Origin: Sclerotinia nivalis
Lineage: Eukaryota > Ascomycota > Leotiomycetes > Helotiales > Sclerotiniaceae
DNA: 64,000 nucleotides
NCBI GenBank assembly: GCA_029531795.1
Contig: JAPEIS010000004.1
Coordinates: 1,116,001-1,180,000, forward strand
Direction of reading: 5' to 3'
A program made the position numbers and the translations under genes. Of the stretch, positions 1 through 64,000 are shown piece after piece. The notes under the pieces were generated by a model. That model saw nothing but the letters and a program-made list of their open reading frames with translations, did no database searches and was not told the DNA's origin. Within the stretch, counting starts at the first letter, position 1, and each line of letters begins with the position of its first letter.

Positions 1-1350
1 GAAGGAGAAGGAGAAGCAGTTAACCCAACGCAATGGAGTAGATCAAATTTCTGCTCTCAAAATCTCAGCACTTTTCGAGTCGTTCTCTTTCATCATCTGT
101 TCAGCCTGAGATAGAAGGGCTTTACTTTCCTGCTCTGGGTAAGTACCAACTCTCGATTAGTCCTTTTGCATTCAATGTATGGAGTAATAATGTTATGGAA
201 ATAGTTTAGGTACTTAAACACACGTATACACAGTCGTGATATCCTGCACCTCATTTAGTCCAGAATACTTTATGATCTAGCCGACAGGGAGTTTTAGGCC
301 TTCTAGTCTTCAATACTCTTTCGCCATCTAACCAAAAACTTAGATTATAGCACAAATTTTCTACGGATTATAAATTAGTGTTGAGCGGTGAGATAGTCTA
401 AACTAATCGTAGTGCCAATCTGACATATTTCTTGATGGCCATGCTACGAATCCCAATATCATCACTGGATATATTCTTCCCACACTGCGAATAGTTTGCA
501 CGGTCAAAACAAAGCATCAAATTCGCACCTTGTAAGTCAGCCACAGGAGGTTCATGTGCTCTTCTTTCTAGTTTGAAACATACACTGATAATTATCCTTC
601 TTACAGTCAGAAGGTCGTTGATGCAGGTCTCCAAGATTCCTTACGAAGAACTGCGGTGCAACCACTTGGTCAGTACTTGTATAACTACAACAAACAGCCC
701 AGTCAAGAACTTGACTCACCATTTCCATTGTCCAAACCTAATGCTATCATAACCCGTAGCCATGACAACCTCCGTTAAGATCTTAAAATCATTTATACCG
801 ATCCCTATTACCATCTCAATCACAATGGCCGGGTCCCAAGTCTCTGGCAATGAACCCAGTTGGAAGTGGATATCTCCATTCAACCAAGAGAGAACTCTCA
901 ACCGTTGCAACACGCCTTGGCGACCTAGTACACACCTATGAACTCAATTCCCACTCTATCTCCATTAACAAGATCTTCCGCGACATTCGCTCAATGAAAC
1001 GTTTTAATTAACACGTGATCATTTGACCTTAACCGCCGCGTGGGTGCTACTTACCCACTCCATGAATGATGTGAACTGTAGATGATAAAGACGATTCTGC
1101 ACCGATCCATTTTCTGAATGATGCTGGTTTCGCACTGGATAAATGGATTGTCGCTCCAAATGGCGGTGATCTGAGCTTTGATTGGTGGGATAAGTGAAAA
1201 TATAGTGGGTCGGATGTTTAGCGGGAGGCTAAAGGGGGGACGAAAGCTTACGATCAAGTCTTATTTAACGAATGACAGGTTCGCTAGAAGGATATAATCA
1301 CATTGTATTCTGTATTATCGTCACTTTCATGAAAAGCTGAAACTAGGAGA
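1..1350. other. A+T-rich intergenic, no gene recognised
   Basis: Only short open frames are present and none resembles a known family. The first bases are a short GAAGGA purine run. Nothing else could be supported. Confidence 0.5.
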
Positions 1351-3450
1351 TATAGATTGATTGATTGATTAAATTAACGTTTACACTGAGTCTAAGACTA
1401 TCTAAGACGGCTAGGAGCTTTATAGACTTCTAACAAATAACAAATGGAGAATTGCTGGTCATATTCAGCTGTAGCTAATACAATTTGGGAAGATTGAAAT
1501 GGCCTTAATCTACTAATTTTTGAATAAAGAAAATGAAAACTAATCTTGGAGAACAAAGTCCACCTTACAAATACTCTCGTATATAATAAGGAAAATAACA
1601 AATGAAATATAATATAATTCGAAATTGGAACGATTTACCCCACATAGAAAAGTAAATTGACCAAATTGACCAAATTGACCCAATTAACCATTTTCTTTTA
1701 GTTCATCCTTTTCACCTTCGTCTTCTTATTCTACATTCTCTTGCATCCTAATTAGATACCATGATCTGATAGCTATTTTTGTTTCCTCGATAAATTCAAG
1801 GGTTTTAATGATTCCTACTTTGATATAAAATAGGTATTTCATAGTAAATCGGGAAGTAGAATTGTTTTTCTTGAATATTCTTCTTATTGATTTGTATAAT
1901 GAACAACTGAGTAAGAGATGATTAGGAGATTCTCTCTTTCCACATCTATAATTATTATTTATTGAGATTCCAAATCGTTATAGGTAAGATTTGAAATATC
2001 CATAACCAATTTTAAACTAAAACAAAGTATTAATAGAGTTTCTCTTGGTGTTTTCTGGAATTCCGATCTTTAAGCTAATCTTCCAGAGGTATATTTTCGA
2101 ATAGGCTGAATTAGATGAATAGAAAAGAGTATTCCATTCTTCGGATTTCGTTTTTTTGATATTCATTCCTAAGAAAACAAAGCTAATTTCGTTTAATAAT
2201 GATCTTTGTTTTGTAATTTCTTTTGCTAAAGTATCAACCAATTCGTTTTCTTCAATGGAGGTATACTCTGGAATCCAATTAAGGGAGATTTCCGTTCTTT
2301 TTCTAAGGAGAGTTTTTATAACCTTGATTGCTTTAATTTGGTATATCTGGCCAGGAGTATCAAAGGGTATTTTCAATCGGTATAATCCGGTTTAATTATC
2401 TGAGTAAATTTTGAATTTCTTACCTAATTGAGTAATGGAACTAACATATTCAATTGTTTTAGTGATTTCAAGAAGTTTATTATTGTAGATAAACTGATTC
2501 ACTCCAATATTTATGGTTTCCTAATGTAAAATCTGGCTATTCGATAGAATAATTACAATCCCGATATCAATTCTGATTTTGTCTAAAGTAAATGAAGCAT
2601 TAATATATATTGTAATAATGTTTTTGTATCTATATTTGAATACAAGGTTATGGATAATTGCAATATCCTCTTTTGCTAGCTTGCTGATATTGACTTTGTA
2701 TAGAATATTCCTTTTCCAAGGAGGGAAATGAAAATAATCGATCTTTTCTAGAGTTAAAGGATCGAAATCTTTTTCGATTGAATTCATGATCTTTTCAAGC
2801 TGAGTAAGTTTCAATAATTTCCTTTGAGGGGTTGTTATTGTATTTAGAGCTTTCCTTTCGGTAACTAACTTATTCATAATTGTATTAACAGAATGGAAAG
2901 ACGAGATTTTCAATAATCTAAAAGCATATTGTCTGATTCCAGTGTTTAATCTGATCTCCGGAGGGCATAAAGCGGTTTCCACTTCCATTAGCTTTATTAG
3001 TAATGTTTTGAAGACTTCTAGAATCTTATGTAGAGTAAGATTCTGGAGTAATTGAAGAGTCTTTTTGAACGAGGCTTGATCTTTCCACCAGATGATTAAT
3101 CCGTAATCAACTATACTAATGATACATGCTATATAGAGCTATCTTAATACTTTAGGGCTTAATCTTTTCTCAGTATTGACTAACCTGGTCATTCGATAGA
3201 ATGAAGCCTTAGCTTGAGTTGCTCGAATAGCAATATACTGTTTGAAGTTGAGGCCGGGATCGAACCATATTCCTAACCATCTGACCAATGATGAAGATTG
3301 TACAATCTCAGAATTTGGAAGCTTGATTGAAGCATCTTTAGCGTATTTAGATGTGGCAGGTATAATATTATATTTGTAAATCTATATATTTTTAACAAAA
3401 CTAGTGAGACTACAACTATAAGTAAGAGTACCGAATTCTTACTATGCTTT
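1351..3450 (-). mobile_element. Degenerate Tad1-type LINE relic
   Basis: Read on the minus strand, pieces of a LINE ORF2 appear in order. Around 3290-3000 is the end of the reverse transcriptase, with WLGIWFDPGLNF and, after an in-frame stop, CIISIVDYGLIIWW. At 2988-2521 is the linker to RNase H, and at 2376-2017 the RNase H tail with WIPEYTSIEENELVDTLAKE, close to the WIPGHxGIxGNExAD signature. The copy ends at about 1351 in a GATT repeat, which is the (AATC)n tail on its own strand. Its 3' region resembles that of the better-preserved fragment at 16954-17457 (shared CTAGCCGTC and AGTCTTAGACT). Stops, frame breaks and strong A+T bias indicate an old copy, perhaps mutated by RIP (inference). 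Confidence 0.8.
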
Positions 3451-4755
3451 CCCAAATACCAGATGTCAATTTTAGTATCCTTCGAAAAGGTTACCTCCAG
3501 ACCAAAAACAACCTTTTTATACCCATTATCCTGTTTGCTCCCTAAGCCTACCCGGTATCTCCATCATGCCTTCTGCCCTATAATACCCTATTATAGATTG
3601 ATACATATATCCGTCCTCTCGAACTGTATAGATAGTATCATTGTCGCTGTTATTATACGCTACGCCCCACGGCTTGTACATCATTTCGCATTACCTTGCC
3701 AAATCTCTCCTATATAACAAGACCGATTATATCTTGCAAGCTTTGTTATATCTTAATCCCTAACCAGATAGCTTAAAATACAGCATTTCCAGTTCACTAA
3801 CCAAAGTATAGTTTACAAAATCTATTCCCCCAGTATATAGATTGTAATCGATAATACAAAAGATCGTATATATATATCATAAGATGATCTTTACCAAAAC
3901 TTATCCGTTGTTATAATATTTATTGAATGCTTTATACAAAAATGAAATTTGTTAAAAACATCCCTTTTATTTGTAAATTCCTCCGTTGCCATGATACCGC
4001 TCTTGTACATTCGTAAAGCAAAATGCTAAAAGCGTTTTTTTATCCTTAATCTACTATACCACCACCATCCTCAATTCTCGATTACTCCCCTCAATTATCT
4101 GTAAACTTCCAATTCAGTATATCCACAAATTGTATGCATTATTGGGTTATAAAAACTCTGTACACTAGCGCCCTAGAGGTACCCTATCAATTGCCGGTAC
4201 AACGTTTTCCTTTTCAAACTTTGTTCCTATACAGATTCATAAAGGCAATCTGCTTTGAAATGCTCCTTAAAGCAAATCTTAGGTTTTACATCCCATTACA
4301 GATTCGTAAAGATGGTTCTACTTCGAATTCCATTGTTGTTTTATGATTGTCGGGTAATTTTCATTTCCATTCGATTGATAAATCCTCTGTTTCAGACCTA
4401 ATTTACAATACCTTCACTCCCAGTATTGCTCCTTTTTAAAGCACGATCTTTACCCAGCTCCAATCTGATTCAATCTTGGCTCTGTAAATAAATTACAGGT
4501 TCGTAGGATGCACCACGTACAGATGTTGAATCATCGCATCCCTAGGAGATATAGAGTTGATTTGATAAAGAAGTGAAGATTGAAGAGATTGTAGAGAGCT
4601 TGGATGAAGCTCTCCTAGCTTTTGATGCGATCTAGTGCAGGATCATGTGATTTGAATATGTTCAACAAGATTTATCAATCCAGCGCGACTCCTTTCTCTT
4701 TGCTGCACGGAGAAGGTTGACATCCCTATCTGGGCTCGCTTTTGCCCATTTTGTT
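3451..4755. other. A+T-rich intergenic, no gene recognised
   Basis: No open frame resembling a protein family was found between the LINE relic and the aquaglyceroporin. The right end is the 3' flank of that gene. Confidence 0.5.
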
Positions 4756-6147
4756 TCACACCACTGAGTCTATTTTCTTACTCTTGAGTCCAGGCATAAG
4801 ACGCTTTAGTCCCATCCAAGGAGTATTGATGGGGCTCTCACCAGTGAAAATGAAGACGTCTATTTGATTCATCAAAATCTATCTCTTGAACACCACATCG
4901 GTAAGGAAAGAGGATGAACACATACCATATAACCAACCACCGAACAGACATCCGAAAAACGGCGCTACCATGGGCACCCAAAAATAATAATTGCCAGCAC
5001 TCCAAACTTCGTAGCCATACCCCAGGAAGTAGCTCATTAATCTTGGTCCAAAGTCTCTTGCCAAATTAATGGCATATCCGGTCTCCCCTATCAAGAATTC
5101 ACATTAATGGTTCGGCTATGTACAGTGGGTTCAAAAACTTTACTTACATCCAAAGCAAGCTCCAATACCAAAGATCACGAAGAAAAGTCCGAGTGGGGTA
5201 AGATTTCCAGCTCCCAAATTGCCATTATCTTGTAAAGAGTAGATGCAAAACATAAGGATGGTACTTGCAATAAACTCGGAAAAGAACTGTCCAGTTTTTG
5301 TCATGAATGGGACAGGATATGTACAGAATATGCCTGCAGATGATGTATTTAGGCCCACAGTTCGAATGTTGTGGCCCCCTTCAAATACGTCGATGGCGGA
5401 TTTATAGTTGGCTGTCAGGATTGAAACATTAGATCGCGATTTTCATATCAACTGGGAACAGACATACCATAGACTACACCGGCGCCACACATTGCACCTA
5501 ACACTTGCGCCAGCATATAAATGGGGAATTTACGCCAGGGGAATTTGCGAAAGACACAGTTCGCGAAAGTCACCGCAGGGTTGATATGAGCACCACTGAC
5601 GCCTGACGCATAGACTCCGAGCATAACTCCAATACTGTAAGGTCATGAGCCAGTGCGCCGTTTAGATTAAAACAGGAACGTACCCCCATCCCCAAGATAT
5701 TGATTGATAAGAGCCCTTCTCGCCCGAGCTAAGTACTACTTGCGCAACAACGCCATCTCCGAACAAGATCCTGCTCAAACGTCAACGGTTATGAAACGAA
5801 CAAGAGAATGATTGCCATGCTGCGAAGGCTGAGGGCTGTGCCAATACTAACAAAATGAATACGCCGAAGAATTCCGAAAACGGCTCTCGCATAGCATGTC
5901 GAATTCGACTCCATAACAGATCCGGCTTGGATTGTTTTTCGAGCGCTTGTGGGATCTTATGATCGATTCCAGGTCCATGTTCAGCATAGGCACCGCTACC
6001 TACGCTGGGGATTATATGCATGTTGTGCCCATCCAATGTAGATTCTTGCAATGAGAGGTTTGGTGAAGAGTGTTTGGAGCCCGATACTTCAATATCCTCG
6101 TCATGGCTGACGGTAGGCATTGGCGATACTTGCTTTTCAAGATTCAT
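4756..6147 (-). CDS. Aquaglyceroporin (MIP family), six exons
   Basis: A major intrinsic protein that would let glycerol and other small solutes cross the plasma membrane. Spliced exons are 6147-5852, 5770-5684, 5634-5468, 5411-5148, 5087-4926 and 4859-4756, all GT-AG, giving 359 aa. About 105 residues of polar N-terminal tail precede the six-helix core. The first pore loop reads [12 protein letters not shown] (canonical NPA). The second reads [15 protein letters not shown], with NLA in place of NPA; the Asp after Ala-Arg marks the glycerol-conducting subgroup. The tail ends [10 protein letters not shown], typical of fungal members. The yeast relative Fps1 also has atypical pore motifs. The glycerol kinase gene lies about 2.8 kb away, divergently transcribed, which supports a role in glycerol uptake. 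The first donor (GTTAGT) is the least certain junction. Confidence 0.92.
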
Positions 6148-8934
6148 TGTGACAAATTAAAAGAGTACAACTGCGAAAAAAAACTATTCTCTATATGCAA
6201 TTTTCAATATGAGAAGATTCGAGACTTATACGAGAGGTTAACCTATCAACATGTAACATGAAATTCTGCTCAATGCCGTTATGTATGATCTGAGGGCGCG
6301 GAATAGAGCGCGTTTGTACCCGAAGTTGTCATACTAGTATGAAAATGTGAACAAGATTGGGATGTTGGGACTATTACAGCGCTGTCTGTGATGTAGTAGC
6401 ATACCGAGGAAATAATCTAGCTACTGGGCTTGAGAAGAGCATAGGCTGGCGCTTCCAAGTTACTTCATGAAGTCAAGTTTCCCTATCTGGCAATCTTATC
6501 AAATTTTAGACTTGGCCATCATAATTGCCGAAGTGATGAGAAGACACGAAAGCACTGGTATGCTGTGAAAATTTCTCCCTTGTAAGTGCGGAAAGCGTCT
6601 TGGATGGGATGATTAGATGACTTAGGTTGCGTAAGCCGAGAGATTGCCAAAAGCTGTGAAGCTTCGTTGCATCGGAGCATTCCCATTACGGGAAGGATCA
6701 AGCAATTGCAAGTTCGTGAACATACCAGCGACATATATAACACGCTTTTGTGATAGCTAATAGGGAGTGGCAACACCACAGTATGCGGTGACGAGCTTTG
6801 GGTGACCTGGGAAGGATGCATGCTCATCAATAACTTCAGTCTACCCTTGCTGGTGGTTGACCGCAGTCTTGGTTGCCCGACCCCGCATCAACAATACCAA
6901 TAGAACATTAGTGACAAGCACATGGTGAACGAGATTCGGTCTACAGTCTAGAGTAAGTCGAAAGAAGGTTTGATAAGTTATTAATAAATCTGGCTATCAT
7001 GGCTGAACTAAAAATATCTTCATCACTTGACAAAACCTCCGGAGCTATAATGGTATTTTGGAGAGGGTGGGAGAGTTGGGAGTTGGGAGTAAATTCTCTA
7101 AATCTGGCACATCACACTATCGACTCTGCAAATCTTGCAAGTGAGTGCTGTACTCGTACGAGAATTCGAGTCTAGTCTCGGATGGGCTCATCCTTTGCAT
7201 TCCCTCTCGACTCAATCAATGGCGTGGAAAAGCATGAGGGTTGTAATCAAAGTACCGGTAATGATTGTTAAGATGGAGCTACCAATCAAAACTCATCTTC
7301 CAGGTTAGTGTGGTTGATTTTGACTGCCTGCAGGGTAGATGTTTATTTACCCCAGTCTCCACTGTTTAACCTTATATTACTTCGTATCGCATCGATATCT
7401 TTCCCAGCATGGTAAGGATTCAAATACGCAGTAGATGGAGATAATGCTAGCAAGGGCGGGCGCGTTGGTCTTGCCGATATCTATGCTGGCTGGCTTGCTG
7501 CATGAATGGCGGTTGTACCAACTCGTCGTTAAGATGGAGCGGACGTTCACACATCCACTAAGTACTTGAATGCATGACGTTCTATTCTAGTGAGGCCAAG
7601 CAGATGGCTGGTGGATACCCGAGCTGTTTTGCGAAAGGCTTGAAGGATTATTTGCCATGCCACTAGCGGCCTCTTTCGGAATATGATACGTCAATGGCCT
7701 CCCTTGTATTTTCTGTGCAAATTATTATCTTCGGGTCGATTTCGAATCATCATGCGACCCTCATGATGGATGAGAAAGCTGTGATCAGCTTTGTTATAAT
7801 GATGTGGGCCTTTTGCGCTGTTCCAAGCATTCAAGGATCTTACCGTTGGAATTTTATGGTGGGGCACCATGTGCATAACTGATCCTAAGATAGGAAAACG
7901 TTGAAGTATCCCTAATGCAGATCCAAGCTAAGTGGGGATGCTGGCCCGTTTGTTCTGTTGGCGTTGGTAATCATTTGTGAGTTGAATTAATGGTCAGTTG
8001 GCACTAAAGTTGGTGTACGTGCTCGGGGATGCGGCGCGATTACGGGGTAGTGGAGGCCGTTGCAGCACCATCTCATGAACCGAAAACTTCGCTCGTTCTC
8101 ATGGTTCTAGAACCCTTCCAGAAACGCAATAGTTCTCCCTCTCCATCTTCTATAATAATGACCTTTGCTTTCGTGATGTGACTCCTATGAGCGCAATAAT
8201 CGCAAATAATACCAAATCACAGCATCAGTTCTTATTAGTTCGATTTCATCCCTAGTGTTCCCAAATGTGATGTGCCGATACCTACCGAGGTAGGACCAAA
8301 AATTAAGTATGGTGCTGGAAACTGGTTTGGTTAGAAACCTCAATGGGGACAATCCTCCGGGTGCTTGCCAACAATGTATCGACCTGCATCTGCTGTGCTA
8401 TGTAAGCATCACTTCATTTATTCGAATTCCACTATATATCGAGAATTCCGAGCAGGGGTTCTGGCCTTTGCCCGCAATCGCACGTACCTTGTAGCGATCT
8501 GGGCTAGTTATCGAAGTTAAGTCAGCTCATCTCTGCTCCCTGTCAAATTCGACGGCAGAAATCGAATAATACAAAACTATCAGATATTCTGCCCCGCGAG
8601 TGAATTGACCATTCAGTATGCATCTTGTAATAACTGTGATGGCGTAACGTTACGCTCACTAGCCACTCTATCGGTCGATACCAAGGCAAGAAGAAGGCTT
8701 CATTTCCTGGAACACCAAGTTGGCGGAATTGGCCCCGCTCCTTCTATGCAAGCCATTCGCATTAATTAGCCTTCCTCGACGAGCTGGGGATACCTTGAGG
8801 GATCACATGCTTCAGTTATGTAGAAACTTTGTCCGGATGAGGGGTTCCAGACTTCTTTTCCCATGCCCATCTCTTTCCCGATGGCTACAAAAACCAGAGG
8901 TTTGGCACATCTATTTGCAAACAACACAACCAAT
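6148..8934. other. Shared upstream region of two glycerol genes
   Basis: This 2.8-kb region separates the divergent aquaglyceroporin and glycerol kinase genes and should hold both promoters. Short open frames on both strands look like chance ORFs. I could not identify a specific regulatory site. Confidence 0.5.
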
Positions 8935-10705
8935 ATGAGTGATCACAATTCAGTATCCAGCCATGAGTCCTTCATATCAATATCCAGCCATGAATCTTTC
9001 ATAGGTTCCGTCGACCAAGGCACCACAAGTACAAGGTTTTTGATCTTCAATAGAGACGGCGAGCCTGTTGCTTCGCATCAAGTCGAGTTCTCTCAGATAT
9101 ATCCACAGTCGGGGTTCGTACTCTTGTCTATTCTGATAGTAATGTATGCTAACCAGAAAAGGTGGCATGAGCATGATCCTCTTGAAATTATTGACTCAAT
9201 AGAGGCCTGCATCGAAGGCGCTGTCAAACAGTTCGAAGAAAAAGGCCACTCGGCGAGACAAATCAAAGCCGTAGGACTCACGAATCAACGAGAAACAACG
9301 GTTGTTTGGGACCACGAAACAGGAGAGCCCCTTGCAAATGCCATTGTTTGGACAGATACCAGAAACCAAGCCTTGGTCAGGAAATTAAAAGCCCGACTTG
9401 GATCTGATCAGCTGCAGCGTCTTTGTGGTCTTCCCTTATCGACGTATCCTTCTGTTGGTAAGCTTTTGTGGTTGATTGAAAACAATGGTAAAGTTGCAGA
9501 CGCATATGCTCGTGGTCATTTGGCGTTTGGAACTATCGATTCTTGGGTTGTTTACAAGCTTAATGGCGGACCAAAGAAGAACGTATTCGTCACTGATCCC
9601 ACGAATGCATCTCGTTCAATGTTCATGAACTTACATACTCTCCAGTATGATGAGCAGCTTCTGGATTTCTTCCGATTCGATATGGATAGACTTCAGTAGG
9701 TTCCTTCCATATTTCAATCCGGAGAACGCACTAACGTGGTAGTCTTCCTAAGATTGTCCGCTCCTCAGATCGCGAATCCTTCGGCACTCTTACAACGGGA
9801 ATTTTGAAAGGAGTTCCAATCACGGGTGTATTGGGCGATCAAAGTGCAGCACTCGTGGGGCAGAAGGGTTTCACTCCAGGCAGAGCAAAGAACACGTACG
9901 GAACAGGCTGCTTCCTACTCTACCATGTTGGTGATAAGCCTGTAATCTCTACACATGGGCTTTTGAGTACGGTTGCTTATGACTTTGACGGTAAACCACA
10001 ATATGCTTTGGAAGGAAGTATTGCGGTCGCAGGCTCCAGTATCAAATTTCTTCAAAACAACCTTGGCTTCATCGATTCTTCAGCTAGGGTCAGTCAGCTT
10101 GCCGAGACGGTAGAAGATAACGGTGGTGTCACTTTCGTGACAGCATTCAGTGGATTATTCGCTCCATACTGGTACGACGACGCTCGCGGTACTCTTTGTA
10201 AGATACATTTCGACATCTTATAAACCACAGTACTGACAAGTTGACAGTCGGTATTACAGCGTACACGCAAAAAGGTCATATCGCTCGCGCAACCTTGGAG
10301 GCGACGTGCTTCCAAACGAAAGCCATCTTGGACGCAATGGAAAAGGATAGTGGAAGAAAACTTGCTGAGCTCGCCGTCGATGGTGGCATGAGCAACTCTG
10401 ATCTCTGTATGCAAGTAAGCTCCATCGCCAAACCCCTTTCATCTTGGATAATATCTAAAATGTTTCAGACTCAAGCCGATCTTATTTCGATCCCGGTTGA
10501 ACGACCAAGAATGTTGGAGACAACAGCATTGGGTGCCGCTATAGCTGCAGGATTCGCCGTGGGGGTCTGGGAAACTTTCAACGAATTGAAAAATATTAAT
10601 ACTGTAGGTAAAACTGTATTCCATCCCAAAATCACCCAGGAGGAGAGCAAGGAGAAGTTTTCGCGATGGTCCAAAGCAGTCGAAATGTGTAAGGGTTGGC
10701 TATGA
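8935..10705 (+). CDS. GUT1: Glycerol kinase (FGGY family), five exons
   Basis: Phosphorylates glycerol to glycerol-3-phosphate with ATP, the first cytosolic step of glycerol use. Exons are 8935-9113, 9162-9695, 9743-10197, 10248-10414 and 10469-10705 (523 aa, usual length). Family motifs appear in order: SVDQGTTSTRF (N-terminal phosphate loop), GLTNQRETTVVWD, NAIVWTDTRN, GTIDSWVVYKL, GVLGDQSAALVGQ, KNTYGTGCFLLY, and VDGGMSNSD near the C-terminus. The first intron is only 48 nt, a multiple of three, so an unspliced reading stays open and would insert 16 residues into SGWHEHDP. An in-frame ATG at 8863 exists, but the start at 8935 gives a normal N-terminus. It includes a serine-rich leader with a short duplicated SSHESFI segment. 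The linked aquaglyceroporin gene supports the assignment. Confidence 0.95.
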
Positions 10706-12005
10706 AGGAATTGCCGTGAAAGATTTGAAGAGAGTAAAGGCGAGAAGTTGCAGTGCACTTTTCCGTTCAGAAATTCCCACCAATTGGCTTCTATTACAAA
10801 TATTATCACATGATCTAATCATATCGCCTTGATTTTGTCACGTGATAATGACTCAAGTTACCCACACCTGAGATGCGAGATGAGGTACCTGCATCTCCTT
10901 GATTCTAAAATTTGTTATAACACTGTTTATTGATCGGTAAGTATCGTCCGATGTAACTCTTCTCATCTGATGTAGACACAAGATGAAGTAGTCTTCGTTT
11001 CATGTTAACCGCTGATCTGAAACTGACATAGGGATAATCGGCAATAAGATAAGATGGCAGAATTACTACTATCTATCATTAGCTTTCACGCAAACTCTCC
11101 ACTACCACGGATTTTGGAAATTCGACTTCATAATTTCTATGTGAACTGCGAATATCCCAATATATGTGTGAGAACTTCTATATCAGCAATTTCAACAGCA
11201 GACAAGCTCAACATTGTTGTCCGCAGTATAATTTGATGGATTCAATCTTCTCTAAAGCTTCGGAATTATTGTCTGCAACAGCTCACCATTGCAGAAGCGA
11301 GATTTTCATCTCTTGCAACAGCCGTATCATATCTTAGTACTTGAGACACGTTCATCCCAAGCTACCTATGAAGGTTCCTCATCATGAAGCTCTTTCATCT
11401 CAATTCTCCCACCTGTTGCATCTTTCCCAAGGGTCGTGCTAACGTTGTCCTCCTTGCAATTTATTTTCATCCCATGAGATTATAAGGCTCGGCTACAGTG
11501 ACCTCGAATTGCTTTCCCTTTCTCAAATTTTCCGGGACGAAACTGTAATACAGCCTGTTCAGTTCTCCTGGAAACCGAAGCCATCAATTGGGATGAACAA
11601 ATCAAACAGGCTGATACAACTTCAATTGATGAGCTGCAACTATTGCCTGCAAGTGGGATCGTCAAATCTGGTTAAGACTAAGTTGGGCTTACCATCCATT
11701 GTCGGCTCACGGCACAGATTTGCAGTTGGGGTTCAAGAAGAAAATGTATATGAATGATGGTGTTGCCGCCAAGTATAACATCTTTTTCCCTCATCGATCT
11801 CAATCGTGACTTGCTCAAGCTACACTCCTTTCGTGCGCATTCATTCTTTTTTACTTTTACATTCTCTTTATGCTTTGATAGCACTTTATCCATTCCTTCA
11901 TCCGAAATTATACGACTGTGTCGCTTTTACATACATCAAATATTTTTTAACCCTATATTACGAATCTACTAAATATCATAAAAAAGTCATCATTCCACAA
12001 GCAAA
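10706..12005. other. Intergenic, no gene recognised
   Basis: This 1.3-kb spacer lies between the glycerol kinase and the secreted-protein gene. Short open frames show no family resemblance. The last few hundred bases, with pyrimidine-rich tracts near 11840-11900, are probably the promoter of the gene at 12006. Confidence 0.5.
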
Positions 12006-13522
12006 ATGTTGTTCCAATCAATCACTCTCGCCTTTCTTGCTTCGACTAGCATGGTTCAGGCCCGCGGTCCAAGGAGCCACATAGATATTCACAAGCGCGC
12101 CACAGCAACGAGTTCCGATGATACTAGTCTTACTCTGGCTCAAGAAGCTATTTCAAGCGGATCATTTACTGATGGGCTCAAAGAAATCGGTGGTAATGAG
12201 GCATCTGAAGCTGCGTCTGCCACTTCGCGAAACAACTTCATCAACTTTTGTGCAGGAGACACACTTACCAACGGCCTTCAAATTGTAACAGGGTCTTGCA
12301 ATGGAATCCGTAAGTATCGATCTCCCTCCGATTAATCGTCTTCTTATGTTATTAGCAATGGGCCAAATTCCCGCGAAAACTAAAATGATGTCATCAATAA
12401 TCACATTCCCTTTGGCTGGTAGTGCGACGATCGAATCCGATACAACATTCAATATCACTGTTCAAATGTCCAACATCACTCCAGGTTCCTTCTCTAACGC
12501 TGCTTCTACCTACTTCTCCGCTCCACAGCAGCTTGACTCATCTGGAGTAAGTTTCCTCATCCCCATTACCTAATGTCCCACTTTCTACATAGCCCGCGTC
12601 ACGTTTAACATTCTTCGTTTTCCTCCGAAGCCCATCCGTGCTCGATAATTACTGACATCCTGATGTTGTGTTGTAGGTAGTAATTGGGCATACACACGTG
12701 ACTGTACAGGATATGGGTTCCAGTCTCAACCCAACTGGAGCTTTGGATCCTACTCAATTCGCGTTCTTTAAGGGTATCAATGATGCTGGAAATGGCCAGG
12801 GACTTCTTTCCGCTACTGTTAATGGTGGTTTGCCCGCTGGAAACTATCGTGTATGCACGTTGGCTTCATCAACTAATCATCAGCCTGTAATCATGCCTGT
12901 TGCTCAACGAGGAACCGCTGACGATTGTACTAAATTCACCGTCATCGGATCTGGTACCACTGCAAATGCCGCATCTGACAACGGTAGGTCCAACCTTTCC
13001 TGTCCTCCATGAATGAAATGACATGCTAAGTTTTACCAATTTGAAGGCTCCGGTGGTCAAGCAGCAGCAGCCCTAGCAGCCAGCGCAGTCGCAGCTAGTC
13101 CGGACAACACAGACCCGACTGCGAGCTCTTCGACAAGTTCTACGGTCATATCCGCTTCATCTGCTTCCGAGTGCTCACCACAAGCAACAAAATTTACGAC
13201 CGTTTTTGCTGATCCCGGTGTGGCAACGAGCACATCCTCATCGGTAGCTTTCTCCAGTAGTACAGCAACTGCCACCTCCTCTTCCGCAGCCGCTTCCGTC
13301 TCTGCACTAGGTGGTATAACCGCGCCGGCTGTAACCAGCAGTGGAGATTCAACGCGTCCGTTCTCGGTAAATGGCAACACATTTGTAAATGAAGCTGGGG
13401 CTCTACAGAGAAGTTGCGATATACAATTTAATGCATGTGCGAATGCAGTCAATGGTGGAACCGCCGATGGGTTTGATCTCAGTGACTGCCAGACGCAGGA
13501 GAATACATGTAGAGCTGGATAG
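12006..13522 (+). CDS. Secreted protein of a conserved ascomycete family, low-complexity tail
   Basis: Exons 12006-12309, 12356-12546, 12677-12983 and 13047-13522 give 425 aa. The N-terminus has a signal peptide (MLFQSITLAFLASTSMVQA) followed by a KR site (HIDIHKRA), suggesting pro-peptide cleavage. The core contains GSCNGIPMGQIPAKTKM, VIGHTHVTVQDMG, LPAGNYRVCTLASS and PVAQRGTADDCTKFTV. These are hallmarks of a secreted family that, as I remember, is often mislabelled 'ribosomal protein s17' in fungal databases; no ribosomal domain is visible. An Ala/Ser/Thr-rich stretch (about 300-365) is a likely O-glycosylated linker. It precedes a cysteine-containing tail (RSCDIQFNACANAVN, DCQTQENTC). The function is not known to me. 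Confidence 0.85.
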
Positions 13523-14127
13523 TGGGTTGAAATCGGATGGCTTGTTGCTAAGGATTATGATTTTATATGTAAGATTACAATATGACGAAGATGGCGTTAC
13601 TAGATGATATGATTGAAATGGAGTGGGATGAATTATGTTTTGGATTTGTTTATGAAGAAAGTATAAAACAATTGTGTTATATCTTTGTTTCGACATGGAT
13701 GTCATCCTTAGCATTAAGCCAAGTTTCCAATACTCCATCCAGACTGCAATCTAATGCCAATATCAAGAAGATAAAAAGGTTTACTATAATTTTGTCATCA
13801 GTTCAAGGCTTGCAAGTGCCCTCATAGTGTTTGTCCTACTCTGTGATTTAATTGGACTATATGTGAGATCATTGGGGGTGAATGAAATAAAAAGATTGTA
13901 TCTAAACTCGTAGATGATGGAAACGAGATTTTCAAACCATCGCCTTGCACATTCCTGGCCAGAAAGTTTTACCCCACTCCTTCCACATCAATGTATCTCC
14001 ACACAATGAAAACAATACCTATTCAAAAACACACCACCCAAAGCTTCCAACAACGCGAAAAATCCACCCCTCTGCAACCCGCCCAAAAATTACAAAAAAT
14101 CAAAAGGGAAGTTGCATGAACTCAGAT
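13523..14127. other. Spacer before tRNA, no gene recognised
   Basis: This is the 3' flank of the secreted-protein gene, A+T-rich, without supportable coding sequence. Confidence 0.5.
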
Positions 14128-14212
14128 CTCTCTGACGGGGAGTCGAACCCCGATCTCCCGCGACTTGTCAGATGATGACAAGCGGAAATCATGACCGTTA
14201 GACCATCAAAGA
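14128..14212 (-). tRNA. tRNA-Asp(GTC) with a 13-nt intron
   Basis: On the minus strand the acceptor stem pairs TCTTTGA with TCAGAGA (one T-G wobble). The D-arm is GGTCTAACGGTCATGATTT, and the anticodon stem pairs TCCGC with GCGGG. The T-arm is CGGGG-TTCGACT-CCCCG. The anticodon loop is interrupted one base after the anticodon: TTGTCA, then a 13-nt intron at 14163-14175, then C. Removal gives the canonical TTGTCAC loop, anticodon GTC (14177-14179), and a 72-nt mature tRNA including the discriminator. The intron contains TGACA, which can pair with TGTCA over the anticodon, the usual pre-tRNA arrangement. The intron boundaries are inferred from the canonical position. Confidence 0.9.
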
Positions 14213-14349
14213 TTTTCGGTTTACGGTTAGTCGTTTTCCCAATCCATATACCCATCATTGTGCCGCTTTTACGGACTACGAATTTCCAAAATTCGTGCCT
14301 GAAATTTTTCGTCTTTAAACATTCAACTTTCGTAAAACCGAATTTCGAA

Positions 14350-14420
14350 TTTTGGATTTTAGTATCCATCTTCTACAGATTTGGATTTTGGATTTTGGAT
14401 TTCAGTATCCATCTTCTACA
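14350..14420. repeat. Short tandem duplication
   Basis: A unit containing TTGGATTTTAGTATCCATC followed by TTCTACA occurs twice in a row. The second copy has extra TTGGATTT repeats and one T-to-C change (TTTCAGTATCC). Confidence 0.7.
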
Positions 14421-14742
14421 ACACAGATTGCTGTAAAGCAGTACCAATACATTGGATTTACGATTTCACATTCTCTGTTTTCCAAAGGATGATTCCATTA
14501 ATTGTATTTCTTGAATGTTACAAATGTATTCCCTTTTTGTTACTAGTTTTACTGCGAAATCGAGATGCAATCATTCTGAAGCTATTCCCAACGTTGATTC
14601 TCATGAAAATGATTCTCACGAAAACGAAAGCGGTGAAATTCTTAGCAGCTACCTCTATTCCTAGCACCTGTACCCACTTGGAATACTTCCATAAGAACGA
14701 TACAATGTTAAGCAGTCTAAGTATATATATCATCTTGTCATT

Positions 14743-14888
14743 TTCTCTTCTTCCTCCATCAATCTCTTTCCTCCATCAATCTCTTTCCTCCATCAATCTC
14801 TTGCCGCCATCGATCTCTTCCCGTCATCAATCTCTTGCCTCCATCAATCTCTTTCCGCCATCAATCTCTTCCCGTCATCAATCTCTTG
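14743..14888. repeat. 17-bp minisatellite upstream of the recombinase
   Basis: About eight to nine head-to-tail copies of a unit close to CTCTTTCCTCCATCAAT occur, with variants CTTGCCGCCATCGAT and CTTCCCGTCATCAAT. It ends only about 14 bases before the captain start codon, so it lies in its 5' leader or core promoter. Confidence 0.85.
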
Positions 14889-14901
14889 TCAAGTTTGAAC
14901 A

Positions 14902-16836
14902 ATGAATGATCTATTAGCATATCGCGAGGCTCGAAAATTAGCAAATTCACAAAAAGTTGAGATCCCTTTTCAAGGAAAGTCTCTTACAACCCCTACGAAA
15001 GTTTTGTATACTGGTTTACAAAAACTTTGGGAAAGGCAAGTAAGATACTTCAGATAATATCACAAACATACTAACTTTTGCTTAGTTTCCGACAGGATAT
15101 CATACCTGATGCTTTTCCCGATCTTGAAACTATCGAGACATTCCTTATGTGGCATGCTAGCAATGCCAAAGGGAAACTCAATGAAAAGCTTTCTATCAAA
15201 ACTCTTTTATATAAAGTAGGAAGGTTTGGATGTATGTATGATGCAGTTTATCATTATAAAATTTCTGATACTGTTCTTGATCTTGCTCGATATGTAAGTA
15301 TTGTTAATCTGATTTACAATTTATACAACTAACCTCAATAGTATGTGTCGACAGATTTGGCAAAGGAGCTGGGTCTCGAAGATGCTGAGTATGATAAAGA
15401 GTGTACCGACTGGATCGATATCGAGATCATGATTCTTTACTTGACGGTGCAGGACGAACATGAATATCGCTGTAATCGCTATCGAATACAGCTGGGATGT
15501 ATCTTCATGTTGATTGCAGACGATGGAGAACGAATTGGTGCAATCACTAGATCAGACTCTTATCGTGAAGGTAATGTCGCGTTGTGCTATAAGGTAATTA
15601 TACTACAAAAGTCTCTATAATAGTACAGAATAATAATCAATATCTACAGGATCTCAAACTTTTTCTCCTTCCAGCACAAGGCTCGAGCTCAAGCCCTCGA
15701 TTCAGATTGGAAATCAAATTTGACAATAGAAAAAACGAAAGGGGAAAGAAGAATAAATAGTGAGATTATAGGGAATGTTTTCTAAAAGTTTTGTTCTAAC
15801 AAGATAACAGCATCGAGCAATCATATTTTTTGAGGGATGTTCCAGGTGCTTGTATTGTTTCTTGGATTTTGGCACTTGTATTCATGGATGATGCATTGGA
15901 ACATTATTCTACTCCTTCTCAACTATTTGAAAAGGAGACGTCAAACACAATGGAGATCCCAATTATCTTCAAACAAAGCAAAATGCACATACCTTTGTTT
16001 CGAAGGATGGAAGGACCAGGTAGTCGAAAACTTTCCTCTACTCTCGCGATTTCCAGCACTTCTGTGACCACAGATGCTCAACGTATCGTTGCAGCGGCGG
16101 GATTTAGACAGCGTTTTACGTTTTACTGTATTCGGCGTGGAATGAGCAACGCTCTTCATGATAGTAAGTTTTTCAACACATCTATATAGCGAAATGTACT
16201 AATTAACTTCCAGACAAGGTTGATAACTCTCGTATAAAGCAACTTATGGGCCATAGTGGCCCATCAGATAAAATTTTTCAGAAATATTATCAGTCTCGAA
16301 AGGTGAATATTGACACTGGGAATATTTATCGAATGCAACAACCGCGCTCAGAAAGGACCGAGACATTAAATATGCGTTCTAAACGAGACCCTACAGCCCC
16401 GGTGAAGCTTTCAGCAGATCAAAAGAGAGAGTACTACGACCAAGATAAAGACATACAAGATCTGCTTGCATCTAGAAAGAAGTTGAAACGAGATCTACCC
16501 AGTCAAAAAGAGAGTACCCGAGCTGAACTTGCCATTATTCGACGTAGCATTGAAAGGCGAAAGACTCATATAAGGAAACATGGTTTGAGGAAAGTCAGAG
16601 AGAATCATTTCGAGAACCTATCGAAACAGTCCCAATCCAGCGAAAACTCCGAGTCTGAAGTTCCGATTCCGCCCGTCGTTCGACCTGAACTTTCCAACAT
16701 TTTGTATCCTAAAGTATTTGATAGCAAAACTACCTTGCTGGCAATTGAAGGATTGATTGCATATTGTACTACTACAAGTACTCCGCATCATAATTCACAA
16801 AAAAGGAAATGGATTACTTATGGAAAAGGAGCATAG
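14902..16836 (+). CDS. DUF3435 tyrosine recombinase (Starship captain), six exons
   Basis: Predicted to cut and join DNA to mobilise the element. Exons 14902-15039, 15096-15293, 15342-15593, 15650-15759, 15811-16163 and 16214-16836 give 557 aa, all with GT-AG introns of 48-56 nt. The N-terminal half matches the SAM-like/DUF3435 region (AFPDLETIETFLMWHA). The catalytic fold follows: Arg176 in ADDGERIGAI, DSYREGNVALCYKDLKLFLL, Tyr338 and Arg341/342 in FYCIRRGM, GHSG, and Tyr375/376 in IFQKYYQSR. These fit the R-Y-R-Y pattern reported for captains, so it could be active. After about residue 400 comes a charged coiled-coil tail starting RDPTAPVKLSADQ, also usual in the family. No frameshift or internal stop remains after splicing. 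The stop codon lies inside a LINE target-site duplication, which does not change the protein. Confidence 0.88.
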
Positions 16837-16873
16837 ATTGATTGATTGATTGATTTCATTTACGTCCACCTTC
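16837..16873 (-). mobile_element. 37-bp LINE 3'-end insertion with 13-bp target-site duplication
   Basis: The segment GATTGATTGATTTCATTTAC... up to ...GTCCACCTTC is the reverse complement of the end of the LINE fragment at 17420-17457. It is flanked by identical copies of AAAAGGAGCATAG at 16824-16836 and 16874-16886. It is therefore an extremely 5'-truncated LINE insertion on the minus strand, directly at the recombinase stop codon (TAG within the left duplication). Confidence 0.85.
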
Positions 16874-16953
16874 AAAAGGAGCATAGAATTACTGCGCGTT
16901 TTAACGAATTGAAAGGATATAGTTGTAAGGAGATCAATAACGCACTCCCATAC

Positions 16954-17457
16954 TATATACAAAACTGAAAGAAAAGAAATCTTCAAAGAAATACCCCTAT
17001 CCAAAATCACCATACAATTTCTACTGCATACAAAAGCAGGTATCGAATTAGCAATCAAATTCATCAACAACACCAAAATCGCTACAAGGGCATGGCACTT
17101 AGCAAGAACCCTTATACAAAACGAAACAGAAGAAAGAGAGGTAGTAGAAGAAGAAGAAGCAATAATAGAGGGAGAGAGAGTTATTGCAGAAATGGAAGGA
17201 GTAGTAGTTGAAGAAGAAGAAGGGATGAACCCTTTTTCAACTCCTTGATCGTTATATTTTCTTATTTTCTTATTATATGCAACGCGTATAATAAGCGGGC
17301 ATTGGTCCCCAGCATTTGTTTTCACTTTCCTAAATTGAATATATCCAATCTTGTAGAATAAAAAGTTATCTGCTAGAGCCTTTAGAGGCCTAGCCGTCCT
17401 ATATAGTCTTAGACTGAAGGTGGACGTAAATGAAATCAATCAATCAATCAATCAATC
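16954..17457 (+). mobile_element. 5'-truncated Tad1-type LINE with 15-bp target-site duplication
   Basis: A 504-bp insertion is flanked by two copies of AACGCACTCCCATAC (16939-16953 and 17458-17472). It encodes the end of a LINE ORF2: QFLLHTKAGIELAIKF, then IATRAWHLART, then an acidic tail, and ends in an (ATCA)n tail. The 3' UTR shares CTAGCCGTC and AGTCTTAGACT motifs with the degenerate copy at 1351. It lacks the strong A+T bias and stop codons of that older copy, suggesting a younger insertion. Confidence 0.85.
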
Positions 17458-17749
17458 AACGCACTCCCATACCGGACTCCCCGGCGATCCAGATGCAATA
17501 CTCGGCGAAACTCAAAAGTAATCCTGTTGGAAAGTTATACACAAATCTCCTAGGATTTTTGTTGATCATACCTCACGATGTCACACGGCAATGACTCATT
17601 AGGGTCTGTGTCACATATTGATGACTCATAAGCTGTAAATGGCCTTAGGCCAATTCAATCAACCCTGTATTATTAGAACCATAAAAGGATGCGATCCCTT
17701 CTTGAAAACAAGAAGAGATCAAGGACCTTGAAACCACAGAAGATTATTA

Positions 17750-17795
17750 ACGTCTGTCCCTGTGTCCCGAGACGCACCCCGTAACGAGACAAATC
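17750..17795 (+). repeat. Left 46-bp terminal inverted repeat
   Basis: Identical to the reverse complement of 23955-24000. The sequence diverges immediately inside the 46 bp and outside the flanking TA. Confidence 0.9.
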
Positions 17796-18322
17796 TGTAG
17801 TTTTGGAATCATAACTTCTTTCTTAGCAACTCTACAGAGCTGCTATTAATATACTATTTTCTTTAGCTATTTCTCCCTAAGGAAACCACTTAGCAATAAG
17901 GAAAAGATAGTGGTTGGTTATGTTATTGATCGTTTTAACTACACCGTCGATCGTCGTTTTCGCTGTCCACCCCTGTTTGATCACAACTACTAATGTCTTT
18001 TCCTAATTCGGAGCACTCTAGGAAAGGTTCTATCCTGAAATAATATAGTTCCAAATTTTGAAGATATACAGAGAGAAAAAGAATAGAGTCCGGGAGTTAC
18101 TCCGATATGGGGAGACATCCTTTTGTTGTGTTGCTTAGTAATACATGTTAGCCGAGCTGCAGTTTACTATATTCACTCTCGGGGTCGCTAAACTTCACCT
18201 GGACACCAATCTCAGGTGTAGTCACGCGTGTGGCGCAAGAGTGGAGCATCGTCCTTTTCCATCGCGACGGCAAGTCCTTGCGCAAGGTGCACGTTCTGGC
18301 GTGCCATTATACTGTGTTCTTA

Positions 18323-18572
18323 TACCGTATTCTTTTGAAAAATTCGTACAAAGCTAGCAAGGATTGATTATTTAAGCTCATCGTGGGTTAGGGTTGCGGA
18401 GAACACCGGAGTTGTTTGATTCGTTATCTCAATGGATTATTCATCAAATGCCTTGTATTTCTGTCAAATACTTCTATTTTGAGGCATTCAGAGGGAAGCT
18501 AATTGGTTCCAAATTAACCTTAAAGTAATAATCCTTGCTAGCTTTGTACGAATTTTTCAAAAGAATACGGTA
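18323..18572. repeat. 250-bp fold-back (MITE-like) element
   Basis: A 43-bp arm starting TACCGTATTCTTTTGAAAAA (18323-18365) is repeated exactly in inverse orientation at 18530-18572, with a 164-bp loop. Similarity continues imperfectly for about 10 bp more into the loop. TA at both outer edges may be the target duplication. It lies about 300 bp upstream of the NLR start codon. Confidence 0.85.
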
Positions 18573-18871
18573 ATAACAACATCCTCCATTCTGCATTCTC
18601 TCTCGTGCTCATAAATGACGCTCAATAAAAGAGAAGGCCCAGAGCCATTAATATCTCACTATTATAACAACTCTGGGGGTGCTGGGAATACAGTTTTTTA
18701 ATCTTGAAGATTTAATCGCTCAAAATCTAGGTATTATAAACCCCCCATGTCTATTTTGAGATTTAACCGTAGTCCTCAGCCACGTATGCAACCTCGTCGC
18801 AACTCGAACGTCAGCCGTACGAACAAAGATGTCTATTACGCACTCTCTTCATCTGCTTTATCGCAATAACA

Positions 18872-21800
18872 ATGGCAGAGGCTCTCGGAATTGTCTCTAG
18901 TGTTATCGCAGTTATCGATTTATCTGTAAAGGTTGCCTCACGGTGCTCCGAGTACTACACAAATGTCAAGAATGCTCGAGATGATATCGGACGCCTTCAA
19001 AGTGAGGCCCAAGGATTAAAAGCAATACTTGAGAGAGTCCGTTCACTATGCGATGGTACAAATGGTGTGAGACTTCAAGATCCGCAGGGCTTGCGTAAGG
19101 GAGTCGAGAATTGCCAGAAGCAGCTCACCCAGCTGGAGGCAAAGCTCGAGCCTCGAAGAATTAACAAATTAATGAGTCGCCATGGAATACGCGCCTTGAA
19201 ATGGCCTTTCAAGAGCAAAGAGGTGGATAGTCTTATAAAGAAACTCGAAAATTGCAAGGCCAACATATCTCTCAGTCTCCAAGTCGACCAAGAGTATGTG
19301 ATTGCGTTCGTATTACAAATAGCAGAAACTGACGATAATGTTTATAGGATACAAATTCTTAACATCCATCAAAAAATAGTACTTGATACACTCCGATCTG
19401 TCAACAACGCCGCGTTTGACTCCCACGACGAAGAACACAATGCCCGATGCTACCAAGGCACACGAGCGGAACTCCTTCAGCAAATATATAGCTGGGCTGG
19501 CGATCGAGGCAGCGAACACATATTCTGGCTGAATGGTATGGCAGGCACTGGCAAGTCTACAATCTCCCGCACTGTGGCCCAAAACTTTGTCGATAAAGGA
19601 GTGCTCGGCGCCAGTTTCTTCTTTAAGAGAGGTGAAGGCGACCGTGGCCACTCAGGAATGTTTTTTGCGACGATTGTTACTCAGCTCGTCCAAAAACTAC
19701 CTTCCTTAGCGCCACATATTCAGAACGCGATCGAAGCTGACCCAGGAATCTCTGGGAAGGCTTTGAGGCAACAATTCGACGCACTTGTCTTGCAACCGTT
19801 GGAGAAGATACGAGTCGATCGTCAGAAGTCTTGCAGCATAGTGGTTGTGGTTGATGCCCTTGACGAGTGCGATCGAGTAGAGGACGTTAGAACTATCATT
19901 CACCTTTTCTCACAAGTGCAACACATCGCGTCAGCACAACTCAAATTCTTTTTGACAAGCAGGCCAGAGCTTCCGATTCGCCTGGGCTTTGAGGATATTA
20001 GAGGTAAATATGAAAGATTGATCCTCCATCAAATTCCTGAGCCAATTGTTAAGGCGGATATCTCTTCATTCATAGAACACGAACTAGCAACAATTCGAGA
20101 AGATTACAACAAATCAGTCACCCAAAGCCGGCAATTACCCGCGGATTGGCCAGGCTACACAGTCGTTCAAAGTTTAGTCGGAATGGCTATCCCATTGTTT
20201 ATTTTTGCTACAACAGTCTGTCGGTTCATCAATGACCGAAAATGCGGTCAACCGAAGGATCAACTTGCTAAGGTCCTGGAATATCAGAGTAGAAGCCAAG
20301 CCTCTAAACTTGACGCAACATATCTCCCAGTCCTAGACCAGCTACTCGTCGGAGTCACTAAATCAGAGAGAAGCAGTCTATTACAAAACTTCAAGCAAGT
20401 TGTTGGATCAATCGTCATTCTCGCTAGCCCTCTTTCCGCTATTTCTCTCGATCGACTCCTCGGAGTCCCTGAAGGTACAGTCGACAGTAGAACAGATCTC
20501 CTCCACTCTGTTCTAAGCATCCCCTCTCATCCTGATCATCCTATACGGCTGCTCCATTTGTCTTTCCGGGATTTCCTCACTGATATTGAGAAGTGCGGGA
20601 CGAATCACTTTTGGGTTGACGAGAAAGATGCCCATAAGAACTTAGCGACCCGATGCCTTGAACTCTTATCGATAGGCGAAAGTCTCAAGAAAGATATTTG
20701 CAATCTTCTGACACCAGAAAAGCCACGAGCAGATATTGATAAACAAACGATAGATTTTCACCTACCATCCGAAATTCAATATGCTTGCCAGTATTGGGTA
20801 TACCACTTGAAGGAAAGCGGAAGTAGTATACACGATAGCGACCAAGTCCACAATTTCCTCAAATGTCATTTTCTGCACTGGCTTGAATCATTAAGCTTGA
20901 TTGGAAGGCTACAAGAAAGTATTGGGATGGTAGATAGCTTGATGGCTATAATAGACGTATGCTACCCACTACTCTCAACTACAAGTATTTACTAAATATA
21001 AGTTTTAAGCCAATAAAAGGCAGCGAAATATCTAAGTTCCTTTACGATGCAAAGCGCTTTATCCTCAACTACTACTCTATAGCTGACTCATCGCCCCTTC
21101 AACTCTACTCCTCTGCGCTTATCTTCGCCCCCCAAAAAAGCATTATTCAAAATACATTCCATAATTACACTCCTGATTGGATCCTACAGGAGCCAAATAC
21201 AGATCTGGAATGGAATGCAGTTCTTCAGACGCTTGAAGGGCATAGCGATTCGGTCAACTCGGTCGCTTTCTCAGCCAACTCGAAACTGCTAGCGTCGGCA
21301 TCGCACGATCGCACAATCAAGGTCTGGGATGCAGCTACAGGCACACTACAGCAAACGCTCGAAGGGCATAGCGGTTGGGTCAAATCGATCGCTTTCTCAG
21401 CCGACTCGAAGCTGCTGGCATCGGCATCGGGCGATCGCACAATCAAGGTCTGGGATGCAGCTACAGGCACACTACAGCAAACGCTCGAAGGGCATAGCGA
21501 TTCGGTCAACTCGATCGCTTTCTCAGCCAACTCGAAACTGCTAGCGTCGGCATCGCACGATCGCACAATCAAGATCTGGGATGCAGCTACAGGCACACTA
21601 CAGCAAACGCTCGAAGGGCATAGCGGTTGGATCAGCTCAGTCGCTTTCTCAGCCGACTCGAAACTGCTAGCGTCGGCATCGGGCGATCGCACAATCAAGA
21701 TCTGGGATGCAGCTACAGGCACACTACAGCAAACGCTCGAAGGGCATAGCGGTTCGATCAACTCGATCGCTTTCTCGGCCAACTCGAAACTGCTAGCATC

Positions 21801-23247
21801 GGCATCGGCATCGCGCGATCGCACAATCAAGATCTGGGATGCAGCTACAGGCACACTACAGCAAACGCTCGAAGGGCATAGCGATTCGATCAACTCGATC
21901 GCTTTCTCGGCCAACTCAAAGCTGCTAGCATCGGCATCGGCATCGGGCGATCGCACAATCAAGATCTGGGATGCAGCTACAGGCACACTACAGCAAACGC
22001 TCGAAGGGCATAGCGATTCGATCAACTCGATCGCTTTCTCGGCCAACTCAAAGCTGCTAGCATCGGCATCAGCATCGGGCGATCGCACAATCAAGATCTG
22101 GGATGCAGCTACAGGCACACTACAGCAAACGCTCGAAGGGCATAGCGGTTCGATCAACTCGATCGCTTTCTCGGCCGACTCGAAGCTGCTAGCATCGGCA
22201 TCAGCATCGCGCGATCGCACAATCAAGATCTGGGATGCAGCTACAGGCACACTACAGCAAACGCTCGAAGGGCATAGCGATTCGATCAACTCGATCGCTT
22301 TCTCAGCCGACTCAAAGCTGCTGGCATCGGCATCAGCATCGGGCGATGGCACAATCAAGATCTGGAATGCAGCTACAGGCACACTACAACAAACGCTCGA
22401 AGGGCATAGCGATTCGATCAACTCGATCGCTTTCTCAGCCAACTCAAAGCTGCTGGCATCGGCATCAGCATCGCGCGATCACACAATCAAGATCTGGGAT
22501 GCAGCTACAGGCACACTACAGCAAACGCTCGAAGGGCATAGCGGTTGGATCAGCTCGGTCGCTTTCTCAGCCAACTCGAAGCTGCTAGCGTCGGCATCGG
22601 GCGATGGCACAATCAAGATCTGGGATGCAGCTACAGGCACACTACAGCAAACGCTCGAAGGGCATAGCGGTTGGATCAACTCGATCGCTTTCTCAGCCGA
22701 CTCAAAGCTGCTGGCATCGGCATCGGCATCGGCATCGGGCGATCACACAATCAAGATCTGGGATGCAGCTACAGGCACACTACAGCAAACGCTCGAAGGG
22801 CATAGCGATTGGATCAACTCGATCGCTTTCTCAGCCGACTCGAAGCTGCTGGCATCGGCATCGGGCGATCGCACAATCAAGATCTGGGATGCAGCTACAG
22901 GCACACTGCAGCACACATTCGAAGACTATATTGGCGCCAGAAATTTATCATTTGATATCACAAACTCAATCTTAATTACAGACATTGGCTGCTTTAGGTT
23001 AAATATAAACAGCAATATCCCTTTGCCTCCATCTTCTCGAGCAATAAATAGTAGAAGCCACCGTCAAGGATTAAGTATCAATGAGTCTTGGGTAATATGG
23101 AATGACCAGAACCTTCTTTGGTTACCACCCGACTTCCGGCCTGGAATCTTTACTATCTCGCATGCCGGCTCGAAACTCGCCATTGGGTGTCAATCTGGGA
23201 GAGTTTTTATTATCGGAATAAATAATCCATATAGTAATATTCTTTAA
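18872..23247 (+). CDS. NLR: N-terminal domain, NACHT, 13 near-identical WD40 repeats
   Basis: A STAND-class receptor of the fungal non-self recognition type. Two exons (18872-20956 and 21010-23247; intron with donor GTATGC, branch ACTAAA and acceptor AAG) give about 1440 aa. Residues 1-130 (MAEALGIVSSVIAVIDLSVK...) resemble the fungal STAND N-terminal, HeLo-like domain. NACHT follows: Walker A GMAGTGKST near 221-229 and Walker B VVVVDALDECD near 322-332, then a FFLTSRPELP sensor-like strand. A linker (SKFLYDAKRFIL) leads to 13 WD40 units (about 770-1330), each reading LEGHS...AFS..SKLLASAS..D.TIKIWDAATGTLQQ. A conserved tail (NESWVIWNDQNLLWLPPDFRP) follows. The apparent frame change at 20957 is an intron, so the gene looks intact. 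It lies in the 17750-24000 inverted-repeat unit and is one of the Starship hallmark families. Confidence 0.92.
21234..22925 (+). repeat. 13 tandem WD40-coding repeats (126-138 bp)
   Basis: The basic unit is 126 bp (42 codons). Copies 5-10 carry one extra Ser-Ala hexamer (132 bp) and copy 12 two (138 bp). Copies are almost identical except at a few codons: after EGHS (DSVN, GWVK, GWIS, GSIN, DSIN, GWIN, DWIN), N or D before SKLL, and H/G/R with R/G/H around the D of DRTIK. Clustered variation in otherwise homogenised repeats is typical of fungal NLR recognition surfaces. Confidence 0.95.
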
Positions 23248-24260
23248 TAAAGTTAGCTTACTTTCAGAAATAACTATTGTAATATAAACATCATCTTCTC
23301 CTTAATATTTATTTTATAACTGAGCCAGAAGAGGCGTGGGGAGAGCTACACTTATATACTATTGTGGATTATACCAGATTCTTCTATGCCTTTCTAACTT
23401 ACATTGTTCTTTCAACTTTGTGGGAAGCGACTTACAGACTGTGGCTGACTGTAGTGGTAATGCGCTAAAATTAATAAGGTTAATCACGAGTCTTTTCCCT
23501 ATCTGTAAAGGTTGGCTGAGTGTCATTTAGTAGCCATAGATATCATTTTATCGAAATTACTATAGCCACACCGCCACCAACCGCGATCCTTGATCGCTTG
23601 ATTGAAGGAAGTATCAGCCTTTGTGGCGATAGTGTATTATATAGCGTACTGTGATCACTACAATATTGAGAATAAGTTTTTAGCATTGCAGTAAAACTCA
23701 GAAACCTCTATCTAATCGTTCTACGAGTTTAAAAAGCGAAAAAGGCTTTATGGTGGTATCGCAAATCGAGAGGTCCCAATATAGCAAAAGGAGGCTCTCT
23801 ACAAATGCAAGTGGGCAGCGATAACGCGATAATAATTTTCGGAAATGATAAGTCAGGAGTGCTCTGAAGAAGCATAAAATACAATTGTAGACAAAACAAA
23901 CAGAAATTTTAACGTGGTTGTGGATTTAAAGTCACTTAAACTCGAAGTACCTACGATTTGTCTCGTTACGGGGTGCGTCTCGGGACACAGGGACAGACGT
24001 TAGCGGATGAAGACAACCTGGCGGGCGATAGTAAAGTGATGAACAAAGATCAGAAGTTGGGTGAGATTAAAGGGTTGAGTGATGGCAAAGTATAATGCAC
24101 AAGCAGGAGCGGCTGAGTGAGACCGCGGATGTAGGTGATACTGCAAAAGATTAAACACAAGCGATATAGGAACCAAGATTGACAGGAAAAGTAATGACCG
24201 ATCCCATTCTATTAAGCTATATTCATTTCAAGTACTCTGACACCGTGAAGGCTAAGCATC
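23248..24260. other. 3' flank of the NLR, no gene recognised
   Basis: A+T-rich sequence containing the right terminal inverted repeat (23955-24000). No other feature is supported. Confidence 0.5.
23955..24000 (-). repeat. Right 46-bp terminal inverted repeat
   Basis: Exact reverse complement of 17750-17795, followed by TA at 24001-24002. Confidence 0.9.
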
Positions 24261-24755
24261 TTAAATTTTTACCAAGTCCTTGCAATTGTCCTCGTAAAAC
24301 AACCGATCCCCGGTCAAACCTCCCTCCTCTTCATCCTCCAACAAAGTCACTGAGTCATAATCCTTCACAATGGTTAATTCTTGATTCAGACGATCCATTG
24401 ACTCCTGAAACCTAGCCCTTGCTTCCTGAAGTCTCAACTTTGTTTGGTCCAACTTCTCTTGCCTTGCTTCAGCACTCAAACCAACATTAGTGTCATTCAC
24501 ACCTTCCACAATACCTCCATGTGAGACCCCATGTGAAACTCCATTCGTAGTGGTAGGAACAAGGTGGAAAATCAAGGTTCCATCATTTCTTGCATTGATT
24601 GTCATGGTTCCAGGTGATGAAATATCAAGGGTATATTTGTAGGTTCGAAAGATAGGTTGTGTTGGTTCTTTGTCGATAGGGCGGTATGCTGGTAAATCAT
24701 CATTATAGATGACATTGCCTGCCTTTCTGAAGGAGAAAAATGGAAACAGACACAT
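24261..24755 (-). CDS. Hypothetical protein with a short coiled coil
   Basis: A 164-residue open frame with no recognised domain. A charged helix (EARQEKLDQTKLRLQEARAR) could form a coiled coil, followed by an acidic stretch (LLEDEEEGG). The residues before AGNVIYNDDLP read MCLFPFFSFRK and may be intron or leader rather than protein. A CAG acceptor-like site precedes AAAGGCAGGC, so the true start is uncertain. It lies between the NLR unit and the ferric-reductase-like gene. It could also be spurious, but codon use and composition look protein-like. Confidence 0.4.
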   Translation of the reverse strand: MCLFPFFSFRKAGNVIYNDDLPAYRPIDKEPTQPIFRTYKYTLDISSPGTMTINARNDGTLIFHLVPTTTNGVSHGVSHGGIVEGVNDTNVGLSAEARQEKLDQTKLRLQEARARFQESMDRLNQELTIVKDYDSVTLLEDEEEGGLTGDRLFYEDNCKDLVKI

Positions 24756-24825
24756 GTTTCTAATGATTTGTTAGATGAATGTCCAAATAATAAGAGAATT
24801 GTACTCACGTATAGTTGGGGCTTCT

Positions 24826-24882
24826 TGTGAGATTAGAGCTTCTTATGAGATTGGAGCTTCTTGTGAGGAGTATATCTTTATC
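24826..24882. repeat. Three-copy 21-bp repeat
   Basis: Head-to-tail copies close to GCTTCTTGTGAGATTAGA, about 75-130 bases upstream of the hypothetical minus-strand gene. Confidence 0.65.
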
Positions 24883-25409
24883 TTGTAGTATTTAGGTTCT
24901 TATTGAGCTGCTAATCTTGGGGTTATGTATCTTGTTATATATTAAAATATCTAAAGATTGGATAGGAATACTAATAACCGTAAATGGATTACGGTAAATG
25001 GATTTACCGGAAACGGATCACGGTAATCGGTCGTACAAAAGTTATACCTATGAGTTTGACGTACAAACATTTTGTCCAATCAACACAAAATCTTCTCTGT
25101 ATCGAAATATTTGCTATAAATAGGGACTTAGTAAATCATAACTAATATATATCGGGAGGAAAGTAGGAACAGAATTCCCGCTTCAAAAAGATTGATTGGA
25201 CCAATGAAATTAGAAACAAAAAAACCATTGGTATTTCTAAACAATTCATCATTGGTTAATTGAACAGCATTTTGTAATGATGTGGGACGTGGGGGTGCAG
25301 GGATGCAATGCAAACTACTTTTATTACTACTAGAGGATATCTATTGATACTAATAGATCTTCAAATGCATAGATATTGGTATCTGAATCAAATGAATTTG
25401 ACTTGAGAT

Positions 25410-27419
25410 CTAAACAGTTTCTCTCACATCTGACTCATCCCAGTCTTGCACACTATCAGCTTTCTCGTCTGTCCGTTTCAAAGTTGAGAGCTGGTTTGAT
25501 GCTTCTGATCTCCATTCGACCAATCTATTATTGCTTCCAAGCTTTCTTGGAAATTTTTGTTTGAAGTGTGTGGAATTTTCCGTATTTGCTTGCAAATATC
25601 GTTTTCTAGAACTTAATTGAGAAGGCAAATTTGTAGCCTCCATCTCTACCTGATCCCAGTTTCTGGAGGTGGCCATGGAATTAATATGATGCACTCTGTG
25701 TGGTTGATATTCAACCTCCGCGAATTCAATATCCTTATACTCGTTCATTGTTTGGATAACAATGTTGCGGAGTACGTGAGTAAATCCAGATGTTCCACAC
25801 ACTATACTAAACTCAGTTTGATTCTTGCAATTAAAGGAAGTTGGTTGTTAATAGAACCTACCGGCCACTTTAGATTTTCCTGCAGATCTTTGGACTTGGG
25901 TTTTTATGAACCCTTCGATTATCGGTATTGCTTGCTGTTGATATATAAATCTCCAATGGGAATCGCCCACAACTGGGGGGGGTTTCTTCATTTTTCGTGG
26001 GTAGAAACAAGTGCAGTTCAAAATGAGCTGTAGGAGTATGTTAGCACTTCTCCTTGTGGAAATCAGGCATATTGGGGTGTGCTACAACCTTCTCTGAATC
26101 TCGCATCTGCAGATTCACAAGCCAATCTGAAACCCAATCTTCCTGACAGTTGTCTTCAAGGACCCAATATAGATCGATTTTTCGTGTAATAAGACCTCGC
26201 CGGTAAGAATCGTGATTTTTATCCTTATTTACTCTGCGATATGTCAAACTTCTAACATAAGGAATGATCCCGGCAATTCCTATTCCCTTTGCTACTAGGA
26301 TAACAGTTTCGAAATCATTCAATCGCAAATCTTTTCCATAAGGCCCGTCCATCACAACACTACGGAGCGAACCCCGTCCAATCAGCTCCGAGGTTAGGCC
26401 GTTGCTGGGCTCGATCAAGAAAGAAACCTTGGTAGCTCTCAAGGAATCGTCCCACCATGCAATCACGAATGGGTGCGCTTGGAAGCGTCGGCGTATACCC
26501 ATATCTGAGAGAAACAAATACATGTATTGGCCTGGGTTGATTTTCATAGGCCGCCTAAGTAGGACTGTCAGCCTTATGGCACTGACGGTTCTCGTTCTCG
26601 AGTCATCATAAAAATGGAAAACATCGGCCTGTGGCGTCAAGGAGTGACTAACGCCACCGAAGTTGTAGTAGATTATCTTTCCCCACCGCATCATAGCATT
26701 CAAGGACCACAAGGATAATGCTATTATTGGAAACATGCTTCGAGTTAACCCAAGGTGTGATACGTGCTCCAATAGGGCAATAACCACGATAAATGCTAAC
26801 AGAAAGTGAACCTTGAGGAATACCTCAAACATCAATCGCCGCAGAAAGAATAGTGAGGTAATGAGTAAGAGCGACAGCGCTGAAGCAGCCTGTATCTATA
26901 TTAGAAATGAACCAGGTAAGACTCTATCTCACTTACAGAAATTCCAGAAATTTGAGATGAGTTGAAGGTCCATGGCTGGCCAGCAGCTATAACAAATCCA
27001 ACATGCAAAAGGCTTTGAACAATCACAACTCGACCGATCCAGTGATGTGCTATATAATAAGAATGGATAGAAATACCAATGAAGTTGGCCAACGCATTAG
27101 TCCGCCCACCTAAGAATAGCGGAATGAGGTTCACCGAGGCCATCATTCCTGCTCGAGAAATAACATCGGATGTCGTCTTTACCCCAAGACCCATACAAAA
27201 GCCGTTGATACCTAGATATCCCCCTACAAGAAAGCCTTGCAATCTTGTGACACCAGTCCAATATCTCCGTTGAACAAATAATGGATAAATAAGATGCCTT
27301 AATGCTAGAGCTTGGAACCGCACCATAAGAAAGGTGGAACCGACAGAGCCGATTCGATAAAGGATTAGGAGCACTGCAATCGCTGCTAAAGAGATCGCGT
27401 ACCACTGCGTCAAGTTCAT
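25410..27419 (-). CDS. Ferric-reductase-like transmembrane oxidoreductase (Starship FRE), four exons
   Basis: A membrane flavocytochrome that would pass electrons from NADPH via FAD and haem across the membrane. Exons 27419-26937, 26889-26089 (or -26086), 26027-25862 and 25801-25410 give about 613 aa. Several hydrophobic helices come first. Haem-ligand histidines are seen in HSYYIAHHWIGR (residues about 120-130), in SLLHVGF and in KVHFLLAF...LLEHVSH. The FAD part contains NPGQYMYLF and HPFVIAWW. The NADPH part contains DGPYGKDL, a glycine-rich VAKGIGIAGIIPYV, and VCGTSGFTHVLRN. The third exon follows an intron with a TGCTAAC branch; its donor is GTTGTA or GTAGCA. A polar tail of about 90 residues follows EVEYQPH. 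FRE is one of the five families enriched in Starships. Confidence 0.85.
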
Positions 27420-27849
27420 AACTCCGCAGCAGAATATTATGTTGATAGATTGGATGATAGTTTGGATAAGTTTTTTAAGAATTGAAAATGCGTTTATTTT
27501 TAAAGAAAATTACTTACTATTAAGAACTCGGAAGCATAGATGCAGCAGTAGCTTATGTATTCATGTTCTACATGATACCCATTTAACTAACTCCCGTATT
27601 CTGATGTTCGGCTTTTGGGAACGAATAACGGATAGGCTGCACTAAGCGCCCACATCCATGCAGTTAGTTGCATATACTAACGCGCGCGGCTTCAAGAATT
27701 CTATTTTTGTATACCATCAACATTTAATACCCTTCAAGCATCAAACGGTTTTTCGAATAACAGAAAGCCAAGTTTTCAACTTTCGAGATCAGTTTCGCAA
27801 CTTTGTTTTCTTCAGATCATTATACCAAAATTTCATTACATTTTCAAAG

Positions 27850-28610
27850 ATGGCCAAATATACTAGGAAGCTGACACCAATTGTTGGTGATGAACGTAGA
27901 CGAAGGAGGGCATGTCACGATCGAACTCAAACTGTCATGAAGAAAGGCGACGAGTTGGCCGTGTTATGCCCAGGTACTAGAGTTTGGGTAATCGTTCAAA
28001 ATGATGAGCAGACATGTATCTACAGTTCTGAAGAGTCTTCTTCCCTGCCTATGCTCTCGGCTATGGATGTACGCTATTTTCCGTTTCCTATGGTATGAAA
28101 TGAAGTTATATATGCTAACAATGTAATCAGAATGTTATTACGACAGGCCCTGGTGATTACAGAACACACAACGAAGCTATGGCAACTGGTCTTACTCCGG
28201 GTATGCAATATACTTCTTCATATTACACAGCAACTTCTTCCTTACCTGCCGCGACCCCGCCTCCCACAGCAACTTCTTCCTTACCTGCCACGACCCCGCC
28301 CCCACCTGTGAGCTCACCTCGACCGTCTATTACCTCACAATATGCCGGAGTTTCCAAACGCACAAATTCTGCACTGGACCGAGGGCAGAGCTTTCGACGC
28401 CCATTCGATCTTACACATGGTGATGAAGAAGGGTCGGAAAGGGTTCCAAGACTCAGGAAATATACGAATGAAAATATCCATCCAAGCTCCAGACGAACCC
28501 CTCGAATAAAATCCGAACCGAGCTCAAACTCAAGATCTTATATGAGGGACATACCTGAGTTTAGGTCATCACGCGAAAGATCGTCGTCAGGATCTCGGGC
28601 TTATATCTAA
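27850..28610 (+). CDS. MADS-box-like domain protein
   Basis: Exons 27850-28092 and 28131-28610 (intron with TGCTAAC branch) give 240 aa. Residues 5-60 follow the layout of a MADS/SRF DNA-binding domain: a basic ERRRRRACHDRTQ, then VMKKGDELAVLCPGTRVWVI (compare the canonical KKxxELxxLC), then a short strand ending CIYSSEE. It is diverged: the usual FxKRK stretch is degenerate, so DNA binding is uncertain. The rest is low-complexity, with two copies of ATSSLPATTPPP and a Ser/Arg-rich tail, and no second domain. It lies between the ferric-reductase and DUF3723 genes, so it is probably Starship cargo and possibly a regulator (inference). Confidence 0.6.
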
Positions 28611-29146
28611 TTATTTTAAATTTTGTGCTATGTGTTGTTTTATTACGGAGTATGGCAGGATTAATTGGAGATATTATAGGCAGTCGGGGCGCACTACTGA
28701 TTAGCATATAATGACCAGTAACGGTCTCTTGGCTGGCTCCATTAGCAACAGGTGTTGAAAGGTTGGGTAAACTAGTTTAATCTCTATTTTTTGGGTGGTT
28801 TATGAGTACTGCTTGATACCATTTGATGTTATTGCTTTCCTTTCTTTAAGTTGTTCCTGCACAGATCTTATATAGCAGTGGGTTAAAAGATACCTTTCTA
28901 CATTTAATATAAAATAAAAGGTACAAAGAATCAATCACGATATAGTTAAGTTTTTCTGATTCACTATACCAAGTCAACTAAGAGACAAAAATAAAAAAGC
29001 TTCTGAATTATAGCGGGTAATGTGTTCTATCATATATACCGTTCATCGGAGCATATATTTAATCTTCCAATGGCATTAACTCTAATGACCCACAGGGTCC
29101 CCCTCTCTCCACTCTATCCCATTGATTGACAGGTATATGTAACTAT
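28611..29146. other. Spacer between convergent genes
   Basis: A+T-rich 3' flanks of the MADS-like and DUF3723 genes. No gene is seen. Confidence 0.5.
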
Positions 29147-32100
29147 TCATCCAGTCCGCCTTCTCTTTGTAGGTTCAGATTCTAGAATATGATTTTTTCT
29201 TAAACTGTTCCCATGATCTGGGGAAAGCTTTCTCTTGCCCTCTTCTGCAAGATAGGGTGTCTGCTGGTCATTATTCCCTTTGAAATTCATTCCTTCCTGC
29301 TTGTCTTGGGGGGATATAGAATCAATGGTCTTGGGAAATGGTTCTTTTGGTTCCATAGGAAGGATTTCCAATTGCTCAAATGGTTTCATCTCTGAGTTGC
29401 TGGTGATTGTTTCTATTTTGTCTGGCCTTTCTTGCTCTGATTGCTCGGAACTGTTGTTTTCCTCCGAGTTTTTCCTTACTTTCAGCTGCTCTCTCTTTGC
29501 TTTCCTAACTCCATATTTTCGCCTATTTAGCAAGGGATTCATTGTATTGTTCCTATCTCTTGATTGTTTTTTCATCTTTTCATAATGTTGACGTCTAAAA
29601 CAATAATATACATCATTGCTGGTTCTTTTTTTTTCAATATGTTGGAGAAATTTCTTGGGCGGAATGGTTTTCAAGCTTCTTGAATCTGACGTTTGGATTA
29701 CTAATGCCCAGCCATGACGTTTACCCAGATAAGATTGAACATCCTCTATCGTCTTTAACATCCGGCGTTGGTTTGTCATTCCATTAAACTCATTTACTAT
29801 AATCTCTGGCTGAGAAATTGTTGGGCTGTTGTTTGAACTCTGAGTAACGTCTGGTTGTGGGGCCAGTGATCTTGTATCGTCTGGGAGTGATATTATTGAA
29901 GTGGTCGTAGACTTATCAATAGTGCCTTCTTTATGTTGTTCCTTCTCAGTTAGTATACTTGATTCAGGATCGGTTATTATTACAACTTACTACAATATTT
30001 GAATTCAAATCTTTATCTTTCATATTAACAGTTACATTCTGGATTATTTCTGAAGGGAGTGGAATAGGCATTGATCTTCTTGGCTCGTCAGGGAGTGCCA
30101 AATCTAGTGGTGATATATCTTGCATACTTTCGTCTCGTATCCCCTCATCACTTCCAATTATATTAGATGCTTCATTTGATTGTGATGGTAATATAGATAG
30201 GCTTTCCTTTTCGGCTTCTATAGCTATTGGCATTGATCTTCTTGGCTCGTCGGGCAGTGTCATTGCCAAATCTAGTGATGATATATCTTGCATGCTTTCG
30301 TCTCGTATCCCCTCATCACTTCCAATTATATTAGATGCTTCATTTGATTGTGATGGTAATATAGATAGGCTTTCCTTTTCGGCTTCTATAGCTATTGGCA
30401 TTGATCTTCTTGGCTCGTCGGGCAGTGTCATTGCCAAATCTAGTGATGATGTGTCTTGCAAATCCTCATCTTTTCCGATAATGGCAGATGCTATATTTGG
30501 ATGTGATGATACGACTAGACTATTTATTGGTGCATCTTCTATAGTCTGGTCGTCTGCGTTGGTCACAGCTAAAACAGTGTTCTGTGAGGGGTCCAGACTG
30601 GATGAAGTGAGATTAATTGGCTGCAAAGAAGATTGCGAAGGTAAAAGCTCAGGTCTATTTCTTGGGGTCTGGCTATGAAGTTTTATGTGTTGACGATCTA
30701 CGTTGGCTTGCCACAAGCTGGGATTAATGTCTATTGTTGACATTATAGGTGACCTGTGTAGATCTTCAGGACTCCATTCACGACCAGTTATAGTTTCTTG
30801 TTCAAACAAATATGGTACATTAGCCATACCCCCCATTAAAGTATCAATTTCCGGCAATACTACCAGCTGCTGCTCGGAGCTCTCCGCCGGTGATTGATAA
30901 TTTGGAGATAGTTCGGGCGGTACTATTGATAATGCTGGTGATCGAGCACTTTCTGACCTTGATGATGTTATGACCTCGGTGCCTTGGTTGTGAGTGCCAG
31001 ACTGGAAGGTAAAGTGATCGTGATTGAAGCTATCCTTCTGTTCGAATGCCGATGTGAGCGGTGAGACCTCCGATAATGCTAGAGATCTTGCAGGTGAAGC
31101 AGGTGTCTCTGGGTTCCTTATGATATTTGCAATGTTTTGACTGGGAATGTCTGTCCCATGAGCCAACTGATTGTTGAAGGGCATAGTTTCACTATTTAAT
31201 GAAGATGATGTCTTCGGCTCTGGAGTCAAAGGCTTGGAACTAAAAATCCTCTTCCCTTTATCTTCATTATGTTTCTTTTGTTCCGTCAAAAAGTCATTTG
31301 GAAGTTCGATGTCTGGGATTTTTCTCGTGGCATCGCCTTTGCCATGACTATCGGTCCCTTGGATACTATGCTGACTGTCATCGTTTCTTTTCATCTCTTT
31401 AGCGTTGACTAGTGGTTCTTGATCTACTAAAACTGTAACATCTTGAACTTTTTCCGATTTTAAACTTTCATCAATCACCTCGGTTTGGAAAGGAGTCGGT
31501 TTTGTAGAGGTTTCCACTGGTTCATTATTTGTCATACTTGATGAATCAAATATGTAATCCATTTCATCCGCTAGAGTTAGATGTTGTGATTGTGAACCCT
31601 GCGGATATATCGTGGATTGGAGGGTGTTTCGGTTCATGGGAGCTCTGGATGAAGATGAGGGTCCACCACGTTTATCAACCGAAGAGTAAGATGAGCTTTC
31701 AGCCGGGCCTGGTGGAGTATTGTTGGAGTTCATGATCTCACCAGCTTCAAAATCAGGCGTTCTGCCAAAGAATGAGAAGATAAAATCTTGAAGAACGAAT
31801 AAATGAGAAGGCATGTTATCTCCCACCGAAAATAAGGTCTTCGAAAGGCTAGTGAGGTAGAATTCCTTCTTTCCTGCGGTATAACTCTTTGCAAATGGAA
31901 CGCCCCATCGGTGACTCAAGTCGATCGGTGATGGTGTGTTCCCCATGTTCCAGTGTCTCCCACCAGTATCAACTGAAGAGCTACCATTTGAATTGATGAT
32001 GGGTAGATTTTCCACGAATCTCGCTGTTACTCTCTCAATTTCATCCTCATTATGAGAGGGGTATATTTGACAAATTGATGTCAACATCGTCTTGTGTCTA

Positions 32101-33242
32101 GGATCACCCTGGAGCCTACTTTCAATCTTTCTTGTATTGATTCCCACATCCTTGGCGAACTTGACAAATTCATATTGTAGTACTGGGTCTACCGTGGGCT
32201 GGTAAGGTGGCAATCTGTATTCTTTTCGTGGTGCACGCCCTCCTAACTCGGAGAAATTCCTTAGTGCCCAAATCCAAACTTGTTTGTAGATAATACTCCA
32301 TGCAACTTCATTCGAATGGCTTGCTTTGATGTGGGATCTTTTACCTTTAGTCTCAATAAACAGCTCACCATTGTAGGTCCAAGCCGCACGTAGAGCATTG
32401 TATATAGTAAGCCGTGGACTCTTCGCTATAAGTAGGTTCTTTAATATCTTCGCACCAACTTCCAAGTATTTGAGGTTCTCATGCATAGTTTTGAGACTAG
32501 GTATCAAACAATCCACCCTCAAAATAGCTTCTAATACTTTCTTCCTTGTTTTTGGGTCAGTTATTTTGGGAAACAGTTTGCCAGATGCCATTTCGGAATT
32601 GATGAATTTCCTGTCACTGCGGCTTAAAAAAGGGACACGAAGTTGAAGCAGCCGAACTGTCTCTACATCTGTCGCCATTTGGATGATCCTGTCACTCAAC
32701 GTTACTTTCTCCCAGACTGACTGAATATGTTCTAGATATCGCGTGATTTCTTCATCACAACGTAAGGCCAAAACTTTTTGGATATTTCCCAGCTCTAGCC
32801 CTATCCAAAGGCCGGGTATTGGAATAAGGCGGTCGAAAAGTTCTGTAATATCTTCACGTTTAAGTAATTGATCTAAGCTGACCCTCTTACAATTGGTAAG
32901 CCTTCCCTTCCAAGCCGCAATCTCCATTTCGTCATTAGTTTTTTGGCTATGTCGAACGTTGCAATACACTTCTCCATCAGAGTATTTTGCATGAATAGTC
33001 AGCCTGTTGAGCTTTTGCGGAGTTTCGTCAAAAGCTGTTGATATCGTGTTTAATTCGGTTTCATTCAAGAGGACCGGAATGTAATGAGAAGCATTGTAAT
33101 CTCTAGAATTTTGTTCTCGAAAAATTTGTCTCAATCCTTCAACAGTGCCTCTATTCACTTCTCTACTTTCATCTAACTTAGAGCAAAATACGCCAACCTT
33201 TGCAACTCCAATCAACCCGTTTTGCTTTCGTGGTCGTGACAT
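29147..33242 (-). CDS. DUF3723 protein (Starship hallmark), two exons
   Basis: A large protein (about 1348 aa) of the DUF3723 family, whose biochemical role is unknown. Exon 1 is 33242-29991 and exon 2 is 29941 (or 29944)-29147; the 49-nt (or 46-nt) intron has GTAAGT and TACTAAC. The N-terminal 450 residues hold the family domain, including GLIGVAKVGVFCSKLDE near the start, GLRQIFREQNSRDYNASHYI and EYRLPPYQPTVDPVL. A long low-complexity middle (Ser/Thr/Pro/Glu-rich) contains two near-identical 57-residue repeats around LPDEPRRSMPIAIEAEKESL. The C-terminal exon restores a conserved block (EDVQSYLGKRHGWALVI, KTIPPKKFLQHIEKK) and ends with basic KRRRTG, a possible nuclear signal. The gene appears intact. 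Confidence 0.88.
30055..30450 (-). repeat. 171-174-bp tandem repeat inside the DUF3723 gene
   Basis: Two nearly identical copies and a partial third encode SLDLAMTLPDEPRRSMPIAI followed by EAEKESLSILPSQSNEASN and IIGSDEGIRDESMQDIS. Unit length is a multiple of three, so copy number can vary without breaking the frame. Confidence 0.9.
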
Positions 33243-33365
33243 AGCTTTTCGGTACGTGAATAAATAATATTCTCATAACAGAGATCTATCAGCAGAAAAC
33301 TCGGTGGCAAGATCAGAATCTCTGAACGGGATTTGGAATTTCGGGATATTGGTAAGATTGTCAAT

Positions 33366-33845
33366 ATAAATTTCTACCAAGAGAAATCTTTCAGTAGAAA
33401 TCCTTTTTTGGATAATAATAGGAAATCTGGACGACGGGAATCGGATTTTGGATAGAAAGTTCTACCAAGAGAAATCTTCCAGTAGAAATCCTTTTTTGGA
33501 TAATAATAGGAAATCTGGACGACAGGAATCGGATTTTGGATAGAAAGTTCTACCAAGAGAAATCTTCCAGTAGAAATCCTTTTTTGAATAATAATGGGAA
33601 ATCTGGACGACGGGAATCGGATTTTGGATAGAAAGTTCTACCAAGAGAAATCTTCCAGTAGAAATCCTTTTTTGGATAATAATAGGAAATCTGGACGACG
33701 GGAATCGGATTTTGGATAGAAAGTTCTACCAAGAGAAATCTTCCAGTAGAAATCCTTTTTTGGATAATAATGGGAAATCTAGACGGGAATCGGATTTTGG
33801 AAAGTTCAGACATCTTCCAGTAGAAATCTACCAGTAGAAATCTTA
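33366..33845. repeat. 88-bp tandem array, about five copies
   Basis: Copies of a unit with TTCTACCAAGAGAAATCTTC, CAGTAGAAATCCTTTTTTGG and ATCGGATTTTGGATAGAAAG repeat head to tail. The last copy is truncated (33777 onward). The array starts about 120 bp upstream of the DUF3723 start codon. Open frames across it have no meaning as proteins. Confidence 0.92.
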
Positions 33846-34058
33846 ACCTGTTTTTTTTGGATATTGAATGATGAAGGGGTAGATTTCTCGATTCACAGAT
33901 GCGGGGTAGATTTCTCGGTTCACAGATGCGGGGTAGGGTTATCCAGGATACGAAATTCGGGATTATGATTTCCCCTACAACCTTATAAATTAATAAGGAT
34001 CAGCCTTATACCATATGTGTTTGTAACATATATCTTTTTAATTATCTATTATCAAAAT
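33846..34058. other. Upstream region of small coiled-coil gene
   Basis: Contains a short duplication (GATTTCTCGATTCACAGATG and GATTTCTCGGTTCACAGATG near 33881-33930) and A+T-rich DNA leading to the ATG at 34059. Confidence 0.5.
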
Positions 34059-34424
34059 ATGAACCAAGCTAAATATCAGCTTCAACCATTAACCTTCAAG
34101 AAAGGAGGGCAAAGGCCAGTCAGTAAACCACTTCCATCAACTCCTGGCTCGGCCTTGCTTTCTTCACTAGAAGTAGAAAATGAAATGCTCCGCAAGGAAA
34201 ATGAGACTCTACGGCACGATATACAAGTTGGCAGAGATCGAATTCGTCGATACCGAAGGATAACTGTTGCAGCAAAAGCATTTTTCCGGCAAACCACGCT
34301 AGGCGCACAAAAGTTTGAAGACATACTCCTCGTTACACAGCAAGAAAAGAAGGATACTCAGTATTCTAAGCCCGATTCTGTCGTTAGTAGCATTCAAAAT
34401 CAGAATAGCAATAATTGGATTTGA
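34059..34424 (+). CDS. Small coiled-coil protein
   Basis: A 121-residue single-exon frame. Residues 35-75 (SLEVENEMLRKENETLRHDI) form a clear heptad pattern typical of a leucine-zipper coiled coil. The flanking basic segment (GRDRIRRYRR) follows rather than precedes the zipper, so it is not a standard bZIP. The ATG at 34059 was chosen over 34017 because the extra residues of the longer frame are hydrophobic and A+T-encoded. Its position between DUF3723 and the phospholipase suggests cargo. Function unknown. Confidence 0.6.
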   Translation: MNQAKYQLQPLTFKKGGQRPVSKPLPSTPGSALLSSLEVENEMLRKENETLRHDIQVGRDRIRRYRRITVAAKAFFRQTTLGAQKFEDILLVTQQEKKDTQYSKPDSVVSSIQNQNSNNWI

Positions 34425-35303
34425 TCGTGAGTTTCTGTATCAAACGGAAATTTCCAGCCCCTAATTATCTATCTACAGATTTGGTGTTCTATGAGTTTTT
34501 TACTTCGCTTTGGTCGGAATTGGAAGAAAGGTGTTGCTTCAATTGGAGTTTGGGACTTAGTACAAAGAATGTAGTACATAGGGTTGCCTTTATCATAAAT
34601 CGGACACTTCTATATACATGAATTCAAATAAACATTACACAATCTTCTTTGATCTGCACCATTCTCTGTAAAAAATGATCAGATTTGAGCTAGAATAAGT
34701 TTCTCAAATATCAGTGAAAAATCAAAAAGCTGTTGTACCAAATCATTCTGCCCAACACAACTCAATCCTTGAAAATTTATATGGAGAAAACCTGCCCTAA
34801 TATATTTGATTTTTACTTCCTTCTCGTAGTCCGCCACCGCTCCACCAATAGGGGGGACGCATTGATTTGATGGATTGGTAGGATATCGGGTATTGAACCA
34901 TAATGATGGTAGAGTTTATGAGCTCTTGTTAATGCGGTTCAAAAGTTTTAAAGAGGTGATTGATGCCATTGACGTGGAAATGAGGAAGTCACACAGGTGC
35001 TTCCAAGGACGCCATTGACACCGACCGTAGCCTGAAATATTTTCCGGTGCTTGACGGGTGCTAGGAATAAATCTAAGTATGAATCTCTCACCGGAATGAC
35101 GGGAAGCATAATGCATTCAGGCTATTGTATTTAACTCTAAGAAGTCACCTGTTATATTATACCCTAACAACGCTCACGTATACATTGGATATGATGCGAT
35201 TCTTGAAGATTTGTTCTGTATTAGTAGGATTAAAAGTAGAATTCTTTAGATAATTTCTCTACTTGTTTTAAGATCCATATACAAAAGAAAGCCCTGCTCT
35301 AGT
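34425..35303. other. Intergenic, no gene recognised
   Basis: An 880-bp A+T-rich spacer without supportable coding sequence or structured repeats. Confidence 0.5.
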
Positions 35304-38300
35304 CTACTCTACACGCCTTATGCGTTTTGGAAATCGGTCATTGCTGAAGACATTATTTCTCTTGATCCCTCTCCGGCCAAATGCGCAATCCAATCCCTGA
35401 TCTTTAATCAACGTCTCAATCACATACGGACAATTACTGATACTCCGTGGTCTTGACACAATGCCGTCTATTTTAATATCCAGCGGATCCGTCAATGACC
35501 GTGCTCTAAATATTATATCCTTAGAGAATGGTTTTCCGGCCTCAATATCTGTGAGCATATCCGAGTCCATCGCAAAGACTGAACGATGGAAGTCGAGGTG
35601 AAATCTAGCTCTACTATTCCTTAAGCGAGCTGCAAGTGCTTGAAGTCCATTGCTAGATGGATCCAATCGACAAAGTATGCGTGCTTGACAAACGAAAGTA
35701 TTGCAGTCAAATATGGGCACTCCATCAAGCTCGATGTAAAACAAACATGCTAGCAGGTTATCGGCGCATTGCTGGACTTCGTTATTAGCTGAAGCCTGCC
35801 ACTGTACCTGTTGACGGAGACCTGGTATGACCTGGATATCATCGAGTGCTGGTTCGGACCCCAAAAATTCGACATTGAAACGATGGTATCTATCACGTAC
35901 GTGCGGGGCCAGAGTGTTGCACAACTCTCGCCATCTACTCTCCCCAACGAAGAAGTTCAAGAATGATGCGAAAAGCCGAGGGACGCAGCGAGAGTTGAAG
36001 AAAGAAATTCGTCGCGAGTTCTCCTCGGCTTCTTCTTTGGTAGTTTGCATAAAGCCTGTACCGAGAGAAACTACGATGTCAGGCTGCTTTTTAGATCTAT
36101 TCCAAATAATATCTTGTTCCCAAATAGCTAAATTTATTGGGTTGTTGTGCCCTCCAAGACCGCCATCCTGATACCCAGCAAAAGGCCTAAAATAACTATA
36201 AAAGTCAGCTTATTCATTGTGCATACCTCAAATTGAAATCTTACGGTGGCGCCGCCGAGCTAGCCCGTGCCCTTGTAAAGTCAATAATCGTCTATTGTAA
36301 GTCATTCGGGGACTCACGCTTGCCATATAAACAATTCCTTTGTTTTATCTTCAGGTCGAATGATACGATACCCTAGATTATATATCAGCGATGATGTGAA
36401 GATATTTGCACTGAAACAAACCGCAGCTCTCAGACCTAGTTTCCTGTCCATTATAATTCGTAAAAATACATGTAGAACAGTCATCTGTGGTTGTGGCAAT
36501 GACCCCTATTTTAACTCCGGAATCAGCTTCGAATAAGGAGGAATCCATCCCAAATGTTTTTTGTAAGGCATTGTTGATATTCGCCGAACTGTACCGGCTA
36601 TCAGCCGCAATTGATAAGATTCCTTCCACAACTCTACTCAAATATCCTAAAGCCGGAAACTTTCTACCGAACCGAACCCTCTTCCGAAATATGAGCTGCG
36701 AGAACTCCTGAAAATTTGTCAGGCATTTATCTACAGACCATTTATTGACGAATAATCCCATTATAACCAATGCACCTACATCTAGTCAGCACGAATATTG
36801 AACTTGAATGTAGAAGATGAACCTGAACTACTCCCAAAAGCCAAATCAAAGTGCTCATGGATATTGGTGGGAAGCCCAATGGCGGCTTCCAACTCTTTGA
36901 GGAATGACAATGGGATAATTCCTCTTATTCCACCACCTTCCGCGATGATTGATCTAACACCAGCTGTCCTAGGTTTAAGGGAAAACTTTCTGCTGTTGGT
37001 CTTTCCACAGAAGATGCAAGACGGAATCAGGAAGGTCCAAGCATGAGAGTCGACTTCTTCACCTATCGAGATCGTACACTCGTCACATATTGTATGGCGG
37101 CAGCTCATGGTATTCTCTGGTTTTCGGGCCATACAGCAAAAGCAGGTAGTATTGCTGTAAATCTTTTCCCATTCTTTATCAAATCGAGAAAGTGCATTTT
37201 TATGAATCAACTCTCCCTTGTTTGAATTGACTACAGCGATAGCATATTGTGAAAATGATGTTTCAATACCTCTGGTCAACTGCGGGTACTTGTAAGGATC
37301 GATTTTGAGACAGGTCTGATAAAAGAATTTCCGAAAAACTAATAAGGGATTAAAGGCTGGTGGCTGTTAGTATATGCTTTTCACCATGGGATTGATGTCT
37401 CTATACCATGCATTCCAGGAGGATAGCTATCAAATACTAGCGCAGAAGCGATAACAGGGACAGCAAAGTTCAACAGTTGTTTCCTGTCAACATTCTGCAA
37501 GAAACTAGTTAGGTGGACAAGGAAGTCTTCGGATATGGGATTGGAAGCTCGTGACGCTTCTATAAAACTGAAACTCGTGTCCCCGTTCAAGCAAAAATGA
37601 CGAATTGCCATTTGAAAAAAAGCCTTGAAATGGCGGATCGAAAATGCGACTCGGTGGTGGTTCCGGAGCTCCTGTATATCTCCAGATTCTTGAAGAAGAC
37701 GCTCCCTTAGAGGTGTCCAATTTCGCTGAGAAGATGTTAATATTGGGAGGCTCAGAACATGTACCCCGCTAAATTGCTTTGCTAGCAATACATCTAGTTC
37801 TTTTTTCCTTGGGGTTTCTCCTTGTCTTCCTGCAGTCTCTTTACTGAGAGCCAGTAAGAACTTCTTGGTAGCACCATCCTCCCACTCAGGAGTAGCCCCA
37901 GTATCTTTGAAGATTAACACCTTTGGATACGTGGAGATAGGAAGGTCGGTCGGAGCCTCTGGCAAGCTTGTTAACCAAGTCGCCATGATATCCAAAACCC
38001 CAGCCATGCCTCCAAGGTCGTCAGCAAAGAGGCAGATCACGGTACTGAAAGGCGAAATGAGCTTTGAATAGATCTGATATGCGAGGAATTTGGTATCAAA
38101 GTCCCGTGGAAATGCGAGAGGTCTTGATGTAAAATCACCGAGATTCTGAGTAGCTATCGTTATTGGTCGTGATGGATTATGCAACTCGCAGTCAGCATAA
38201 AAAACCGGTTCTGGATCACTGATTGTTTCGAAGTCAATGCGAAGTTGTATCTCCCCCCTAATTCCTTTTTGTGGTCGGCATCCAAATCGAGTTTTCCTTA

Positions 38301-38463
38301 AGACCTGTGATTTCGTTTGCTCTCCAATAAAAGCAATCATCTGTGGCTTTTGTTGATCGAGGGACAAATCACTAAAATAGGTGTAAGGTCGATGATGCTC
38401 CTGTAACAGTAAGCCTTCGGAGCTGGCTCCGAAGGTCAACCACGTTGACTCTGAAATTGTCAT
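35304..38463 (-). CDS. Patatin-like phospholipase with RING-like finger (Starship PLP), six exons
   Basis: A predicted lipid acyl hydrolase with a Ser-Asp dyad. Exons 38463-37407, 37356-36823, 36775-36422, 36372-36318, 36271-36245 and 36195-35304 give 972 aa. Residues 1-420 have no recognised domain. A C3HC4 RING-like cluster at about 424-469 reads CFCC...CRHTICDEC...CIFC. The patatin domain follows: oxyanion loop GGGIRG near 493, nucleophile motif GSSSG near 527-531 (split by an intron), and the Asp in GYQDGGLGG near 686. All catalytic elements are therefore present. The last 250 residues have no domain I recognise. PLPs of this sort are among the five Starship hallmark families, and patatin domains also act in fungal immunity-like systems. 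Splice sites carry good branch sequences (for example ATACTAACA). Confidence 0.88.
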
Positions 38464-38588
38464 GTTGTTTTAATATAATTGACTACTTGTTTTTTAATAT
38501 TTCTGTTATTTTTTTTATTTTTTTCTCTTTCTTCTTTCTACGAATCCCTCCTCTTTTTATGTTTGTTCGAATCTAGTACTGTTTTCGG

Positions 38589-38652
38589 TATTCGGATTCT
38601 TTGAAACTTATGGTTAGGTGTAACCGTAATTGAATTTCAAAGAATCCGAATC
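38589..38652. repeat. Short inverted repeat upstream of two divergent genes
   Basis: ATTCGGATTCTTTGAAA and its near-exact complement TTTCAAAGAATCCGAAT are about 30 bp apart. They lie in the shared 280-bp promoter region of the phospholipase (-) and kinase-like (+) genes, so they could be a regulatory palindrome or a small fold-back. Confidence 0.6.
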
Positions 38653-38744
38653 TGATTTAGCATTATTCACAAGCCATCTCATATAGATATATGTCTCTGT
38701 ACTGATTATATCTTCAAGCATAGGTTTCATTTCAGAATTGTACG

Positions 38745-39728
38745 ATGGACATAAATACCTGGACCAGAAGATTAGTTGGACAAATTCACCCTACGACAAC
38801 TCCAGCTCTCTCGACCCTCATCCAAAATAAGATTATACATGATCACGATCACCCTGTGAAGAAGACGCAGACTCAAATCAAAGTTCCAAGTATGGAAAAA
38901 AATTACCAAAAAATGAAATGGGAAGATTTTAACCACACACATACCCTCGTATTAGGATACAAAAATTCAACCTTTATTGCTTACCCTTACCCAAACAACA
39001 CGAAAGAGACCTCACATTCCGAATACGTCTTAAAATCATGCGCAGTCCAGGACTACACACCCGAACGATTACGCTTGGTAGATCTAGCTCAGGACATTAC
39101 AGGCAGTGCATTCTTTCTGACGACTCTATGTGTCTTCCCTTTTAAGGAAAGGATGTATGTTGGTTCAGAACTGTCAGATATATCGTTGGAAGACATCATA
39201 TATTGTACAATCCTTCTCAACGAAGATCATATATCTGCTATATTAAATCAGATGATTTCTGCACTGTGTTATCTTTATGAAAGAACGCACGAGTCAGGAG
39301 TGGGTCTTATTTACAATAATCTCGACGCCTCTAACGTCTTTCTCAAAAGAAACGGAATTGTAAAACTTGCAAACTTCGGTTCCCAGATAATCCCTAAAAT
39401 AAGTACCCCTGAAAACTGCGGCACAGACTTGCATAGGCTAGGTGATTTGGCGATCCACATGATCACACAGAGCTCGGATCGGCCGATGACCCACACACTT
39501 CGCCAAAAAACGTTGTCGGGGAATGCAACTGGGAAAGGTTTAGACGCCAGTTTCGAACCATCCCCGGAGTTTTTAGACTTCTATGAAATGTGTTTTTCTT
39601 ACAAGGGAGATATGCGTAATCTTTTGAAGGTTAGCTTATACTTCGCTTTTGTTATTGTTTACATTTCACTAACTAATGGTCGAAGCACCCTTTTTTGAAA
39701 CATACAAAAGGACGATATGATTGTTTAA
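38745..39728 (+). CDS. Degenerate protein-kinase-like protein (pseudokinase)
   Basis: Exon 38745-39629 plus a short exon 39711-39728 (intron with CACTAAC) give 300 aa. Residues 165-220 resemble a kinase catalytic core (MISALCYLYERTH...GLIYNNLDASNVFLKRNGIVKLANFG). The HRDLKxxN loop, however, reads YNNLDASNV, so the catalytic Asp is missing, and DFG is NFG. A clear glycine-rich loop and VAIK lysine are not seen. It is therefore likely catalytically dead, if folded as a kinase at all. A similar degenerate kinase fold is common among fungal accessory genes. It lies directly next to the phospholipase, divergently, and may be cargo. Confidence 0.6.
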
Positions 39729-40242
39729 TACCGTTGGTACACAATGCTGAAAGGGTTGCTGCTAGAGAATGTGTTCCAATCGGTCAGGCTAGTGGACAGC
39801 CCTGGACAAAACCTAGGTAGGGGCTCTCGAAATATACAAGGGCGAACCACAGTATTGGGATTGATTTGTAAACCATTCTCCATATTGTTTTGCTTCGCCA
39901 CCAATAAATCGGCAATTTATTCCTTGTGGATTGAGATCATAAGCTCGCATATTTTGTGGGTTATTGTGTGACGAAAGGCTTTAATTGCAGATACATGGGT
40001 GAACCGTACTATCGGGACTGAAGTACTAGGTACTTCACATTGCATTAACTCTTTTTGACATAGGATCATTCATGATTTCCTATTTTCAGATAGACATTCA
40101 ATCATACACTCAGACGTTTTTCCAAAATAGACAAAGTGTAATACGAAGCACTTGATATACGAGATCTTTCATATGAAAAAAGAGGCTATAATTGCAAATT
40201 CATAAAAATACAAGGGTAGAATATCTTAGACTCGACAGATCA
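39729..40242. other. Intergenic, no gene recognised
   Basis: 3' flanks of two convergent genes. Nothing else is supported. Confidence 0.5.
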
Positions 40243-40826
40243 TCATTTCCTGTCCTGATTATCCATTAGATACTCCACCTTATCGTGGGCCTCGTGCAGC
40301 CAACTGTAAAAATTGTCTATCCGCTCATACAAGTCCTCTAATTGATCAGATTGACGATACAGTCTACCCCTAAGTCTGCCAACACCATCTTTGATATCTT
40401 GCACGATGCCTTCAAGAAGAGCGGCTCTAGCTTCCAAACATGTAACCCTCCTTTCGATAGCTTGCATCTGCTCTTCCCTCGTCTGTGCAACGATCTTGCT
40501 AATCTCGTTGATCAATGTCTCAAAACTACTTGCTATCAGATTAGATGAAAAATGAATCTAGAATTATATCAATAGGGTACATACGATTTGGCTTGTGTGC
40601 ATTGACAGTAGGAAGATGTTGACTCAATTGCCGCTGGTTCTGGAGTGTATCCATCGCTCAATACGGCCCTGTCATTGGATGATGACTGTGCAACGGGCGC
40701 CATAGTCGGCAGATCTCCGAAATCGAAGTCGGTCATATCAGTTATCTCAAAAGACCAGTCAGCCAAGTTGTTTGGATCGGCTGGAATCTCGCCGGCGTTC
40801 CATTCTGAGACGTTGTTCGATGGCAT
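40243..40826 (-). CDS. Small acidic/coiled-coil protein, two exons
   Basis: Exon 1 is 40826-40585, donor GTATGT; exon 2 is 40525-40243, acceptor GTAG. Together they give 174 aa. The N-terminal half is acidic and hydrophobic (SFEITDMTDFDFGDLPTMAP), resembling an activation-type region. The C-terminal half is a long amphipathic helix (EEQMQAIERRVTCLEARAAL and on to QLEDLYERIDNFYSWLHEAH), predicted coiled coil. No DNA-binding domain is seen. The acceptor was chosen because it is the one that keeps the frame. Function unknown. Confidence 0.6.
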
Positions 40827-41310
40827 GTTTGTAAGAGTGAGGGTTTGGTTGTTTCCGCAAGTGTTGTGTTGAAGTAGATGTGGATGGTTGATGTGAATGA
40901 TTGATGTGATCTATTCTATCGAGCTCAGTCGAGACGCTTTATATTAGCATTGTTGCATTTTTTTTACAACACCTCTAAACCAATATGACTCTACTCCACT
41001 TTGGCGCCAATTGCTTGACCTCTCAGAACCAATCGTGCCACCTTGAAGGCTTACATTTACTAGCAGGGTTGCTCACAGTTACATGGATCAGCACCAGGGG
41101 TCGGGAACCTAGTACAGCTTGTAGACTGGCAACGGGAAAATGCATAACGGAAAGACGGACAACGAAAACACGTTTTTGTTTCTTCGAAATTTTGGTTGGG
41201 AATTTATCCATATATAACGAATGTACAATGATATATGTACAAGTAATTTATTATACTCAAAACTTCACGACATCGACATATCTTCAAAACTATCAATACA
41301 AAACTTCAAA
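40827..41310. other. Shared promoter region, no gene recognised
   Basis: Lies between divergent genes and contains no supportable coding sequence. Confidence 0.5.
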
Positions 41311-42414
41311 ATGAAAACAGCAACAGGCCTGGTTTTTCTGGCAGGCCTTACATTTACACTTGGGGCACCTTCCACCTGTATGCTATCTCCACTTGTGCCC
41401 ATTAAGGCTGGTGATAAGTTGGTTACAGGGTGAGTCTAATGTTTCTTGCCTACCTGATCGTCAAGACGGCTGACAACTTCTAGGATTGAGAATACTATTA
41501 GCGGTCCATGCGAACTAATCTTGTTATTTTCGAACGATAACTTCTTGCCTGTCACTTTTGCATTCGAACCAATAGCATGCTCTGCGTTCCAAAAAGCCGA
41601 GATATTTATACCGCTCGAGGTCCCTGTTGGACCTGCTACGTTTTTGTGGTTTGGACTTATTGGGCCTGGTCAATTGTCTGTTTGCTGATCACCTTTCTCT
41701 AGGCAATGTGCAGGACAGCAAGCGACTGGCTGTATCAAAGTATCACTTGAAGGAGGCAGCGGCAACGTTGATTTGCTCAATGTCCAACAAAGCGGTACTG
41801 TATCTTGTCTTATGCCAACATCAACATCCACCTCGCTCTTGACTATCACCCAACCATCAACGACCATAGTCAGCTCGGTTATAACAACCCAGTTCGCAAC
41901 AGAAATGGATACGATGTTATCAATCTCTTCATTTACCCCTCTGTCATCGCAGAGCTCGGGAATTACCCCATTGGGATCAGATCATACTTCCGCAACAGGG
42001 TCTACAACAAGGTCCCATGCCACTGTCAGTGCTTCTGACATTAATGCTTCGTCGCCACCCTCCACAACAGGGTCTACAACATGGCCCCATGCCACTGTCA
42101 GCGCTTCTGACATTAATACTTCTTCGGCATCCTTCACAACACGGAAGTCTAGTTCAACAACCACTGGTGGTGCTGATTCTTCCAATGATAACCCCTCTTC
42201 TTCATCCTCAACAAGATTTGAATCTAGCTCAGTTATCGCCAGCAATGTTGTTTTTTCCAATAGCAATACTTTCTCATCTTCTTCAGTAACATCGAGAACT
42301 TCGATAGCTCTAGAATCTAGTTTAAGAACTACTACTAGCAATATTGCAAGCATTATTACTATAGTAATGGATCAAACAGCCTCACAAGCTCCTGCATGTA
42401 CGATGGATCACTAA
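41311..42414 (+). CDS. Secreted Ser/Thr-rich protein, three exons
   Basis: Exons 41311-41429, 41484-41645 and 41703-42414 give 330 aa. A signal peptide (MKTATGLVFLAGLTFTLGAPS) is followed by a cysteine-containing domain of about 120 residues (IENTISGPCELILLFSNDN, PIACSAFQK, QCAGQQATGCIKVSL, SGTVSC). A long Ser/Thr-rich tail with two copies of a TTGSTT.PHATVSASDIN module follows. This suggests an O-glycosylated wall or secreted protein. There is no hydrophobic C-terminal GPI signal. The second intron uses a weak donor (GTGGTT), chosen because it keeps the frame and restores the cysteine-rich segment; this junction is the least certain. Confidence 0.7.
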
Positions 42415-42770
42415 ATACCGGGATAATATTTCGAGTGAGGGCATTCTTGTTTGCATTCTTAGTGGTGCGCTTCTATCTAGAATTTGAAATCCAAATTTCT
42501 AACCAAATAATGCTGTGATATAGCCGCGCGCCCTTTGATTCCCGGTGCAGATGAATGTGATAGACCATACTGCTTGGGGATGGTGACAAGCCATGTACAA
42601 GAGCTTATCTATTAGAAAATTTTCAGTGTCTATATATACTCCCCTATAATGCAGTAGTTGAGAAACAGAGCTCACATACACATTTTTGGTCCTTTTCATC
42701 GAACCCAAATCTTCTTTTTCCCTTCCATCATCCACTCAAACTCAATACTTTTTTCACTCGTACAACAACC
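42415..42770. other. Intergenic, no gene recognised
   Basis: Promoter region of the downstream coiled-coil gene. A pyrimidine-rich tract is seen at 42690-42770. Confidence 0.45.
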
Positions 42771-44179
42771 ATGCCCAGAAACATAAGCCGTGCTAACACA
42801 CATGCTGTCGCAGCGGCGCATCATGATCTCCGCGATATGGGTGTCGTACTGGCCCATGATAATCTTCAAAATATGATTGCCAGAGTCGACCCTCGCAGGC
42901 CCTTTGATGCTGAAGGTGATGCACGACATAGGGATCACGACTTGTCGAACTCCCACAAGAGAATCTTGAGTTCCTGCCTCCAAAAAGAAATTCATGAGCA
43001 CAACGATACTCGTGCAAAGCTTCATCATATGCAGGCAGTCTTGATGACTGCAGAAGGCAACGCTTCAAGCCTTAATATCTATGCATCGGAGCTTCATAAG
43101 ACTGCTCAGGACCTTACCAAAAGAGTCAACATTGCGGAAGAGGCTTTACATCTCAGTCGGGTGCAACTGGCGGATGCTCATGTAAGGTTCCAACGTTAAG
43201 AAATGATATCGTTCTTTATCTAACAGGAAATACAGCAAAGAATTTATGCTCTAGAAAAAGCCTTGCATCACTCTCAAATGCGGATTGTGGAACCTCAGGT
43301 AAGATTACAATGTTGAAAATGATATCGTTCTCAAACTGACAACCTTGGCAGTCATCACACACCGAACATCCAGATCAGGACAAGATCATGTTGACAATTC
43401 CCGTAGATGTCAAAGGCAGAAGTTGTACTTGTACTGGTAGAAATAGCCAAGAGGTTATCAACTTCATGTTAAGAATACCTCTTGAAGTTGATGATGGAAA
43501 ATGCGTGTGTGAGGGTGGATCAGGACCTACTATTCACGAAGTACACGGACCGACATTGACTCATTTGGGAATGAGTGTAGATTATTGTCGCCAGAAAAGC
43601 ACATCCCGAGAAGGTCAAATCAGCCCTTTATCGTTGGATGGGAATACTCGCGATATGGCTAACCCCAGTGCTGAAAACGTCCACACGCTCCATACTCAGA
43701 GGATCGATCTTGTCAACCACGTTCTCCAAACTTCAACGGACAATTCTGTAAGCCACACACAAATCATTAAAGGCAATCAGAAGACGGATATAGCAGCACC
43801 CAAACTCAGAGCGACTACGGACAATGCTGCTCAGAAACATGGTCTAGCCATAGCCGGGCCCAGCGCAGCTGTGGCTGTGAACTGCTCCGGCTCAACTTCC
43901 ATCCAGAATGGAAATACTACAAAGTCTCCGGAGAGCAACTCATCGGATTGCATTGAGATCACCGAGAATGTCAATCGCAGTACACCAAGGTCCCAATCCA
44001 TAGTTAACATATACAACCTTACCGTAGCAACGACCAGTGCTAGCGAGCACAAGAACCCCTTCACTTCAGGGACGAGCTGTGAGATCGCTCAAAATCAAAA
44101 GAACAAGCGGAAGATACTAACGATTGATGATATCACGAGTTGGGGTGCTTCTCAAACAAAGCAGTCTAAACTGGATTAG
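42771..44179 (+). CDS. Coiled-coil hypothetical protein with duplicated exon-intron unit
   Basis: Exons 42771-43181, 43227-43298 and 43352-44179 give 436 aa. Residues 60-160 are helical and charged (ELHKTAQDLTKRVNIAEEAL), a likely coiled coil. A middle segment has two related blocks with Cys-x-Cys (IPVDVKGRSCTCTGRNSQE and IPLEVDDGKCVCEGGSG). The C-terminus is polar and ends with basic QKNKRKILTIDD, a possible nuclear signal. The small second exon and its intron resemble the end of exon 1 and the first intron, suggesting tandem duplication. No known domain was recognised. Confidence 0.7.
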
Positions 44180-44701
44180 GTGAAACTTCGATGCTGTGAA
44201 GAAAGGCGCGAGGATTTGTCTGTAGAAGAGGAGAAGAAGGGGTGGTATTATCTGTGCAAGATGGAGGATTTCGTTTTGTCTATTTTTTGAATGGGTTCTT
44301 GGTGACTTACTGTGCGCAAAATTTTCGTTTTGTTCGTATGTGTTTTGCTTCTCCATATTGGAATTTTGGACAATGCTTTTTTGAACCAATAGATTGAGTA
44401 CAATAAATACCCGTGGTATTTTAAATCCTTCTCTTATTGGCTGTGTGATATGTTTTGTAATTCGTGACTAATCTAATGAACCAATCCGAATTTAGTCTGG
44501 GAGCGGAGGACTACATTATTTTTGACTCACCGCCCTTGCACGTGGGTGACTTACACACCTTGAAAGATCTTTTTTTCGCCATCACTGTCTCGGTCAATCA
44601 AGAATATACATCACTCAAGGTATGATTCTTTGATTTTTTGACCTAATTGTCTCTCCATGTTCCCCTAATACTACATTCATTGCCACTATTTATAAATATA
44701 T
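44180..44701. other. Convergent 3' flanks, no gene recognised
   Basis: Nothing beyond short chance open frames. Confidence 0.5.
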
Positions 44702-47605
44702 CTAAGCATGGAATATCGGCATCCTGTCTGGAACTGGTTCTAGACTGACCATCTCTGCAAACGTCATACCATCCCGTCGCACATTAAGTTCTAATGTAAG
44801 TTGGTAATCCGGCAACCTACTTTCAATCAATGCTTTATACAGTGGACCCGCTTCTCGAATTTTTTCCATAATATCATTCGGCTTATGTTTAATCCGAAAG
44901 AGGATTCTTTCGAAATATTTCTTACGACTAGTATCCGTCAATCTTTCCAGCTCTGAGGTGGATTCGCCACAAGCACACACAGCAACTTCACGGTATGAAT
45001 CACCTGAGAATGGAAGTTGGTTAATCAGGTCCACCCAAAACGAGCATCTCCTGGCGTACGTGCTTGCTGCTTTGAACTCCCTATCTTGTTCCTCGAAGGT
45101 GCCTTTCAATTTCAACATTTTTTTCATCTCCACTATATATGCACCTCTACGACGCGGAAGTTTTCCCTTAGCTTCAAACCATCGACGGGCAAAATTGAAC
45201 CGTGTATATCTTTGAAAGATAGTTTGTGGAGTGAGCTCCTCGGGGCGAATATTACTCCATAATGTTGCAAGAGAATCATGTTCGCGTTGACTCTGGTCCC
45301 GACTTCTATATGCGATGATAGCAGCTCTAAGATTTTCAACCAATGCTTCTTGTGAAGCAAAGTTATCAGCTGCTAAAAGCGCTTGGCTAAAGTCCTCAGG
45401 ATCTTCTTTCCTTTGCCGCTTCCTTCTCGTAGCAACATCACCTTGTCGTCCGTTATCTTGGTACAGGCGATTGCCTAAGGGAACGTTCGTAACATCCGGC
45501 AGTATAGGGACAAAAGAGGATGAATGCTTTTGAGCCAGGTTTCTGGATATCACCTTCTGTGTTGCCAATTTCTTTCCTTTTTTATCTTCTGGAGAAGTGG
45601 AAGTTTGAAAGCTCCTTTCTGAAGCCACTTGTGGATTTTCGGAAGACTCATTTTCGAATTTGAGTTCGAGTTTTCCTTCATGATCTTGCGATTCCATAAG
45701 GAAGTCGGGATTTTCTTGACCGGTAGCTTCCCCCAAATTGGGCACATTAAACGAGTGCGACTCTATCACATGTTTTTCGCTTTCTACTGCTGCTACTATT
45801 TTGGGCTCTGGCGTATACAGATCTCCTCTTATATCTCCTTCATCTTCCATTACCATTGAGGCGAGTTCAAATTGATATGTATCTCCTCGATTTCCTTCAT
45901 CTTTTTCGAATGAATTTATTATAGACTGATATGCTTCTTCAGTCGAATCTCTTTTACCATTCAAGTCGACTGGAGGCTGGTGTACATCTTCGGTCGAATG
46001 GGTTTCATTATCCTTTTCTATCGAGTCGATTGGAGGCTGGTGTACATCTTCGGTCAAATGGTTTTCATTATCCATTTCCATTGAATCGACTGGAGGCTGG
46101 TGTACATCTTCGGTCAAATGGTTTTCACCATCCATTTCCATTGAGTCGCCTGGAGGCTGGTGTACATCTTCGGTCGAATGGGTTTCATTATCCTTTTCTA
46201 TCGAGTCGACTGGAGGTTGGTATACATCTTCGGTTGAATGGGCTTCATTATTCTTTTCTATCGAGTCGATTGGAGGCTGGTGTACATTTTTGGTTGAACG
46301 GGTTTCAATATCCTTTTCTATCAAGTTGATTAGATGCTGGTGTACATCTTCGGTCGAATGGGTTTCATTATCCTTTTCTATCGAGTCGATTGGATGCTGG
46401 TGTACATTTTTGGTTGAACGGGTTTCAATATCCTTTTCTATCAAGTTGATTAGATGCTGGTATACATTTTCGATCGAATAGGTTTCATTATCCTTTTCTA
46501 TTGAGTCGACTAAAAGCTGGTGTACATCTTCGGTCAAATGGTTTTCACCGTCCATTTCTATTGAGTCGACTGGAGGCGGCTGGTGTATATCTTTGGTCGA
46601 ACCTCCTTCAACGTCCGTTTTCATCATGTCGAAATTAGACTTTTGCACGTCTTCCGTGATGCTTTTTTCACCGTCAATTTCGAATGATTCAGTCTCAGGT
46701 GAAACCAAATTTATGACTTCACATCCTGCGCGGCCCATCTCCACACTGTAACTCACCGGCTGAGTTATGGGTGAATCTGGAAAAGTTGTTTCCCCGCTCA
46801 CTATTGAATTGTAGGTCTTCATATCTTCCAAGGATGGATCCAAATGACCAGCAATAATCTCCGCAAAAACTCTGTGGCGAGCCTTTGGCATTATATCGTC
46901 TGCCCGCTCCTGGTGGAACACAGGCCAACCCATTGCTCTCATACGCATTCCCATCAATGCAAACAAGCCGCAATCTGAGGCATTGGGCTGCTGTGCAGAT
47001 ATCTCTTCCGAAATTTTCCTCTCAATAGTAGATGGGAATGTACGATCAATCCAGCGCGTAAGGGCCAGTGGCAAAGACTGCCAGGACGGTGCTGATATGC
47101 TGAAACTATCATAATATTCAATAACCAGCACGGTTTCCGTTTCCAACCACACGCATGCGAAGGTCCAATGACTTTTCCGTTCATTTATTGGAATGATAGC
47201 TATGGTTTCAAGTAATTTCCTATAGTTGTCTTCGTTGATGAATCTTTTCAACTTTAGGTTAGGGCTCTCCAACGCGAATGAACTGGTCATATATGCATTC
47301 GGACAAGCTGTAGATATTAATTGACAATATCCTTCTATAACCTCGTCATTAAGCCATGAAGGATATTTCAAGTTTTTTAGACTTTTGGAATTTTTTATAC
47401 ATGCATTAGTATAGCGTTGGAAATGTTTGAAATTGTTCTCGAAGGTATCAGAGGCAGCACGGAGCCAATCTTCCGGGAGTTCTGGCATGTAGTATACCAT
47501 TGGTGGACTCAGGTGTATCTCATCCTTCTTGATCGGTGTTTCCTTGATTTTATCCCATATTTCCTGTAGTACTGAGATTGGCAAGATTTCAATATGAAAC
47601 ACCAT
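44702..47605 (-). CDS. Ulp1-type (C48) cysteine protease with internal repeat array
   Basis: A single-exon protein of 967 aa. Residues 90-260 form a C48 SUMO-protease-like domain: WLNDEVIEGYCQL, catalytic His in ERKSHWTFACVW, Asp in IEYYDSFS, and the Gln-Cys pair in QQPNASDCGLFALMGMRMRA. All catalytic residues are present. Family members cleave SUMO or similar modifiers. Unusually the protease domain is N-terminal and is followed by about eleven 20-residue repeats (DSIEKDNETHSTEDVHQPP-like). A basic KRQRKEDPEDF and a C-terminal helical domain (RPEELTPQTIFQRYTRFNF) follow. Ulp1-like domains also occur as passengers of DNA transposons, and whether this one is mobile cargo is unknown. Confidence 0.85.
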   Translation of the reverse strand: MVFHIEILPISVLQEIWDKIKETPIKKDEIHLSPPMVYYMPELPEDWLRAASDTFENNFKHFQRYTNACIKNSKSLKNLKYPSWLNDEVIEGYCQLISTACPNAYMTSSFALESPNLKLKRFINEDNYRKLLETIAIIPINERKSHWTFACVWLETETVLVIEYYDSFSISAPSWQSLPLALTRWIDRTFPSTIERKISEEISAQQPNASDCGLFALMGMRMRAMGWPVFHQERADDIMPKARHRVFAEIIAGHLDPSLEDMKTYNSIVSGETTFPDSPITQPVSYSVEMGRAGCEVINLVSPETESFEIDGEKSITEDVQKSNFDMMKTDVEGGSTKDIHQPPPVDSIEMDGENHLTEDVHQLLVDSIEKDNETYSIENVYQHLINLIEKDIETRSTKNVHQHPIDSIEKDNETHSTEDVHQHLINLIEKDIETRSTKNVHQPPIDSIEKNNEAHSTEDVYQPPVDSIEKDNETHSTEDVHQPPGDSMEMDGENHLTEDVHQPPVDSMEMDNENHLTEDVHQPPIDSIEKDNETHSTEDVHQPPVDLNGKRDSTEEAYQSIINSFEKDEGNRGDTYQFELASMVMEDEGDIRGDLYTPEPKIVAAVESEKHVIESHSFNVPNLGEATGQENPDFLMESQDHEGKLELKFENESSENPQVASERSFQTSTSPEDKKGKKLATQKVISRNLAQKHSSSFVPILPDVTNVPLGNRLYQDNGRQGDVATRRKRQRKEDPEDFSQALLAADNFASQEALVENLRAAIIAYRSRDQSQREHDSLATLWSNIRPEELTPQTIFQRYTRFNFARRWFEAKGKLPRRRGAYIVEMKKMLKLKGTFEEQDREFKAASTYARRCSFWVDLINQLPFSGDSYREVAVCACGESTSELERLTDTSRKKYFERILFRIKHKPNDIMEKIREAGPLYKALIESRLPDYQLTLELNVRRDGMTFAEMVSLEPVPDRMPIFHA
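45958..46620 (-). repeat. 60-bp in-frame repeat array, about 11 copies
   Basis: Each unit contains GGCTGGTGTACATCTTCGGT and ATCCTTTTCTAT-like segments on the + strand. Successive copies differ by a few substitutions, and the array sits inside the Ulp1-type gene. Confidence 0.95.
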
Positions 47606-48274
47606 GTAGATAAAGTCCTTAAGGATGGCAATGGTACTTGGGTTATATTGGCAGTTTAATAACTGATCGATACACTTGTACTGTTCAATAGCAATTAGTC
47701 TCGGTTCCTCTATACGAAAATCAACAGCCTTACTATCACGTAACTAGGTTGTTTCATTGTAATTAGGATATTGAATATTGAAAGCTTTTTTATTATAATT
47801 TTTGATGAGTAGAGAAAAGTTGACTCTTCAATTCCTAAATCTTCTACAGCAGATGAAATGCGGTACAGTAAGTGTAAAAACGGAAGTTGTTGTAGACTAG
47901 TTGGATCTGACATGCAGTGGGTGATAATGCAGGGGCTATCACCCTTCAGGGTACCCATGGCTTAATGGTATATTATATGGGTCTGCCCCAATGGGTGACC
48001 TAATTGGTCCGAGGATGGTATGGTCGGCAAGACGCACTTAATGGCAGATTGACAACTCTATTGATTCGAGTATCATGAACTAAAAATAATAAGATTTAGC
48101 AATTTCTCGTCCCGTTGCAAATGCCGGTATCTGGAAATCAAAACAAGTTACCCGTTTTCCGTCCAAGGTACAGGCATTAATGAATTTATTTAAGATAGGG
48201 CTGCTGCATAGCTTGATTGCTATCAGGACCGTTATTTCCACATTATCGGTGAAGCGTCAAAATCTTACACGAAT
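47606..48274. other. Intergenic, no gene recognised
   Basis: Promoter-side spacer between the Ulp1-type gene and the gene at 48275. No structured feature is supported. Confidence 0.5.
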
Positions 48275-49234
48275 ATGTACACGAACCGAGCACCCGGAAT
48301 AAACACTTGGATGGCATCCGCCAGGGGAAACGGGAGGAGCATACTTTGGGCTGATGACGTACTTATCGCATCCATGGTATCAACCCTCTGGCCATCAATC
48401 GAAAACAAAAGGCTTAGCTCCGATAAGCCTCGCGATGCAAAAATTGGCTGCAACAATCAATTATCCCAGGCTTTATTGAAAAGTTACGATTTCAGAACGA
48501 CCCTACTATCAATGCTCAGGCCGATGGATATTGTGGCACTCGTCATATCAACAGGTATCGAGTTGACTCATTTTGAGACTGCCAAATACATGATCCCATG
48601 GAAGCAGTTGTTTCACGATCTGAGGTGGGTTGATGAGTTGGAGGGAGAAAATTGTACGGCCACTTTATTTGGTACATCCGTCGCTGAGCTTGCCGACGCA
48701 ATTTGCAACTGGGATTACTCGTTTGATCCGTCCCGAATGAAATTCCTGGTCATTGTGGGACAATCTGGCAAAGAAATAGCAAAGCAAACGCCACACTGGA
48801 CTTCACACATTACTGAATCTTTCGACACCGCCGTAGTTTCGTACCAGGTGCCTTCATTTCAATACATCCTATCGACTTTGAGTACATCGGTGCTTCTGAA
48901 AAGCATTGATCGAGCCGAGGCATGTGTCTTATTTCTTGAAAAGGGCACTCATTTTGACTTGGACTCATCGTGGTTTGATATTTTATCTACGACGATGGGA
49001 CCACTACGCTTGTGCAGAGTCGGGTCTGGTACTTCATTCCCAGATCCAACAGAGTTGTGGCGGATTGAGTCGCAGCGTTTAAAGAACGCAAGAGTTGCTG
49101 ATGCATGCGATCTTATCCACATTTATCAACCGGTTGATCCCGCGCAATTGGAAAAGCCTTCTGCGCGTGTCTCCTGTGATGCGGGGGGAAGTATAAGTAT
49201 TGTTGTATCCGGACCACATGCTATCAATTGGTAA
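48275..49234 (+). CDS. Hypothetical protein, possible F-box-like segment
   Basis: A single-exon frame of 319 aa with balanced, protein-like composition. Residues 75-115 (LLSMLRPMDIVALVISTGIE and on to HFETAKYMIPWKQLF) resemble the divergent F-box-like motif found in many filamentous ascomycete proteins. This is a weak match from memory. No transmembrane or catalytic motif is seen. The region after 115 contains alternating hydrophobic strands (FLVIVGQSG, ACVLFLEKG). Function unknown. Confidence 0.6.
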   Translation: MYTNRAPGINTWMASARGNGRSILWADDVLIASMVSTLWPSIENKRLSSDKPRDAKIGCNNQLSQALLKSYDFRTTLLSMLRPMDIVALVISTGIELTHFETAKYMIPWKQLFHDLRWVDELEGENCTATLFGTSVAELADAICNWDYSFDPSRMKFLVIVGQSGKEIAKQTPHWTSHITESFDTAVVSYQVPSFQYILSTLSTSVLLKSIDRAEACVLFLEKGTHFDLDSSWFDILSTTMGPLRLCRVGSGTSFPDPTELWRIESQRLKNARVADACDLIHIYQPVDPAQLEKPSARVSCDAGGSISIVVSGPHAINW

Positions 49235-49749
49235 TTTTATTTTTATAAGTTAGTTGATTGGATTCCTAAAGAGTACCTGTTTTGTTGTTTTCATTTGTAC
49301 GGGTGCTTCTATATGATTCTTTCAATATATTGTGAGGTGGTTGAAATTTCGAGGGATAGATAGTCACAGCTCGTTCGTAAGGCTGCGCCCTCCTCATTCA
49401 AATAATCAATTGTCTTCCACTAGTATTTTCTGTATATCATTCGCTTGCAGCTCAACCCGTTGTTCATTCTACTAGCTCTACTATTTGAATCCTCTACAAT
49501 GTAATCCATCCAGTTGTCCCCCTCCCTTGGTAAAGTGCTGCCAAGGTGAATGTTCTCGACCTCTCCAATTTTACAGTTTTACATACTTATTTTAATCGTG
49601 GAATACCTCAAACCTCTGCACTATTTTGGAACCAATTAGAAGTTTGAAAAAGCTTGAATTGCAGGCTCAGCAGCACCATAACTTCGTTTCTCTGGAACCT
49701 ATTACTAACTATACCGTCTTAAGGACATTTTACAGGAAAAGACTCAGTT
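49235..49749. other. Convergent 3' flanks, no gene recognised
   Basis: A+T-rich, with no supportable features. Confidence 0.5.
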
Positions 49750-50592
49750 TTAAACGTTCGCAACCGCTAAGACAAAAGGGAACACGATTAATCCTATACC
49801 CCCATTCCTGAACCCTCCATTCGAGATTGGTATTGCCGTACCGGTCAACTCCGAAGTTGTCGACGTGGGGTTTGTTTGGCTTCCGATCGATTGCGTATAA
49901 GAAGTGGAAAGTCCATTCAATGCGGGCGTTGGTTGGCTTTCAGTTGACTGTGTATAGGAGTTGGAAGGTCCATTCAATGCGGGCGTTGGTTGGCTTTCAG
50001 TTGACTGTGTATAGGAGTTGGAAGGTCTCTTCGTATTTATCAAAGCATTGCTTGCAGTAGGGACAGTCGAGAATGCAGATATTCTGGTATTTGAAGCCTG
50101 CACGTTGATAGAAGTTCCTGTCGCAGCTTGCAGAAATGTGCCGAACGAAATACCCGGATTTAGAGCAAAGACCATGCCTTCATTACAGTGAGAAATTGGA
50201 CGCCTTTGTGAGCAAAAGAACCACAGTGGATTGGAGCTTTTTACAGTGTATTCCACAACAAATTTGCCTGAAGTATTGCTCGGATTGAATTGTTTGAAGC
50301 CCGTATCAATTCCCCCAGTAGCATTCCATGTGCATGGATTTCGAAGTGAAGATTGCGTCAGAGTATGATTTAGTGCTAAGAATTCGAATAGAACCTTATC
50401 GCCAAGTGCCACATCAAGTCTTGGTGGATTGAAAGCGAGCCGACCTGCGGCGCCAACAATCACTGAATGTGTGCTGGTATTATGACTAGCTGTGCCTGTA
50501 GGAAATGCGCACATGGAAGTAGAAAGGCACTCTGCTCTAGGAACTTCGGGTAGTATAGCAAGTATTGTGGTGAGAAATAAATAGAAATGCAT
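49750..50592 (-). CDS. Secreted cupredoxin-like protein, probable GPI anchor
   Basis: A 280-aa extracellular protein. A signal peptide (MHFYLFLTTILAILPEVPRA) is followed by one cupredoxin fold at residues 40-150: VIVGAAGRLAFNPPRLDVAL, then GDKVLFEFLALNHTLTQSS, FFCSQRRPISHC and NEGMVFALNP. Candidate copper ligands His (NHT), Cys (FFC) and His (SHC) are present, and GMVF follows as usual in the fungal family. Residues 190-250 are Ser/Thr/Pro-rich with two exact copies of SNSYTQSTESQPTPALNG plus a third variant. The end (NGGFRNGGIGLIVFPFVLAV) is a hydrophobic GPI-attachment signal. It likely sits at the cell wall or membrane surface. Copper binding is inferred. Confidence 0.85.
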   Translation of the reverse strand: MHFYLFLTTILAILPEVPRAECLSTSMCAFPTGTASHNTSTHSVIVGAAGRLAFNPPRLDVALGDKVLFEFLALNHTLTQSSLRNPCTWNATGGIDTGFKQFNPSNTSGKFVVEYTVKSSNPLWFFCSQRRPISHCNEGMVFALNPGISFGTFLQAATGTSINVQASNTRISAFSTVPTASNALINTKRPSNSYTQSTESQPTPALNGPSNSYTQSTESQPTPALNGLSTSYTQSIGSQTNPTSTTSELTGTAIPISNGGFRNGGIGLIVFPFVLAVANV

Positions 50593-50906
50593 TTTTATTG
50601 TGTGTTATATTGTGTGAAATACGGAAGGAGTTTTTTAGGGATTGGGGAGAGATGGAAAGCTGATGGCAAATAGATATTAGCCACATACTGGCTAGTTCCC
50701 GGAAACGGAATCTCGAAACCATAATTTCCAAAACGGCTAATCTGGTTGACAATATACAGTTGACCGGAATATGCAATTATTCTTGCTATAAAAGGCATTG
50801 ATTCGAGCTGTAATTTAAATGATTCGCATAAACCACAAAGATATAAACAAACCGAGTACTCAAAACTACATATTTCCTCTTAAACAATTACTATACCATC
50901 ATCAAG
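50593..50906. other. Shared promoter region
   Basis: A 314-bp gap between divergent genes. Nothing specific is seen. Confidence 0.45.
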
Positions 50907-53724
50907 ATGGCATCTATTCGTGCTCTTCCAGCCCCACCTGTCTCTTCCGATACTGCAGGTCATATCGACGGGACTGACAAAAATGTCACCGGCACTCAAA
51001 CGATTATTCCACAACAATCAAACTCTCTTGTACCGGCAAAGATTGCATTGGCCAAGCCAAACCTTCTCAATGATGCGGACTTCGAATCAATCTCTCAGTT
51101 ACCAAATGATGAAGTACGCAACTATTGGGCTGAATTTTACAGGAGAGCTCACATGGCACAATGGCGTCAGCAGAAAGCATGGATAAAGTTTACAGAATCC
51201 ATTGGGACAAAAATAGACGCTTCTGAGTTAGAAAGACTACATGAAGAGTATATAAACGAAACTAAAAAAGACACCGACGAAATGATCAATCTCAACAATA
51301 ATATTAAGAAGCAAAACAAAGAAAAGAAAAGAGATGAACTATATGGCCAACTTGTAGCTGCGCCATTTCGTGGGCCACAGTTGGAAATTTTGGAGAAAAG
51401 GCCACCCAAAAATGAGGAGAACACAGGCGACAAAGTTGATGAAAGCGATAATGAAAGCGATGATGAAAGCGATGATGAAAGTGGTTCCTGGGACGAGGAC
51501 GCTAGCAAAGAACACTTCCAACTCGTATCTGCCAAGCTGACTTCAAGTCAAAGAGACATGATTGCTCCTCTGTGGTCATTGGCCGCAGCGTTGATGCTTC
51601 ATCGAAACGATCTCCTGCAGAATCCTGAGTATTTCAATAGGGAAAGAAATACTAATATAATGCAAATCTTGAAGAAAATGAACGGGAAGGTGAAAAAAAT
51701 GTTCAAATCCAAACATTTTCGGGGAACAACCAAGGAAACATGGGCACAGTATGAGAATTTCGGAAAAATCCACATCCCTAAAGCAACATTTCCTGCACAG
51801 CGGGTCTATAATGTAAGCAGGGAGGAACCAACGATAGGTAATCAAAATGCGGAAGATGATGAGGATGAGACAGAGCAGGAATCTGATTTTATGAGTGAGG
51901 ACGAGCCAGAGTTAGTATCCGGTATGCTGGATGCACCACCAGCGGATGTCCAAGCCCTCCGAGCTAACCTAGGTGGATGGGACGGGCCATTGACAAAATA
52001 CTTCCGGGGCCAATTGAAAAAGCCTGTTCGAGATCTTTACCAAAAGCTTATACAGCCTACCGATAGTGCTGTAGCTGCACTATATACTGGTGCAGCGGTA
52101 GAGGACACTAAAGGCCAACGTCAAAACCCTTACGAATTCGCATACTCGATAAAGAAACATCTCCATATATTGACTGTAGCCTGTCACCTATTATGGAGAA
52201 ATCCTGCATTCAAATCATTAAACAAGGGAAAATCTAGCGATCCTCCAAAACAGAATACCATAACCTTAATCCGATTGCTAATGAACGACATCGAAAATTC
52301 ATTACTTGAGGCTCAACTTCCAGGGAACTTTATGGATGCAATGATTCCCCCAACTATCAAGGATCTTCTAGAAGATAAAGATTCCGATGATCAGGATGAA
52401 AAGAGTGCACTGCCAACACGTTCGGCGGTGGCGAGCAATCAAAATGTAGATGATTCTGATGTAAGTATGAAGGACGCTCCAGGTCTAGAAACAGACGATG
52501 ATATGGAAATGATTAAACGAAATGAAAGAATGCAACAATATCAAAAAGCTCGAACCACATATTACACCGCAATTGTAGACGGAGATTATTTGTTAAGATA
52601 TATCAACGATCCAGATGCTCAGATTGAGGCAAAAAGAAAGATCGATACACTTACAGAAGAATTTCGGCGTTCCTGCACTAGGAAAGGTTTCGAAGCAGAT
52701 GACGAAGATATATTAGATGATGTAAGGCTTGAAGGGTTCATTGATACCAAAGAGCGGATAAAAAGCGCCCAAGAAGCTTACCTAAATAGCCTTAAAAACG
52801 ACGACCTTAAACTATTAGATGATCTATACAAAGAAACAGCAGACCTCGATCAAGAGCTGGCTGTTGTGGTCATAGGAGATCCTGCAGAATTCGAGGCGAA
52901 GGTTAAGGCGAGAAAGGAAAGGATAAGATTCAAACCAATAAAAGCTAAGGATTACCGTCCTAATAACGGCAGCGGTAGTGCCAGCTCCCGATTCGTCACG
53001 CCAACTGCATGGAGATCTCCGCCCGGAGTCATCATCGACAACGGTATCGAAAAGACAATTGTGGGATTTCGGCCTGTTGGTAGTGGTGAACAATTACTGC
53101 TCGAATGGCGCAACGAAGGCGCTGAACGAAATGCGTTCGAGTTGGTTGCATCAAGTGTTTACAAACATAAACGTAAAGAATACACCGGTAATAAAATGGA
53201 AATTGGGAGGAAATCTGAGCTTGAAAATTATGATTTAAGGGATTGTGGTTTTGGTGGGGTTGCTCAGGTTCGCCGTCGTGATACTACGACTTCGTACATC
53301 CGTGCGCCAGCAACTTACATTTTCATCTCTCATAAAGGCAAGGAAACGTGGTTTACTAAATCGGATATGATCGCAGTGTTTGGTGATCAAATCAAAGATG
53401 CCATAGAAGATTATAACGAAGAGGCACACCAAACACAAGTGACAGGTAACAATGCATGGAAGAACTCAAGACACAACGGATGGAAAGACTCAATTCCATT
53501 GAGTGCTGATTTTAATATACAAGACGACGACAACGACTTTGTGTAAGTTCAATTTTGGTGATGGGGTCGGTGCCCTGGCTGATATTATTCATAGTACATC
53601 GCAAAAAAGGAGACCTACAATCAGAAAGAGTGTTGTAAACTCTATGACCGCGGAGGAAAGAAAGGAGTACGAAGAGTTTAAAAAATGGAAAGAGAATGCT
53701 AGGACTCGGGCAGGAAGAGCGTAG
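50907..53724 (+). CDS. Large acidic/helical hypothetical protein, two exons
   Basis: Exon 1 is 50907-53542; the 52-nt intron has GTAAGT and GGCTGATA; exon 2 is 53595-53724. The protein is 921 aa. There is no recognised domain. It has a helical charged segment at 95-150 and several acidic tracts (for example DESDNESDDESDDESGSWDE at about 175-195 and EDDEDETEQESDF near 320). A more globular C-terminus around 690-830 contains PPGVIIDNGIEKTIVGFRP and RRRDTTTSYIRAPATYIFIS. Such acidic runs are common in nuclear or chromatin proteins, but that is only inference. The short second exon ends in a basic, helical EERKEYEEFKKWKENARTRA. It looks intact. Confidence 0.75.
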
Positions 53725-53888
53725 AGACAATAGACGTCTGCCTAGTAGAGTGTCTGAAAATTTGAATAGCGACAACGGGAAACGGTTCACGGGTGATGGA
53801 TAATAATAAATGGGATTGGTACCTTCAAAGCATATATTAGATGAGATGAATTCCAAACCGATGAACGTTCGATAGATTCATCGTGAAA

Positions 53889-54476
53889 ATGTATTCTTAT
53901 ATTAACTGGGAAATCCGAGAAGTATCAAGAATAAATCTTTTATCGGATGAACAAGTCTTGGAAGAATTAAAAGATATAATGAACGGGCACGGGTATTCTT
54001 GGTACACTATCGCTTATGGGCTTCAAGCACGACATCGTCATAAGTGTTTAAGGTTGGAACATTTCGAGCCGGGAAATATCGCATACGAATGGAATGTACT
54101 TTGCGATGAAAGACTTGCTTGGAAGTATCATGGACGACCATCATTTATGAGTGTCAAGTTCAATCGTGCATGCTTGGTTAACTTGAAAACCATCCCAAAC
54201 CGAGCAGGGTTGGGATTCGAAGGTAAATAATCATTCGATTTGTTAGGTTATCCAACTAATTTTCATTCAGCACAACAAATGACGGAAAATAATATTGATA
54301 GAAGTTTTTGTTTTCCTATTGATATGAATCTTACTGTCGGGAAGCCGGATTATGCGATTTGTGATGGACGATTTGGAGGGGGGGAGAAGGAGAGTATGAG
54401 ATTGAAATTGGGTTATTTTTACCACGAAGGGCCGCAATTCAGGGTTGATTACATACATGAACGAGTGGAGTATTGA
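53889..54476 (+). CDS. Small hypothetical protein, two exons
   Basis: Exons 53889-54222 and 54271-54476 give 179 aa. The intron carries GTAAAT and ends TTCATTCAG after a CAACTAAT branch. The sequence (MYSYINWEIREVSRINLLSD and on to SWYTIAYGLQARHRHKCLRL) is compact and lacks a signal peptide or recognisable motif. It lies in tandem with the large acidic-protein gene, only 165 bp downstream. Confidence 0.6.
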
Positions 54477-55134
54477 ATTGAGTTTATAAACGAGGAGTAG
54501 GAATCCAACGTTCGTGCACTTAGACGTAAGCCACTGCAAAGCCACAACGCCTCATGTAGCTTACGTCTTTTTTCACACATTAAGACTTTGGGAAAGAACA
54601 TAAATAATTGAGGGGAAAATTAGAACGAATATCTTGATTTTAATTCTTTAGCAAAAGCGTAAGGTCTTTATACAGTACAATCTCAGTCGTGGTGCTTGCC
54701 CCCCCGAGTTTAGCGGCCGCCGCATCAGACAACGTGCGTGCACGAGCCAGACGCCGCTTTCAACATCTATAAGAATCGCACTCCCCTTTCCTCGGTCTTC
54801 TGTCTCTTTAGTTCTCTTCCAACACCTCCTTGTTCGGTCATTCAGACTTGACTTGCGTTGTAAGTCCCCTCCCATACCGCCCCACGTCGAATCTCCACTT
54901 ACATCGGTCTTGCCGCAGCTGAAAAACGTCGACGGCATTACCCATCACAAACCACAAACCTCAATTTACTACCTTGAACTCGATACCCTTTGGCTGTTAT
55001 GATGACGATCAATCAACTGACTCTCATTCTACTGGCCGAAGTACGAAGGAGACGGTAATTCGGCTTTCCATTCTCACCAGCGCATCGTCGCGATCACCAC
55101 AACAATCACTTCAGTAACCCCAACTGCAGTACTC

Positions 55135-55425
55135 TTACCCTGGGGCCTGATTGCTTCCACTGCGATTTGGCCAATCGAAAAAATGCCTCGTTAATAGCAT
55201 GGGGTGCTCCTGCTGTCTCACTGCGGGTAGGGATAGCGTACGCGCCGAGGGAAGGATCATGGTAAGTTTCTGCACGGCGAAATGATGATGTGCGCCGTCT
55301 GCCTTGGATTAGGCTGATTCGTGATGAGAACAGCCGATTCTTACTATAGATTGCGATCTCCTGAGCATCGACGACGAAACGCTGGTTCGAGGCCTGGGTC
55401 GCTCCATGGGTATCTACAAGGGGGC
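55135..55425 (+). repeat. Copy 1 of a diverged direct duplication
   Basis: Segments such as GGCTGATTCGTGATGAGA followed by CAGCCGAT, and AAAAAATGCCTCG, recur in the same order at about 56075-56375 (GGCTGATTTATGATGAGA, CAAAAATGCCTTA). Copy 1 is richer in G+C. Confidence 0.55.
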
Positions 55426-56074
55426 AGGCCGTATGACCTCGGAACAAGTTCTATTCGGGGCGGTGGCCATCTCAGAAGGATGGACCTCATATTGAGCTGG
55501 GAAGGATTATCAGCTCAATAACCTACTTCTGGCAGGATATTGTTTGTACTGGCGCCAGAGTGAATACACGATCATCTGGGGCTGCGCAATCTCGTTTCTA
55601 CAAAGGGAAGGTTCTATTTACGTACTGAACAGGTCAGAAGAGAACATTGGAAATATGCACTCTATCACCAACGATCGAGAAATAACGCCGAGATTGGTCA
55701 ATTGTGAACATGCGGAGTGGGAATCTACAAGATAGGCGTATTCTATACTGAGAATACAAGGTTAATGACATTAGCCTGGCGATATTAGGGACGCGTCTTG
55801 CGCGAGGGGGTCTGTGTCGGGACTGAGGTGTTTGCATGATGAGAGTGCGCGGAAGCTTGTAGAGGGCAGCTCTTCTAGCGACCAGAATCAAGCTGCTACC
55901 GCGAATTCGACAAATATTGATTTCTCGCAATGGCAATCAACCAAACAATTTTAATGGCACGAGCCAAAGTACACGCCGAGGTCTACGACAAAGTCCAATT
56001 TACCTTCTTACCCATTGCATCCCCCCTCGATCATACACTCGATAGCGCTGGTGACAAGGGGCTTGTCTCGGTCT

Positions 56075-56375
56075 TTCCTGGCCCCTCATCACGCATTGCC
56101 CAATTGCAAAAATGCCTTACAATAGTGATATATCTGTTTGGTTGCTTAGCTATGTTACGAATCGCTTCATTGTAAAGCAGTACAAATCGGTCAAGCTTTC
56201 TGTATTCCAAAACGAATAATAGGCGGCGTATGCCTTAACTTGGGCTGATTTATGATGAGACAGGCCGATCTCCACCAAAGATGCTCTAGTCTTCTACGCA
56301 TTCTAAAACGAACGGCCAAACACGGGCGGTTCAAGAACTGAAGGCGCATATGGATGGATATAGGTGATTACAAGC
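56075..56375 (+). repeat. Copy 2 of a diverged direct duplication
   Basis: Matches 55135-55425 in order. Many differences appear to be C-to-T or G-to-A, as would result from RIP-type mutation (impression only, not counted). Confidence 0.5.
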
Positions 56376-56581
56376 TACCAGTATTGAGAGAAGAACAACA
56401 TCCTAACATCGCACTGTATTATGCTATTTACTACATCTTTGTTCTTCCTTGGAACTCTTTCTCACTACCCCTCATCTCAAGATATGGATCCTGTAAGCAA
56501 GTCATAATTTACCCGCGCCCCTGACAAGGCCAAGTAGGGATATCAAGTAGAACTGATGTCGTCTTCATTCTGCTTCTTACT

Positions 56582-56685
56582 TGTTACGGGTTCACTACCC
56601 GTTCCTAGCTAGATATGTGGATGCCTTAGGCATCCACATACCACCATATAGTCGGTGCTCTTCCTGAGCACCTCCTTCTCTCCTT
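56582..56685. repeat. Cluster of three perfect hairpins, possible LTR fragment
   Basis: ACGGGT-TCACT-ACCCGT (near 56586), TATGTGGATGCC-TTA-GGCATCCACATA (near 56613) and GTGCTC-TTCCT-GAGCAC (near 56655) follow each other. The segment begins TGTTACGGG. GGATGCC/GGCATCC palindromes of this kind are known to me from fungal copia-type LTRs. I found no matching terminal TSD. Confidence 0.5.
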
Positions 56686-57248
56686 GTAGAATATCATATG
56701 TCTTACCTGCCAGTACCCTAGTCTATCCACACCGTGATATTACTATAGCATCGCATCATTACTAGATAGTATATACTAGCACAGATAGGTCTCCTAGGAT
56801 TGATAAAGATAACTTTATATAGCGCCCTTGTAAAGACGTTAATCGTAGTAACAAATATCTCCTGTTCCTACATACATGATTGGCTTTCCCTCCTGATCAT
56901 TGAGTTTAAGGTTCTTTACTCACGTGCTTCTTACTGGAACCAAGAATCGGATCGGAAATACTATTTCCCCAGCTTATACCAGGTGATAAGTTGCCAACAA
57001 AGCAGTGGGGTATTTTATGATCGCGCATCAAAGTTAAATTCAAATTCATCTCTTTATTAAAATATTCGCATGCAAACCTAAATCGATCGAGCCGTCTTTA
57101 GCAACATATTGAGATTTCATAAAGGTATACGCCTTAGTGGAACAGTTAATCGGTACTTTACAGCCACAATACTACTAAAGTACTACACTTTATCGTAGGT
57201 CTTATTGCACGCTATATACAACAAAACTAATATAGAGAGCTTGAACAG

Positions 57249-57627
57249 ATGCCTATCCAAAGTCCTATCAAACCCGAAGATTCAGAAGGTCTTCGTTCAA
57301 AGATCTTAGCTACAAAACCTGGCCAAGAGGGTATTATAATTGCGGATGTAAAATCTCATGTGGGTAGCTGCTGCTAAAAGCTTCAAAATTACAACTGACA
57401 ATCATTACTTACAGCTTGGCGAGTCAGGATACGCAACATATGAGCAGGCCACTATTGATACGAGAGATGTGGCCTTAACAGGAAAGTGCATCGTCTTTTT
57501 AATTAGAGGCACATTCGAAGTTGGCGAAGAGAATATACACAGAAATGGACTTGCATACCCGGTCGAGGACGAGGGCAGTATTCGGTTGCAACAGAAAACG
57601 GTAGTAGTAATTATAAAGAAGAATTAA
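57249..57627 (+). CDS. Small hypothetical protein, two exons
   Basis: Exon 1 57249-57347, intron with GTAAAA, AACTGACAA branch and TTACAG, exon 2 57415-57627. They encode 103 aa (MPIQSPIKPEDSEGLRSKIL to VVIIKKN). The model rests on frame continuity and good splice signals only. No domain is recognised. It could be a fragment of a decayed gene, since the flanks are repeat-rich. Confidence 0.4.
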
Positions 57628-57783
57628 AATCGTTCTATCTGCTTGTTTAACTACGTTCACTAGTAGCATCTACAGGATAAAACCTTCATGGTAACGGCTG
57701 TTGCTTTGCTACAACAACGACTGGTATCATACATAGCTGCCTGAGATCTGCCCGCTCATCACTTTCTGTGGTATTATCAAAAT

Positions 57784-59533
57784 CTATTCTTGCGGTGTAA
57801 AAAGACGACCATCCATGAACTCTTCCGGAATCGACCAGCCTTCTTCCTGCCCTATAAAAGGCCGACCATCCATGAACTCTTCCGAAATCGACCAGCCTTC
57901 TTCCTGCCCTATAAAAGGCCGACCATCCATAAACTCTTCCGAAATCGACCAGCCTTCTTCCTGCCCTATAAAAGGCCGACCATCCATAAACTCTTCCGAA
58001 ATCGACCAGCCTTCTTCCTGCCCTATAAAAGGCCGACCATCCATAAACTCTTCCGAAATCGACCAGCCTTCTTCCTGCCCTATAAAAGGCCGACCATCCA
58101 TAAACTCTTCCGGAATCGACCAGCCTTCTTCCTGCCCTATAAAAGGCCGACCATCCATGAACTCTTCTGGAATTCGCTGGCTTTCTTCCTGCCCTGTAAA
58201 AGGCCGATCATCCATGAATTCTTCTGGAATTCGCTGGCTTTCTTCTTGCTCTAGTAGCTGTTGCGATTCCGTAGTATCCGATTCTGCTGGTACTAGCGCG
58301 AGTAGAGTCTGGTCTCTTTGATCCATAATTGAAACTCTTGTATCTGAGGCTACTTGCTGATGTTCGCCTTCGGTGCCACCTTCACTACCATTGAATGTGT
58401 CCTTTACAGCATAACAAAGTCTGCTCTTCTTTGTGCTGACTGGCTGACGACCCAACTTCGGTTTCGGTGATTGGCGCCTTCTTTTTCTAGTTTGCTGGCC
58501 CATAACATCTTGATTGATCCATATGCATGGATTCTTTGGCAGACCTGAAATCTTATTAACTATTCCAGTATGTAAGGAGATACCTACCATCTTCAAAAAC
58601 CTTGAGTATCTTCTTAGCAAGGTTCTCATAATCTTTTCCTAAATTGATAATATTCTTGTCAATTAAATGTGTCATCGCCTGCTCAAATAATGGGCCCTTT
58701 TTTGGTAGCGATCTCTCCCATCTATATGATGTTCAGTGTTGCGTTATGATCTGGACCAGTATACTTACACACTTGTGGGAACTACATCTCCAAGAAGAAA
58801 GAGGCTGCCAAAGCCCAACTTCTTTGCAATGTTTTCATATCTCGGACCTGCTTGTATCAAGGTTTCAATTGAATTAGTGAGAACTTGCAGGTCGTCATCG
58901 GCTTCTTCTAGAGGTTTGTCGGAATGATAAAGCGGGAAAATTGCGCGTGCGATAGTTTTAGCGTCATCATTTTGATGCCGAATCGCTCGACACCGGTGAA
59001 GCGCAACACAATGAAACCTGCGTAGAATGCGGGAATGGGCTTCGAGTTGTTGGAGCTGTAAGCAGTTAAGAATGATTGTAGACTGAGGATCGATTACATC
59101 GCAGTTCAGCTGTGCCTGCTTATAGCCAAAGAATGACCAGGGTTGCTTGTCCCAGATTTCGAAGTGGTTATGTAGGAGGGTTCGTACGTTATAATCCGTA
59201 GGGTCATAGTCGTAAATCTTTGCTATACGCTTCTCCTTCTCAACTCCTGAAGGTTTCGGTCTTTCGGATAGCGTTCCTGAAGGCTTCGGTCTTTCAGACA
59301 GCGTTCTTGGTAACGAACTCGTCCTCTTCTGTAAAGTAAATGGAAGCTGTGGCACCAGGTGTTTGTTACTAGATATAAAATCATATAACAGCGTCAAAAA
59401 CTCCTCCAAGCGCCCCTTTAACTTTGCTACTTATCAGCAACGATATATCTTCATTGTCGGATTCGCCTTCCCTTACCTCTTGTTTGTCAGAAGATTCTGT
59501 AAATACATGTTGAATATCTGAACATAAACACAT
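57784..59533 (-). CDS. Hypothetical protein ending in eight 19-residue repeats, four exons
   Basis: Exons 59533-59477, 59421-58769, 58721-58588 and 58544-57784 give 534 aa. The central part (residues 70-240: YDYDPTDYNVRTLLHNHFEI, KQPWSFFGYKQAQLNCDVID, EAHSRILRRFHCVALHRCRA) is well formed but not a family I recognise. It is followed by KYENLAKKIL-like helices and a basic QQTRKRRRQSPKPKLG (possible nuclear signal). The end is an array of EEGWSISEEFMDGRPFIGQ-type repeats that runs to the stop codon. A shorter duplication, LSERPKPSGTLSERPKPSG, occurs near residue 48. The first exon start is uncertain. Confidence 0.65.
57790..58250 (-). repeat. 57-bp in-frame repeat array, eight copies
   Basis: Each unit contains CTATAAAAGGCCGACCATCC and TTCCGAAATCGACCAGCC on the + strand. 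The central copies are almost identical and the outermost two are diverged (ATTCGCTGGCTTTC variant), as in arrays that grow from the middle. Confidence 0.95.
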
Positions 59534-60081
59534 TTTGATTATTAGGTAATTAATAGAAAGCAAGATGATGAAGAATGTAAGAACGTAAAAGAGAATTGGA
59601 GAGGAATAATGATGGATAATACAGACTCGCTCATCTTTCCGTATTTGGGGTTCTCGTTTACACATGTGTAAACAAGAATCCCCAATACAGCATAGTTCTA
59701 TGCGACGCTTTGATCTATCCCGAATGGAATGCTACAAACAATTTTATCTCGCGAAAGTCGGCTTATGATTCGTTTTTCTCTCCTACCTAATGAATTGAAC
59801 ACAGCCGGGAGATATGAATGAAGAAGATGGCCATCCTTTCCGGTTCGAATTTTATCCAGGATAAGCAAGCATTATTCCATTATGCAAATTATACTAAGGG
59901 TACGGAATCAATCAGATACCTTCCAATAGCCCTGGGTGCTTTTCCCTTCCCATGGGTAACTGTCGATTGCATCTTCCAGAATGATCCCATTAACCTTTGT
60001 GCTATTTGATATATAAGAAAGTAGCACAAAGCAGCTTGCATACATTCTCTTCATCTATTGCTTACTGCTATATCACTGGGC
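59534..60081. other. Divergent upstream region, no gene recognised
   Basis: Contains the near-palindrome GGGGTTCTCG...GTTTACACATGTGTAAAC (59645-59672), a good hairpin. It could lie in the shared promoter of the two divergent genes. Confidence 0.5.
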
Positions 60082-61957
60082 ATGCCTTTGCCTCATCCTT
60101 TTACCTTATTCACCACTACCCTTCTGCGAGTAAGAAATCAAACTCTAGACTTTGAGGCTCTAAGAGATACCATCATGCCTGGTAACTCACCCCCTCCCAA
60201 TGATCTTTAAAGAGTGTAAGCTAACAGACTTAGACGACTTATCCCTAACATCGACTTTTCATGGGTCTGATAAAGAATGGTGGGAGAGGGCAGCTAGGAA
60301 TGTACTTCAGTTCTCAAATGAATATAACAATGTTCGGCTCGTTTGCAGATACCTTTACCCGGACAAAAACATTCCCTGCGAGCTACTCTCTAAGAGATCC
60401 GGCCCCTGGTTGGCTGGATTTTTGGACTTCCTTCACGAACTCAACTCTTCTCCCCATTGTTCTTCGGCAGCCACAGTAAAGAATATTGTGGATCTATGCT
60501 ATTCCCAAACAACATTTGATCCACATTGGGATGGTAAATCTATCACTTCCGGGATAGATTCTCTTCTGGAACCTCACCAAATCGCGGAAAAAATCGATTC
60601 CGATATCCGTACTGTATTCAATCAAATCCCATATACAACTTGGGTTTGGCTTGCATTAGGCTATGAAGATGTTGCAATCCGTAACATACTTCATCAGATT
60701 TCTGGTATCTGCAGCAATCTTTCTAGAAAATATCAAGAGATTTTTGGTCCTAATGAACAGGAGGAAGCAGAGTTAGTAATGAATGTAAGTATTTCTACTG
60801 ATTTAACAAATCGATCACATCTTAATTCAAGGAATAGGCATTCCAGTCCCGACATCCTATGGCATACTGGATATTATCTGCTAGTTTCATTCATTATGAT
60901 CTCCTCATCAAACCCCGGGATGGCCTTCAGTTATTACTTGATCCGATCTTCGAAATATTCGCAAAACCGGATCGAAATGTCTTGTTGTTAGTGAGGCGAC
61001 TTGATATTCTATCTTTACGTTTCCAGAGAGAATTTATCCATGCCCCCGATATTAATTGGTCCAAGGATCTATCTACAGATTTCTCATTTTTGGATAATCT
61101 GGAACGGAACAGTCCGAAGACAATAGCCAAATCCCTCACAGAAACTGATTGTCGATCTCTTCGACTACATGTTTACGATATTTTTCAACCAAATCAACCG
61201 AATTTGAATTTGATAGACCAGCAATGGAATGGACTTTGTTACGAGGTGGCGGATTGTATCATAGTTGATAGGGGATATCTTAACTCTATTGTTGAGATTA
61301 TAGAGGTAAGTTACTGCTCTTTACTAGAATATATATACTAACTTCTTATAGTATCTATTGGAGTGGCGGAATTATTATTCAGCTACTTCATTGATCATAG
61401 GTCTTCAAAACGCAAAGGTTTCCTTTAACAAATTTCCAGAATTCCAAGAACTTATCGATTTAGAGAGCAACTATGGGAATTTTCGGAAGATGCAATCTGA
61501 ATGTCCTGGACTTCCATTTATGTTTCCTTTGATAAAAGAACTGCGTTTCAAACAAAAAGCTTCTTCCGTTCCACTTCAGAAAGTAGCTGATATGTTTCCC
61601 TTTTCATCATGGATTTCAAACGTTCAATGTAGGGCAAATCAAGCAGAGCTTAAGTTAGTGCACACTTTAAGGAAACGGAACAAGGATGTCCAAGATATGG
61701 ATGCTGATGAAAGATTTAGTTATTCATTTGCACAAGCGTTGAATCTGGGCCCCGAAAATGAAGGTTCTACAATGGAGGGTTCTCCCACAGGTATAATAGT
61801 ACATCAGCCGCAGAAGATAGCAGTTATCGAAAAGGAAAAATCAGCTGGCTCATATAGGGAGGTTTCCTACTCTCAATCTCCTCAAACTACGGATCAGGAC
61901 TCACAAACTTTTTGGCTTGTTTTGTTAGATAGTTGGTGTATTTCTCGCAGATGTTAA
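60082..61957 (+). CDS. RasGEF-domain-like protein, four exons
   Basis: Probable exchange-factor fold. Exons 60082-60181, 60228-60784, 60838-61305 and 61352-61957 give 576 aa. The second half resembles a Cdc25-type RasGEF catalytic region: PKTIAKSLTETDCRSLRLHV, IVEIIEYLLEWRNYYSATSL with IIGLQNAKV, and FRKMQSECPGLPFMFPLIKE. These match the usual 'A.qLT..d...', 'i....l..l.N..s..ai..gL' and 'yR......P.iP' pattern. The N-terminal half (WWERAARNVLQFSNEYNNVR) may be a RasGEF-N-like helical part. A later ATG at 60200 would work if the first intron is not real. Whether it still activates a Ras protein cannot be judged. The N-terminal boundary is the weakest part. Confidence 0.65.
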
Positions 61958-62500
61958 AACATACATTTCGGTCTAGGAAGCTTCAGGGTATATAAGGTTC
62001 AATCGATATAGACGTTATATATCCATCGCGTTTTAACTCAGTTCAACCGTAAACATATCGAAGAAGCTATCTATCTCTGCAAGATCGTTAACCTCTGGAC
62101 TCTTTTCATTCTTTTCATAGTCTTCGTGAAATACTACCTCAACGTTGTTAAGCTGCTAAGGAACAGTTTTTAGGCAAATGATCTTCGATTTCCGAAACAG
62201 TAATATTGCTGTAGTGATTCGTTGCAGCATTTAACCATCCATCTCATCTCCTAGGTGTCTTGATGTATCATTTGTGTAGAAAGAGATCTGGAATTTCAGA
62301 GAGAAAGGGGAATTGGTAAGCTTCACCTAGTACTACGGAGGGAAGTCATAAGCATTTGTTCTTTTTTTTTTACAGTGAATATCTTTGCATTTGCACGAGG
62401 GTACAGGGAAAACCATATCTATAGAAAACCTATACCTAGATAAAAAGACCTATTCCAATAAAGGAACATCAAGACCCGAGCAGAAGATAGCGCATAAGGA
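61958..62500. other. Intergenic, no gene recognised
   Basis: A+T-rich, with a T9 run near 62360. Nothing is supported. Confidence 0.5.
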
Positions 62501-62848
62501 TCAAAACCAAATTTTCTGATCCCAGATACCAATCGCGAAGTATCCTCCATATACTTCATACCACTCATCAATAGATCGTCTCCAGGTACAATCGTGAATG
62601 CTCGGATGAAATCGACATATATCTTTTATTAATAATCTCTCCCTTGGCAATCTAGGCTCTTTCGATTGTATATGTTTACAGTAACTGAAAATATGCTTTA
62701 TGATTTTTTGGGCGGTTCTCACAGGTGTAGGGTCTTTGGGGAAAACTGTAATTTGGCCCGAGCCGTGGTGAAAGTCATCATCTGCCGAGAATATACCAAG
62801 GCATACAACCTGCGGTTCGTTGCATAGATAGACCTTTGAAAATAGCAC
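62501..62848 (-). CDS. Possible hypothetical protein fragment
   Basis: A 115-residue frame with plausible composition (VYGGYFAIGIWDQKIWF at its end) but no recognised domain and no clear upstream exon. It may be a fragment or a chance frame. Confidence 0.25.
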   Translation of the reverse strand: MLFSKVYLCNEPQVVCLGIFSADDDFHHGSGQITVFPKDPTPVRTAQKIIKHIFSYCKHIQSKEPRLPRERLLIKDICRFHPSIHDCTWRRSIDEWYEVYGGYFAIGIWDQKIWF

Positions 62849-63146
62849 CTACTGAATGGAAGATTAGGCTGAAAGCAGTCACCGAAGATAACAGGGTGTA
62901 GTTACCAAAAGAATATATCCACAAGCCTAGCCTCATTCAGAGCGTTTGCAAAATGGTTCGCCATTGTTAGGCAAAAAAGACCTTCCTCTATATGTAATTC
63001 CACAGATGAACGAAGATGGAGTCAAGAAATTCTCCTACGAAGTGCTCGTTATTATTCCTTAACCTTTCCCACCAAAGACATCTCACTCTTATTCACAAAA
63101 GACATCTTACAATCGATATCATTCTGCAATCGATCTCTACGCCGAT

Positions 63147-64000
63147 ATGCAAAAATCAGCCCCTCATTCGAGTCAGCATAACCATCACAATAGCCAATCA
63201 GCTGCGTCACCTACCGTTCTACATACAAGAAATGCTTCAGATCACGAATCCAAGCCTCAGGGTGAAGATTATACCATTATACGACAATTAAAGGCTATAC
63301 CCATCTCACAAAAGCAACTTTTAGCTGATGTCAAGGGCATCTATGCGGGACTCGTCATGGTAGAAGAAAAGTGTATAGAAGTTGACAACAAGCAAGCTGG
63401 CCTGGGACAAGGTGGTTCCTTTTCGCAATCGAAGCTCAATAATACGCAATGGCAAGCATTGATTGAGCTACATCGTATTTTACTTTACGAGCACTACGAT
63501 TTCTTTTTGGCATGCCAGCATCCATCAGCAAGTCCAGCTGTACGTCGTCTTGCTTCAGAATATACGATGCCGGCAAGGATGTGGCATCATGGTATTTATT
63601 CATTCTTGGAACTCCTCAGACATAGGTTACCAGCATCGCTCGATTATATGGTCGCCTTTATCTCCTTAGCCTATTCGATGATGGCACTCCTATACGAAAC
63701 TGTTCCTGCATTTGAAAACATTTGGATTGAATGCCTGGGAGACCTTGCACGATACCGGATAGTGATTAAGGGTGATGATATCAGAGATCGAGAGATGTGG
63801 ATAACAGTATCTCGCCAGTGGTACTCTAAAGCTTCCAGTAAAGCTCCTACGACTGGCAGGCTCTACCATCATCTTGCCGTGTTGGCAAGACCGAACGCTC
63901 TACAGCAGCTATACTACTACGCGAAATCTCTTTGTACCATAGTGCCATTTATCTCTGCACGCGAATCGATCCTTACACTCTTTGACCCTGTTCTCAACGC
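63147..64000 (+). CDS. Est1-like protein, 5' part (runs off the window)
   Basis: An open frame from ATG 63147 to the window edge (284 codons so far). After a polar leader (MQKSAPHSSQHNHHNSQS) come helices typical of Est1/SMG7-type TPR proteins: LYEHYDFFLACQHPSASPAV, PARMWHHGIYSFLELLRHRL, FENIWIECLGDLARYRIVI. The family's DNA/RNA-binding core follows: WYSKASSKAPTTGRLYHHLA, VLARPNALQQLYYYAKSL. Many filamentous ascomycetes carry several such genes outside telomerase function. The start could lie upstream in an unseen exon. Confidence 0.75.
   Translation, partial: MQKSAPHSSQHNHHNSQSAASPTVLHTRNASDHESKPQGEDYTIIRQLKAIPISQKQLLADVKGIYAGLVMVEEKCIEVDNKQAGLGQGGSFSQSKLNNTQWQALIELHRILLYEHYDFFLACQHPSASPAVRRLASEYTMPARMWHHGIYSFLELLRHRLPASLDYMVAFISLAYSMMALLYETVPAFENIWIECLGDLARYRIVIKGDDIRDREMWITVSRQWYSKASSKAPTTGRLYHHLAVLARPNALQQLYYYAKSLCTIVPFISARESILTLFDPVLN

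What the first reader, a model, noticed from the sequence alone, without database searches (positions are those of the whole stretch)
14902..38463. Complete Starship hallmark gene set: captain, NLR, FRE, DUF3723 and PLP within 24 kb
Each gene was recognised independently from its motifs: DUF3435 recombinase with R/Y/R/Y residues, NACHT-WD40 NLR, ferric-reductase-like, DUF3723, and patatin with GGGIRG/GSSSG/DGG. Their co-occurrence with a leftmost captain reading inward is the known signature of Starship giant transposons. All five models splice to open frames, so the element could be young or still active. Host-like genes (glycerol uptake, tRNA) lie to the left of the captain.
Basis: partly seen in the sequence, partly recalled or inferred. 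Interest (0 to 1): 0.92.

Follow-up and report, generated by a model that had tools for sequence, protein, structure and literature searches.

The report
Giant transposons inside a tRNA gene
In a plant-pathogenic fungus (Sclerotinia nivalis) this stretch is most of a 68-kb Starship giant transposon that sits inside a tRNA gene, appears to rebuild that gene as it inserts, and is followed by at least one more such element head to tail, much as mobile islands do in bacteria.

Summary
The five hallmark genes are real and the Starship reading holds; the decisive evidence lies outside the finding's coordinates. Captain, NPHP3_N/NACHT-WD40, ferric reductase, DUF3723 and patatin genes pass Pfam cut-offs; the captain equals an annotated Sclerotinia nivalis protein.

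The "host tRNA" is the integration site. It is tRNA-Asp(GTC); its first 22 nt lie in a 23-bp direct repeat bounding the element (window 14191-14213 and C4:1198378-1198400, 68 kb apart). Of 7 complete tRNA-Asp genes found, 3 carry this element's left end. All four captain copies found lie 0.6-0.7 kb inside such a core. Four cores bear a shared right end; beyond two of them (C11, C5) lies DNA like native tRNA-Asp upstream sequence, beyond the other two another left end. So the tRNA's 5' part is displaced to the right border and resupplied at the left: the gene is regenerated (mature sequence unchanged in 2 of 3 occupied loci, one change in the third). Here element A is followed by B (87 kb) and a third left end: a tandem array.

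Passages of six Starship papers mention no tRNA target; the founding papers were not held. Empty alleles in other isolates could not be tested.

The parts
14191..64000 (+). Part of element A inside the window; the element runs to C4:1198400 (window scale 82400), 68,187 bp core to core
   Evidence: 23-bp repeat at C4:1130191 and C4:1198378
14128..14212 (-). tRNA-Asp(GTC) with a 13-nt intron, straddling the left border; ARAGORN's default run called it tRNA-SeC
   Evidence: Not listed at Rfam's gathering score in the window
14128..14190 (-). tRNA 3' part, read as derived from the host target gene
   Evidence: Absent at the left end of element B; the 3' flank resembles unoccupied tRNA-Asp loci
14191..14213 (.). 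23-bp core / direct repeat, left copy: the first 22 nt of the tRNA plus one base
14214..14901 (+). Conserved left end of the element, between core and captain start
   Evidence: Five left ends in the genome by pattern; 59.7-91.1% pairwise identity over 190 bp, against 45-51% to DNA upstream of unoccupied tRNA-Asp genes
14902..16836 (+). Captain, DUF3435 tyrosine recombinase, 6 exons, 557 aa (OCU04_004392)
16838..17450 (.). Two short insertions behind the captain stop (about 37 bp at 16838-16874 and about 0.5 kb at 16951-17450) relative to copies B, C and D; 42-bp inverted repeats at 16833-16874 and 17415-17456
17748..24002 (.). 6.25-kb unit with perfect 48-bp inverted repeats at its ends, enclosing the NLR gene
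   Evidence: the repeat was found once more, singly, at C13:10953
18872..23247 (+). NLR: NPHP3_N/NACHT with 13 WD40 stretches, 1440-aa model
26044..27509 (-). Ferric reductase-like gene (FRE), ends not modelled
   Evidence: Three Pfam domains over cut-off; region also in elements B and C
29967..33272 (-). DUF3723 protein (OCU04_004397)
   Evidence: the only other PF12520 match found in the genome is in element C
35304..38463 (-). Patatin-like phospholipase (PLP), open 966-aa model
44705..47743 (-). Cargo: 1013-aa frame with Ulp1-type C48 peptidase match
8824..10705 (+). Left flank, host: FGGY carbohydrate kinase gene

Best explanation
A 68-kb Starship-type giant transposon of Sclerotinia nivalis whose captain tyrosine recombinase integrates at the 5' end of tRNA-Asp(GTC) genes. 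Shown by sequence: a 23-bp core (the first 22 nt of the tRNA plus one base) stands at both ends as a direct repeat; the captain starts 0.6-0.7 kb inside the left core in all four captain copies found; at C11 and C5 DNA resembling the native tRNA-Asp upstream flank lies beyond the right core; at A, C and D the left junction reads as a complete tRNA-Asp; on C4 element A abuts B, and B's right end abuts a third left end, all in one orientation. Inferred: the captain recombines a 23-bp site on an excised element with the same 23 bp in the tRNA gene; because the element brings its own copy of the tRNA 5' end, the gene is rebuilt and stays a usable target, so further elements can insert at the same gene and accumulate head to tail, the newest nearest the tRNA.
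For: Seven complete tRNA-Asp genes found; 3 of 7 (C4, C11, C9) carry the element's left end on the tRNA 5' side, 4 do not. An 18-mer of the tRNA 5' part occurs exactly 11 times: 7 complete genes plus 4 truncated copies, all 4 at element borders. A right-end pattern hits 4 places and a left-end pattern 5, all at these cores, 0 for the reversed control. DNA beyond the right core at C11 and C5 resembles DNA upstream of unoccupied tRNA-Asp genes (1 and 0 of 2000 random 60-mers score as high; the four unoccupied loci tested the same way: 3, 0, 0, 3), while element-internal left ends do not (1560-1879 of 2000). Mature tRNA: 72 nt, identical in C, D and the 4 unoccupied loci, one difference in A. All four captain copies lie by a core. 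Captain: DUF3435 plus a weak Phage_integrase match. Decay order fits stacking: A's captain open, B's with lost start and stops (140 private changes against 36 in A), no captain match near E.
Against: No second isolate or related genome could be compared, so a true empty allele is not shown; the empties are paralogous tRNA-Asp loci. D's right end was not found on C9; the orphan right end on C5 needs a rearrangement or misassembly. Element E's right end, and the native upstream flank for the C4 locus, were not found. The interiors C11:2144701-2231000 and C4:1260001-1284700 were not read, apart from short search loci, so the pairing of ends for C and B rests on position and orientation. Junctions rest on one assembly without reads. 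The captain structure prediction failed (pLDDT 37). Published DRs are shorter (2-12 bp) and TIRs frequent (18 of 20) in A. fumigatus (PMC12153272, passages); here the DR is 23 bp and no TIR was found. Rfam listed the tRNAs of D and the 4 unoccupied loci but neither A's nor C's, and ARAGORN names C's tRNA Phe(aaa) by another intron placement. None of the other captain-type loci held (18 of the 20) shows a tRNA in its 1.5-kb flanks, so the rule would be for this captain group only.
Confidence: 0.87

Rival explanations
1. Segmental duplications or ectopic recombination between tRNA-Asp genes copied a captain-bearing region around the genome; no site-specific integration.
For: tRNA genes are known rearrangement hot spots (general knowledge, no call); the C9/C5 split suggests at least one rearrangement.
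Against: Homology between A, C and D stops at the tRNA 3' end on the left; their 3' flanks differ, each resembling unoccupied tRNA-Asp flanks; right ends are shared at four places without a complete tRNA; element B has the left end without the tRNA 3' part.
Confidence: 0.06
2. Ordinary Starships whose target happens to be a tRNA gene; the complete tRNA at the left border is a by-product of where the core lies, not a selected feature.
For: The core lies at the tRNA 5' end, so a complete gene at the left follows for any element carrying the core; 5S-targeting Starships are described as fragmenting their target (PMC12153272, passages).
Against: The mature tRNA is complete at 3 of 3 occupied loci, with one change in one of them, and the array shows repeated use of one site. 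This rival differs only on whether regeneration is adaptive; the anatomy is the same.
Confidence: 0.2
3. A decayed relic region with unrelated DUF3435, NLR, FRE, DUF3723 and PLP genes gathered by chance in a repeat-rich stretch.
For: Retrotransposon genes are abundant in B and present in the right part of A; B's captain is decayed.
Against: Open frames for captain, NLR, DUF3723 and PLP; FRE and DUF3723 blocks recur in element C on another contig with the same captain and ends.
Confidence: 0.02

Closest known systems
Starship giant transposons of Pezizomycotina
   Different: 23-bp direct repeat inside tRNA-Asp against 2-12 bp DRs in A. fumigatus, and no terminal inverted repeat found where 18 of 20 have one (PMC12153272, passages); target gene rebuilt; head-to-tail array rather than nesting
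Osiris (Enterprise family) Starships at 5S rDNA
   Same: Captain-bearing giant element aimed at a multicopy small-RNA gene, with a DR longer than 6 bp
   Different: Insertion is described as fragmenting the 5S gene (PMC12153272, passages); here the tRNA is restored at one border
Bacterial integrative elements and genomic islands at tRNA genes
   Same: Tyrosine recombinase, element carries part of the tRNA, gene restored, tandem accretion (recalled, no call)
   Different: Eukaryotic host, DUF3435 recombinase; the 5' end of the tRNA is carried, whereas bacterial elements mostly carry the 3' end (recalled)
Dada DNA transposons of fish
   Same: Eukaryotic DNA transposons inserting in tRNA genes, including tRNA-Asp (PMC8869645, passages)
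   Different: 6-7 bp TSDs, and insertion in the anticodon arm for the families in the passage read (PMC8869645); DDE-type transposase, not a tyrosine recombinase (recalled)
Cryptons
   Same: Eukaryotic tyrosine-recombinase DNA transposons
   Different: Described as very distantly related to captains and, unlike Starships, without the sizeable variable cargo (PMC12134995, passages)

Membership tests
Starship | DUF3435 captain nearest one end, reading inward | tested here: met
   Captain starts 689 bp inside the left core; DUF3435 146.9 bits
Starship | Catalytic residues of the captain | tested here: met
   R176, Y338, R341, Y375/Y376 invariant in 3 sequences; Phage_integrase match below cut-off; assignment of roles is by motif only
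Starship | Flanking direct repeats marking a specific target | tested here: met
   Identical 23-bp core at both ends of A and at the two ends assigned to C
Starship | Large cargo-bearing element, about 20-700 kb (PMC12153272, passage) | tested here: met
   68.2 kb core to core
Starship | Auxiliary genes NLR, FRE, DUF3723, PLP | tested here: met
   Pfam matches
Starship | Terminal inverted repeats (frequent, not universal) | tested here: not met
   Longest inverted match between the outer 200 bp is 9 bp, and it is not terminal on the right; 18 of 20 A. fumigatus Starships have TIRs (PMC12153272, passage), so optional
Starship | Empty site or presence/absence variation | tested here: inconclusive
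   Four unoccupied paralogous tRNA-Asp genes; no other isolate available
Starship | Placement in a named captain family | not tested
   No reference captains at hand
Starship | Captain-dependent transposition | not testable with these tools
   Needs an experiment
tRNA-integrating element (mechanistic class, bacterial model) | Element carries the tRNA portion that integration displaces, so the gene is restored | tested here: met
tRNA-integrating element (mechanistic class, bacterial model) | Host-side remainder of the target at the far end | tested here: met
   C11 and C5 right junctions; not found for the C4 array's far end
tRNA-integrating element (mechanistic class, bacterial model) | Prokaryotic phage-type integrase | tested here: not met
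   DUF3435 captain with a Phage_integrase match below cut-off; it works like, but is not a member of, the bacterial class

The most novel reading that the evidence does not exclude
A lineage of eukaryotic giant transposons has independently arrived at the bacterial genomic-island strategy: its tyrosine recombinase recognises the 5' end of tRNA-Asp, the element carries that piece so the gene is rebuilt at each insertion, and the rebuilt gene keeps recruiting new elements, so that a tRNA gene becomes a standing dock where Starships stack head to tail with the newest next to the tRNA.
Probability: 0.72. Interest if true: 0.85.

Novelty: new variant of a known kind. Interest (0 to 1): 0.74.

Why it matters
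How Starships choose targets and avoid harming the host is open. An element family with a 23-bp site inside a conserved tRNA gene gives a predicted attachment site, ends and empty-site structure to the base, so integration by a captain becomes directly testable on plasmids. It would be convergence between eukaryotic giant transposons and bacterial islands on tRNA docking, would explain how large elements insert without loss of a needed gene, and predicts where to look for such elements: directly upstream of tRNA-Asp genes in Sclerotinia and Botrytis relatives. It also warns that boundary finders expecting short repeats or single insertions could misread tandem arrays.

Tried and rejected
Structure prediction of the captain from a 5-sequence alignment gave mean pLDDT 37 and was not used for any fold search. 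PDB sequence search of the captain: no match up to E = 1. NCBIfam on captain and DUF3723 protein: none. Do the genome's other captains also sit at tRNAs or 5S genes? Rfam on the 20 loci gave nothing, but it also missed element C's tRNA, which lies in L013, so that negative is weak. ARAGORN with introns on the same 20 loci found a tRNA only in L013; L012 (A's own) is cut inside the tRNA; the other 18 have none within their held flanks of 1.5 kb. The 13 further exon matches without a locus were not examined this way. A profile search for more distant captains returned the same five proteins as the single-sequence search. A simple hexamer gene finder failed for captain, FRE, the MADS-like frame, kinase and FGGY and gave a faulty first PLP model. 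Considered and rejected: ARAGORN's default tRNA-SeC call; the tRNA as a mere neighbour; segmental duplication. Paper searches, nine in all; PMC papers named in the report were seen as passages found by term only. Three founding Starship papers were looked up by DOI (recalled) and are not held.
Full report
WHAT WAS CHECKED. The window is G000:C4:1116001-1180000 of a 50.3-Mb, 31-contig assembly. The organism is Sclerotinia nivalis, by 100% matches to OCU04_004392 and OCU04_004397 on a contig of the same length as C4, 2,968,593 bp. Pfam confirms all five gene types: DUF3435, NPHP3_N (with NACHT below its own cut-off) and WD40, Ferric_reduct/FAD_binding_8/NAD_binding_6, DUF3723 and, once spliced, Patatin at 59.9 bits. 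An unspliced patatin exon and a first model were below the cut-off. The captain has six exons (14902-15039, 15096-15293, 15342-15593, 15650-15759, 15811-16163, 16214-16836). FRE was checked by domains only.

THE tRNA IS THE INTEGRATION SITE. An all-against-all comparison of 264 kb of the genome showed four copies of the captain: A (this window), B (C4:1198986), C (C11:2270307, minus) and D (C9:810335). Homology between A, C and D begins at window 14125-14128, the 3' end of a tRNA gene on the minus strand. With introns allowed ARAGORN reads tRNA-Asp(GTC) in 6 of 7 loci (A, D and the four unoccupied ones), with an intron of 13 or 14 nt in the anticodon loop; C it calls Phe(aaa) by placing the 13-nt intron before the anticodon, although the Asp reading gives the same mature sequence as the others. 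A genome search with this tRNA gave 8 matches: 7 complete and one partial, the partial one being B's left end. Upstream of the tRNA, A, C and D share one sequence while the other four loci do not.

BOTH ENDS. The 18-mer TTTGATGGTCTAACGGTC from the tRNA 5' part occurs exactly 11 times: in the 7 complete genes and at C4:1198380, C4:1284981, C11:2144417 and C5:312403. One further place has 2 mismatches (C4:2634131), and the reversed control pattern has 2 hits at up to 2 mismatches. Reading 500 bases at three of the four truncated places, and the already fetched fourth, shows the same kind of right-end sequence before the core in 4 of 4: 60.7-98.4% pairwise identity over 190 bp (no control was run for right ends). 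Beyond the core, C11 and C5 show DNA like that upstream of unoccupied tRNA-Asp genes; C4:1198380 and C4:1284981 show another element's left end. Pattern counts at up to 3 mismatches: 4 right ends and 5 left ends, all at these cores, 0 in the reversed controls. The shared core is ATGACCGTTAGACCATCAAAGAT, 23 bp. A is 68,187 bp core to core. From the core positions B is about 86.6 kb and C about 126.5 kb (arithmetic); C4:1260001-1284700 and C11:2144701-2231000 were not read apart from short search loci, and C contains another DUF3435 locus at C11:2170-2172 kb, so these two may hold nested elements.

CAPTAIN POSITION. The captain begins about 689 bp (A), 586 bp (B), 601 bp (C) and 588 bp (D) inside its core (arithmetic).

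THE tRNA IS REBUILT. The mature 72-nt sequence is identical in C, D and the four unoccupied genes; A has one C-to-T difference. Rfam at its gathering score listed D and the four unoccupied genes, but not A's or C's, whose introns are one base shorter; whether that is the reason was not tested.

CONTROLS. For the first 60 nt beyond the core, best local score against the four unoccupied upstream regions: C11 is reached by 1 of 2000 random 60-mers from the fetched DNA, C5 by 0 of 2000; the four unoccupied loci themselves, each against the other three, by 3, 0, 0 and 3 of 2000. The element-internal left ends of A, B, C and D, and the C4:1284981 sequence, are reached by 1560-1879 of 2000. The 3' flanks of A, C and D, and of the four unoccupied loci, are each reached by 0 of 500. 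Left ends are 59.7-91.1% identical to each other and 45-51% to unoccupied upstream DNA. Against a general rule: of the 20 captain-type loci held, ARAGORN with introns finds a tRNA only beside element C's captain (L013); A's own locus is cut inside its tRNA and the other 18 have none within 1.5 kb. So the tRNA-Asp rule is shown for this captain group, not for the genome's other, distant captains.

ARRAY AND AGE. On C4 the order from the tRNA is A, B, E in one orientation. A's captain reads open, C's is open over the part compared (its last residues were not resolved in the alignment). B's has lost its start and holds stops; D's holds a stop and then loses the frame. Private changes over the captain region: A 36, B 140, C 22, D 64. 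In B 89 of 140 are C-to-T or G-to-A, but not confined to the CpA/TpG context (18 of 54 and 8 of 35), so repeat-induced mutation is suggested rather than shown. No captain match was found near E. This fits arrival in the order E, B, A, each at the tRNA-proximal core; that order is inference. D has a left end and tRNA on C9 but no right end there, while C5 has a right end with a native-like flank but no tRNA: a split of one element by translocation is the simplest reading, misassembly not excluded.

CARGO. FRE-region DNA is shared by A, B and C; the DUF3723 block is shared by A and C, in opposite orientation relative to the captain. Two PF12520 matches were found in the genome, one in A and one in C. 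The right part of A outside the window holds a fungal protein kinase gene and a chromodomain-type retrotransposon.

LITERATURE. From passages only: PMC12153272 gives DRs of 2-12 bp for 19 of 20 high-confidence A. fumigatus Starships, TIRs for 18 of 20, 5S rDNA as target of Osiris, and says the insertion fragments that gene. PMC12134995 mentions other TEs and 5S rDNA as preferred sites. PMC12289983 describes nested Starships. The word tRNA occurs 0 times in the held main text of PMC12134995, PMC12289983, PMC12153272, PMC12506042, PMC11623301 and PMC12257634. The one held paper with Starships, tRNA and captain uses tRNA in an unrelated sense. So tRNA-Asp docking is not reported in what I could search; three founding papers (NAR 2024, MBE 2022, PNAS 2023; titles and dates recalled) are not held, so priority cannot be claimed firmly.

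VERDICT. The finding is right about the Starship and incomplete about its most interesting property. Membership in Starships is well supported; empty alleles among isolates and movement are untested. What it works like is a tRNA-docking integrative island; it is not a member of that bacterial class.

Noticed in passing
17748-17795 and 23955-24002: The NLR gene lies in a 6.25-kb unit with perfect 48-bp inverted repeats that begin with TA; one further single copy of the repeat was found at C13:10953. It may be a non-autonomous inverted-repeat transposon that carries an immune-type gene within the Starship.
   Followed up: partly
C5:312403 (L051) and C9:809658: An orphan right end on C5 with native-like tRNA-Asp upstream flank, and a left end with tRNA on C9 without a right end: one element apparently split by a translocation, or a misassembly. 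The C5 right end is 98.4% identical to B's over 190 bp.
   Followed up: partly
L049, C4:1284981-1285200: A third, most diverged left end follows element B; no captain match and no right end were found for it.
   Followed up: partly
L031:2348-5966: Element B carries a second NPHP3_N/NACHT and WD40 gene region, in two frames.
   Followed up: no
16838-17450: Two short insertions behind A's captain stop codon, absent from copies B, C and D, with 42-bp inverted repeats at the outer sides.
   Followed up: partly
C4:1211-1255 kb (L028-L032): Element B's fetched 61.6 kb has 35% GC and several diverged reverse-transcriptase and RNase H frames.
   Followed up: no
21226-22887, 45841-46680, 57673-58299, 33268-33883: Tandem repeats: near-identical WD40 units in the NLR, 60-bp units in the C48-peptidase frame, 57-bp and 88-bp arrays.
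   Followed up: no
S. sclerotiorum sscle_05g041070 (P0015), Botryotinia calthae BOTCAL_0078g00220 (P0017): Captain relatives at 89% and 48% identity; their genomic sites are the obvious test of the tRNA-Asp rule.
   Followed up: no
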